64,000 nucleotides of DNA. Origin: Rugalucina vietnamica (taxonomy: Eukaryota; Mollusca; Bivalvia; Lucinida; Lucinidae). The notes beneath the pieces are model-generated. The model was given only the letters and a program-made list of their open reading frames with translations. It had not been told where the DNA came from and did not search any database. How positions within the stretch are numbered: the first letter of the stretch is position 1; every line of letters begins with the position of its first letter. Positions 1 through 64,000 of the stretch are shown here, piece after piece. The stretch is from NCBI GenBank assembly GCA_964017185.1, contig OZ024872.1, forward strand, positions 42,848,188 through 42,912,187. The letters run 5' to 3'. A program made the position numbers and the translations under genes.

Positions 1-1661
1 AATAATGAAAGCCCTCAATTGATACAACCTTATCATATCCTATATGTGTTTCTAGCGATAACACTATATCATAGTGCCTTATTTCAGATAGAAATAGATC
101 ATCTTCCAATTTATCATGACTGCCACCTATATTCAAACAACAAAATTTCAACTCAGTACTATTTTGAAAGTCAATTAATTTTGTCTTCATCATGTGATGG
201 TATATGCATATACAAAGCAATATTCCAGTCAAATATTTTGTTTCAAAATACTTGTATCCTTATGAATTCTTAAGAACAACAACTATTCAACAAAAACAAC
301 AAAAAAGTGAGAATGAGAAAGGAATCAAATGTGAAAAATCTAACCACAGTGAACAAGACCTGTCTACAATTATTGCTCAAAGACTTTATACAGTTTACTG
401 TCAATTATTTCCTAGTAAAATATGTGATGAAACAACAAAGATAAATTTCTTTATAAAATGAACCAGTACCAGTGTGCACTGGATCAAGTCTCAAGCTCAA
501 AATGCTGTGAATGTAAAATGTAGTCAGCACAAAAATAGTAAAATTGCCCGGGATAATTGCAGAGTACCTATAAACCTGGGGTTCCTTAAATGTAATAATT
601 AGTTTATATGTAATAATGTTATTACAAAATCCACTGATGAACACCTTTTAAGGCTTAATTTTCCAGACAATAATTTTTGAGTTTATTGAAGTGTAGCAAT
701 ATTTATTTTCCATTGAATCTGACACTTTATTTTGTTGCTAAAAAAGCTCAATATTTCAAATTCAAGCTTGATATCACTGCACGATCTGTTCTACAATTGT
801 ACCACAAATAATGTTTCTGTGGACATTTATGCTAATCATACAGCAGATTTGATCATTCATTAAGTTTAATAACTCTTGCTTCGACGTTGCCTGGACGCCA
901 TTTTTCTTTCTCAAGAAGCGTAAATGGCTATTCATTTTCTCCAAATACAAAATAAATCGTCGACATTGAGTCAGTATATATTTTTTCGTAATCCTTGTCC
1001 GGGTAAGTTTTTTTTTCAGAATACAGTTTATGGAAAAAAAATGGTATGTTCTTCAGCGCCATATAATTTCAGAATTATTAAAAATACGACGTGCCCCGGG
1101 TAGCGAAAACATAGGTTGCTATGGAAACCATTTTTATGTGCACTGCGCAAGATTTTTTGAAACATATTGTAAACACGAATCAAGCTTTATAATAATGCAT
1201 CAAATAGTGGATAAATATTGTAATAGAAAATCAGTGGCCAAAGTCTACGAACTTAAATCCCAACTGCCGCGGCAACCCTCGTGCAAGTACCCATGTATTA
1301 GGATTTATACAGGACACTTTGTGTAACATGTGTCAAATGTGCATGACTCAAATGACATTGTAGATTTTTGTTAAGAAAGGGTGAAAAATTTCATTAGAAT
1401 AGTGTTAAAATCATTCTTCAATGTGCGAATTTACCAGTGATTTAACTGGGTGCAAAAGAACACATTTATCAGGTGTATGCTTTCGTTAAAATCCTGACAC
1501 AAATATCCTATATCATAAAATACCAGCACGAAGCAGACTCTCGGGTTTCTCGCAAAATGCGACTCTTTATAAAAATATAAAAATCTCAACTTGAATTTAA
1601 TGTATTATTCATGTGTCTGACAGTCTCCATTTTTAACTCGTTCAGACCTATAGTCAAACCA
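1..1661. other. No recognisable feature
   Basis: AT-rich sequence with only short open frames, the longest 98 codons at 1030-1326 on the plus strand. That frame shows no domain, signal peptide or compositional feature I recognise. I see no RNA gene, tandem repeat or transposon terminus here. It may be intergenic or intronic. Confidence 0.5.
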
Positions 1662-4255
1662 GAGGACCATTGGTCCTGAGAACGCTCACCTGAAGCCTGA
1701 TCTTTGAGTATTAAGTCATAATGAAATGACCTTGACCTTGAATACTCACACACCTTTATTGACTTCATAAGTTGTCTGCATCTGCAAAGTTTCAGGTCTC
1801 AGGCTGCAATAGTTTCCAAACCCAGTGATTTCTGAGAAAACCATAATTTTAATTTTGATATTTAAATGACCTTAGGCCAAGGTCAAGACATGACCTTGGC
1901 CTTCATTAATTACTTACCTTCATTGACTCCATTAGTTGTCTGCATCTAGCAACTTTCAGGTCTCAGGCTGCAACAGTTTGTTTTCGCCTTTTCCCATAAT
2001 TAGCCTATGTTTCCAAAATTGACCTTGCCGTAAAATAGGTCAAGGTCATCATAGGGTCATCATTTCAACAAACTATAATGGGCTGGAGTCCCAAATGCTA
2101 CATACCAAGTTTCATGAAAATTGGCCTGCCGGTTCTGGAGAAGAAGATTTTTGAAACGTTTTAACCATATATGGGCGTGGCGGCCATCTTGGTCATGTGA
2201 CCTGGATTTCGCGATCAAACTTTCGTCTCCCCTACCCATGGATGCTCCACATAAAATTTCACTTTGATTTGCCAAGCAGTTTCAGAGAAGAAGATCTTTG
2301 AAAAGTGTGTATGGACAACAGACTGGCCAAGGTCAAGAGATGACCTTGACCTATATTAATCACATACCTTCATCTACTCCATTAGTTGTTTGCATCTACC
2401 ACTTTTCAGGCCTCAGGCTGCAATAGTTTTCAAAAAATCCATAGTTTTCACTTTTTCCCATGTAAAAGCCTATGTTTCCAAATTTGACCTTGCCGTAAAA
2501 TAGGTCAAGGTCATCCAAGGGTCATCATTTTATCAAACTATGATGGGCTGAGGTCCTTGATGCTACATACCAAGTTTCGTGGAAATCGGCCCATCGGTTC
2601 TGGAGAAGAAGATTTTTGAGTGGTTTTTACCATATATGGGCGTGGCGGCCATCTTGGTCATGTGACCTGGATTTCGCGATCAAACTTTCGTCTCCCCTAC
2701 CCATGGATGCTCCACATAAAATTTCACTTTGATTGGTCAAGCAGTTTCAGAGAAGAAGATCTTTGAAAAGTGTGTATGGACAACAGACTGGCCAAGGTCA
2801 AGAGATGACCTTGACCTATATTAATCACATACCTTCATCTACTTCATTAGTTGTTTGCATCTACCACTTTTCAGGCCTCAGGCTGCAATAGTTTTCAAAA
2901 AATCCATAGTTTTCACTTTTTCCCATATAAAAGCCTATGTTTCCAAATTTGATCTTGCCGTAAAATAGGTCAAGGTCATCCAAGGGTCATCATTTTATCA
3001 AACTATGATGGGCTGAGGTCCTTGATGCTACATACCAAGTTTCGTGGAAATCGGCCCACCGGTTCTGGAAAAGAAGATTTTGAGTGATTTTTACCATATA
3101 TGGGCGTGGCGGCCATCTTGGTCATGTGACCTAGATTTCGGGATCAAACTTTCGTCTCCCCTACCCATGGATGCTCCACATAAAATTTCACTTTGATTGG
3201 CCGCGCAGTTTCAGAGAAGAAGATCTTTGTAAAGTGTGTATGGACAACAGACTGAACAAGGTCAAGAGATGACCTTGACCTATACTAATCATATACCTTC
3301 ATCTACTCCATTAGTTGTTTGCATCTACCACTTTTCAGGCCTCAGGCTGCAATAGTTTTCAAAAAATCCATAGTTTTCACTTTTTCCCATGTAAAAGCCT
3401 ATGTTTCCAAATTTGACCTTGCCGTAAAATAGGTCAAGGTCATCCAAGGGTCATCATTTTATCAAACTATGATGGGCTGAGGTCCTTGATGCTACATACC
3501 AAGTTTCGTGGAAATCGGCCCATCGGTTCTGGAGAAGAAGATTTTTGAGTGGTTTTTACCATATATGGGCGTGGCGGCCATCTTGGTCATGTGACCTGGA
3601 TTTCGCGATCAAACTTTCGTCTCCCCTACCCATGGATGCTCCACATAAAATTTCACTTTGATTGGTCAAGCAGTTTCAGAGAAGAAGATCTTTGAAAAGT
3701 GTGTATGGACAACAGACTGGCCAAGGTCAAGAGATGACCTTGACCTATATTAATCACATACCTTCATCTACTTCATTAGTTGTTTGCATCTACCACTTTT
3801 CAGGCCTCAGGCTGCAATAGTTTTCAAAAAATCCATAGTTTTCACTTTTTCCCATATAAAAGCCTATGTTTCCAAATTTGATCTTGCCGTAAAATAGGTC
3901 AAGGTCATCCAAGGGTCATCATTTTATCAAACTATGATGGGCTGAAGTCCCCGATGCTACATACCAAGTTTCGTGAAAATCGGCCCACCGGTTCTGGAGA
4001 TTCTGAAGAAGATTTTTGAAGGGTTTTTACCATATATGGGCGTGGCGGCTATCTTGGTCATGTGACCTAGATTTCGCGATCAAACTTGAAATGCCACTAC
4101 CCAAGGAGGCTCCACATAAAATTTCAACTAGATCGGCCAAGCGGTTTTAGAGAAGATCTTTGAAATTGTGGACGACGGACGGACGGACGGACGCCGGTTC
4201 ATGGCCATCCTATAAGCTCACCTTGTGAGCCTTTGGCTCAGGTCAGGTGAGCTAA
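1662..4255 (+). mobile_element. Non-autonomous bivalve-type repeat element (Helentron/HINE-like)
   Basis: The left end has a short palindrome (GGACCATTGGTCC) followed by CGCTCACCTGAAG. The right end has a (GACG)n tract, then a hairpin with the stem AGCTCACCT and a GGTGAGCTAA tail. The near-inverted CTCACCTGAG/CTCAGGTGAG motifs at the two ends, internal tandem repeats, a microsatellite and a 3' hairpin together resemble the layout described for non-autonomous Helentrons (HINEs). No protein-coding capacity is seen. The class is inference; related copies later in the window define the ends well. Confidence 0.65.
1890..4160 (+). repeat. Tandem array of ~465-bp units inside the repeat element
   Basis: The motif TGACCTTGACCT recurs at 2341, 2806, 3270 and 3735 (spacings 465, 464, 465), with an older copy at 1891 and a diverged final unit. 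Each unit contains a CATATATGGGCGTGGCGGCC block, a TAGGTCAAGGTCATC block and an AAGGTCA-N5-TGACCTT inverted pair. Neighbouring units are highly similar, so the amplification is fairly recent. Confidence 0.85.
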
Positions 4256-4473
4256 TAATGGTTTGTTTGGGGTGAACAAAGGACTCGAAAGCAAAAACGT
4301 TTCGTCTGATAACCCCACTGGTCAATCGGAGAACCTGGCCTGTGCATGTAAGATAGTTTACGGTTTTTTATTGACACTCCCTGGACATTCGATTTCTATG
4401 TTCGCCTGTACCCCGTTCGAACCCGCGTTGATAATATGACCTGAAAGAGCTTCATGATTACTTAATTGATCAA

Positions 4474-4475
<2 letters not shown>

Positions 4476-4525
<50 letters not shown>
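4476..4525. repeat. (CA)25 microsatellite
   Basis: Uninterrupted CA dinucleotide run of 50 bp. An antisense open frame across it only encodes a Val-Cys run and is not a gene. Confidence 0.98.
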
Positions 4526-4526
<1 letters not shown>

Positions 4527-4750
4527 CTTAGCCAAAGCAAGTTAGTTTCACCAGAATATAATGCTAGCTTTTGTGTCTGCAGAAAATAAACATGTAACAG
4601 CATTTTTATGGGTAAAATCGATGGACTATGGAGTTCATAAGGAAGAAATGCAAGTAACATAATTTGTCCCCAATGTTTTGTTTGTTTGATTTGTGGCTAA
4701 AGCGTCCCAATCAACAACAACGGCCATATCGGGACATTGCCTCAAATTTT

Positions 4751-4758
4751 ATGGGACT
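4751..4758. repeat. Target-site duplication, left copy (ATGGGACT)
   Basis: ATGGGACT here is repeated exactly at 6079-6086, on the outer sides of the two inverted G/C-run termini. An 8-bp duplication is typical of the hAT superfamily. Confidence 0.75.
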
Positions 4759-4983
4759 CTCGGGGGGGGGGGGGGGCACTCCCTGGTAAGCAGTGTACCG
4801 ATGCGTGATCAAAGGATTGTTGAACATACCCTAAACAGTGTGATCGACATTTAAAATTTGACCCCCCTTTTCACTGTGTTTGCTTTAAAATGTGACCCTT
4901 TCCACTGTGTCCCGTCAAAAAGTACCCCTTTCCACTGTAGTCAACTAAAACACTGGAATGCAATAATTCTTTTATAACCACGT

Positions 4984-5136
4984 GAAGATGCTATATGTGT
5001 AATATGCAAACAATCTGCCTGATGGCTTCAGAGAAGTAATTTTAAAATATAGACAGACTACAGTAACGGAAGATGGATGCCAGGTACCTGCCTATCCTAT
5101 AAGATCACCTTTGAGACTTTGGCTCTGTTGGGTTAA
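4984..5136 (+). repeat. Diverged 3' fragment of the HINE-like repeat family
   Basis: The sequence from GAAGATGCTATATGTG through CCTATAAGATCACCTTTGAG and TTGGCTCTG parallels the 3' ends near 54.81-54.96 kb and 58.72-58.88 kb, but is degraded. It is an old truncated copy within the G-run transposon. Confidence 0.6.
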
Positions 5137-5303
5137 AATGCTTAAAAATGTGGAACTGATATGATCATAAACAAACATTTGGTCATGCACATGAAATAGC
5201 TAAAGTTACAAATAGGCAATATATAGGTACAATAAGAAAAGATGGTAAACCTTAAAATGCACATACAAAAGAAATTGTCATCACTGAAACGAGAAACAGA
5301 CTA

Positions 5304-5343
5304 ACCACAGAGGAAGTATCGCCTTGGAACTGTCAGTAATAAA
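5304..5343 (+). repeat. Fragment of a dispersed repeat shared with 48.7 and 60.7 kb
   Basis: AACCACAGAGGAAGTATCGC followed by CTTGGAACTGTCAGTAATA matches the right ends of the ~300-bp repeats at 48683-48977 and 60651-60950. Only the right end is clearly preserved here. Confidence 0.55.
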
Positions 5344-5445
5344 GTATTTGGGGTTTAAATTGTTTCAGGGCTTTCAAGCTTTGCCCTCAGCATCTGAATT
5401 TGTTCAAATGTACACAGAAAATTGACACAAATATATATGAAATAA

Positions 5446-5613
5446 TGGTTGGTTGGTTGGTTGGTTGGTTAATTTTTTTTTTTGTCCCACTAAACAGCTA
5501 AGGTAATATGGCGATAGGAAATTAGTTTAAGTCTTGTACGAAAAACTGGAGAAGCCTGGAATTGACCCCTGGTTTACAAGGCAAGCAGCTTTCCCACTAC
5601 ACCACTAGGCTTC
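5446..5613 (-). mobile_element. tRNA-derived SINE (tRNA-Thr-like head), (AACC)n tail
   Basis: On the minus strand the copy starts GAAGCCTAGTGGTGTAGTGG (A-box-like), continues through TTGTAAACC (an anticodon-arm-like segment, TGT) to GGGGTCAATTCC (B-box-like), and ends in a short A-rich region plus a GGTT/AACC tetranucleotide tail at 5447-5470. The layout is that of a polymerase III SINE. The tRNA-Thr ancestry is tentative. Confidence 0.75.
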
Positions 5614-6086
5614 TATACATACTTGAAATAAATCTTGATATAGTAGATAAATACCAAGCACTTACATATAGCAAGCATTATGGAGAGCAGGGTACAAAAG
5701 ACAAGATTTAATACAAGCCATTTTCATTTGTATGAACTACTCAATTAGCAGAAACAATAATTTCTATTGAAGCAACACACATTGTTGAACAGAAAGGGAA
5801 AATCATATCTTATCCCTTAGGTTTTAGACATTTTAGTCATTTCGGCCCAAAACATATCGGCCAAGGACGCCTCGGTCCACCCCTTTTCACAGCGTTTTAG
5901 CAGAATTGTAAAAAACATACCCTTTTTCCACAAAAACGACATTTTGCCTACCCTAAATGATGTCAGCGCTGCGCACTGCCCTTCTTGAAAAAAAAAAGTA
6001 CCCTTTCTCATCGTTTTTTTTGATCACGCATCGGTACACTGCTTACCAGGGAGTGCCCCCCTCCCCCCCCCCCCCGGGATGGGACT

Positions 6087-6538
6087 TCTACCCAACATTG
6101 GGATGGCATGACACCCAAAATGCGTTTGAAAATATAATAATCCAAGTAAGGCTTGTTTGTATGGATTGAACCACTTTTCCAGGGCAGGCTCAGACCTTCT
6201 GGGCGGTTAACCAGCTATCAGACGGTCAGTCAGAAGTTTATAAAGCTTTGTCTGGAGACACAAGCAGCCCATCTATTTCTCACAGCCCAATGGGCGGGGG
6301 CTGGCTCGAACATAAAAACAATGGAAATTTGTCAGATTATCAATTTCTGAATTTCTTACAAACATGAAAGCAAACTGTAGCACCAAAACAATATGAAACA
6401 AGGTAAGACACATAAAACATCTAGATTGGTTGACAATATGGCCAATATGATGCTGATGGGACTGGAAGTGATCAGGCGATGCCATAAAACTGGCTTATCA
6501 TTATATATGAAATAAATTTGCTCCATGAGGGAAACGTA
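6087..6538. other. 3' flank of the split PPT gene; nothing else recognised
   Basis: Sequence between the G-run transposon and the PPT stop codon, probably including its 3' untranslated region on the minus strand. I find no AATAAA in the minus-strand sense. TATAAA near 6240 is the only weak poly(A)-signal candidate. Confidence 0.4.
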
Positions 6539-7320
6539 TCAGAAGGATTCCCATGTATAAGAGCTTAGTGGTTTTAGTATGCGCCGTTTTATTTTCGGAA
6601 ATATCAACTGTTCCGTGCTGTTGAAATATCCGAGAACTTTCGGCAGTTTGTTGTCCAGTCTGTGTAACATTTCTGTCGCCATATAAACGGCTTCCTGGCC
6701 TGTTTTTGCTATCATTACATTTTCTAAATTTTGAGCAAATGTGATGTAATGATTACTGATCTTTTTCGTTTTGGAATCAATGATCACGTGAGGGATATTC
6801 AGCAATATACACATGATGTGTCCATGGAGACGGTCGGTGATAACAACGCGCCCGCGCTGCAGGAACGTAAATCCGTTGTGCGTCATCAAGAACTGATTCT
6901 CCATGACGTCACCAGTATGTGTGAACCAATGAACCCAGTCTAGAACGGACATCCGGATTCCTTTTGGCGCATGCGGAACTTTGATATCCGGTGTCTCGTG
7001 ATCTTTCCGCCTGATCCAAACTATATCGTGAGTGGGCGCCATTGTTCGAGCGACGGAACCGATTTGATAAGCCATGTCCGGAACCAAAAGAGAGCGCGTG
7101 TTGGGAAATAGTTCCCTCGCTCTGTAGAGGGACAGTGTGTCCCGGAATAACAGCGTCAAACGCGGATGTGAACTGTAAGCTCGTTTACAGTATTCAAGAT
7201 TATACCAACTTTCAGGTGCTGGTCTTTGATAAATACTTTGTGGAAACAAAATAATTTTGAATTTTCTGAAATATTTTATCACCATTGCGCGTGCACTATC
7301 TTTGTTATGCCATTGGGACA
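6539..7320 (-). pseudogene. Polysaccharide pyruvyl transferase, C-terminal part (codons 188-447) of an insertion-split gene
   Basis: Encodes the C-terminal 260 residues of a PPT-family protein (PF04230-type), beginning MSQWHNKD, directly after the GGGD motif encoded 39.9 kb away. Visible family features, numbered on the rejoined protein, are FPQSIY (213-218), a WIRRKDHETPD segment, the hallmark TDRLHGHI with its conserved Arg/His (about 349-356), and a downstream IDSKTKKISNHY segment. Family members move pyruvate from phosphoenolpyruvate onto hexoses as ketals; an animal copy with an N-terminal anchor would act in the Golgi. Upstream on the minus strand the frame reads LHIHGG after a TAA inside the inserted repeat, so this part has no natural start. 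The methionine at 7321 is an internal codon. Apart from the insertion I see no stop or frameshift. Identity is strong; whether any functional allele exists is unknown. Confidence 0.88.
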
Positions 7321-7330
7321 TGTCCCCACC
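7321..7330. repeat. Target-site duplication, left copy (TGTCCCCACC)
   Basis: TGTCCCCACC is repeated exactly at 47217-47226. Collapsing the two copies rejoins the PPT reading frame as ...LQGGGDMSQWHN. The true duplication may be 9 or 10 bp, because one edge base could be coincidental. Such lengths fit Mutator/Phantom-type and foldback elements. Confidence 0.88.
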
Positions 7331-7427
7331 ATGGATGTGAAGTTAGCAGTACTTGCAGTACTGCAGTAATACTGCGGCATTAGAGCAGCAGCACCAGCAG
7401 TATTACACATTCGGACAAAAATTACGC
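7331..7427 (+). repeat. Terminal inverted repeat, left
   Basis: Matches the reverse complement of 47121-47216 with few differences, apart from the outermost ~6 bases. It starts (ATGGAT)GTGAAGTTAGCAG and is rich in repeated GCAGTACT and TACTGCAG words, which could be transposase-binding subrepeats. A second, shorter copy of the tip (GTGAAGTTAGCAGTACTGCA) sits just inside at 7446-7473. Confidence 0.9.
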
Positions 7428-7493
7428 TTCAAAGTCAGTCTAAGCGTGAAGTTAGCAGTACTGCAGCATTAGCCTTACAACACAAAGCCGATT

Positions 7494-7551
7494 GAACTAA
7501 TACGTTTTACTAATTTTGATATATTCAATTCAAAATGATAAACAAAACTAA
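7494..7551 (+). repeat. Inner inverted-repeat segment joining terminus to array, left
   Basis: Contains TTTTGATATATTCAATTCAA and AACAAAACTAAGG. It is similar in inverted form to 46238-46300, immediately outside the other array end. The terminal repeats therefore run into the arrays at the same monomer phase on both sides. Confidence 0.7.
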
Positions 7552-9869
7552 GGGAGGGGGTGCAATGACGTCCAAACCGTGTTTGACCCCCGATGTTACC
7601 ACACCAGAGGCTTAACCTTCTTACCAAACCATGATGTGATTGTTGGTATGGTAACACTCTTTTACTTGCGTAGGGTCGGTATACCGGGATAACCCTTGTT
7701 CTCGAGAAAAAAGTGGTATACCTATGTTATACACGCTAAATAAGTGCATATACCGACTTTTGAGCAACAACAAATACTGAAAGTCATGGGCTTAACCTTC
7801 TGGTTTCATCCTTTTTATAATATCGAGTGATCCCCCGGGGATGGAACCAGGTATGTGTGTATACCGGGATAACTCTCGTTCTCGAGAAATAGGGGGTCAA
7901 AATAGGGGGGGTGCAATGAGGTCGGAACCGGTTTTTGACCCCCGATGTTACCACCCAGAGGCTTAACCTTTTGACCAGACCCTGATGTGAATGTTGGTAT
8001 GGTAACACTCTTTCACTTGCGTGGGGTCGGTATACCGGGATAACTCTTGTTCTCGAGAAAAAGTGGTATACCTATGCTATACACGCTAAATAAGTGCATA
8101 TACCGACTTTTGAGCAGCAACAAATAATGAAAGTCATGGGCTTAACCTTCTGGTTCTATCTTTTTTATGATATCGAGTGATCCCCCGGGGATGGAACCAG
8201 GTAGGTGTGTATACCGAGATAACTCTCGTTCTCGAGAAATAGGGGGGTGAAAATAGGGGGGGGGTGCAATGAGGTCGAAACCGGTTTTTGGCCCCCGATG
8301 TTACCACCCAGAGGCTTAACCTTTTGACCAGACCCTGATGTGATTGTTGGTATGGTAACACTCTTTCACTTGCGTGGGGTCGGTATACCGGGATAACTCT
8401 TGTTCTCGAGAAAAAGTGGTATACCAATGCTATACACGCTAAATAAGTGCATATACCGACTTTTTAGCTGCAACAAATAATGAAAGTCATGGGCTTAACC
8501 TTCTGGTTATATCCTTTTTATGATATCGAGTGATCCCCCGGGGATGGAACCAGGTAGGTGTGTATACCGGGATAACTCTCGTTCTCGAGAAATAGGGGTG
8601 TCAAAATAGGGGGGGGGGTGCAATGAGGTCGAAACCAGTTTTTGACCCCCGATGTTACCACCCAGAGGCTTAACCTTTTGACCAGACCCTGATGTGATTG
8701 TTGGTATGGTAACACTCTTTTACTTGCGTGGGGTCGGTATACCGGGATAACTCTTGTTCTCGAGAAAAAGTGGTATACCTATGTTATACACGCTAAATAA
8801 GTGCATATACCGACTTTTGAGCAACAACAAATACTGAAAGTCATGAGCTTAACCTTCTGGTTTCATCCTTTTTATAATATCGAGTGATCCCCGGGGATGG
8901 AACCAGGTAGGTGTGTATACCAGGATAACTCTCGTTCTCGAGAAATAGGGGGGTCAAAATAGGGGGGTGGGTGCGATGAGGTCGGAACCGGTTTTTGACC
9001 CCCGATGTTACCACCCAGAGGTTTAAACCTTTTGACCAGACCCTGATGTGATTGTTGGTATGGTAACACTCTTTCCCTTGCGTGGGGTCGATATACCGGG
9101 ATAACTCTTGTTCTCGAGAAAAAGTGGTATACCTATCCTATACACGCTAAATAAGTGCATATACCGACTTTTGAGCAGCAACAAATAATGAAAGTCATGG
9201 GCTTAACCTTCTGGTTATATCCTTTTTATAATATCGAGTGATCCCCCGGGGATGGAACTAGGTACGTGTGTATACCGAGATAACTCTCGTTCTCGAGAAA
9301 TAGGGGGGTCAAAATAGGCGGGGGGGTGCAATGAGGTCGAAACCGGTTTTTGACCCCCGATGTTACCACCCAGAGGCTTAACCTTTTGACCAGACCCTGA
9401 TGTGATTGTTGGTATGGTAACACTCTTTCACTTGCGTGGGGTCGGTATACCGGGATAACTCTTGTTCTCGAGAAAAAGTGGTATACCTATGTTATACACG
9501 CTAAATAAGTGCATATACCGACTTTTGAGCAACAACAAATACTGAAAGTCATGGGCTTAACCTTCTGGTTTCATCCTTTTTATAATATCGAGTGATCCCC
9601 CGGGGATGGAACCAGGTAGGTGTGTATACCGGGATAACTCTCGTTCTCGAGAAATAGGGGTGTCAAAATAGGGGGGGGGTGCAATGAGGTCGAAACCAGT
9701 TTTTGACCCCCGATGTTACCACCCAGAGGCTTAACCTTTTGACCAGACCCTGATGTGATTGTTGGTATGGTAACACTCTTTCACTTGCGTGGGGTCGGTA
9801 TACCGGGATAACTCTTGTTCTCGAGAAAAAGTGGTATACCTATGTTATACACGCTAAATAAGTGCATAT

Positions 9870-12300
9870 ACCGACTTTTGAGCAACAACAAATACTGAAA
9901 GTCATGAGCTTAACCTTCTGGTTTCATCCTTTTTATAATATCGAGTGATCCCCGGGGATGGAACCAGGTAGGTGTGTATACCAGGATAACTCTCGTTCTC
10001 GAGAAATAGGGGGGTCAAAATAGGGGGGTGGGTGCGATGAGGTCGGAACCGGTTTTTGACCCCCGATGTTACCACCCAGAGGTTTAACCTTTTGACCAGA
10101 CCCTGATGTGATTGTTGGTATGGTAACACTCTTTCACTTGCGTGGGGTCGATATACCGGGATAACTCTTGTTCTCGAGAAAAAGTGGTATACCTATGCTA
10201 TACACGCTAAATAAGTGCATATACCGACTTTTGAGCAGCAACAAATAATGAAAGTCATGGGCTTAACCTTCTGGTTATATCCTTTTTATAATATCGAGTG
10301 ATCCCCCGGGGATGGAACCAGGTACGTGTGTATACCGAGATAACTCTCGTTCTCGAGAAATAGGGGGGTCAAAATAGGCGGGGGGGTGCAATGAGGTCGA
10401 AACCGGTTTTTGACCCCCGATGTTACCACCCAGAGGCTTAACCTTTTGACCAGACCCTGATGTGATTGTTGGTATGGTAACACTCTTTCACTTGCGTGGG
10501 GTCGGTATACCGGGATAACTCTTGTTCTCGAGAAAAAGTGGTATACCTATGTTATACACGCTAAATAAGTGCATATACCGACTTTTGAGCAACAACAAAT
10601 ACTGAAAGTCATGGGCTTAACCTTCTGGTTTCATCCTTTTTATAATATCGAGTGATCCCCCGGGGATGGAACCAGGTAGGTGTGTATACCGGGATAACTC
10701 TCGTTCTCGAGAAATAGGGGGTCAAAATAGGGGGGGGGTGCAATGAGGTCGAAACCGGTTTTTAACCCCCGATGTTACCACCCAGAGGCTTAACCTTTTG
10801 ACCAGACCCTGATGTGAATGTTGGTATGGTAACACTCTTTCACTTGCGTGGGGTCGGTATACCGGGATAACTCTTGTTCTCGAGAAAAAGTGGTATACCT
10901 ATAATATACACGCTAAATAAGTGCATATACAGACTTTTTAGCAGCAACAAATGATGAAAGTCATGGGCTTAATCCTCTGGTTATATCCTTTTTATAATAT
11001 CGAGTGATCCCCCGGGGATGGAACCAGGTACGTGTGTATACCGGGATAACTCTTGTTCTCGAGAAATAGGGGGGTCAAAATAGGGGGGGGGGGGTGCAAT
11101 GAGGTCGAAACCGGTTTTTGACCCCCGATGTTACCACCCAGAGGCTTAACCTTTTGACCAGACCCTGATGTGATTGTTGGTATGGTAACACTCTTTCACT
11201 TGCGTGGGGTCGGTATACCGGGATAACTCTTGTTCTCGAGAAAAAGTGGTATACAGATGTTATACACGCTAAATAAGTGCATATACCGACTTTTGAGCAA
11301 CAACAAATACTGAAAGTCATGGGCTTAACCTTCTGGTTTCATCCTTTTTATAATATCGAGTGATCCCCCGGGGATGGAACCAGGTAGGTGTTTATACCGG
11401 GATAACTCTTGTTCTCGAGAAATAGGGGGGTCAAAATAGGGGGGTGGGTGCAATGAGGTCGAAACCGGTTTTTGACCCCCGATGTTACCACCCAGAGGCT
11501 TAACCTTTTGACCAGACCCTGATGTGATTGTTGGTATGGTAACACTCTTTCACTTGCGTGGGGTCGATATACCGGGATAACTCTTGTTCTCGAGAAAAAG
11601 TGGTATACCTATGCTATACACGCTAAATAAGTGCATATACCGACTTTTGAGCAGCAACCAATAATGAAAGTCATGGGCTTAACCTTCTGGTTATATCCTT
11701 TTTATAATATCGAGTGATCCCCCGGGGATGGAACCAGGTACGTGTGTATACCGGGATAACTCTCGTTCTCGAGAAATAGGGGGGTCAACATAGGGGGGTG
11801 GGTGCAATGAGGTCGAAACCGGTTTTTGACCCCCGATGTTACCACCCAGAGGCTTAACCTTTTGACCAGACCCTGATGTGATTGTTGGTATGGTAACACT
11901 CTTTCACTTGCGTGGGGTCGGTATACCGGGATAACTCTTGTTCTCGAGAAAAAGTGGTATACCTATGTTATACACGCTAAATAAGTGCATATACCGACTT
12001 TTGAGCAACAACAAATACTGAAAGTCATGGGCTTTACCTTCTGGTCTCATCCTTTTTTATAATATCGAGTGATCCCCCGGGGATGGAACCAGGTAGGTGT
12101 GTATACCGGGATAACTCTCGTTCTCGAGAAATAGGGGGGTCAAAATAGGGGGTGGGTGCGATGAGGTCGAAACCGGTTTTTGACCCCCGATGTTACCACC
12201 CAGAGGCTTAACCTTTTGACCAGACCCTGATGTGATTGTTGGTATGGTAACACTCTTTCACTTGCGTGGGGTCGATATACCGGGATAACTCTTGTTCTCG
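9870..12300 (+). repeat. Left-arm segmental duplication, first block
   Basis: A multi-monomer block recurs further along the same arm. Variant monomers at 9902 and 10286 recur at 16979 and 17363 (offset 7077 bp, 20 monomers), and those at 11348 and 11702 recur at 18783 and 19137 (offset 7435 bp, 21 monomers). The markers are shared rare variants such as TCATGAGCTTAACC, AGGTGTTTATACC and TCAACATAGG. Confidence 0.75.
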
Positions 12301-13811
12301 AGAAAAAGTGGTATACCTATGCTATACACGCTAAATAAGTGCATATACCGACTTTTGAGCAACAACAAATAATGAAAGTCATGGGCTTAACCTTCTGGTT
12401 TCATCCTTTTTATAATATCGAGTGATCCCCCGGGGATGGAACAGGTAGGTGTGTATACCGGGATAACTCTCGTTCTCGAGAAATAGGGGGGTCAAAATAG
12501 GGGGGGTGGGTGCGATGATGTCGAAACCGGTTTTTGACTCCCGATGTTACCACCCAGAGGCTTAACCTTTTGACCAGACCCTGATGTGAATGTTGGTATG
12601 GTAACACTCTTTCACTTGCGTGAGGTCGGTATACCGGGATAACTCTTGTTCTCGAGAAAAAGTGGTATACCTATGCTATACACGCTAAATAAGTGCATAT
12701 ACCGACTTTTGAGCAACAACAAATACTGAAAGTCATGGGCTTAACCTTCTAGTTTCATCCTTTTTATAATATCGAGTGATCCCCCGGGGATGGAACCAGG
12801 TAGGTGTGTATACCGGGATAACTCTCGTTCTCGAGAAATAGGGGGTCAAAATAGGGGGGGGGGGTGCAATGAGGTCGAAACCGGTTTTTGACCCCCGATG
12901 TTACCACCCAGAGGCTAAACCTTTTGACCAGACCCTGATGTGAATGTTGGTATGGTAACACTCTTTCACTTGCGTGGGGTCGGTATACCGGGATAACTCT
13001 TGTTCTCGAGAAAAAGTGGTATACCTATGCTATACACGCTAAATAAGTGCATATACCGACTTTTGAGCAGCAACAAATAATGAAAGTCATGGGCTTAACC
13101 TTCTGGTTCTATCTTTTTTATGATATCGAGTGATCCCCCGGGGATGGAACCAGGTAGGTGTGTATACCGGGATAACTCTCGTTCTCGAGAAATAGGGGTG
13201 TCAAAATAGGGGGGGGGGGTGCAATGAGGTCGAAACCGGTTTTTGACCCCCGATGTTACCGCCCAGAGGCTTAACCTTTTGACCAGACCCTGATGTGATT
13301 GTTGGTATGGTAACACTCTTTCACTTGCGTGGGGTCGGTATACCGGGATAACTCTTTTTCTCGAGAAAAAGTGGTATACCTATGCTATACACGCTAAATA
13401 AGTGCATATACCGACTTTTGAGCAGCAACAAATAATGAAAGTCATGGGCTTAACCTTCTGGTTATATCCTTTTTATAATATCGAGTGATCCCCCGGGGAT
13501 GGAACCAGGTAGGTGTGTATACCGGGATAACTCTCGTTCTCGAGAAATAGGGGGGTCAAAATAGGGGGGGGGGTGCAATGAGGTCGGAACCGGTTTTTGA
13601 CCCCCGATGTTACCACCCAGAGGCTTAACCTTTTGACCAGACCCTGATGTGATTGTTGGTATGGTAACACTCTTTCACTTGCGTGGGGTCGATATACCGG
13701 GATAACTCTTGTTCTCGAGAAAAAGTGGTATACCTATGTTATACACGCTAAATAAGTGCATATACCGACTTTTGAGCAACAACAAATACTGAAAGTCATG
13801 GGCTTAACCTT

Positions 13812-16290
13812 CTGGCTTCATTCTTTTTATAATATCGAGTGATCCCCCGGGGATGGAACCAGATAGGTGTGTATACCGGGATAACTCTCGTTCTCGAGAA
13901 ATAGGGGGGTCAAAATAGGGGGGTGGGTGCGATGAGGTCGAAACCGGTTTTTGACCCCCGATGTTACCACCCAGAGGCTTAACCTTTTGACCAGACCCTG
14001 ATGTGATTGTTGGTATGGTAACACTCTTTCACTTGCGTGGGGTCGATATACCGGGATAACTCTTGTTCTCGAGAAAAAGTGGTATACCTATAACATACAC
14101 GCTAAATAAGTGCATATACCGACTTTTGAGCAGCAACAAATAATGAAAGTCATGGGCTTAACCTTCTGGTTATATCCTTTTTATAATATCGAGTGATCCC
14201 CCGGGGATGGAACCAGGTACGTGTGTATACCGGGATAACTCTCGTTCTCGAGAAATAGGTGGGTGAAAATAGGGGGGGGGGTGCAATGAGGTCGAAACCG
14301 GTTTTTGACCCCCGATGTTACCACCCAGAGGCTTAACCTTTTGACCAGACCCTGATGTGATTGTTGGTATGGTAACACTCTTTCACTTGCGTGGGGTCGG
14401 TATACCGGGATAACTCTTGTTCTCGAGAAAAAGTGGTATACCGATGTTATACACGCTAAATAAGTGCATATACCGACTTTTGAGCAACAGCAAATACTGA
14501 AAGTCATGGGCTTAACCTTCTGGTTTCATCTTTTTTATAATATCGAGTGATCCCCCGGGGATGGAACCAGGTAGGTGTGTATACCGGGATAACTCTCGTT
14601 CTCGAGAAATAGGGGGGTCAAAATAGGGGGGTGGGTGCGATGACGTCGAAACCGGTTTTGGACCCCCGATGTTACCACCCAGAGGCTTAACCTTTTGACC
14701 AGACCCTGATGTGATTGTTGGTATGGTAACACTCTTTCACTTGCGTGGGGTCGGTATACCGGGATAACTCTTGTTCTCGAGAAAAAGTGGCATACCTATG
14801 CTATACACCCTAAATAAGTGCATATACCGACTTTTGAGCAGCAACAAATAATGAAAGTCATGGGCTTAACCTTCTGGTTCTATCTTTTTTATGATATCGA
14901 CTGATCCCCCGGGGATGGAACCAGGTAGGTGTGTATACCGGGATAACTCTCGTTCTCGAGAAATAGGGGGGTCAAAATAGGGGGGGGGTGCAATGAGGTC
15001 GAAACCGGTTTTTGACCCCCGATGTTACCACCCAGAGGCTTAACCTTTTGACCAGACCCTGATGTGATTGTTGGTATGGTAACACTCTTTCACTTGCGTG
15101 GGGTCGATATACCGGGATAACTCTTGTTCTCGAGAAAAAGTGGTATACCTATGTTATACACGCTAAATAAGTGCATATACCGACTTTTGAGCAACAACAA
15201 ATACTGAAAGTCATGGGCTTAACCTTCTGGCTTCATTCTTTTTATAATATCGAGTGATCCCCCGGGGATGGAACCAGATAGGTGTGTATACCGGGATAAC
15301 TCTCGTTCTCGAGAAATAGGGGGGTCAAAATAGGGGGGTGGGTGCGATGAGGTCGAAACCGGTTTTTGACCCCCGATGTTACCACCCAGAGGCTTAACCT
15401 TTTGACCAGACCCTGATGTGATTGTTGGTATGGTAACACTCTTTCACTTGCGTGGGGTCGATATACCGGGATAACTCTTGTTCTCGAGAAAAAGTGGTAT
15501 ACCTATAACATACACGCTAAATAAGTGCATATACCGACTTTTGAGCAGCAACAAATAATGAAAGTCATGGGCTTAACCTTCTGGTTATATCCTTTTTATA
15601 ATATCGAGTGATCCCCCGGGGATGGAACCAGGTACGTGTGTATACCGGGATAACTCTCGTTCTCGAGAAATAGGTGGGTGAAAATAGGGGGGGGGGTGCA
15701 ATGAGGTCGAAACCGGTTTTTGACCCCCGATGTTACCACCCAGAGGCTTAACCTTTTGACCAGACCCTGATGTGATTGTTGGTATGGTAACACTCTTTCA
15801 CTTGCGTGGGGTCGGTATACCGGGATAACTCTTGTTCTCGAGAAAAAGTGGTATACCGATGTTATACACGCTAAATAAGTGCATATACCGACTTTTGAGC
15901 AACAGCAAATACTGAAAGTCATGGGCTTAACCTTCTGGTTTCATCTTTTTTATAATATCGAGTGATCCCCCGGGGATGGAACCAGGTAGGTGTGTATACC
16001 GGGATAACTCTCGTTCTCGAGAAATAGGGGGGTCAAAATAGGGGGGTGGGTGCGATGACGTCGAAACCGGTTTTGGACCCCCGATGTTACCACCCAGAGG
16101 CTTAACCTTTTGACCAGACCCTGATGTGATTGTTGGTATGGTAACACTCTTTCACTTGCGTGGGGTCGGTATACCGGGATAACTCTTGTTCTCGAGAAAA
16201 AGTGGCATACCTATGCTATACACCCTAAATAAGTGCATATACCGACTTTTGAGCAGCAACAAATAATGAAAGTCATGGGCTTAACCTTCT
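13812..16290 (+). repeat. Left-arm 1.415-kb tandem duplication (4 monomers)
   Basis: Monomers near 13827, 14181 and 14535 are repeated essentially unchanged at 15242, 15596 and 15950 (offset 1415 bp). Shared rare variants include CCTATAACATACACG, TAGGTGGGTGAAAATAG, GATGACGTCG and GTGGCATACC. This is a very recent unequal exchange. Confidence 0.85.
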
Positions 16291-16949
16291 GGTTCTATCT
16301 TTTTTATGATATCGACTGATCCCCCGGGGATGGAACCAGGTAGGTGTGTATACCGGGATAACTCTCGTTCTCGAGAAATAGGGGGGTCAAAATAGGGGGG
16401 GGTGCAATGAGGTCGAAACAGGTTTTTGACCCCCGATGTTACCACCCAGAGGCTTAACCTTTTGACCAGACCCTGATGTGATTGTTGGTATGGTAACACT
16501 CTTTCACTTGCGTGGGGTCGGTATACCGGGATAACTCTTGTTCTCGAGAAAAAGTGGTATACCTATGTTATACACGCTAAATAAGTGCATATACCGACTT
16601 TTGAGCAACAACAAATAATGAAAGTCATGGGCTTTACCTTCTGGTCTCATCCTTTTTTATAATATCGAGTGATCCCCCGGGGATGGAACCAGGTAGGTGT
16701 GTATACCGGGATAACTCTCGTTCTCGAGAAATAGGGGGGTCAAAATAGGGGGTGGGTGCGATGAGGTCGAAACCGGTTTTTGACCCCCGATGTTACCACC
16801 CAGAGGCTTAACCTTTTGACCAGACCCTGATGTGATTGTTGGTATGGTAACACTCTTTTACTTGCGTGGGGTCGGTATACCGGGATAACTCTTGTTCTCG
16901 AGAAAAAGTGGTATACCTATGTTATACACGCTAAATAAGTGCATATACC

Positions 16950-19740
16950 GACTTTTGAGCAACAACAAATACTGAAAGTCATGAGCTTAACCTTCTGGTT
17001 TCATCCTTTTTATAATATCGAGTGATCCCCGGGGATGGAACCAGGTAGGTGTGTATACCAGGATAACTCTCGTTCTCGAGAAATAGGGGGGTCAAAATAG
17101 GGGGGTGGGTGCGATGAGGTCGGAACCGGTTTTTGACCCCCGATGTTACCACCCAGAGGTTTAACCTTTTGACCAGACCCTGATGTGATTGTTGGTATGG
17201 TAACACTCTTTCACTTGCGTGGGGTCGATATACCGGGATAACTCTTGTTCTCGAGAAAAAGTGGTATACCTATGCTATACACGCTAAATAAGTGCATATA
17301 CCGACTTTTGAGCAGCAACAAATAATGAAAGTCATGGGCTTAACCTTCTGGTTATATCCTTTTTATAATATCGAGTGATCCCCCGGGGATGGAACCAGGT
17401 ACGTGTGTATACCGAGATAACTCTCGTTCTCGAGAAATAGGGGGGTCAAAATAGGCGGGGGGGTGCAATGAGGTCGAAACCGGTTTTTGACCCCCGATGT
17501 TACCACCCAGAGGCTTAACCTTTTGACCAGACCCTGATGTGATTGTTGGTATGGTAACACTCTTTCACTTGCGTGGGGTCGGTATACCGGGATAACTCTT
17601 GTTCTCGAGAAAAAGTGGTATACCTATGTTATACACGCTAAATAAGTGCATATACCGACTTTTGAGCAACAACAAATACTGAAAGTCATGGGCTTAACCT
17701 TCGGGTTTCATCCTTTTTATAATATCGAGTGATCCCCCGGGGATGGAACCAGGTAGGTGTGTATACCGGGATAACTCTCGTTCTCGAGAAAAAGGGGGTC
17801 AAAATAGGGGGGGGGGTGCAATGAGGTCGAAACCGGTTTTTAACCCCCGATGTTACCACCCAGAGGCTTAACCTTTTGACCAGACCCTGATGTGAATGTT
17901 GGTATGGTAACACTCTTTCACTTGCGTGGGGTCGGTATACCGGGATAACTCTTGTTCTCGAGAAAAAGTGGTATACCTATAATATACACGCTAAATAAGT
18001 GCATATACAGACTTTTTAGCAGCAACAAATGATGAAAGTCATGGGCTTAACCTTCTGGTTATATCCTTTTTATAATATCGAGTGATCCCCCGGGGATGGA
18101 ACCAGGTACGTGTGTATACCGGGATAACTCTCGTTCTCGAGAAATAGGTGGGTGAAAATAGGGGGGGGGGGTGCAATGAGGTCGAAACCGGTTTTTGACC
18201 CCCGATGTTACCACCCAGAGGCTTAACCTTTTGACCAGACCCTGATGTGATTGTTGGTATGGTAACACTCTTTCACTTGCGTGGGGTCGATATACCGGGA
18301 TAACTCTTGTTCTCGAGAAAAAGTGGTATACCTATAATATACACGCTAAATAAGTGCATATACAGACTTTTTAGCAGCAACAAATGATGAAAGTCATGGG
18401 CTTAACCTTCTGGTTATATCCTTTTTATAATATCGAGTGATCCCCCGGGGATGGAACCAGGTACGTGTGTATACCGGGATAACTCTTGTTCTCGAGAAAT
18501 TGGGGGGGGGGGTCAAAATAGGGGGGGGGTGCAATGAGGTCGAAACCGGTTTTTGACCCCCGATGTTACCACCCAGAGGCTTAACCTTTTGACCAGACCC
18601 TGATGTGATTGTTGGTATGGTAACACTCTTTCACTTGCGTGGGGTCGGTATACCGGGATAACTCTTGTTCTCGAGAAAAAGTGGTATACATATGTTATAC
18701 ACGCTAAATAAGTGCATATACCGACTTTTGAGCAACAACAAATACTGAAAGTCATGGGCTTAACCTTCTGGTTTCATCCTTTTTATAATATCGAGTGATC
18801 CCCCGGGGATGGAACCAGGTAGGTGTTTATACCGGGATAACTCTTGTTCTCGAGAAATAGGGGGGTCAAAATAGGGGGGTGGGTGCAATGAGGTCGAAAC
18901 CGGTTTTTGACCCCCGATGTTACCACCCAGAGGCTTAACCTTTTGACCAGACCCTGATGTGATTGTTGGTATGGTAACACTCTTTCACTTGCGTGGGGTC
19001 GATATACCGGGATAACTCTTGTTCTCGAGAAAAAGTGGTATACCTATGCTATACACGCTAAATAAGTGCATATACCGACTTTTGAGCAGCAACCAATAAT
19101 GAAAGTCATGGGCTTAACCTTCTGGTTATATCCTTTTTATAATATCGAGTGATCCCCCGGGGATGGAACCAGGTACGTGTGTATACCGGGATAACTCTCG
19201 TTCTCGAGAAATAGGGGGGTCAACATAGGGGGGTGGGTGCAATGAGGTCGAAACCGGTTTTTGACCCCCGATGTTACCACCCAGAGGCTTAACCTTTTGA
19301 CCAGACCCTGATGTGATTGTTGGTATGGTAACACTCTTTCACTTGCGTGGGGTCGGTATACCGGGATAACTCTTGTTCTCGAGAAAAAGTGGTATACCTA
19401 TGTTATACACGCTAAATAAGTGCATATACCGACTTTTGAGCAACAACAAATACTGAAAGTCATGGGCTTTACCTTCTGGTCTCATCCTTTTTTATAATAT
19501 CGAGTGATCCCCCGGGGATGGAACCAGGTAGGTGTGTATACCGGGATAACTCTCGTTCTCGAGAAATAGGGGGGTCAAAATAGGGGGTGGGTGCGATGAG
19601 GTCGAAACCGGTTTTTGACCCCCGATGTTACCACCCAGAGGCTTAACCTTTTGACCAGACCCTGATGTGATTGTTGGTATGGTAACACTCTTTCACTTGC
19701 GTGGGGTCGATATACCGGGATAACTCTTGTTCTCGAGAAA
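16950..19740 (+). repeat. Left-arm segmental duplication, second block
   Basis: Second copy of the 9870-12300 block, offset 7.08-7.43 kb. The change in offset between its parts shows the insertion of one extra monomer after or during the duplication. Confidence 0.7.
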
Positions 19741-22021
19741 AAGTGGTATACCTATGCTATACACGCTAAATAAGTGCATATACCGACTTTTGAGCAACAA
19801 CAAATACTGAAAGTCATGGGCTTAACCTTCTGGTTTCATCCTTTTTATAATATCGAGTGATCCCCCGGGGATGGAACCAGGTAGGTGTGTATACCGGGAT
19901 AACTCTCGTTCTCGAGAAATAGGGGGGTCAAAATAGGGGGGGGGTGGGTGCGATGAGGTCGAAACCGGTTTTTGACCCCCGATGTTACCACCCAGAGGCT
20001 TAACCTTTTGACCAGACCCTGATGTGAATGTTGGTATGGTAACACTCTTTCACTTGCGTGAGGTCGGTATACCGGGATAACTCTTGTTCTCGAGAAAAAG
20101 TGGTATACCTATGCTATACACGCTAAATAAGTGCATATACCGACTTTTGAGCAACAACAAATACTGAAAGTCATGGGCTTAACCTTCTGGTTTCATCCTT
20201 TTTATAATATCGAGTGATCCCCCGGGGATGGAACCAGGTAGGTGTGTATACCGGGATAACTCTCGTTCTCGAGAAATAGGGGGTCAAAATAGGGGGGGGG
20301 TGCAATGAGGTCGAAACCGGTTTTTGACCCCCGATGTTACCACCCAGAGGCTTAACCTTTTGACCAGACCCTGATGTGAATGTTGGTATGGTAACACTCT
20401 TTCACTTGCGTGGGTTCGGTATACCGGGATAACTCTTGTTCTCGAGAAAAAGTGGTATACCTATGCTATACACGCTAAATAAGTGCATATACCGACTTTT
20501 GAGCAGCAACAAATAATGAAAGTCATGGGCTTAACCTTCTGGTTCTATCTTTTTTATGATATCGAGTGATCCCCCGGGGATGGAACCAGGTAGGTGTGTA
20601 TACCGGGATAACTCTCGTTCTCGATAAATAGGGGTGTCAAAATAGGGGGGGGGGTGCAATGAGGTCGAAACCGGTTTTTGACCCCCGATGTTACCGCCCA
20701 GAGGCTTAACCTTTTGACCAGACCCTGATGTGATTGTTGGTATGGTAACACTCTTTCACTTGCGTGGGGTCGGTATACCGGGATAACTCTTGTTCTCGAG
20801 AAAAAGTGGTATACCTATGCTATACACGCTAAATAAGTGCATATACCGACTTTTGAGCAGCAACAAATAATGAAAGTCATGGGCTTAACCTTCTGGTTAT
20901 ATCCTTTTTATAATATCGAGTGATCCCCCGGGGATGGAACCAGGTAGGTGTGTATACCGGGATAACTCTCGTTCTCGAGAAATAGGGGGGTCAAAATAGG
21001 GGGGGGGTGCAATGAGGTCGAAACCGGTTTTTGACCCCCGATGTTACCACCCAGAGGCTTAACCTTTTGACCAGACCCTGATGTGATTGTTGGTATGGTA
21101 ACACTCTTTCACTTGCGTGGGGTCGATATACCGGGATAACTCTTGTTCTCGAGAAAAAGTGGTATACCTATGTTATACACGCTAAATAAGTGCATATACC
21201 GACTTTTGAGCAACAACAAATACTGAAAGTCATGGGCTTAACCTTCTGGCTTCATCCTTTTTATAATATCGAGTGATCCCCCGGGGATGGAACCAGGTAG
21301 GTGTGTATACCGGGATAACTCTCGTTCTCGAGAAATAGGGGGGTCAAAATAGGGGGGTGGGTGCGATGAGGTCGAAACCGGTTTTTGACCCCCGATGTTA
21401 CCACCCAGAGGCTTAACCTTTTGACCAGACCCTGATGTGATTGTTGGTATGGTAACACTCTTTCACTTGCGTGGGGTCGATATACCGGGATAACTCTTGT
21501 TCTCGAGAAAAAGTGGTATACCTATAACATACACGCTAAATAAGTGCATATACCGACTTTTGAGCAGCAACAAATGATGAAAGTCATGGGCTTAACCTTC
21601 TGGTTATATCCTTTTTATAATATCGAGTGATCCCCCGGGGATGGAACCAGGTACGTGTGTATACCGGGATAACTCTCGTTCTCGAGAAATAGGTGGGTGA
21701 AAATAGGGGGGGGGGGGTGCAATGAGGTCGAAACCGGTTTTTGACCCCCGATGTTACCACCCAGAGGCTTAACCTTTTGACCAGACCCTGATGTGATTGT
21801 TGGTATGGTAACACTCTTTCACTTGCGTGGGGTCGGTATACCGGGATAACTCTTGTTCTCGAGAAAAAGTGGTATACCTATGTTATACACGCTAAATAAG
21901 TGCATATACCGACTTTTGAGCAACAGCAAATACTGAAAGTCATGGGCTTAACCTTCTGGTTTCATCTTTTTTATAATATCAAGTGATCCCCCGGGGATGG
22001 AACCAGGTAGGTGTGTATACC

Positions 22022-22060
22022 GGGATAACTCTCGTTCTCGAGAAAAAGTGGTATACCTAT
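22022..22060 (+). repeat. Half-monomer deletion junction
   Basis: ATACCGGGATAACTCTCG of half A passes directly through GTTCTCGAGAAA into AAGTGGTATACC of half B, removing roughly 175 bp. The join lies in the core shared by the two halves, as expected for recombination between A and B. Confidence 0.85.
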
Positions 22061-24989
22061 AACATACACGCTAAATAAGTGCATATACCGACTTTTGAGC
22101 AGCAACAAATAATGAAAGTCATGGGCTTAACCTTCTGGTTCTATCTTTTTTATGATATCGACTGATCCCCCGGGGATGGAACCAGGTAGGTGTGTATACC
22201 GGGATAACTCTCGTTCTCGAGAAATAGGGGGGTCAAAATAGGGGGGGGGGTGCAATGAGGTCGAAACCGGTTTTTGACCCCCGATGTTACCACCCAGAGG
22301 CTTAACCTTTTGACCAGACCCTGATGTGATTGTTGGTATGGTAACACTCTTTCACTTGCGTGGGGTCGGTATACCGGGATAACTCTTGTTCTCGAGAAAA
22401 AGTGGCATACCTATGCTATACACGCTAAATAAGTGCATATACCGACTTTTGAGCAGCAACAAATAATGAAAGTCATGGGCTTAACCTTCTGGTTCTATCT
22501 TTTTTATGATATCGAGTGATCCCCCGGGGATGGAACCAGGTAGGTGTGTATACCGAGATAACTCTCGTTCTCGAGAAATAGGGGGGGTCAAAATAGGGTG
22601 GGGGTGCAATGAGGTCGAAACCGGTTTTTGACCCCCGATGTTACCACCCAGAGGCTTAACCTTTTGACCAGACCCTGATGTGAATGTTGGTATGGTAACA
22701 CTCTTTCACTTGCGTGGGGTCGGTATACCGGGATAACTCTTGTTCTCGAGAAAAAGTGGTATACCTATGCTATACACGCTAAATAAGTGCATATACCGAC
22801 TTTTGAGCAGCAACAAATAATGAAAGTCATGGGCTTAACCTTCTGGTTATATCTTTTTTATGATATCGAGTGATCCCCCTGGGATGGAACCAGGTAGGTG
22901 TGTATACCGGGATAACTCTCGTTCTTGAGAAATAGGGGGGTCAAAATAGGGGGGGGGGGTGCAATGAGGTCGAAACCGGTTTTTGACCCCCGATGTTACC
23001 ACCCAGAGGCTTAACCTTTTGACCAGACCCTGATGTGATTGTTGGTATGGTAACACTCTTTCACTTGCGTGGGGTCGGTATACCGGGATAACTCTTGTTC
23101 TCGAGAAAAAGTGGTATACCTGTGTTATACACGCTAAATAAGTGCATATAGCGACTTTTGAGCAACAACAAATACTGAAAGTCATGGGCTTAACCTTCTG
23201 GTTTCATCCTTTTTATAATATCGAGTGATCCCCCGGGGATGGAACCAGGTAAGTGTGTATACCGGGATAACTCTCGTTCTCGAGAAATAGGGGGGGTCAA
23301 AATAGGGGGGTGGGTGCGATGAGGTCGAAACCGGTTTTTGACCCCCGATGTTACCACCCAGAGGCTTAACCTTTTGACCAGACCCTGATGTGATTGTTGG
23401 TATGGTAACACTCTTTCACTTGCGTGGGGTCGATATACCGGGATAACTCTTGTTCTCGAGAAAAAGTGGTATACCTATGCTATACACGCTAAATAAGTGC
23501 ATATACCGACTTTTGAGCAGCAACAAATAATGAAAGTCATGGGCTTAACCTTCTGGTTATATCCTTTTTATAATATCGAGTGATCCCCCGGGGATGGAAC
23601 CAGGTACGTGTGTATACCGGGATAACTCTCGTTCTCGAGAAATAGGCGGGGGGGTCAAAATAGGGGGTGGGTGCGATGAGGTCGAAACCGGTTTTTGACC
23701 CCCGATGTTACCACCCAGAGGATTAACCTTTTGACCAGACCCTGATGTGATTGTTGGTATGGTAACACTCTTTCACTTGCGTGGGGTCGGTATACCGGGA
23801 TAACTCTTGTTCTCGAGAAAAAGTGGTATACCTATGTTATACACGCTAAATAAGTGCATATACCGACTTTTGAGCAACAACAAATACTGAAAGTCATGGG
23901 CTTAACCTTCTGGTTTCATCTTTTTTATAATATCGAGTGATCCCCCGGGGATGGAACCAGGTAGGTGTGTATACCGGGATAACTCTCGTTCTCGAGAAAT
24001 AGGCGGGTCAAAATAGGGGAGTGGGTGCGATGAGGTCGAAACCGGTTTTTGACCCCCGATGTTACCACCCAGAGGCTTAACCTTTTGACCAGACCCTAAT
24101 GTGATTGTTGGTATGGTAACACTCTTTCACTTGCGTGGGGTCGATATACCGGGATAACTCTTGTTCTCGAGACAAAAGTGGTATACCTATGCAATACACG
24201 CTAAATAAGTGCATTTACCGACTTTTGAGCAGCAACAAATAATGAAAGTCATGGGCTTAACCTTCTGGTTATATCCTTTTTTATAATATCGAGTGATCCC
24301 CCGGAGATGGAACCAGGTACGTGTGTATACCGGGATAACTCTCGTTCTCGAGAAATAGGGGGGTCAAAATAGGGGGGGGGGGTGCAATGAGGTCGAAACC
24401 GGTTTTTGACCCCCGATGTTACCACCCAGAGGCTTAACCTTTTGACCAGACCCTGATGTGATTGTTGGTATGGTAACACTCTTTCACTTGCGTGGGGTCG
24501 GTATACCGGGATAACTCTTGTTCTCGAGAAAAAGTGGTATACCTATGTTATACACGCTAAATAAGTGCATATACCGACTTTTGAGCAACAACAAATACTG
24601 AAAGTCATGGGCTTAACCTTCTGGTTTCATCCTTTTTATAATATCGAGTGATCCCCCGGGGATGGAACCAGGTAGGTGTGTATACCGGGATAACTCTCGT
24701 TCTCGAGAAATAGGGGGGTCAAAATAGGGGGGTGGGTGCGATGAGGTCGAAACCGGTTTTTGACCCCCGATGTTACCACCCAGAGGCTTAACCTTTTGAC
24801 CAGACCCTGATGTGATTGTTGGTATGGTAACACTCTTTCACTTGCGTGGGGTCGATATACCGGGATAACTCTTGTTCTCGAGAAAAAGTGGTATACCTAT
24901 GCTATACACGCTAAATAAGTGCATATACCGACTTTTGAGCAGCAACAAATAATGAAAGTTATGTGCTTAACCTTCTGGTTATATCCTTT

Positions 24990-25020
24990 TTAAAATATCG
25001 AGTGATAACATCGGGGGTCA
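24990..25020. other. Head-to-head inversion junction at the element centre
   Basis: The left-orientation monomer stops at ATATCGAGTGAT (25005), and the next base starts AACATCGGGGGTCAAAAACC, which is monomer sequence in the reverse orientation. There is no unique spacer. About 110 bp of monomer lies between the two break phases, so the centre is not a perfect dyad. Confidence 0.92.
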
Positions 25021-28000
25021 AAAACCGGTTTCGACCTCATTGCACCCCCCCCTATTTTGACCCCCTATTTCTCGAGAACGAGCGTTATCCCGGTATACCC
25101 ACCTACCTGGTTCCATCCCCGGGGAATCAGTCGATATTATAAAAAGGATGAAACCAGAAAGTTAAGCCCATGACTTTCAGTATTTGTTAAAGTCGGTATA
25201 TGCACTTATTTAGCGTGTATAACATAGGTATACCACTTTTTCTCGAGAACAAGGGTCTGGTCAAAAGGTTAAGCCTCTGGGTGGTAACATCGGGCTCAAA
25301 AACCAATTTCGACCTCATTGCACCACCCCTATTTTGACCCCCCCCCCCCACCAATTTCTCGAGAACGAGAGTTATCCCGGTATACACACCTACCTGGTTC
25401 CATCCCCGGGGGATCACTCGATATTATAAAAAGGATGACACCAGAAGGTTAAGCCCATGACTTTCAGTATTTGTTGTTGCTCAAAAGTCGGTATATGCAC
25501 TTATTTAGCGTGTATAACATAGGTATACCACTTTTTCTCGAGAACAAGAGTTATCCCGGTATACCGACCCCACGCAAGTGAAAGAGTGTTACCATACCAA
25601 CAATCACATCAGGGTCTGGTCAAAAGGTTAAGCCTCTGGGTGGTAACATCGGGGGTCAAAAACCGGTTTCGACCTCATTGCACCCACCCCCCTATGTTGA
25701 CCCCCCTATTTCTCGAGAACGAGAGTTATCCCGGTATACACACGTACCTGGTTCCATCCCCGGGGGATCACTCGATATTATAAAAAGGATATAACCAGAA
25801 GATTAAGCCCATGACTTTCATTATTTGTTGCTGCTCAAAAGTCGGTATATGCACTTATTTAGCGTGTATAGCATAGGTATACCACTTTTTCTCGAGAACA
25901 AGAGTTATCCCGGTATATCGACCCCACGCAAGTGAAAGAGTGTTACCATACCAACAATCACATCAGGGTCTGGTCAAAAGGTTAAGCCTCTGGGTGGTAA
26001 CATCGGGGGTCAAAAACCGGTTTCGACCTCATTGCACCCACCCCCCTATTTTGACCCCCCTATTTCTCGAGAACGAGAGTTATCCCGGTATAAACACCTA
26101 CCTGGTTCCATCCCCGGGGGATCACTCGATATTATAAAAAGGATGAAACCAGAAGGTTAAGCCCATGACTTTCAGTATTTGTTGTTGCTCAAAAGTCGGT
26201 ATATGCACTTATTTAGCGTGTATAACATAGGTATACCACTTTTTCTCGAGAACAAGAGTTATCCCGGTATACCGACCCCACGCAAGTGAAAGAGTGTTAC
26301 CATACCAACAATCACATCAGGGTCTGGTCAAAAGGTTAAGCCTCTGGGTGGTAACATCGGGGATCAAAAACCGGTTTCGACCTCATTGCACACCCCTATG
26401 TTGACCCCCCTATTTCTCGAGAACGAGAGTTATCCCGGTATACACACGTACCTGGTTCCATCCCCGGGGGATCACTCGATATTATAAAAAGGATATAACC
26501 AGAAGGTTAAGCCCATGACATTCATTATTTGTTGCTGCTCAAAAGTCGGTATATGCACTTATTTAGCGTGTATAGCATAGGTATACCACTTTTTCTCGAG
26601 AACAAGAGTTATCCCGGTATATCGACCCCACGCAAGTGAAAGAGTGTTACCATACCAACAATCACATCAGGGTCTGGTCAAAAGGTTAAGCCTCTGGGTG
26701 ATAACATCGGGGGTCAAAAACCGGTTTCGACCTCATCGCACCAACCCCCCTATTTTGACCCCCCTATTTCTCGAGAACGAGAGTTATCCCGGTATACACA
26801 CCTACCTGGTTCCATCCCCGGGGGATCACTCGATATTATAAAAAGGATGACACCAGAAGGTTAAGCCCATGACTTTCAGTATTTGTTGTTGCTCAAAAGT
26901 CGGTATATGCACGTATTTAGCGTGTATAACATAGGTATACCACTTTTTCTCGAGAACAAGAGTTATCCCGGTATATCGACCCCACGCAAGTGAAAGAGTG
27001 TTACCATACCAACAATCACATCAGGGTCTGGTCAAAAGGTTAAGCCTCTGGGTGGTAACATCGGGGGTCAAAAACCGGTTTCGACCTCATTGCACCCCCC
27101 CTATTTTGACCCCCCTATTTCTCGAGAACGAGAGTTATCCCGGTATACACACGTACCTGGTTCAATCCCCGGGGGATCACTCGATATTATAAAAAGGATA
27201 TAACCAGAAGGTTAAGCCCATGACTTTCATTATTTGTTGCTGCTGAAAAGTCGGTATATGCACTTATTTAGCGTGTATAGCATAGGTATACCACTTTTTC
27301 TCGAGAACAAGAGTTATCCCGGTATATCGACCCCACGCAAGTGAAAGAGTGTTACCATACCAACAATCACATCAGGGTCTGATCAAAAGGTTAAGCCTCT
27401 GGGTGGTAACATCGGGGGTCAAAAACCGGTTTCGACCTCATCGCACCCACCCCCCTATTTTGACCCCCTATTTCTCGAGAACGAGAGTTATCCCGGTATA
27501 CACACCTACCTGGTTCCATGCCCGGGGGATCACTCGATATTATAAAAAGGATATAACCAGAAGGTTATGTCCATGACTTTCAGTATTTGTTGTTGCTCAA
27601 AAGTCGGTATATGCACTTATTTAGCGTGTATAACATAGGTATACCACTTTTTCTCGAGAACAAGAGTTATCCCGGTATACCGACCCCACGCAAGTGAAAG
27701 AGTGTTACCATACCAACAATCACATCTGAGTCTGGTCAAAAGGTTAAGCCTCTGGGTGGTAACATCGGGGGTCAAAAACCGGTTTCGACCTCATTGCATC
27801 CCCCCCCCCTATGTTGACCCCCCTATTTCTCGAGAACGAGAGTTATCCCGGTATACACACGTACCTGGTTCCATCCCCGGGGGATCACTCGATATTATAA
27901 AAAGGATATAACCAGAAGGTTAAGCCCATGACTTTCATTATTTGTTGCTGCTCAAAAGTCGGTATATGCACTTATTTAGCGTGTATAGCATAGGTATACC

Positions 28001-30100
28001 ACTTTTTCTCGAGAACAAGAGTTATCCCGGTATATCGACCCCACGCAAGTGAAAGAGTGTTACCATACCAACAATCACATCAGGGTCTGGTCAAAAGGTT
28101 AAGCCTCTGGGTGGTAACATCGGGGGTCAAAAACCGGTTTCGACCTCATCGCACCCACCCCCTATTTTGAACCCCTATTTCTCGAGAACGAGTTATCCCG
28201 GTATACACACCTACCTGGTTCCATCCCCGGGGGATCACTTGATATTATAAAAAAGGATGAAACCAGAAGGTTAAGCCCATGACTTTCAGTATTTGTTGTT
28301 GCTCAAAAGTCGGTATATGCACTTATTTAGCGTGTATAACATAGGTATACCACTTTTTCTCGAGAACAAGAGTTATCCCGGTATACCGACCCCACGCAAG
28401 TGAAAGAGTGTTACCATACCAACAATCACATCAGGGTCTGGTCAAAAGGTTAAGCCTCTGGGTGGTAACATCGGGGGTCAAAAACCGGTTTCGACCTCAT
28501 TGCACCCCCCTATTTTCACCCCCCTATTTCTCGAGAACGAGAGTTATCCCGGTATACACACGTACCTGGTTCCATCCCCGGGGGATCACTCGATATTATA
28601 AAAAGGATATAACCAGAAGGTTAAGCCCATGACATTCATTATTTGTTGCTGCTCAAAAGTCGGTATATGCACTTATTTAGCGTGTATAGCATAGGTATAC
28701 CACTTTTTCTCGAGAACAAGAGTTATCCCGGTATATCGACCCCACGCAAGTGAATGAGTGTTACCATACCAACAATCACATCAGGGTCTGGTCAAAAGGT
28801 TAAGCCTCTGGGTGGTAACATCGGGGGTCAAAAACCGGTTTCGACCTCATCGCACCCACCCCCCTATTTTGACCCCCCCCCCCCTATTTCTCGAGAACGA
28901 GAGTTATCCCGGTATACACACCTACCTGGTTCCATCCCCGGGGGATCACTCGATATTATAAAAAGGATGACACCAGAAGGTTAAGCCCATGACTTTCAGT
29001 ATTTGTTGTTGCTCAAAAGTCGGTATATGCACTTATTTAGCGTGTATAACATAGGTATACCACTTTTTCTCGAGAACAAGAGTTATCCCGGTATACCGAC
29101 CCCACGCAAGTGAAAGAGTGTTACCATACCAACAATCACATCAGGGTCTGGTCAAAAGGTTAAGCCTCTGGGTGGTAACATCGGGGGTCAAAAACCGGTT
29201 TCGACCTCATTGCACCCCCCCCCCCCCCCTATTTTGACCCCCCCTATTTCTCGAGAACGAGAGTTATCCCGGTATACACACGTACCTGGTTCCATCCCCG
29301 GGGGATCACTCGATATTATAAAAAGGATATAACCAGAAGGTTAAGCCCATGACTTTCATTATTTGTTGCTGCTCAAAAGTCGGTATATGCACTTATTTAG
29401 CGTGTATAGCATAGGTATACCACTTTTTCTCGAGAACAAGAGTTATCCCGGTATATCGACCCCACGCAAGTGAAAGAGTGTTACCATACCAACAATCACA
29501 TCAGGGTCTGGTCAAAAGGTTAAGCCTCTGGGTGGTAACATCGGGGGTCAAAAACCGGTTTCGACCTCATCGCACCCACCCCCCTATTTTGACCCCTCTA
29601 TTTCTCGAGAACGAGAGTTATCCCGGTATACACACCTACCTTGTTCCATCCCCGGGGGATCACTCGATATTATAAAAAAGGATGAAACCAGAAGGTTAAG
29701 CCCATGACTTTCAGTATTTGTTGTTGCTCAAAAGTCGGTATATGCACTTATTTAGCGTGTATAACATAGGTATACCACTTTTTCTCGAGAACAAGAGTTA
29801 TCCCGGTATACCGACCCCACGCAAGTGAAAGAGTGTTACCATACCAACAATCACATCAGGGTCTGGTCAAAAGGTTAAGCCTCTGGGTGGTAACATCGGG
29901 GGTCAAAAACCGGTTTCGACCTCATTGCACCCCCCCCCTATTTTGACCCCCCTATTTCTCGAGAACGAGAGTTATCCCGGTATACACACGTACCTGGTTC
30001 CATCCCCGGGGGATCACTCGATATTATAAAAAGGATATAACCAGAAGGTTAAGCCCATGACTTTCATTATTTGTTGCTGCTCAAAAGTCGGTATATGCAC

Positions 30101-33100
30101 TTATTAAGCGTGTATAGCATAGGTATACCACTTTTTCTCGAGAACAAGAGTTATCCCGGTATATCGACCCCACGCAAGTGAAAGAGTGTTACCATACCAA
30201 CAATCACATCAGGGTCTGGTCAAAAGGTTAAGCCTCTGGGTGGTAACATCGGGGGTCAAAAACCGGTTTCGACCTCATCGCACCCACCCCCCTATTTTGA
30301 CCCCTCTATTTCTCGAGAACGAGAGTTATCCCGGTATACACACCTACCTGGTTCCATCCCCGGGGGATCACTCGATATTATAAAAAAGGATGAAACCAGA
30401 AGGTTAAGCCCATGACTTTCAGTATTTGTTGTTGCTCAAAAGTCGGTATATGCACTTATTTAGCGTGTATAACATAGGTATACCACTTTTTCTCGAGAAC
30501 AGAGTTATCCCGGTATACCGACCCCACGCAAGTGAAAGAGTGTTACCATACCAACAATCACATCAGGGTCTGTTCAAAAGGTTAAGCCTCTGGGTGGTAA
30601 CATCGGGGGTCAAAAACCGGTTTCGACCTCATTGCACCCACCCCACTATGTTGACCCCCCTATTTCTCGAGAACGAGAGTTATCCCGGTATACACACGTA
30701 CCTGGTTCCATCCCCGGGGGATCACTCGATATTATAAAAAAGATATAACCAGAAGGTTAAGCCCATGACTTTCATTATTTGTTGCTGCTCAAAAGTCGGT
30801 ATATGCACTTATTTAGCGTGTATAGCATAGGTATACCACTTTTTCTCGAGAACAAGAGTTATCCCGGTATATCGACCCCACGCAAGTGAAAGAGTGTTAC
30901 CATACCAACAATCACATCAGGGTCTGGTCAAAAGGTTAAGCCTCTGGGTGGTAACATCGGGGGTCAAAAACCGGTTTCGACCTCATTGCACCCCCCCCCC
31001 CCATTTTGACCCCCCTATTTCTCGAGAACGAGAGTTATCCCGGTATAAACACCTACCTGGTTCCATCCCCGGGGGATCACTCGATATTATAAAAAGGATG
31101 AAACCAGAAGGTTAAGCCCATGACTTTCAGTATTTGTTGTTGCTCAAAAGTCGGTATATGCACTTATTTAGCGTGTATAACATAGGTATACCATTTTTTC
31201 TCGAGAACAAGAGTTATCCCGGTATACCGACCCCACGCAAGTGAAAGAGTGTTACCATACCAACAATCACATCAGGGTCTGGTCAAAAGGTTAAGCCTCT
31301 GGGTGGTAACATCGGGGGTCAAAAACCGGTTTCGACCTCATTGCACCCCCCCTCTATGTTGACCCCCCTATTTCTCGAGAACGAGAGTTATCCCGGTATA
31401 CACACCTACCTGGTTCCATCCCCGGGGGATCACTCGATATTATAAAAAGGATATAACCAGAAGATTAAGCCCATGACTTTCATTATTTGTTGCTGCTCAA
31501 AAGTCGGTATATGCACTTATTTAGCGTGTATAGCATAGGTATACCACTTTTTCTCGAGAACAAGAGTTATCCCGGTATATCGACCCCACGCAAGTGAAAG
31601 AGTGTTACCATACCAACAATCACATCAGGGTCTGGTCAAAAGGTTAAGCCTCTGGGTGGTAACATCGGGGGTCAAAAACCGGTTTCGACCTCATCGCACC
31701 CACCCCCCTATTTTGACCCCCCTATTTCTCGAGAACGAGAGTTATCCCGGTATACACACCTACCTGGTTCCATCCCCGGGGGACCACTCGATATTATAAA
31801 AAAGGATGAAACCAGAAGGTTAAGCCCATGACTTTCAGTATTTGTTGTTGCTCAAAAGTCGGTATATGCACTTATTTAGCGTGTATAACATAGGTATACC
31901 ACTTTTTCTCGAGAACAAGAGTTATCCCGGTATACCGACCCCACGCAAGTGAAAGAGTGTTACCATACCAACAATCACATCAGGGTCTGGTTAAAAGGTT
32001 AAGCCTCTGGGTGGTAACATCGGGGGTCAAAAACCGGTTTCGACCTCATTGCACCCACCCCCCTACGTTGACCCCCCTATTTCTCGAGAACGAGAGTTAT
32101 CCCGGTATACACACGTACCTGGTTCCATCCCCGGGGGATCACTCGATATTATAAAAAAGATATAACCAGAAGGTTAAGCCCATGACTTTCATTATTTGTT
32201 GCTGCTCAAAAGTCGGTATATGCACTTATTTAGCGTGTATAGCATAGGTATACCACTTTTTCTCGAGAACAAGAGTTATCCCGGTATATCGACCCCACGC
32301 AAGTGAAAGAGTGTTACCATACCAACAATCACATCAGGGTCTGGTCAAAAGGTTAAGCCTCTGGGTGGTAACATCGGGGGTCAAAAACCGGTTTCGACCT
32401 CATTGCACCCACCCCCCTATGTTGACCCCCCTATTTCTCGAGAACGAGAGTTATCCCGGTATACACACGTACCTGGTTCCATCCCCGGGGGATCACTCGA
32501 TATTATAAAAAAGATATAACCAGAAGGTTAAGCCCATGACTTTCATTATTTGTTGCTGCTCAAAAGTCGGTATATGCACTTATTTAGCGTGTATAGCATA
32601 GGTATACCACTTTTTCTCGAGAACAAGAGTTATCCCGGTATATCGACCCCACGCAAGTGAAAGAGTGTTACCATACCAACAATCACATCAGGGTCTGGTC
32701 AAAAGGTTAAGCCTCTGGGTGGTAACATCGGGGGTCAAAAACCGGTTTCGACCTCATTGCACCCCCCCCATTTTGACCCCCCTATTTCTCGAGAACGAGA
32801 GTTATCCCGGTATAAACACCTACCTGGTTCCATCCCCGGGGGATCACTCGATATTATAAAAAGGATGAAACCAGAAGGTTAAGCCCATGACTTTCAGTAT
32901 TTGTTGTTGCTCAAAAGTCGGTATATGCACTTATTTAGCGTGTATAACATAGGTATACCACTTTTTCTCGAGAACAAGAGTTATCCCGGTATACCGACCC
33001 CACGCAAGTGAAAGAGTGTTACCATACCAACAATCACATCAGGGTCTGGTCAAAAGGTTAAGCCTCTGGGTGGTAACATCGGGGGTCAAAAACCGGTTTC

Positions 33101-36100
33101 GACCTCATTGCACCCCCCCCCCCTATGTTGACCCCCCTATTTCTCGAGAACGAGAGTTATCCCGGTATACACACCTACCTGGTTCCATCCCCGGGGGATC
33201 ACTCGATATTATAAAAAGGATATAACCAGAAGGTTAAGCCCATGACTTTCATTATTTGTTGCTGCTCAAAAGTCGGTATATGCACTTATTTAGCGTGTAT
33301 AGCATAGGTATACCACTTTTTCTCGAGAACAAGAGTTATCCCGGTATATCAACCCCACGCAAGTGAAAGAGTGTTACCATACCAACAATCACATCAGGGT
33401 CTGGTCAAAAGGTTAAGCCTCTGGGTGGTAACATCGGGGGTCAAAAACCGGTTTCGACCTCATCGCACCCACCCCCCTATTTTGACCCCCCTATTTCTCG
33501 AGAACGAGAGTTATCCCGGTATACAAACCTACCTGGTTCCATCCCCGGGGGATCACTCGATATTATAAAAAAGGATGAAACCAGAAGGTTAAGCCCATGA
33601 CTTTCAGTATTTGTTGTTGCTCAAAAGTCGGTATATGCACTTATTTAGCGTGTATAACATAGGTATACCACTTTTTCTGGAGAACAAGAGTTATCCCGGT
33701 ATACCGACCCCACGCAAGTGAAAGAGTGTTACCATACCAACAATCACATCAGGGTCTAGTTAAAAGGTTAAGCCTCTGGGTGGTAACATCGGGGGTCAAA
33801 AACCGGTTTCGACCTCATTGCACCCACCCCCCTACGTTGACCCCCCTATTTCTCGAGAACGAGAGTTATCCCGGTATACACACGTACCTGGTTCCATCCC
33901 CGGGGGATCACTCGATATTATAAAAAAGATATAACCAGAAGGTTAAGCCCATGACTTTCATTATTTGTTGCTGCTCAAAAGTCGGTATATGCACTTATTT
34001 AGCGTGTATGTTATAGGTATACCACTTTTTCTCGAGAACAAGAGTTATCCCGGTATATCGACCCCACGCAAGTGAAAGAGTGTTACCATACCAACAATCA
34101 CATCAGGGTCTGGTCAAAAGGTTAAGCCTCTGGGTGGTAACATCGGGGGTCAAAAACCGGTTTCGACCTCATTGCACCCACCCCCCTATGTTGACCCCCC
34201 TATTTCTCGAGAACGAGAGTTATCCCGGTATACACACGTACCTGGTTCCATCCCCGGGGGATCACTCGATATTATAAAAAAGATATAACCAGAAGGTTAA
34301 GCCCATGACTTTCATTATTTGTTGCTGCTCAAAAGTCGGTATATGCACTTATTTAGCGTGTATAGCATAGGTATACCACTTTTTCTCGAGAACAAGAGTT
34401 ATCCCGGTATATCGACCCCACGCAAGTGAAAGAGTGTTACCATACCAACAATCATATCAGGGTCTGGTCAAAAGGTTAAGCCTCTGGGTGGTAACATCGG
34501 GGGTCAAAAACCGGTTTCGACCTCATTGCACCCCCCCCCCATTTTGACCCCCCTATTTCTCGAGAACGAGAGTTATCCCGGTATAAACACCTACCTGGTT
34601 CCATCCCCGGGGGATCACTCGATATTATAAAAAGGATGAAACCAGAAGGTTAAGCCCATGACTTTCAGTATTTGTTGTTGCTCAAAAGTCGGTATATGCA
34701 CTTATTTAGCGTGTATAACATAGGTATACCACTTTTTCTCGAGAACAAGAGTTATCCCGGTATACCGACCCCACGCAAGTGAAAGAGTGTTACCATACCA
34801 ACAATCACATCAGGGTCTGGTCAAAAGGTTAAGCCTCTGGGTGGTAACATCGGGGGTCAAAAACCGGTTTCGACCTCATTGCACCCCCCCCCCTATGTTG
34901 ACCCCCCTATTTCTCGAGAACGAGAGTTATCCCGGTATACACACCTACCTGGTTCCATCCCCGGGGGATCACTCGATATTATAAAAAGGATATAACCAGA
35001 AGGTTAAGCCCATGACTTTCATTATTTGTTGCTGCTCAAAAGTCGGTATATGCACTTATTTAGCGTGTATAGCATAGGTATACCACTTTTTCTCGAGAAC
35101 AAGAGTTATCCCGGTATATCAACCCCACGCAAGTGAAAGAGTGTTACCATACCAACAATCACATCAGGGTCTGGTCAAAAGGTTAAGCCTCTGGGTGGTA
35201 ACATCGGGGGTCAAAAACCGGTTTCGACCTCATCGCACCCACCCCCCTATTTTGACCCCCCCCCCCCTATTTCTCGAGAACGAGAGTTATCCCGGTATAC
35301 ACACCTACCTGGTTCCATCCCCGGGGGATCACTCGATATTATAAAAAAGATATAACCAGAAGGTTAAGCCCATGACTTTCATTATTTGTTGCTGCTCAAA
35401 AGTCGGTATATGCACTTATTTAGCGTGTATAGCATAGGTATACCACTTTTTCTCGAGAACAAGAGTTATCCCGGTATATCGACCCCACGCAAGTGAAAGA
35501 GTGTTACCATACCAACAATCATATCAGGGTCTGGTCAAAAGGTTAAGCCTCTGGGTGGTAACATCGGGGGTCAAAAACCGGTTTCGACCTCATTGCACCC
35601 CCCCCCCCATTTTGACCCCCCTATTTCTCGAGAACGAGAGTTATCCCGGTATAAACACCTACCTGGTTCCATCCCCGGGGGATCACTCGATATTATAAAA
35701 AGGATGAAACCAGAAGGTTAAGCCCATGACTTTCAGTATTTGTTGTTGCTCAAAAGTCGGTATATGCACTTATTTAGCGTGTATAACATAGGTATACCAC
35801 TTTTTCTCGAGAACAAGAGTTATCCCGGTATACCGACCCCACGCAAGTGAAAGAGTGTTACCATACAAACAATCACATCAGGGTCTGGTCAAAAGGTTAA
35901 GCCTCTGGGTGGTAACATCGGGGGTCAAAAACCGGTTTCGACCTCATTGCACCCCCCCCCCTATTTTGACCCCCCTATTTCTCGAGAACGAGAGTTATCC
36001 CGGTATACACACGTACCTGGTTCCATCCCCGGGGGATCACTCGATATTATAAAAAGGATATAACCAGAAGGTTAAGCCCATGACTTTCATTATTTGTTGC

Positions 36101-39100
36101 TGCTCAAAAGTCGGTATATGCACTTATTAAGCGTGTATAGCATAGGTATACCACTTTTTCTCGAGAACAAGAGTTATCCCGGTATATCGACCCCACGCAA
36201 GTGAAAGAGTGTTACCATACCAACAATCACATCAGGGTCTGGTCAAAAGGTTAAGCCTCTGGGTGGTAACATCGGGGGTCAAAAACCGGTTTCGACCTCA
36301 TCGCACCCACCCCCCTATTTTGACCCCTCTATTTCTCGAGAACGAGAGTTATCCCGGTATACACTCCTACCTGGTTCCATCCCCGGGGGATCACTCGATA
36401 TTATAAAAAAGGATGAAACCAGAAGGTTAAGCCCATGACTTTCAGTATTTGTTGTTGCTCAAAAGTCGGTATATGCACTTATTTAGCGTGTATAACATAG
36501 GTATACCACTTTTTGTCGAGAACAGAGTTATCCCGGTATACCGACCCCACGCAAGTGAAAGAGTGTTACCATACCAACAATCACATCAGGGTCTGGTCAA
36601 AAGGTTAAGCCTCTGGGTGGTAACATCGGGGGTCAAAAACCGGTTTCGACCTCATTGCACCCCCCCCCCTATGTTGACCCCCCTATTTCTCGAGAACGAG
36701 AGTTATCCCGGTATACACACGTACCTGGTTCCATCCCCGGGGGATCACTCGATATTATAAAAAAGATATAACCAGAAGGTTAAGCCCATGACTTTCATTA
36801 TTTGTTGCTGCTCAAAAGTCGGTATATGCACTTATTTAGCGTGTATAGCATAGGTATACCACTTTTTCTCGAGAACAAGAGTTATCCCGGTATATCGACC
36901 CCACGCAAGTGAAAGAGTGTTACCATACCAACAATCACATCAGGGTCTGGTCAAAAGGTTAAGCCTCTGGGTGGTAACATCGGGGGTCAAAAACCGGTTT
37001 CGACCTCATTGCACCCCCCCCCCCCATTTTGACCCCCCTATTTCTCGAGAACGAGAGTTATCCCGGTATAAACACCTACCTGGTTCCATCCCCGGGGGAT
37101 CACTCGATATTATAAAAAGGATGAAACCAGAAGGTTAAGCCCATGACTTTCAGTATTTGTTGTTGCTCAAAAGTCGGTATATGCACTTATTTAGCGTGTA
37201 TAACATAGGTATACCACTTTTTCTCGAGAACAAGAGTTATCCCGGTATACCGACCCCACGCAAGTGAAAGAGTGTTACCATACCAACAATCACATCAGGG
37301 TCTGGTCAAAAGGTTAAGCCTCTGGGTGGTAACATCGGGGGTCAAAAACCGGTTTCGACCTCATTGCACCCCCCCCCCTATGTTGACACCCTATTTCTCG
37401 AGAACGAGAGTTATCCCGGTATACACACCTACCTGGTTCCATCCCCGGGGGATCACTCGATATTATAAAAAGGATATAACCAGAAGGTTAAGCCCATGAC
37501 TTTCATTATTTGTTGCTGCTCAAAAGTCGGTATATGCACTTATTTAGCGTGTATAGCATAGGTATACCACTTTTTCTCGAGAACAAGAGTTATCCCGGTA
37601 TATCGACCCCACGCAAGTGAAAGAGTGTTACCATACCAACAATCACATCAGGGTCTGGTCAAAAGGTTAAGCCTCTGGGTGGTAACATCGGGGGTCAAAA
37701 ACCGGTTTCGACCTCATCGCACCCACCCCCCTATTTTGACCCCCCTATTTCTCGAGAACGAGAGTTATCCCGGTATACACACCTACCTGGTTCCATCCCC
37801 GGGGGATCACTCGATATTATAAAAAAGGATGAAACCAGAAGGTTAAGCCCATGACTTTCAGTATTTGTTGTTGCTCAAAAGTCGGTATATGCACTTATTT
37901 AGCGTGTATAACATAGGTATACCACTTTTTCTCGAGAACAAGAGTTATCCCGGTATACCGACCCCACGCAAGTGAAAGAGTGTTACCATACCAACAATCA
38001 CATCAGGGTCTGGTTAAAAGGTTAAGCCTCTGGGTGGTAACATCGGGGGTCAAAAACCGGTTTCGACCTCATTGCACCCACCCCCCTACGTTGACCCCCC
38101 TATTTCTCGAGAACGAGAGTTATCCCGGTATACACACGTACCTGGTTCCATCCCCGGGGGATCACTCGATATTATAAAAAAGATATAACCAGAAGGTTAA
38201 GCCCATGACTTTCATTATTTGTTGCTGCTCAAAAGTCGGTATATGCACTTATTTAGCGTGTATAGCATAGGTATACCACTTTTTCTCGAGAACAAGAGTT
38301 ATCCCGGTATATCGACCCCACGCAAGTGAAAGAGTGTTACCATACCAACAATCACATCAGGGTCTGGTCAAAAGGTTAAGCCTCTGGGTGGTAACATCGG
38401 GGGTCAAAAACCGGTTTCGACCTCATTGCACCCACCCCCCTATGTTGACCCCCCTATTTCTCGAGAACGAGAGTTATCCCGGTATACACACGTACCTGGT
38501 TCCATCCCCGGGGGATCACTCGATATTATAAAAAAGATATAACCAGAAGGTTAAGCCCATGACTTTCATTATTTGTTGCTGCTCAAAAGTCGGTATATGC
38601 ACTTATTTAGCGTGTATAGCATAGGTATACCACTTTTTCTCGAGAACAAGAGTTATCCCGGTATATCGACCCCACGCAAGTGAAAGAGTGTTACCATACC
38701 AACAATCACATCAGGGTCTGGTCAAAAGGTTAAGCCTCTGGGTGGTAACATCGGGGGTCAAAAACCGGTTTCGACCTCATTGCACCCCCCCCATTTTGAC
38801 CCCCCTATTTCTCGAGAACGAGAGTTATCCCGGTATAAACACCTACCTGGTTCCATCCCCGGGGGATCACTCGATATTATAAAAAGGATGAAACCAGAAG
38901 GTTAAGCCCATGACTTTCAGTATTTGTTGTTGCTCAAAAGTCGGTATATGCACTTATTTAGCGTGTATAACATAGGTATACCACTTTTTCTCGAGAACAA
39001 GAGTTATCCCGGTATACCGACCCCACGCAAGTGAAAGAGTGTTACCATACCAACAATCACATCAGGGTCTGGTCAAAAGGTTAAGCCTCTGGGTGGTAAC

Positions 39101-42100
39101 ATCGGGGGTCAAAAACCGGTTTCGACCTCATTGCACCCCCCCCCCCTATGTTGACCCCCCTATTTCTCGAGAACGAGAGTTATCCCGGTATACACACCTA
39201 CCTGGTTCCATCCCCGGGGGATCACTCGATATTATAAAAAGGATATAACCAGAAGGTTAAGCCCATGACTTTCATTATTTGTTGCTGCTCAAAAGTCGGT
39301 ATATGCACTTATTTAGCGTGTATAGCATAGGTATACCACTTTTTCTCGAGAACAAGAGTTATCCCGGTATATCAACCCCACGCAAGTGAAAGAGTGTTAC
39401 CATACCAACAATCACATCAGGGTCTGGTCAAAAGGTTAAGCCTCTGGGTGGTAACATCGGGGGTCAAAAACCGGTTTCGACCTCATCGCACCCACCCCCC
39501 TATTTTGACCCCCCTATTTCTCGAGAACGAGAGTTATCCCGGTATACAAACCTACCTGGTTCCATCCCCGGGGGATCACTCGATATTATAAAAAAGGATG
39601 AAACCAGAAGGTTAAGCCCATGACTTTCAGTATTTGTTGTTGCTCAAAAGTCGGTATATGCACTTATTTAGCGTGTATAACATAGGTATACCACTTTTTC
39701 TGGAGAACAAGAGTTATCCCGGTATACCGACCCCACGCAAGTGAAAGAGTGTTACCATACCAACAATCACATCAGGGTCTAGTTAAAAGGTTAAGCCTCT
39801 GGGTGGTAACATCGGGGGTCAAAAACCGGTTTCGACCTCATTGCACCCACCCCCCTACGTTGACCCCCCTATTTCTCGAGAACGAGAGTTATCCCGGTAT
39901 ACACACGTACCTGGTTCCATCCCCGGGGGATCACTCGATATTATAAAAAAGATATAACCAGAAGGTTAAGCCCATGACTTTCATTATTTGTTGCTGCTCA
40001 AAAGTCGGTATATGCACTTATTTAGCGTGTATAGCATAGGTATACCACTTTTTCTCGAGAACAAGAGTTATCCCGGTATATCGACCCCACGCAAGTGAAA
40101 GAGTGTTACCATACCAACAATCACATCAGGGTCTGGTCAAAAGGTTAAGCCTCTGGGTGGTAACATCGGGGGTCAAAAACCGGTTTCGACCTCATTGCAC
40201 CCACCCCCCTATGTTGACCCCCCTATTTCTCGAGAACGAGAGTTATCCCGGTATACACACGTACCTGGTTCCATCCCCGGGGGATCACTCGATATTATAA
40301 AAAAGATATAACCAGAAGGTTAAGCCCATGACTTTCATTATTTGTTGCTGCTCAAAAGTCGGTATATGCACTTATTTAGCGTGTATAGCATAGGTATACC
40401 ACTTTTTCTCGAGAACAAGAGTTATCCCGGTATATCGACCCCACGCAAGTGAAAGAGTGTTACCATACCAACAATCATATCAGGGTCTGGTCAAAAGGTT
40501 AAGCCTCTGGGTGGTAACATCGGGGGTCAAAAACCGGTTTCGACCTCATTGCACCCCCCCCCATTTTGACCCCCCTATTTCTCGAGAACGAGAGTTATCC
40601 CGGTATAAACACCTACCTGGTTCCATCCCCGGGGGATCACTCGATATTATAAAAAGGATGAAACCAGAAGGTTAAGCCCATGACTTTCAGTATTTGTTGT
40701 TGCTCAAAAGTCGGTATATGCACTTATTTAGCGTGTATAACATAGGTATACCACTTTTTCTCGAGAACAAGAGTTATCCCGGTATACCGACCCCACGCAA
40801 GTGAAAGAGTGTTACCATACCAACAATCACATCAGGGTCTGGTCAAAAGGTTAAGCCTCTGGGTGGTAACATCGGGGGTCAAAAACCGGTTTCGACCTCA
40901 TTGCACCCCCCCCCCTATGTTGACCCCCCTATTTCTCGAGAACGAGAGTTATCCCGGTATACACACCTACCTGGTTCCATCCCCGGGGGATCACTCGATA
41001 TTATAAAAAGGATATAACCAGAAGGTTAAGCCCATGACTTTCATTATTTGTTGCTGCTCAAAAGTCGGTATATGCACTTATTTAGCGTGTATAGCATAGG
41101 TATACCACTTTTTCTCGAGAACAAGAGTTATCCCGGTATATCAACCCCACGCAAGTGAAAGAGTGTTACCATACCAACAATCACATCAGGGTCTGGTCAA
41201 AAGGTTAAGCCTCTGGGTGGTAACATCGGGGGTCAAAAACCGGTTTCGACCTCATCGCACCCACCCCCCTATTTTGACCCCCCCCCCCTATTTCTCGAGA
41301 ACGAGAGTTATCCCGGTATACACACCTACCTGGTTCCATCCCCGGGGGATCACTCGATATTATAAAAAAGATATAACCAGAAGGTTAAGCCCATGACTTT
41401 CATTATTTTTTGCTGCTCAAAAGTCGGTATATGCACTTATTTAGCGTGTATAGCATAGGTATACCACTTTTTCTCGAGAACAAGAGTTATCCCGGTATAT
41501 CGACCCCACGCAAGTGAAAGAGTGTTACCATACCAACAATCATATCAGGGTCTGGTCAAAAGGTTAAGCCTCTGGGTGGTAACATCGGGGGTCAAAAACC
41601 GGTTTCGACCTCATTGCACCCCCCCCCCATTTTGACCCCCCTATTTCTCGAGAACGAGAGTTATCCCGGTATAAACACCTACCTGGTTCCATCCCCGGGG
41701 GATCACTCGATATTATAAAAAGGATGAAACCAGAAGGTTAAGCCCATGACTTTCAGTATTTGTTGTTGCTCAAAAGTCGGTATATGCACTTATTTAGCGT
41801 GTATAACATAGGTATACCACTTTTTCTCGAGAACAAGAGTTATCCCGGTATACCGACCCCACGCAAGTGAAAGAGTGTTACCATACAAACAATCACATCA
41901 GGGTCTGGTCAAAAGGTTAAGCCTCTGGGTGGTAACATCGGGGGTCAAAAACCGGTTTCGACCTCATTGCACCCCCCCCCCTATTTTGACCCCCCTATTT
42001 CTCGAGAACGAGAGTTATCCCGGTATACACACGTACCTGGTTCCATCCCCGGGGGATCACTCGATATTATAAAAAGGATATAACCAGAAGGTTAAGCCCA

Positions 42101-45100
42101 TGACTTTCATTATTTGTTGCTGCTCAAAAGTCGGTATATGCACTTATTAAGCGTGTATAGCATAGGTATACCACTTTTTCTCGAGAACAAGAGTTATCCC
42201 GGTATATCGACCCCACGCAAGTGAAAGAGTGTTACCATACCAACAATCACATCAGGGTCTGGTCAAAAGGTTAAGCCTCTGGGTGGTAACATCGGGGGTC
42301 AAAAACCGGTTTCGACCTCATCGCACCCACCCCCCTATTTTGACCCCTCTATTTCTCGAGAACGAGAGTTATCCCGGTATACACTCCTACCTGGTTCCAT
42401 CCCCGGGGGATCACTCGATATTATAAAAAAGGATGAAACCAGAAGGTTAAGCCCATGACTTTCAGTATTTGTTGTTGCTCAAAAGTCGGTATATGCACTT
42501 ATTTAGCGTGTATAACATAGGTATACCACTTTTTCTCGAGAACAGAGTTATCCCGGTATACCGACCCCACGCAAGTGAAAGAGTGTTACCATACCAACAA
42601 TCACATCAGGGTCTGGTCAAAAGGTTAAGCCTCTGGGTGGTAACATCGGGGGTCAAAAACCGGTTTCGACCTCATTGCACCCCCCCCCCTATGTTGACCC
42701 CCCTATTTCTCGAGAACGAGAGTTATCCCGGTATACACACGTACCTGGTTCCATCCCCGGGGGATCACTCGATATTATAAAAAAGATATAACCAGAAGGT
42801 TAAGCCCATGACTTTCATTATTTGTTGCTGCTCAAAAGTCGGTATATGCACTTATTTAGCGTGTATAGCATAGGTATACCACTTTTTCTCGAGAACAAGA
42901 GTTATCCCGGTATATCGACCCCACGCAAGTGAAAGAGTGTTACCATACCAACAATCACATCAGGGTCTGGTCAAAAGGTTAAGCCTCTGGGTGGTAACAT
43001 CGGGGGTCAAAAACCGGTTTCGACCTCATTGCACCCCCCCCCCCCATTTTGACCCCCCTATTTCTCGAGAACGAGAGTTATCCCGGTATAAACACCTACC
43101 TGGTTCCATCCCCGGGGGATCACTCGATATTATAAAAAGGATGAAACCAGAAGGTTAAGCCCATGACTTTCAGTATTTGTTGTTGCTCAAAAGTCGGTAT
43201 ATGCACTTATTTAGCGTGTATAACATAGGTATACCACTTTTTCTCGAGAACAAGAGTTATCCCGGTATACCGACCCCACGCAAGTGAAAGAGTGTTACCA
43301 TACCAACAATCACATCAGGGTCTGGTCAAAAGGTTAAGCCTCTGGGTGGTAACATCGGGGGTCAAAAACCGGTTTCGACCTCATTGCACCCCCCCCCCCT
43401 ATGTTGACACCCTATTTCTCGAGAACGAGAGTTATCCCGGTATACACACCTACCTGGTTCCATCCCCGGGGGATCACTCGATATTATAAAAAGGATATAA
43501 CCAGAAGGTTAAGCCCATGACTTTCATTATTTGTTGCTGCTCAAAAGTCGGTATATGCACTTATTTAGCGTGTATAGCATAGGTATACCACTTTTTCTCG
43601 AGAACAAGAGTTATCCCGGTATATCGACCCCACGCAAGTGAAAGAGTGTTACCATACCAACAATCACATCAGGGTCTGGTCAAAAGGTTAAGCCTCTGGG
43701 TGGTAACATCGGGGGTCAAAAACCGGTTTCGACCTCATCGCACCCACCCCCCTATTTTGACCCCCCTATTTCTCGAGAACGAGAGTTATCCCGGTATACA
43801 CACCTACCTGGTTCCATCCCCGGGGGATCACTCGATATTATAAAAAAGGATGAAACCAGAAGGTTAAGCCCATGACTTTCAGTATTTGTTGTTGCTCAAA
43901 AGTCGGTATATGCACTTATTTAGCGTGTATAACATAGGTATACCACTTTTTCTCGAGAACAAGAGTTATCCCGGTATACCGACCCCACGCAAGTGAAAGA
44001 GTGTTACCATACCAACAATCACATCAGGGTCTGGTTAAAAGGTTAAGCCTCTGGGTGGTAACATCGGGGGTCAAAAACCGGTTTCGACCTCATTGCACCC
44101 ACCCCCCTACGTTGACCCCCCTATTTCTCGAGAACGAGAGTTATCCCGGTATACACACGTACCTGGTTCCATCCCCGGGGGATCACTCGATATTATAAAA
44201 AAGATATAACCAGAAGGTTAAGCCCATGACTTTCATTATTTGTTGCTGCTCAAAAGTCGGTATATGCACTTATTTAGCGTGTATAGCATAGGTATACCAC
44301 TTTTTCTCGAGAACAAGAGTTATCCCGGTATATCGACCCCACGCAAGTGAAAGAGTGTTACCATACCAACAATCACATCAGGGTCTGGTCAAAAGGTTAA
44401 GCCTCTGGGTGGTAACATCGGGGGTCAAAAACCGGTTTCGACCTCATTGCACCCACCCCCCCCCATTTTGACCCCCCTATTTCTCGAGAACGAGAGTTAT
44501 CCCGGTATAAACACCTACCTGGTTCCATCCCCTGGGGATCACTCGATATTATAAAAAGGATGAAACCAGAAGGTTAAGCCCATGACTTTCAGTATTTGTT
44601 GTTGCTCAAAAGTCGGTATATGCACTTATTTAGCGTGTATAACATAGGTATACCACTTTTTCTCGAGAACAAGAGTTATCCCGGTATACCGACCCCACGC
44701 AAGTGAAAGAGTGTTACCATACCAACAATCACATCAGGGTCTGGTCAAAAGGTTAAGCCTCTGGGTGGTAACATCGGGGGTCAAAAACCGGTTTCGACCT
44801 CATTGCACCCCCCCCCCCTATGTTGACACCCTATTTCTCGAGAACGAGAGTTATCCCGGTATACACACCTACCTGGTTCCATCCCCGGGGGATCACTCGA
44901 TATTATAAAAAGGATATAACCAGAAGGTTAAGCCCATGACTTTCATTATTTGTTGCTGCTCAAAAGTCGGTATATGCACTTATTTAGCGTGTATAGCATA
45001 GGTATACCACTTTTTCTCGAGAACAAGAGTTATCCCGGTATATCGACCCCACGCAAGTGAAAGAGTGTTACCATACCAACAATCACATCAGGGTCTGGTC

Positions 45101-45640
45101 AAAAGGTTAAGCCTCTGGGTGGTAACATCGGGGGTCAAAAACCGGTTTCGACCTCATCGCACCCACCCCCCTATTTTGACCCCCCTATTTCTCGAGAACG
45201 AGAGTTATCCCGGTATACACACCTACCTGGTTCCATCCCCGGGGGATCACTCGATATTATAAAAAAGGATGAAACCAGAAGGTTAAGCCCATGACTTTCA
45301 GTATTTGTTGTTGCTCAAAAGTCGGTATATGCACTTATTTAGCGTGTATAACATAGGTATACCACTTTTTCTCGAGAACAAGAGTTATCCCGGTATACCG
45401 ACCCCACGCAAGTGAAAGAGTGTTACCATACCAACAATCACATCAGGGTCTGGTTAAAAGGTTAAGCCTCTGGGTGGTAACATCGGGGGTCAAAAACCGG
45501 TTTCGACCTCATTGCACCCACCCCCCTACGTTGACCCCCCTATTTCTCGAGAACGAGAGTTATCCCGGTATACACACGTACCTGGTTCCATCCCCGGGGG
45601 ATCACTCGATATTATAAAAAAGATATAACCAGAAGGTTAA
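30101..45640 (-). repeat. Higher-order repeat, ~6.02 kb (17 monomers), ~2.6 copies
   Basis: Rare markers recur at constant spacing: TTATTAAGCG at 30101, 36124 and 42144 (6023 and 6020 bp), and the 2-bp deletion GAGAACAGAG at 30495, 36518 and 42538. The order of variant monomers between markers is the same in successive copies. Typical centromere-like satellite organisation, here inside a transposon arm. Confidence 0.88.
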
Positions 45641-45990
45641 GCCCATGACTTTCATTATTTGTTGCTGCTCAAAAGTCGGTATATGCACTTATTTAGCGTG
45701 TATAGCATAGGTATACCACTTTTTCTCGAGAACAAGAGTTATCCCGGTATATCGACCCCACGCAAGTGAAAGAGTGTTACCATACCAACAATCACATCAG
45801 GGTCTGGTCAAAAGGTTAAGCCTCTGGGTGGTAACATCGGGGGTCAAAAACCGGTTTCGACCTCATTGCACCCACCCCCCCCCCCATTTTGACCCCCCTA
45901 TTTCTCGAGAACGAGAGTTATCCCGGTATAAACACCTACCTGGTTCCATCCCCTGGGGATCACTCGATATTATAAAAAGGATGAAACCAG
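43150..45990 (-). repeat. Right-arm 1.42-kb tandem duplication (4 monomers)
   Basis: Monomers starting near 43292, 43646, 44001 and 44355 are repeated at 44711, 45065, 45420 and 45774 (offset 1419 bp). The marker TGTTGACACCCTATTTCTC is shared. It mirrors in size the 4-monomer duplication of the left arm. Confidence 0.8.
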
Positions 45991-46237
45991 AAGGTTAAGC
46001 CCATGACTTTCAGTATTTGTTGTTGCTCAAAAGTCGGTATATGCACTTATTTAGCGTGTATAACATAGGTATACCACTTTTTCTCGAGAACAAGAGTTAT
46101 CCCGGTATACCGACCCCACGCAAGTGAAAGAGTGTTACCATACCAACAATCACATCAGGGTCTGGTCAAAAGGTTAAGCCTCTGGGTGGTAACATCGGGG
46201 GTCAAAAACCGGTTTCGACCTCATTGCACCCCCCCCA

Positions 46238-46300
46238 CTACTTTTGTCCATTATTTTGAATTTAATTATATCAAAAAATTGTAAAAGAAATATTCGCTAG
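46238..46300 (-). repeat. Inner inverted-repeat segment joining array to terminus, right
   Basis: The array ends in TCATTGCACCCCCC and passes into CTACTTTTGTCCATTATTTT and TATATCAAAAAATTGTAAAA, the inverted counterpart of 7494-7551. Confidence 0.7.
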
Positions 46301-47120
46301 TTGCGATCAATATGTATCTTGATTTGAATTTCTTTTTTTACAAAATCGAGGACGGACACTTCAAGACAACGCTACCTATGCTTTGCACTACGATGCATGT
46401 AACTTATATATGCGTTGCATTTGAATACATTTAAACAGAAGCAATGTGAATTCTTTACACAGTAGGACTGATAAATGTGGCTCACCGAATACATGCATGT
46501 TTTGGAAAACGGAGACCTGTCATTGCAACGTTGCAAGCGATTGGCCCATAGTTTGGGCAGATTTAAGATGTAATGCTACCTACGTTTGGTCAAAAATGCG
46601 TATCTATCAACCGTCTTTTGTCACATGATTGTATTCATGTAGCCTTTCTTCAATGCATGTATTTTGCTATATTGTGTGATTCAATCAGCTGCTGTTTTGC
46701 CATATAGTGGCCAAACTGATGAATGTAGAAATTTTTAAATAATCATTTTATAATTGTTTAGCGACTTTGGTGTGACCCTATACAGCAAAAATACCGTCCT
46801 TGGATGCTGGCTAACACCCTATTTTTTGCAGCACACGGTCTGGGGCGATCTTTCGTTTGCTGAATGTGTTGGGGACCACTATGAGTTATGAAGCCTATGA
46901 ATGAGTCTTGCTTTGTGGTAAATTACAATGGGGGTCTATGGGGACAATAATTATAGGTCTCTGTCCTTGTGGCGCTTAATATGATGCACATAATTCCCGA
47001 CATTACTAAAAAGTGTTGAATTAGGCCTTTTGCTAGAAAACAAAACATGCAAACATATAAGTATTTTATTAAATGGTTCAAAAAAGATAACTATAATAGC
47101 AGTCCAAATGAACAATACGG
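46301..47120. other. Right-arm-only single-copy segment of the giant element
   Basis: About 0.8 kb lies between the inner and outer inverted-repeat segments on the right side only. The left end has ~65 bp at the same position, including a second terminal-repeat tip, so the left probably suffered a deletion. The longest open frame is 60 codons (46446-46628) and unrecognised. I see no protein or RNA signature. Confidence 0.6.
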
Positions 47121-47216
47121 GCGTAATTTTTGTCCGAATGTGTAATGCTGCTGGTGCTGTTGGGCTAATGCTGCAGTATTACTGCAGTACTGCAAGTACT
47201 GCTAACTTCACCGCCG
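47121..47216 (-). repeat. Terminal inverted repeat, right
   Basis: Inverted counterpart of 7331-7427, reading inwards from the right end as (CGGCG)GTGAAGTTAGCAG. Reading through it from the PPT exon adds 12 foreign residues after GGGD and then a stop at 47179-47181. Confidence 0.9.
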
Positions 47217-47226
47217 TGTCCCCACC
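47217..47226. repeat. Target-site duplication, right copy (TGTCCCCACC)
   Basis: Exact repeat of 7321-7330, on the outer side of the right terminal repeat and within the PPT codons for the GGGD motif. Confidence 0.88.
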
Positions 47227-47778
47227 TCCTTGTAAGAAAATCACTAAAGCATTTCGTGAATATCGTTTGCTAACCTCCATAGCCGCATCAAAATTTTCTT
47301 TGCATTTTGATTGTTCACAATGAAAAACTAAGTCCAGATTCATCCTCCGAAGAAACATAATTTCTCCAAGTCCAATTGCAGGGTCGCCCTTGTTTTCGTC
47401 AGTGTAAAGTCCAAACAACATGACGTATTTATAACCTTTGACCAAAGGTCCTAGCACTTTCATCTGCGCTTCCTGAAGCTGACTAACGAGTTCATGACTA
47501 GTTGAAGGAAAAGTGAAAACCTCATGTACCGTTTTTAAATTATTTAACAAACAAGCTCTCCGTTGCCCCTCGCTTATTTTTGATTTATGACGCTTAAATC
47601 CATATCTTTGGTAACAGATTGCGCGAACCTTTGTAACGTTTTTGGAGCAAGGGAAGGTGAAAACTCTAGTTTTGTTCGGTTGAACACACAGTGAGAACCA
47701 TGTTATAAACAACAAAGTCAAAAGCGTAGCACTAATGAGCAAACATCGAATGCAGAGGGTTCTTTCTCTTCTCGTCAT
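47217..47778 (-). pseudogene. Polysaccharide pyruvyl transferase, N-terminal part (codons 1-187) of an insertion-split gene
   Basis: The start MTRRERTLCIRC at 47778 is preferred because it lies two bases after a good splice acceptor. Residues 1-7 form a short basic tail and ~8-30 a hydrophobic anchor, giving a type II membrane topology. Lumenal N-glycosylation sequons follow at NKT (35-37) and NVT (47-49). The catalytic domain begins near residue 115, with NKGDPAI (129-135), the N-x-GD-type motif common in PPT proteins, and VIFLQGGGD (179-187), the glycine-rich motif. The coding sequence stops being host sequence exactly at GGGD; read onward it gains 12 residues from the inserted repeat and ends. 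Joined to 7320-6539 the total is 1344 nt. Family assignment is firm. The substrate is unknown; in fission yeast the PPT protein Pvg1 pyruvylates galactose on N-glycans, a plausible analogy. Confidence 0.87.
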
Positions 47779-47800
47779 ACCTGCAAAATAAAACAAAAAT
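47779..47800 (-). promoter_or_regulatory. Probable 3' splice acceptor upstream of the PPT start codon
   Basis: On the minus strand a T-rich tract (TTTTTGTTTTATTTTGCAG) ends in CAG at 47781, followed by GT and then ATG at 47778. This indicates an upstream 5'-untranslated or short coding exon. I could not place the donor. Confidence 0.6.
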
Positions 47801-47878
47801 GCATCGAAGTTTCGAAGACTTCAAGTAAGATTGGTTCATATACCATCGGAAAAGCAAAAATTGAAACGTCGATGGTAA

Positions 47879-48338
47879 TGCACCAGTCATTTGCATCCCC
47901 GGCTCCCCCGGGGCCGGGGAATAGCGGGGCTTTTAACTTTTCAATTTTTAAAGCCCGGCTAAAAGCCCGGCACTGCCGGGCAAGAGTTTTGGTAAAACCC
48001 CTGCTAAAAGCCCCGGCTCCCCAGGGGCTGACAATAACGTGGAACAACAGCTGGGAGTTGTTCTTATTAAACTGAAACATGGGAGAAGGGCCTCATTTTA
48101 TGCATCATGTTTAGGTGCATTTGGAAATTAAATAAGTACCACAAAGATAATTAAATGTTAAAAATATCATTAAAATCTAATTTGAATTAATGTGACAGTG
48201 TATTGGCGGGAAATCATAATCCCGGCAAATCCCCGGCACTGCCGGGACACATCAGAGGTTAAAGCCAGGCACTTTAGCCCCGCTATGTCCTCGCTATCCC
48301 TGGCCCCGGGGGAGCCGGGGATACAAATGACTGGTGCA
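47879..48338. mobile_element. Harbinger-like palindromic MITE with TAA duplication
   Basis: Ends are inverted copies: TGCACCAGTCATTTGCATCC on the left and the complement of TGCACCAGTCATTTGTATCC on the right, continuing into CCGGCTCCCCCGGGGCC. TAA flanks both ends (47876-47878 and 48339-48341), matching the 3-bp TWA duplication of PIF/Harbinger elements. GC-rich palindromic words (CCCGGCACTGCCGGG) fill the arms. It lies just upstream of the PPT exon, probably in its intron. Confidence 0.75.
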
Positions 48339-48341
48339 TAA

Positions 48342-48682
48342 TACTGCACAACTACGAAGATCGCAGTCGTATTGCAAGTGATGCAAATAAGGCACAGCGT
48401 ATACAGGCAGCCAAGGTTGATAAACTAATCAGAAATCTTGAAATTGGAAGTCTTAGAAACAGTTGAAAAAAGGGAAACATTATTGAAAAATCAAACATCT
48501 AGAACTGTGACTTATACTAGTACTCACTATTTATATAGACATCCCAGGACCGCAACAGCTTCTTGAATTGCATGTAATTTTTAGACATCCTGATTTCATT
48601 TGTTAGGTTGTTCAACAAACGAATGGACCTCATACCATACCGTTTGGTGTTCTGCGCCGCTGGGGTCTTGTTTCTTGCGTCT
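48342..48682. other. No recognisable feature
   Basis: Unassigned sequence, probably intron or upstream region of the PPT gene on the minus strand. No coding, RNA or repeat signal that I can support. Confidence 0.4.
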
Positions 48683-48977
48683 GAAAAGGTAAAAGTAGGT
48701 AATAATAATCAGGAAATGGTGCAATCAGTTTAGAAATTCGTAATCCAAAATCCGAGATGATAAAACTTAATCGACAATCAGGTACTTTTACTAATAAGAA
48801 AACAGATCGTATGCCGAGTGAACAGCTATTTCCCAATAGGCGGCCACTCAGCTATCCGAACTTAACTAAAAATATGAAAACGTGCGTATGATGCAAACAA
48901 CACAAAAAATCAACACCAAAACATAAAACAATTAGAACCGCAACAGAAGTATCGCGGCTTAGAACGATCAGTAATAT
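48683..48977 (+). repeat. Dispersed ~300-bp repeat, copy 1
   Basis: Colinear with 60651-60950. Shared landmarks in order: AAAGTAGG/CAAGTAGG, a TCAGGAAA segment, CAGCTATTTCCC and ATAGGCGGCCACTCAG, CCGAACTTAACTAAA, CCAAAACATAAAA, and the end ACAGAAGTATCGC with CGATCAGTAATATA. No tRNA-like head or inverted termini are seen. The class is unknown. Confidence 0.75.
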
Positions 48978-49451
48978 AAAATAAACTTTGAATACAAAAA
49001 GTAGGAGAACCGCAGACGCTGTGGCTTACCGTCTCTGCACAAACGGGCGAACATTTCAATACACGTACATGATTTAAAATGGTACAATAAAACCTTACCT
49101 ATTCAGAAAGTGAATCTGGTCAGTGAATCCAATGATTACATGTACATAAAAATTGAACGAACAAATTATTGTGTCGAATGCACAATAATTTGTAATGCCA
49201 AAAATCGAATTTCACTGCTCATCTAATTAATAATTCACGATTCCAATTATTGACCACATTTTATGATTCCAATAATTGACCAACTCCAATTCAACTGGAA
49301 GTCCCAAAAGACTTCAATCATGTCTATTGGTCATCTCATATAAACATGCGTTGCTTGGCGCCATCTTGGTCGTATTTTAGAATTTATGAAACGTTATCCC
49401 AATGATGCCCATCAATACTGACATAGGCACTGCAATGTTTTCACAGACATA
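48978..49451. other. No recognisable feature
   Basis: AT-rich unassigned sequence. TGACCACATTTTATGATTCC and ATTGACCAACTCC are short local repeats at 49.25 kb. No gene signal. Confidence 0.4.
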
Positions 49452-49654
49452 TGAGCCGCCTCGTGGGAAAACCAACAATGTGGTTTCCGAACAGGTCCGA
49501 CACAAACCGGCCTGTACAAGCTCAGGAAAGAGCTAGAAGCTTGAAATTTCGGATTTAAGTAGAAGAGGAATTGTACTATCGCGGTTACCGCGAAGCTGAT
49601 CTGCGTCTTTGTTTTCACCTATGCAGATTGTTGGTTTTCCCATGAGGCGGCTCG
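49452..49654 (+). mobile_element. Short MITE, family copy 1
   Basis: The termini TGAGCCGCCTCGTGGGAAAA (left) and the complement of CGAGCCGCCTCATGGGAAAA (right) are inverted for ~27 bp, extending to CCAACAAT. The interior (CTAGAAGCTTGAAATTTCGG, then ATTGTACTATCG) matches the element at 51091-51327 in reverse orientation. No coding potential. Confidence 0.8.
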
Positions 49655-49662
49655 TGTATTTC

Positions 49663-49882
49663 GGGAGCGCGGTGGCCTAGTGGTACAGCGTCGGACTCCG
49701 AATCGAGAGGTCCTGGGTTCGATCCCGACAAGGGTCACCGTGTTGTGTCCTTGAGCAAGACACATTAACTCCTTAAGAGTACTGGTTAAAACCCAGGAAG
49801 CGATGGCTCCGTCCAGACATGACTGAAAAATTGTTGACTGGGACGTTAAACCTCAATACAAACAAACAAACAAACAAACAAG
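49663..49882 (+). mobile_element. tRNA-derived SINE (tRNA-Arg-like head), (CAAA)n tail
   Basis: The head GAGCGCGGTGGCCTAGTGGT carries an A-box-like segment. GGACTCCGAATC resembles an anticodon arm (CCG, arginine). GGGTTCGATCCC at 49714-49726 is a perfect B box. The body includes TGTGTCCTTGAGCAAGACAC, a word I associate with conserved SINE bodies of invertebrates, and CTGGGACGTTAAAC. The tail is (CAAA)n to 49882. It lacks a foldable acceptor stem and CCA context for a true tRNA gene. Confidence 0.88.
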
Positions 49883-51090
49883 ACATATTATCTTGCCCAC
49901 GGTGTCCAGAATACATGTAGATCTATACAAAACCTGGAAGGAGTGCGTTGCGTCCATAGAAATAATTATATTGATGTCAACAAAAACAGTCACCTACAAG
50001 TCAATTACGTATAAATGGTTTAACAATAGAAGCACAACAATAGTGCACCATTAAATCTACCAAGCCATAGTTTGATATTTGATTGCCAAAGTTTGTAATT
50101 TCCCATGTTAAAATTGTCCATAATGTGGTTGTTTTGTCAGTAAACAGTTCATTTTGTTACAGTATATGAACCCCACAGTAGCTTAGAACACAGATCCAAA
50201 GTTATAAACGTTTTGTTCAAAGACTAGCTTTTAAAATCAAACAATGCTGAATTCTCGACCTAGAGGCGAAGATTTGGGTCCGGTTAAGTCGATAGAAGCC
50301 CTCTAAAATTTCTTTTTACATGTAGGCACTGACCATTCCAAGTAATGCCTCTTCACTGTGGAGTCTTAGTTGGTTGGGGTGTTGTCTGTCTCGGATATCC
50401 ACGGCTTACGCCGGGTTATCATTGTGGAGGTACACGGTCGAGCCCGGAAGGTGAAACGCTTTTTGACACCAGTCCTGTCCCAGGTGTATTAATATATTTT
50501 AAAGAATCGGGGCGGCTAGCCAGTTCGTCAGTCAAGCATGTCCGTTTCTATTCCGGTTTACCAAATCGGAGAATTAAAATGAAATCATGATATTGTAGAG
50601 CCCCCGTCATCATGTTGTTGTTGGTTTCTTTTACCTAGAGAATACCGGAAGCATATTCGTATATACATGTACTCTTGAAGGTCTAAAAAAATAAAATAAA
50701 ATAAAAAGTCACTTCAAAAGATTGAATCATGAAATAAATGAAAACGGTTACATACCCCTATGCTCTATAACCAATGAGTTTTCCTTTTTGAATTTTATAT
50801 AAGGTATGTATCAACAGATTTGGGACCGACCAATATTTTTCCAATGGATAATGGTGGTCATTGTATGAACTGACCAGACGAAAGTACGTATCGATTACAA
50901 GTTACTACATGGTTACAATGTTTCAATAGAAAACACCGATTTTATGGATTAAGGCTTAAAGCTGCTTTCTTTGTACTTTTATTGTCCAAGTTAAGGTTAT
51001 TAAAATAAAGATTTAAGGGCAAATGTTAAATCTATATGAGGTCTACTTAATAGCTAAATATAACTTTAATGTTTCAATTTAAATTCTAAA
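49883..51090. other. Unassigned sequence
   Basis: No supported gene. The 81-codon frame at 50345-50590 has no recognised domain. The stretch 50360-50450 has weak tRNA-like words (TAGTTGGTTGGGG, ACGGTCGAGCCCGG) that might mark a degraded SINE. The rest is AT-rich. Confidence 0.35.
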
Positions 51091-51327
51091 TGAGCCGCCG
51101 CATGAGAAAACAAACAATCTGCATATGCGAAACTAAAGGCGCAGATCAGCTTCGCAGTCACTGCGAAGCTGATCAGCGCCTTTGTTTTCGCTACACGGAT
51201 AGTACAATCCCTCTTCTTCTTAAATCCGAAATTTCAAGCTTCTAGCCTGCTTCTGTCACTGTACAGGCCGGTTTGAGTAGGACCTTTTCGGAAACCCAAA
51301 TTGTTGGTTTTGTCATGCAAAGACTCA
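51091..51327 (-). mobile_element. Short MITE, family copy 2 (opposite orientation)
   Basis: Degenerate inverted termini (TGAGCCGCCGCATGAGAAAA on the left; TTGTTGGTTTTGTCATGC and ACTCA on the right). The internal sequence CCGAAATTTCAAGCTTCTAG is the reverse complement of copy 1. It includes an extra hairpin, GATCAGCTTCGCAGTC with GACTGCGAAGCTGATC-like arms, near 51144-51176. Confidence 0.75.
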
Positions 51328-51539
51328 AATGAAATTATAAACGATTCTTCGATGGACCACGATGACTATTCTTCAGTCACTATGGCACAAAGCTTGTGCT
51401 ATGACTCTTTTTCATAATTAATAATATTTTCATAACGTTAAATTAAATACGAGTACAAGTGAATATCAAAAGAGGCCTACATATTAATAACAAGTAGCCC
51501 AAGGGCAACGATCGCTCACCTGAGAGTCAACAAGTACAG

Positions 51540-51590
51540 TCACTGGACAAAGTGTTTTTTTTTTTTTTTTTTTTTTTTTGTTTTTTTTGA
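51540..51590. repeat. Poly(T) tract
   Basis: A long T run with a single G interruption, near the 5' end of the HINE-like element. The same position in sister copies (53.19 and 55.03 kb) also carries a T run, so it belongs to the element. Confidence 0.85.
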
Positions 51591-51604
51591 AGATCTGATC
51601 AAAA

Positions 51605-52790
51605 TTGAAGATGCTTGAGTGGCCACAATTAACACTAAAAAATGATTTTTCAAACATTCATGGGCAGCTAACTCCGCTGTCCAGGGTCGAATCTGGCTCA
51701 AATTCAAACTCATCCAAGATATTATGGTTATCCTTGTTACTTCCAAGAATGAAGAAGATCCGATCAAAATTGAAGGCGCTAAAGTGGCCACAATACAAAA
51801 TATTGATTTTTCAAACACTAAAGGCAGCTAACTCTGCAGTCAGAGGTCGGATCTGGCCTAAATTCGAACTCATGCGGGCTATTGTAGTTATCCTTGTTAC
51901 CTGCAAGAATGAAGAAGTTCCACTGAAAAACAAAGATGCTAGAGTGGCCACAACACAAAATATTGATTTTTCAAACACTAAAGGGCAGCTAACTCCGCAG
52001 TCAGAGGTCGGATCTGGTCGAAATTCGAACTCATCCGAGATATTGTAGTTATCCTTATTACCTGAAAGAATGAAGAAGATCCACTGAAAAGTGGCCACAA
52101 CACAAAATAATGATTTTTCAAACACTCAAGGGCAGATAACTCCGCAGTCAGATGTCGGATCTAGTCGAAATTCGAACTCATCCGAGATGTTATGGATGTT
52201 CTTGTTACTTTCAAGAATTAAGAAGATCCGAATAAAAATGAAGGCGCTAGAGTGGCCACAACACTAAATTTTGATTTTTCACACAGTCAAGGGCAGATAA
52301 CTCTGCAGTCAAGGATCAGATCTGGATGAAATTCGAACTCATCTGAGAAGTTATGGCTATCCTTGTTACTTCCAAGTATGAAGAAGATCCGATTAAAATT
52401 GAAGGCGCTAGAGTGGCCACAACACAAAATAATGATTTTTCAAACACTCAAGGGCAGCTAACTCCACAGTCAGAGGTTGGATCTGGCTGAAATTCGAACC
52501 CATCCGATATATTATAGTTGTCCTTGTTACCTGCAAGAATAAAGAAGATCCAATGAAAAATAAAGGCGCTAGAGTGGCCACAACATTTTTACCATTATAA
52601 GTCTATGGGGATTTTTCCAGACGCTCAAGGGCAGCTAACTCCGCAATCTGAGGTTGAACCTGGCCAAAATTCGAACTCATCCGAGATATTATGGTTGTCC
52701 TTGTTATTCCCAAGAATGAGGAAGATCCAATCAAAAATGAAGTTGCTAGAGTGGCCACAACATTTTCCCCATTATAACTCAATGGGAGCT
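51605..52790 (+). repeat. ~162-bp tandem repeat, eight units
   Basis: AGTGGCCACAA recurs at about 51619, 51784, 51945, 52089, 52252, 52414, 52574 and 52751. Each unit contains AGGGCAGCTAACTCCGCAGT, a GGATCTGG segment, AAATTCGAACTCATCCGAGA and TCCTTGTTACCTGCAAGAAT-like words. Apparent open frames over this stretch are repeat artefacts. Confidence 0.85.
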
Positions 52791-53130
52791 ATCTGTTGCC
52801 ATGGAAACCAGAGTTCTGATCCGACCTGGCCCAAAACCTAATGCAACCTTTCCCCCTCCTCAATGATGCTTCACATAAAATTTGATTGCGATTGGCCTTG
52901 TTGTCAAGTTTGAAAATGTGAACGGACGCACGGACGGACGCACGGACGCACCCACGGACGCCGGATCGACTACCATACTATAAGCTCACCTTGTGAGCCT
53001 TCGGCTCAGGTGAGCTAAAAAGCCAGGAGGCGGAATGAAAACCATACAATAGCTTCCTGATATTGGAAGTTACAGTACGGTTCTGTCAATTTGTGTTCTA
53101 TCATACTTTAAGTACCGAGTAGAAACACTG

Positions 53131-54961
53131 AGTAGCCCAAGGGCAACGATCGCTCACCTGAGAGTCAACAAGTAGTTACTGGACAAAGTGAATTTTTTTC
53201 TTTTTTTTTTTTTACCCTAAATTGGTATGACGGCCATCTTGGTAATGTTTCAGGTCTTTGGCTGCAATAGTTACCATAGGATCATTGGTCACTTTTTCCC
53301 ATGTAAAAGCCTATGTTTCCAAAATTGACCTTGCCGTAAAATAGGTCAAGGTCATCCTATGGTCATCATTTTATCAAACTATGATGGGCTGGAGTCCCAA
53401 ATGCTACATACCAAGTTTCGTGAAAATCGGCCTGCCGGTTCTGGAGAAGAAGATTTTTGAGTGTTTTTACCATATATGGGCGCGGCGGCCATCTTGGTCA
53501 TGTTACCTAGATTTCGGGATCAAACTTTCGTAAACCCTACCCAGGGATGCTCCACATAAAATTTCAGTTTGATCGGCCATGCGGTTTCAGAGAAGAAGAT
53601 CTTTGAAAAGTGTGTATAGATGACAGATCGGCCAAGGTCAAGAGATGACCTTGACCTAAATTAATCACATACTTTCATTAGTTGTTTTGCATCTACCACT
53701 TTTCAGGTCTCAGGCTACAATAGATTTCAAAAAATCCATATTTTTCACTTTTTCCCATATAAAAGCCTACGTTTCCAAAATTGACCTTGACGTAAAATAG
53801 GTCAAGGTCATCCTATGGTCATTATTTGATCAAACTACGATGGGCTGGAGTCCCAAATGCGACATACCAAGTTTCGTGAAAATCGACTTACCGGTTCTAG
53901 AGGAGAAGATTTTTGAGTGACAGACCCTTCAAGGTCAAGAGATGACCTTGGCCTAAATTAATCACATACCTTCATCTACTCCATTAGTTGTTTGCATCTA
54001 CCACTTTTCAGGTCTCAGGCTGCGATACTTTTCAAGAAATTGCAATTTTCCGCTTTTCGTCTTATAAGTCAATGGAAACTTTAAGTTGCCATAGCAACCA
54101 AAGTAGTGGGACAAGGACAATAAAAAACACAAACTTTGTAGAGGCTTATATCATAAGCATGTATGCAAAGTTTCAGCTTCATCCGCCTTACAGCTTCTGA
54201 GAAGAAAATTTTTGAATATTTTTTTCGAAAATTTACCCTTTACGTTGCTATAACAACCAAACGAATAAAGATATTTTGACAAAAGTTGCCTTAAACGGGG
54301 AGGACTACTCAAAAATGTAAAAACAAAATTTCAATATCCTCAATGAAACGACAGAAATTGCAAATTTCCACTTTTTGCCTTATAAGCGAATGGAGTTCAA
54401 GTTACCATAGCAACCAAAGTAGTTGGACAAAGACAATAAAAAACACAAACTTTGTACAGGCTAATGTACATACAGGCTTGTACAGGCTAATGTACATACA
54501 GGCTTGTATGCTAAATTTCAGCTTCATCCCCCATACGGCTTCTGAGAAGAAGATTTTTGAATATTTTTTTTTTTTTCGAAAATTTACCCTTTATGTTGCT
54601 ATAGCAAACAAACGAATAAAGTGGTTTTTACAAAAGTTGCCTTAAACGTGAAGGACTTCTCAATAAACATTTTTGTAAAAACAAAATTCAAATATCCCAA
54701 GCCTGACAACGGAAAATGCTAATGTCCACTTTTTCAAGTTGCCATAGTAACCAGAGTTCTTATCCGATCGAAATAAAAAAAAACACAAATATTCGTTCCC
54801 CCAACCTGTAGATGCTATATGTGAAATATGAAAAGATTCGGCCTGGCAGCTTCAGAGGAGAAGTCGTTTGAAAATGTTGACGACGACGGACGACGCACGG
54901 ACGCCGGCTCGACCACTATACTATAAGCTCACCTTGTGAGCCTTCGGCTCAGGTGAGCTAA
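53131..54961 (+). mobile_element. HINE-like bivalve repeat element
   Basis: Starts AGTAGCCCAAGGGC, contains 465-type units with TAGGTCAAGGTCATCCTATG, then a second module (CACAAACTTTGTAGAGGCTT, CCTTTACGTTGCTATAACAA), and ends in the (ACGG)n and CTCAGGTGAGCTAA hairpin. Its right end abuts the next element with a 7-bp gap. Confidence 0.72.
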
Positions 54962-56022
54962 TAAACAAGTAGCCCAAGGGCAACGATCGCTCACCTGAGA
55001 GTCAACAAGTATAGTCGATGGACAAAGTGTTTTTTTTTTCCATATATGGGTATGACGGTCATCTTGGTCAAGTTTCAGGCCTATGGCTGCAATGGTTTCC
55101 ATAGGATCATTGGTCCTGTAAATGCTTACCCGAGACCTAGTTGTCACTTTTTCCCATGTTTCCATGTTTGCCTATGTTTCCAAAATCGACCTTTACCTAC
55201 ATTAATCACATACCTTCATCTACTCTATCAGTTGTTTGCATCTATCACTTTTCAGTTCTCAGGCTGCAATAGTTTTCAAAAAATAACATTTTAAAAGCAG
55301 ATGTGCTCCTGGGGTCCATTTATTTCAGAATCATTAAATTTCAGTCCTACTGCCTATTTCCTGCAAGACTTTCACTTAAAATGACATTTTAAAAGTTTTT
55401 TCCCATTCACATGCATTGACGACCTATGTTGACCTTGCCATAAAATAGGTCAAGGTCACCACAGGGTCATGTTTTATATAAACATTGTAGTACTTGAGTC
55501 ATCCATACTTCGTGCAAAGTTTCGTTGAAATCGGTTCACCGGTTCTGGAGAAGATATTTTAATGGTTTTTACCATATATGGGCATGGTGGCCATCTTGGT
55601 CATGTGACCTGAATTATTTATATACACATTGGTTCCCACTTCCTATAGATGCTTCATATAAAATTTGGCTTTGATTGGCCAAGTGGTTTCAGAGAAAAAA
55701 ATCTTTGAAAAGTGTGTATGGACGACAGATCGGCCAAGGTCAAGAGATGACCTTGACCTAAATTAATCATATACCTTCATCTAATCCATTAGTTGTTTGC
55801 ATCTACCACTTTTCATATCTCAGGCTGCAATAGTTTTCAACAAATAGCTAATTTCCACTTTTCCCATTATATGTCTATGGAAACTTAAAGTTACCATAGC
55901 AACCAGAGTTCTTATCCGACTGGAATATAAAACACAAATTATGTAGAGGCTACTGTCAGGAACATGTTTACAAAGTACAGGATTCATCCACTTGACAGTT
56001 TCTGAGGAGAAGATTTTTGAAT

Positions 56023-56023
<1 letters not shown>

Positions 56024-56064
<41 letters not shown>
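56024..56064. repeat. Poly(T)41 tract
   Basis: Uninterrupted T run within the HINE-like element. Sister sequences have short T runs at the equivalent AGATTTTTGAATGTTTT position, so this is a local expansion. Confidence 0.95.
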
Positions 56065-56720
56065 CTTCTTCAAAATTTTGCCCTTTATGGGGCCCCAGCA
56101 ACCAATCAAAATAAAGGATTAGGACAAAACTCACAAGAAACATCAAACACTACTCAATAAACATTTCTGCAAAAACAAAATTCAAGTGTCTGCAATTTTA
56201 GCGGAAAAATAGCCGATTTCCACTTTTCCCATTATAAGTCTATGGAAACTTTAAGTTGCCATAGCAACCAGAGTTCTTATCCGCCTGGAATAAAAAACAC
56301 AAATTATGTAGAAGCTACTGTCAGGAACATGTATATAAAGTATAGGCTTCATCCCCTTGACAGTTTCTGAGACTGAAGAAGATTTTTGAATGTTTTTCGA
56401 AATTTTGCCCTATATGGGGCCCTTGCAAACAATCAAAATGAAGGATTAGATCAAAAGTCACACTAAACGTAGAGGACTACTCAATAAACATTTCTACAAA
56501 AACAAAATTTAAATATCTCAAACAAGACAGCAAAAATTGGCAATTTTCACTTTTCTCCATTATAAGTCTATGGGAAGCATAAGTTGCCATAGCAACCAGA
56601 GTTCTTATCCGATCGAGATAAAAAACATAAACTTTCGTTCCCCTACCCATGGATGCTCCACATAAAATTTGGCTTTGATCGGCCAAGCGGTTTCAGAGAA
56701 GAAGATCTTTGAAAATGTTA

Positions 56721-56728
56721 ACGGACGG
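56721..56728. repeat. hAT target-site duplication, left copy (ACGGACGG)
   Basis: Exact match to 57970-57977 on the other side of the hAT termini. Because the target is an ACGG microsatellite, part of the match could be fortuitous. Confidence 0.75.
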
Positions 56729-57596
56729 CAGAGATGGGGTCAATTACATTTGAAAGTAATGAATTACATTACCATTACATTGCATTTTCTTCATTACCAT
56801 TACCATTACCATTACACACTTTTTGGAAAAGTAATCATTACCATTACCATTACTTTATAAATGTAATCATTACCATTACACATTACATTTGTCCCAATAA
56901 GAACAAAGTTCACTTTGGACGAAAAAATTACGAATTGCCTGACAGCATTAAATTGTGGTGTTAAATTATTATACCACTATGTTACCAAAAGTGAGTGTTC
57001 TTCCTCAGACATTTGTCCCCCTTTGAAAAATTATGTTTGCCCACACTAATTGAAAGGGTTGGACATATTAAAACGGACTGTCTACAAAAGATTAATTGTG
57101 CAACAAATAAAAAAAAGTGAATCTGTTTATAGAGAAATATCATAATTAACTTTATTCCTGTAAGTTGGCTATCAAATTGGAAAGGACTGTTTTACAGAAT
57201 CAAATTTTCACTGGATAAAATTTTTAATATGATTTTTTTTTTCAATTTTCATTTTTAAAATTAACTTTCATGTTTTTGTTTGTGTGCAGCCAACTAGTCT
57301 TATGTTTTTGAAAGTTTGAATTTGAAGCCACTTTTGTCATTATAGTCATTCATGTGTACATGATCATCTGCCAAACAAAGTATCTGGGTAGTCTTTAATT
57401 TGAGTAAATCTGTCCAAATTGAGCAACTGTTTTCACACTTTGCAAACTCTTTTTTCTACTTTGTCACCTTTTGTAACAACAGAGCAGATTACCAAGGTTA
57501 ATTTTGGATATTGCTTTAGTATTGCAATACTAAAAATATTATCTCCTGCGAATATAGGATTTTTTTTAAAATCCTAAAACAACAACAATATTGTTA

Positions 57597-57636
<40 letters not shown>

Positions 57637-57969
57637 CAGATGTTGTTCTCTTTATTTGTTTCTAACATTATACAGTTAAACCTTGGTAAAACTGCATTTG
57701 GTTATTCATTTGCTGTTTAACCACATCATCCTGACCTGATGCACAGAATGTGAAGTTTAAAGCTGTAATATTCTTTAATATATATACAAAGTAATGATAA
57801 TGTAATGAGAAGTAATGGTGGCATTACAGGCATTTTTTCAATTGTAATTAATTAAATTACCATTACTTGTAATGATAAAATCCTTCATTACACATTACTT
57901 TCCATTACTTTGAAATTTGTAATGCATTACAGTGCATTACCATTACACATTACCATTACCCCATCTCTG
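56729..57969. mobile_element. Non-autonomous hAT transposon, 1241 bp
   Basis: Terminal inverted repeats CAGAGATGGGGT and ACCCCATCTCTG, with the CAG-start typical of hAT, and an 8-bp duplication. Both subterminal regions are packed with TAATG/CATTA words (ACATTACCATTACC and similar), which extend the inverted symmetry and may bind transposase. The AT-rich interior includes a (TCA)n tract. No transposase remnant is visible. Confidence 0.88.
57598..57636. repeat. (TCA)13 microsatellite
   Basis: Trinucleotide run inside the hAT element. Confidence 0.95.
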
Positions 57970-58056
57970 ACGGACGGACGCACGCACGGACGCCGGCTCG
58001 ACTAGACGACTACCATACTATAGGCTCCCCATGAGCCTTCGGCTCAGGTGAGCTAA

Positions 58057-58875
58057 AAACACAAACTTTGTAGAGGCTAATATCATAAGCATGTATGCAA
58101 AGTTTCAGCTTCATCCGCCTTACAGCTATGAGAAGAAAATTTTTGAATATTTTTTTCGAAAATTTACCCTTTATGTTGCTATAGCAACCAAACGAATAGA
58201 GATTTTGACAAAAGTTGCCTAAAACGGGGAGGACTACTCAATAAACATTTATGTACAAACAAAATTTCAATATCCTCAATGAAACGGCAGAAATTGCAAA
58301 TTTCCACTTTTTGCCTTATAAGTCAATGGAAACTTCAAGTTACAATAGCAACCAAAGTAGTTGGACAAAGACAATAAAAACACAAACTTTGTACAGACTA
58401 ATGTAACAAGCATGTATGCTAAATTTCAGCTTCTGAGAAGAAGATTTTTGAATACTTTTTTTTTCTTCGAAAATTTACCCTTTATGTTGCTATAGCAACA
58501 AAACGAATAAAGTGATTTTTACAAAAGTTGCCTTAAACGTGAAGGACTACTCAATAAACATTTACTTAAAAACAAATTTCAAATATCCCCAGCCTGACAA
58601 CGGAAAATGTCAATTTCCACTTTTTCTCCATACAAGTCAATGGAAACTTCAAGTTGCCATAGCAACCAGAGTTCTAATCCGATCGAAATAAAAAAAAAAA
58701 CAAATATTCGTTCCCCCACCTGTAGATGCTATATGTGAAATATGAAAAGATTCGGCCTGGCAGCTTCAGAGGAGAAGTCGTTTGAAAATGTTGACGACGA
58801 CGGACGACGCACGGACGCCGGCTCGACTACTATACTATAAGCTAATCTTGTGAGCCTTCGGCTCAGGTGAGCTAA
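58057..58875 (+). mobile_element. 5'-truncated HINE-like repeat
   Basis: Begins at ACACAAACTTTGTAGAGGCT directly after the previous element and follows the second half of 53131-54961 (from about 54128) to the same 3' hairpin and CTAA end. The missing 5' half suggests truncation, or that the preceding element inserted into this one. Confidence 0.7.
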
Positions 58876-59175
58876 AAATAAAAGTTAGTTAAAGACCTCG
58901 TAGAAAAAAATAATAAGTAAAAACAGCTCGTCTACGACTGGCTTTATTTTCTACTCGGTACTTTAACAAAATTAACAACTCAAACAGTTGTTTACAACTA
59001 TCCTTTGCCATTGAGATACTGATAAAAAGGATGAAAATATTTTCATGATTTGGCGTTTTTCTGATACTTTATGGAGCTAATTCAAAATTGGCACTGGCTT
59101 GCAATATGCCGGTCCTCGGGCCGAACAGATGTATGACGAACCAAATCGGATTGTCGAAAGGCCCTATTCTTAACA
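58876..59175. other. No recognisable feature
   Basis: 300 bp between repeat elements with no coding, RNA or repeat signal. Confidence 0.4.
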
Positions 59176-60650
59176 AGAGGACCAATGGTCCTGTAAACGC
59201 TCACCTGAGATCTGCTGCATATACCAATAAACATGTTTGAATATTATGGTATTTAACCCCAGTGCAGGGGCAGATGAAGCCCTTAGGCCATTTTCTTTTT
59301 TTTTTCAGAATAATCAATATTCTGTCCATTTGCCAATTTCCTGCTGGCTTTTCCCTTCAAATGACATTTTAACAATTTTCCCCATTTAAATGCATGTTGA
59401 CCTTGCCATAAACTGGGTCAAGGTCATCACAGGGTCATGATTTATGTATACATTGTAGTACTTAAGCCATAGATGCTTCACACCAAGTTTCTTTGAAATA
59501 GGTCCACCAATTCCGGAGAAGATTTTTGAAGGGTTTTTACCATATATGGGCATGGCGGCCATCTTCGTCATGTGACCTTGATTATTTATATATACATTGA
59601 TTCCCCCATTCTATAGATGCTTCACATGAAATTTGGCTTTGATTGGCCAAGCAGTTTCAGAGATGTTTGAATAGTATGGTAATATACATGTATAATGCCC
59701 CAGGGTTGGGGCAAATATGCCCCTGGGGTCCAGTTTTTTCAGAATCATTAATAGTCAGTCCAACTGCCAATTTTCTGCAAGACTTTCACTTTAAATGACA
59801 TTTTAAAGGTTTTCCCCATTGAAAAATAGGTCAAGGTCATCCAAAGGTCATAATTTATAAACACATTGTAGTATTTCAGTCCCCGATGCTTCATGCCAAG
59901 TTTCGTTGAAATCGGTCCATTGGTTCTGGAGAAGAAGATTTTTGAAGGGTTTTTACCATATATGGGCATGGCGGCCATCTTGATCATGTGACCTAGATTA
60001 TTTATAAACACATTGATTCCCCCTTCCCATAGATGCTTCCTATAAAATTTGGCTTTGATTGGCCAAGTGGTTTCAGAGAAGAAGATCTTTGAATATTTTT
60101 GTAATATACATGTATATTGCCCCGAGGTGGGGGCAGACCAACCCCTGTGGTCAATTTTTTTTTCCAGAATTACCTACCTTCAGTCCATTTGCCCATTTCC
60201 TGCAAGTTTTGCCTTTAAAATAACATTTTAAGAATTTTCCCCATTCAAATGCATGGGCGACCTATGTTGACCTTGCCGTAAAATAGGTCAAGGTCATCCA
60301 AAGGTCATAATTTATAAACACATTGTAGTACTCCAGTCCCCGATGCTTCATGCCAAGTTTCGTTGAAATCGGTCCAGTGGTTCCGGAGAAGAATAATTTT
60401 GAAGGGTTTTTACCATAAATGGGCATGGCGGCCATCTTGGTCATGTGACCTGGATTATTTATAAACACATTGGTTCCCCCTTCCCATAGATGCTTCATAA
60501 ATTTGGCTTTAATTGGCCAAGCGGTTTCAGAGAAGACGATCTTTGAAAATGGTGGACGACGACGACGACGGACGGACGGACGACTACGGACGCCGGATCA
60601 TGGCCATCCTATAAGCTCACCTTGTGAGCCTAACGGCTCAGGTGAGCTAA
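59176..60650 (+). mobile_element. HINE-like bivalve repeat element
   Basis: Starts AGAGGACCAATGGTCCTGTA and CGCTCACCTGAGA, carries repeated CCATATATGGGCATGGCGGC blocks at ~450-bp spacing (59548, 59957 and a related one near 60413), and ends in (GACG)n, CCATCCTATAAGCTCACC and GGCTCAGGTGAGCTAA. The 5' palindrome type matches the element at 1662. Confidence 0.73.
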
Positions 60651-60950
60651 AAAGGTACAAGTAGGAAGTGATCAGGAAAAGGCGCAATCAGAGAGAAATT
60701 CCCACTCCGAACATCGAGGTGGGGAAATAACTAAATTGACAATTAGGTACTTGTACTTAGAAAACATATCCCTCAGGCGTAAGCTGAGTGAGCAGCTATT
60801 TCCCGATAGGCGGCCACTCAGTTACCCGAACTTAACTAAAGCTATGAAAACGTACACAAGTTTCAAACAGCACAAAAATTCGACTCCAAAACATAAAACC
60901 CTGAAAAAGAACCACAACAGAAGTATCGCCTTGGAACGATCAGTAATATA
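60651..60950 (+). repeat. Dispersed ~300-bp repeat, copy 2
   Basis: Colinear with 48683-48977 over its whole length, again ending GAAGTATCGCCTTGGAACGA and TCAGTAATATA. It abuts the 3' end of a HINE-like element on its left. Confidence 0.75.
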
Positions 60951-60978
60951 CCGGAGAACTGGGATATGCAATCTAAGC

Positions 60979-63162
60979 TGACCTTGCCGTAAAATGGGTC
61001 AAGGCCATCCTAGGGTCATGATTTATATAAACTTTGTAGAGCTGTATTCATTGATGCTTCAGGCCAAGTTTAAGAAATTGATCAGCTCTAGCAGTGAATT
61101 GTTGAGTAATAATTCACTGTTTGGAGGTCAGTTGTAAAGAAGATCAAATCACGAGCGCGTAGCGCGAGTGATTTATCTTCTTACAACTGACCGACAAACA
61201 GTGAATTATTACTCAACAATTCACGCACTTGAGCTGATCTATTTCGATTCTAACACACAATAAACGGAGTAAATGTTGCTGAAACCGTCGATATCGTTAA
61301 GCTTTCCGCCATTGCATTGCAGATATCCCGCCAAATATTTGACTGTAATGCTGGTATTTACACACAGTTATTATGTTTGTTGTGGGCTGAAACGACGTTT
61401 CACCGTCTAACGCTGCTTTGTGGGATAGCTGACGTCACAAATGCCGCAAAGTAACGTCACGCTTATTCGCCCAGTGAAATTTTTGCACAATATAACACGT
61501 TTTTTTACCATTGGCTATATAGGCGAGGTGTGTTAGAATTCAAAATCATAGGTCTTCGGTTGTGAAGAAGAAGATATTTATAATGGTTTTACTATTTATA
61601 GCCATGGCGGCCATCTTGGTTATGTGACCTTGACCATTTACATTAACTTTCACTCCCCTTTCTTAACGATGCTCCACTTAATGTTTGGCTTTTTGTTGAC
61701 TGGCCAAGCGGTTTCAGAGACGATGTTTGAATATTATGGGCATATACATGTATATAGCCCCGGGACAGGGGCAGACAACCCCCTGAGGACAATTTTTTTC
61801 ATAACCATAAATCTTTTGTCCATATGCATACTCCCAGCAAGTTTTCCTCTATTTAATGACACTTTACTAAATTTTCCCATTCAAGTACATAGGTAACTTA
61901 TGTTAACCTTGCAATAAAAAGATCAAGGTCATCCCAAGGTCATGATTTATATAAACTTTTTAGCGCCTCCCCCTGACGCTTCATGCCAAGTTTCAAAATC
62001 ATAGGCCTCGTGGTTATGGAGAAGATTTTTAAAGGTTTTTGCTATTTATAGCCATGGCGACCATCTTGGCCATGTGGCCTTGGTCATTTATATAAACTTT
62101 CATTCTTACTTCCTAAGGATGCTCCGCATGAAGTTTGGCTTTGATTGGCCAAGCGGTTTCAGAGAAGAAGATCTTTGAATTTTATGGTAATATACATGTA
62201 TAATGCCCCGGGGTGGGGACAGACTTGCCCCTGGGGTCCTTTTTTCAGAATCATAAATCTTCAGTCCATTTCCCCATTTCCATAAAAAATTTCACTTCCA
62301 ATGACATTTTGACAATTTTCCCCATTCAAATGCATGGGCGACCTATGTTGACCTTGCCTTAAAATAGATCAAGGTCAATCCAAGGTCATGATTTATAAAA
62401 ACTTTGCATAGCTTCTCCCCCTGATGCTTCATGCCAAGTTTCAAAATCATAGGCCTTTTGGTTCTGGAGAAGAGTTTTAAAGGTTTTTGCTATTTATAGC
62501 CATGGTGGCCATCTTGGTCATGTAACATTGACCATTTATATAAACTTTTGTTCCTTCATGCCAAGGATGCTACATATAATAAAATATGGCTTTGATTGGT
62601 CAAGCGGTTACTGAGAAAATTAAGTTTAACATTTAATTTGTAACTGACCTTTGGCCAAGGTCAAGAAATGACCTTGACCTTTAATACTCACAACACTTCA
62701 TTGGCTCAACATGTTGTCTGAATCTACCAACTTTCAGGTCATAGGCTTCAAAACTTCCTGAAAAATTCAACGTTTTCACTTTTTCCCATTGAAAAGCCTA
62801 TGTAACCGAAATTGACCTTGCCGTAAAATAGGTCAAGGTCGACCCAATGTCATGATTTACATAAACTATGATGGGCCGGAGTCCCCGATCATGCCGATGC
62901 TACATAACAAGTTTCGTTGAAATTGGTCCACCGGTTCCAGAGATTTTTAGTTTTAACCATATATGGGCATGGCGGCCATCTTGGTCATATGACCTGGACC
63001 ATTTATATGAACCTTCGTTCCCCCTTCCTAAGGATGCTCCACATGAAGTTTAGCTTTGATTGGCCCAGCGGTTTCAGGGGAGATCTTTGAAATTGTGGAC
63101 GGACGACGACGGACGGACGACGGAGCATGGCCATCCTATAAGCTCATCGTGTGGTGAGCTAA
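60979..63162 (+). mobile_element. HINE-like bivalve repeat element, diverged, with an internal insertion
   Basis: Several units with GACCTTGCCGTAAAATAGG and GGCGGCCATCTTGGTCAT blocks. The 5' end is not clear. The 3' end is degraded (AAGCTCATCGTGTGGTGAGC, then TAA), lacking the inner part of the hairpin. About 470 bp of foreign sequence (roughly 61072-61535) interrupts the AGTTTCAAAATCATAGG segment of one unit. Confidence 0.65.
61080..61239. repeat. Near-perfect 160-bp inverted repeat (hairpin, ~75-bp arms)
   Basis: Left arm GATCAGCTCTAGCAGTGAAT, GTTGAGTAATAATTCACTGT, GGTCAGTTGTAAAGAAGAT. Right arm is the reverse complement through ATCTTCTTACAACTGACC, ACAGTGAATTATTACTCAAC and GAGCTGATC, with a short GAGCGCGTAGCGCGAG turn. 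It lies at one end of the ~470-bp foreign insert, whose far side has GTGTGTTAGAAT, the inverse of ATTCTAACACAC at 61248. Confidence 0.85.
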
Positions 63163-63178
63163 AAATTACTACTGGGGT

Positions 63179-63192
63179 GGGGGGGGGGGGGG
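63179..63192. repeat. Poly(G)14 tract
   Basis: Homopolymer G run immediately after the 3' end of a HINE-like element. Confidence 0.95.
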
Positions 63193-63308
63193 TGCGGGCT
63201 TAAGCCGGTTTTAAAGCTCTCTAACCTACCTCACCCTCATCTTCCGCAGTGGTTCACAACATTTAGTTAGTTGTTAGGTCCTCGTAGTGAATTTCTAACG
63301 AGTCAATG

Positions 63309-63363
<55 letters not shown>

Positions 63364-63376
63364 AGAGAGAGAGAGA
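63309..63376. repeat. Poly(A)52 plus (GA)8 tract
   Basis: About 52 A residues followed by GA dinucleotides. It could be a retroposon tail, but I recognise no element body on its left. Confidence 0.95.
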
Positions 63377-64000
63377 AAACAGTTGAACCCCGGTGGGCTA
63401 AGCAACAGACAACAGACAAGAAGCTCCGGCCTCAACCGACTCAAATGAGCTTTTGTCGCGGCCATCATAAAAGTCCGATGCCCGACCCACAGGCGAGCAA
63501 TTAAAGAAGCAGCCTATCATACAGCGACTGTCTAGCCGTACGATGAAACGTATTGGGAGGGTTGAACATTACTGGTCGCTTAAGATAGGTGGTCACTCGA
63601 TTCGAATGGTCAATAGCAGTATTTCAAAATTGCCTGCATTATAAAAGCGCATCCTGTTGTCATGTTTGGTTAGGAGTTGATGTCCTTGTATAATAATGAC
63701 TAAATTAAGGCATCCATTCATGTAAATGTACAATATCTAACTTGGGCTACAAAATATGGGTCAACTATTTTTCCTGTTGCCCCGGTCTAGATAAGTTCAA
63801 ACGTGCAAGCGCCGCCAAAAATGTTTTTCAATTTTTATTATTGCCCCTCTTATTGTCATAAATGTTGTGACCTGAGGAAATAAACTATTTCATTCAATTT
63901 TTCAGGAAGAATACATATACCAAATTTCAAACCCCTAGCATATCAGAAAATTAAAGCCTTGAAATCATCTTCCCTAAAAGCCAAGTCATATATCTTGAAT
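63377..64000. other. No recognisable feature
   Basis: Unassigned terminal sequence, no open frame of note, no RNA gene or transposon end visible. Confidence 0.4.

What the first reader, a model, noticed from the sequence alone, without database searches (positions are those of the whole stretch)
7331..47216. A 39.9-kb foldback-type transposon built from two opposed satellite arrays
Seen: a perfect 10-bp direct repeat flanks ~97-bp terminal inverted repeats, and nearly everything between is ~109 copies of one ~354-bp monomer in two head-to-head arms. Known: Drosophila foldback elements have long inverted repeats made of short tandem units and make 9-bp target duplications, and they are linked to the Phantom/Mutator group. 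Inference: this is a giant relative or analogue, in which a whole satellite landscape has moved, or grown, as one transposable unit. That would connect satellite DNA birth directly with transposition.
Basis: partly seen in the sequence, partly recalled or inferred. Interest (0 to 1): 0.95.

Follow-up and report, generated by a model that had tools for sequence, protein, structure and literature searches.

The report
Giant jumping satellite DNA family
A 40-kilobase block of repeated DNA that splits a gene in a clam-like animal is one of a family of giant jumping elements built almost wholly of satellite repeats, and closely related copies indicate that the repeats travel with the element, so satellite DNA is being moved as cargo.

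Summary
The element spans 7331-47217 with a 9-bp target duplication (a chance T makes it look like 10 bp). It splits a gene whose 447-codon frame closes when the insert and one duplicate are removed. In the same 1.09-Gb genome (bivalve-like; species not identified), 30 convergent pairs of its termini lie 8.7-59.8 kb apart. Of 22 pairs whose ends I read, 17 have perfect 9-bp duplications, all different; the control gave 0 of 462. Eight elements read whole, the window's included, are each one plus and one minus arm of the same ~354-bp satellite. A satellite 21-mer occurs 461 times; the 100 places listed all lie inside such elements. Two pairs of elements on different contigs, 0.2-0.3% apart in unique sequence and with unrelated flanks, each share a diverse array partly in the same order; one pair shares an odd centre junction. 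So arrays moved with the element and then changed length. The 9-bp duplication and asymmetric 6-bp ends resemble Mutator/Phantom foldback elements such as Tm1; the body is a giant version of Tetris. No transposase with these ends was found, so the superfamily is inferred. New variant of a known kind.

The parts
6539..7330 (-). 3' half of the interrupted target gene (polysaccharide pyruvyl transferase family, PF04230), up to and including the left target duplication
   Evidence: tblastn of P0002 residues 186-444 at 87%; frame restored when flanks are joined
7322..7330 (.). left copy of the 9-bp target site duplication GTCCCCACC
7331..7336 (+). asymmetric left end motif ATGGAT
   Evidence: the same motif at one end of all 12 A copies examined
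7337..7427 (+). left terminal inverted repeat, 91 bp, 86/91 identical to the right one
7446..7458 (+). second copy of the terminal motif GTGAAGTTAGCAG, 109 bp inside the left end
   Evidence: such a second copy is in 10 of the 11 A copies tested, window included
7428..7555 (+). left spacer; its inner ~60 bp is homologous to the inner end of the right spacer
7556..25006 (+). plus arm: about 49 copies of the ~354-bp satellite monomer
25002..46246 (-). minus arm: about 61 copies of the same monomer, head-to-head with the plus arm and with no middle domain
46247..47120 (-). right spacer, conserved among copies and used to date them; no stop-to-stop frame of 120 aa or more lies within it
47121..47211 (-). 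right terminal inverted repeat
47212..47217 (-). asymmetric right end motif ACGGCG (read inward)
47218..47226 (.). right copy of the 9-bp target site duplication GTCCCCACC
47218..47778 (-). 5' half of the interrupted target gene
   Evidence: tblastn of P0002 residues 1-190 at 79%; joined ORF of 447 codons plus stop

Best explanation
It is one copy of a family of giant foldback-type DNA transposons, apparently without a transposase gene of their own, whose body is a head-to-head pair of satellite arrays. Shown: the copies examined are bounded by the same composite inverted ends with asymmetric 6-bp tips, most sit in their own 9-bp target duplication, and for two pairs of copies the array itself was inherited at a new locus. 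Inferred: a transposase supplied in trans, most likely of the Mutator/Phantom group, binds the composite ends, cuts the element out and pastes it in with a 9-bp stagger. Inferred: between jumps the arms lengthen and shorten by unequal exchange or replication slippage of blocks of monomers (the duplicated blocks are shown, the process is not), so each copy soon has its own size while the satellite stays inside the element.
For: Family: 106 motif occurrences against 0 control hits; 30 convergent pairs under 70 kb among 85 outer termini, random mean 0.1. Insertion: perfect 9-bp duplications in 17 of 22 pairs, all distinct, 0 of 462 cross-pairings; target gene frame restored, matching the intact homologue P0002. 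Anatomy: 8 of 8 A elements read whole, window included, are one plus block followed by one minus block of the same monomer; a ninth, C4:18.12 Mb, shows the same switch of strand in its monomer 21-mers. Confinement: of 461 exact places of a monomer 21-mer, 100 are listed and all 100 lie inside A elements, including 23 of 23 on C1. Moved as a unit: window/C5 differ by 0.32% and C11/C4:76.5 by 0.21% in the right spacer, the two closest pairs of 14 copies, while their 1-kb flanks are unrelated. Window and C5: between-element monomer divergence 2.95% lies between the within values 2.86 and 3.09%, with 44 identical monomer pairs (gaps ignored), and a collinear 9-monomer plus-arm block at 0.66% against 3.3% background, score 0.093 vs null maximum 0.045. 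C11 and C4:76.5: the first six plus monomers match in position (0.113 vs 0.071), four minus monomers match in order (0.046 vs 0.037), and the centre junction has the same 27-bp filler with one base different.
Against: No transposase with these ends was found: the closest of 59 MULE-domain hits is 255 kb from any of 85 termini, and 6 kb inside five lone termini gave no MULE domain in the nine ORFs scanned. Five of 22 pairs lack a clean duplication; in two of them (C16, C11) it is displaced or interrupted. The minus-arm collinearity of window and C5 was not above its null (0.011 vs 0.011). Of the 12 element pairs printed, ten show no convincing collinearity (C11/C1 minus arms only just exceed the null). 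Window and C5 share the plus-side breakpoint at the centre but not the whole junction. Of the B subfamily only one copy's interior was seen, for its first ~2 kb. Eight of the 30 pairs were not read at all. Array lengths rest on one assembly; no reads and no empty allele were available.
Confidence: 0.88

Rival explanations
1. Small elements with a few monomers inserted, and each array grew in place afterwards; only the ends and a seed moved.
For: Array sizes differ widely between copies; identical monomers and duplicated blocks inside arms (7 identical pairs of 1128 in the plus arm, 50 of 1770 in the minus arm); most printed element pairs share no collinear order.
Against: Window and C5 are 0.32% apart in the right spacer yet share 2.9-3.1% monomer diversity, 44 identical monomer pairs and a 9-monomer block in order. 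C11 and C4:76.5 share centre junction and outer monomers. The target gene is still open: simulated chance 0.10 at 1.5% decay, about half the 2.8% monomer divergence, which is what growth from one monomer in place would imply.
Confidence: 0.06
2. Independent satellite arrays were flanked later by unrelated copies of a small inverted-repeat element, making composite units.
For: The same terminus exists on about 110-bp elements without satellite. A composite unit between foldback elements, the Ising TE, is mentioned in PMC6431247 (passage).
Against: In the window both array borders start at the same monomer position and share a subterminal block; the two ends are of different kinds, one of each in 22 of 22 pairs; none of the 100 listed satellite places lies outside an A element.
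Confidence: 0.04
3. Assembly artefact or chimera.
For: Long inverted tandem arrays are hard to assemble; no reads could be checked.
Against: No Ns in the eight elements; duplications, frame restoration and the same plan at many loci are not expected from misassembly. Array lengths could still be wrong.
Confidence: 0.02

Closest known systems
Tetris, foldback transposon of Drosophila virilis (PMC4079207; abstract, and part 1 of 2 of both Results and Discussion read)
   Same: Ends of a flanking domain followed by satellite-size tandem repeats (~220 bp), no conserved ORFs, 8-10 bp target duplications, the repeats also in long arrays of up to 66 copies; partner transposase not found.
   Different: Tetris inverted repeats reach 1,735 bp and enclose a middle domain; its authors say the long arrays arose by amplification inside Tetris that may have disrupted the element. 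Here 15-61 monomer anchors per arm (42-110 per element) lie inside elements with intact ends, the arms meet without a middle domain, and long arrays are inherited by new insertions. No sequence comparison was made.
Tm1, Mutator/Foldback family of root-knot nematodes (PMC3169594; passages and part 1 of 2 of the Discussion read)
   Same: Mostly 9-bp target duplications, composite inverted ends, short asymmetric motifs outside the inverted repeat with one kind at each end, MITE-like relatives.
   Different: Tm1 has ~14-bp repeats and a member with a Phantom-type transposase; none was found here. The end motifs differ (7 bp CGGTTAA/CCTACCC there; 6 bp ATGGAT/ACGGCG here).
Drosophila FB elements and Galileo
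   Same: Long inverted repeats with internal tandem repeats (recalled, and as cited in PMC4079207 and PMC3169594).
   Different: Much smaller (recalled). Galileo carries a P-type transposase (cited in PMC3169594), so a foldback shape does not prove descent.
Cg_HINE Helentrons of the Pacific oyster (PMC7492417; abstract and passages seen through 'find')
   Same: Bivalve non-autonomous elements carrying satellite-like arrays.
   Different: Arrays keep one orientation to their flanks, the longest has 29.3 monomers, no target duplication; here two opposed arms with 9-bp duplications.

Membership tests
Foldback-type transposon (structural class) | Long inverted arms made of tandem repeats behind an end domain | tested here: met
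   8 of 8 A elements read whole
Foldback-type transposon (structural class) | Target site duplications at multiple loci | tested here: met
   17 of 22 pairs with perfect 9-bp duplications
Mutator superfamily / Phantom | 8-10, mostly 9, bp target duplication | tested here: met
   yardstick from PMC3169594. Other superfamilies with near sizes exist (recalled)
Mutator superfamily / Phantom | MULE transposase encoded between the same ends in some family member | tested here: inconclusive
   59 PF10551 hits in the genome, the closest 255 kb from 85 outer termini taken from the 100 of 106 that were listed; a partner with diverged ends would be missed. Membership is not claimed, only likeness
Mutator superfamily / Phantom | FLYWCH zinc finger in the partner transposase | not tested
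   PF04500 search did not complete
Tm1-like sub-terminal ends | Asymmetric short motifs outside the inverted repeat, one of each kind per element | tested here: met
   22 of 22 pairs have one ATG-type and one ACG-type end; likeness of plan, not of sequence
Tetris | Sequence homology to Tetris/DAIBAM ends | not tested
   no Tetris sequence on hand
Helentron/HINE | No target duplication; one-way array | tested here: not met
   9-bp duplications and opposed arms
Classical satellite DNA | Long free arrays outside mobile elements | tested here: inconclusive
   monomer 21-mer: 461 exact places, the 100 listed all inside A elements; 361 not listed

The most novel reading that the evidence does not exclude
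A satellite DNA that lives only as the body of a giant transposon: intact 16-42 kb (perhaps up to 60 kb) inverted satellite arrays are cut and pasted as units by a trans-acting transposase, and the satellite's family history (subfamilies A and B) is the transposon's history. This would be a transposable satellite, not a transposon that later decays into a satellite.
Probability: 0.75. Interest if true: 0.88.

Novelty: new variant of a known kind. Interest (0 to 1): 0.82.

Why it matters
Whether transposition spreads satellite DNA, or only seeds it, is usually argued from decayed remains. Here the elements have intact ends, many copies, datable spacers and target duplications. Array transfer, array growth and array loss can therefore be measured separately on one family. 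If mobile as inferred, these are DNA transposons of 16-42 kb made almost wholly of inverted repeats, which poses a size and hairpin-tolerance problem for the transposase. The window copy also gives a natural disruption of a gene in which to look for an empty allele.

Tried and rejected
Lone termini as possible autonomous partners: of 25 unpaired outer termini I read 1.5-1.8 kb at twelve (L069-L080) and 6 kb at five of these (L081-L085). Nine of the ORFs there were scanned with Pfam: endonuclease/reverse-transcriptase domains in L082 and L083, a PARP14-like RRM and a Mib_herc2 domain in L083, a receptor domain in L081, a mariner-type Transposase_1 fragment in L085, no MULE; ORFs of L084 and the shorter ones were not scanned. 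L069 is a diverged B-like element with monomer. MULE genes near termini: none within 250 kb. Terminus in viral and prokaryote collections: 0. Rfam: 0. Host species by COX1: best named match 68%, one unnamed 86%, of 120 listed. So the host is called bivalve-like only by the gene's nearest named animal relatives, Ruditapes and Mercenaria; Haliotis and a record named as a bacterial MAG appear lower in that list. Mirror-image order between the two arms of the window element: no clear diagonal, untested for significance. The first identity table was wrong (gaps counted as matches) and was replaced. Two odd-length units were dropped before clustering. In one search only units of 320-390 bp were kept (477). 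In one search, 28 element pairs were computed with 30 shuffles each and 12 printed; the other 16 were not seen. In one search, 15 inner second copies among the 100 listed motifs were left out, and 6 of the 106 were never listed.

Prior art: seven answered paper searches (the last found 0 papers). No listing named a giant foldback element made of satellite arrays that move as a unit. The library lacks most subscription journals and all bioRxiv preprints.

Full report
What is in the window. The perfect direct repeat TGTCCCCACC is at 7321-7330 and 47217-47226 and the inverted ends are 86/91 identical. The body is a ~354-bp monomer in two opposed arms, with 49 and 61 anchors. Mean divergence among 106 monomers is 2.8%. 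Each arm holds its own duplicated blocks, seen as runs of best partners at lags of about 21 and 4 monomers in the plus arm and 17 and 4 in the minus arm; 7 of 1128 and 50 of 1770 within-arm pairs are identical. No position has different majority bases above 80% in the two arms. The monomer looks like an old dimer: its halves align at score 19.5 against at most 6.5 in 300 shuffles. In this element both arrays begin at the same monomer position, and a ~60-bp subterminal block is shared by the two ends, so the borders look built in.

The insertion. The flanks hold the two halves of one gene on the minus strand. Removing the insert and one duplicate gives one continuous frame without introns of 447 codons plus stop, matching an intact 445-residue homologue across the site. 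The family is polysaccharide pyruvyl transferase (PF04230), with Ruditapes and Mercenaria the nearest named relatives, at 52-53%. A decay simulation gives a chance of staying open of 0.72 at 0.2%, 0.21 at 1% and 0.10 at 1.5% substitution, so the insertion is probably young.

A family. The window lies in a 1.09-Gb genome of 47 contigs. The 17-base terminus with up to one mismatch occurs 106 times there, its reversed control 0 times. Of 100 listed places I set aside 15 inner second copies; the remaining 85 form 30 convergent pairs under 70 kb, against 0.1 for random placement, and leave 25 unpaired. Spans run from 8.7 to 59.8 kb. Two main subfamilies differ at the 17th base, A (window) and B. 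Ends of 12 A and 10 B pairs were read; 8 pairs were not. In all 22, one end bears an ATG-type and the other an ACG-type 6-bp motif. Seventeen (10 A, 7 B) have perfect 9-bp duplications, all different, against 0 perfect and 4 of at least 7/9 among 462 cross-pairings. Of the five others, C16 has its 9-mer displaced by 5 bp, C11 has it interrupted by 14 bp that begin with the element's own first 12 bases, and three B pairs have none. The comparison fixes the window element at 7331-47217 and its duplication at 9 bp.

Same body in every A copy read whole. Seven other A elements were read whole (15.8-29.8 kb). With the window, 8 of 8 consist of one plus block followed by one minus block of the same monomer, with 42-110 anchors per element; arms are broken by other sequence in some, e.g. 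C1 and C4:76.5. A monomer 21-mer occurs 461 times in the genome. The 100 listed places, on C1 and on C4 up to the window element, all fall inside A elements; the list looks ordered by contig, which would mean none on C2 and C3. The eight read elements hold 252 of the 461. One B element was seen for its first ~2 kb and carries monomers about 87% like A.

Moved or grown. The right spacer serves as a clock. Among 14 copies the two closest pairs are C11/C4:76.5 (0.21%) and window/C5 (0.32%); the rest differ by 0.8-5.6%, and C8 from all others by 14-17%, which may reflect a foreign stretch. These two pairs share arrays while their 1-kb flanks have no similarity, so they are not segmental duplicates. 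Window and C5 have between-element monomer divergence of 2.95% against 2.86 and 3.09% within, with 44 identical monomer pairs, and a plus-arm block of 9 monomers in order at 0.66% (score 0.093, null maximum 0.045). C11 and C4:76.5 share the first six plus monomers in the same positions (0.113 vs 0.071), four minus monomers (0.046 vs 0.037) and a centre junction with the same 27-bp filler, one base different. Against this, the minus arms of window and C5 were not above their null in that test (0.011 vs 0.011), though their best five-monomer windows reach 0.45% against a 2.2% mean. Their centres share the plus-side breakpoint but differ in filler. Of the other ten printed pairs only C11/C1 minus arms exceed the null, and barely (0.025 vs 0.020). 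Across 28 pairs of eight elements, spacer divergence and net array divergence correlate at 0.87; the pairs are not independent. If monomers and spacer mutate at similar rates, three per cent of diversity cannot arise in the time that gives 0.3%, so the arrays were carried. Since window and C5 now have 110 and 45 anchors, array length changed quickly afterwards.

How it most likely works. Shown: intact ends, 9-bp duplications, inherited arrays in two pairs, duplicated blocks. Inferred: a trans-acting transposase cuts and pastes the unit. The 9-bp size, composite ends and asymmetric tips are those reported for Tm1, a Mutator/Foldback family with a Phantom-type member (PMC3169594; passages and Discussion part 1). 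The genome holds 59 MULE-domain hits, none within 250 kb of the 85 termini, so the partner is not identified and I do not file the family under Mutator. Small relatives of about 110 bp with the same terminus exist; one has a perfect 9-bp duplication.

Against what is known. Tetris (PMC4079207; abstract, part 1 of Results and of Discussion) is the nearest kind: a foldback element with satellite-size repeats in its ends, 8-10 bp duplications, and arrays of up to 66 repeats that its authors derive from amplification inside Tetris, which may have disrupted it. The present family differs in scale, in lacking a middle domain, and in showing that long arrays travel. Oyster Helentrons carry shorter one-way arrays without duplications (PMC7492417; passages). 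A review of giant transposons mentions foldback elements once, as borders of the Ising TE (PMC6431247; passages). Seven answered searches listed no report of this combination. I rate it a new variant of a known kind, of high interest.

Noticed in passing
L018 right flank (C11:15.865 Mb): The right target copy of element C11 reads GTGAT, then 14 bp starting with the element's own first 12 bases ATGGATGTGAAG, then TTAA; it looks like a footprint of a second insertion or an aborted transposition.
   Followed up: partly
L078 (C6:27.968 Mb) and L076 (C2:25.093 Mb): About 110-bp palindromic MITE-like elements with the same terminus; L078 has a perfect 9-bp duplication CCAGTTTTA, L076 matches 7 of 9. 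The exact two-ended pattern occurs only twice in the genome.
   Followed up: partly
G000 C9:6.150-6.215 Mb: An A element and a B element lie about 7 kb apart.
   Followed up: no
window 1875-4156, 51631-52762, 61539-62617: Three other short tandem arrays (units of about 465, 161 and 448 bp). The inverted-repeat scan showed no pair of end repeats bounding them; the first and third have GGTCAAGGTCA-type inverted repeats inside or near them.
   Followed up: partly
L070-L073, L075: Lone termini sharing only about 20-40 bp with the element ends, followed by unrelated DNA; possibly truncated or distant relatives.
   Followed up: partly
window 6539-7330 and 47218-47778: The target is an animal gene without introns in this stretch, of a family named from exopolysaccharide pyruvyl transferases in several of its metagenome relatives, with clam and abalone relatives.
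   Followed up: no
L086 (C47): Mitochondrial COX1 of the host: best named match 68% identity, one unnamed at 86%.
   Followed up: partly
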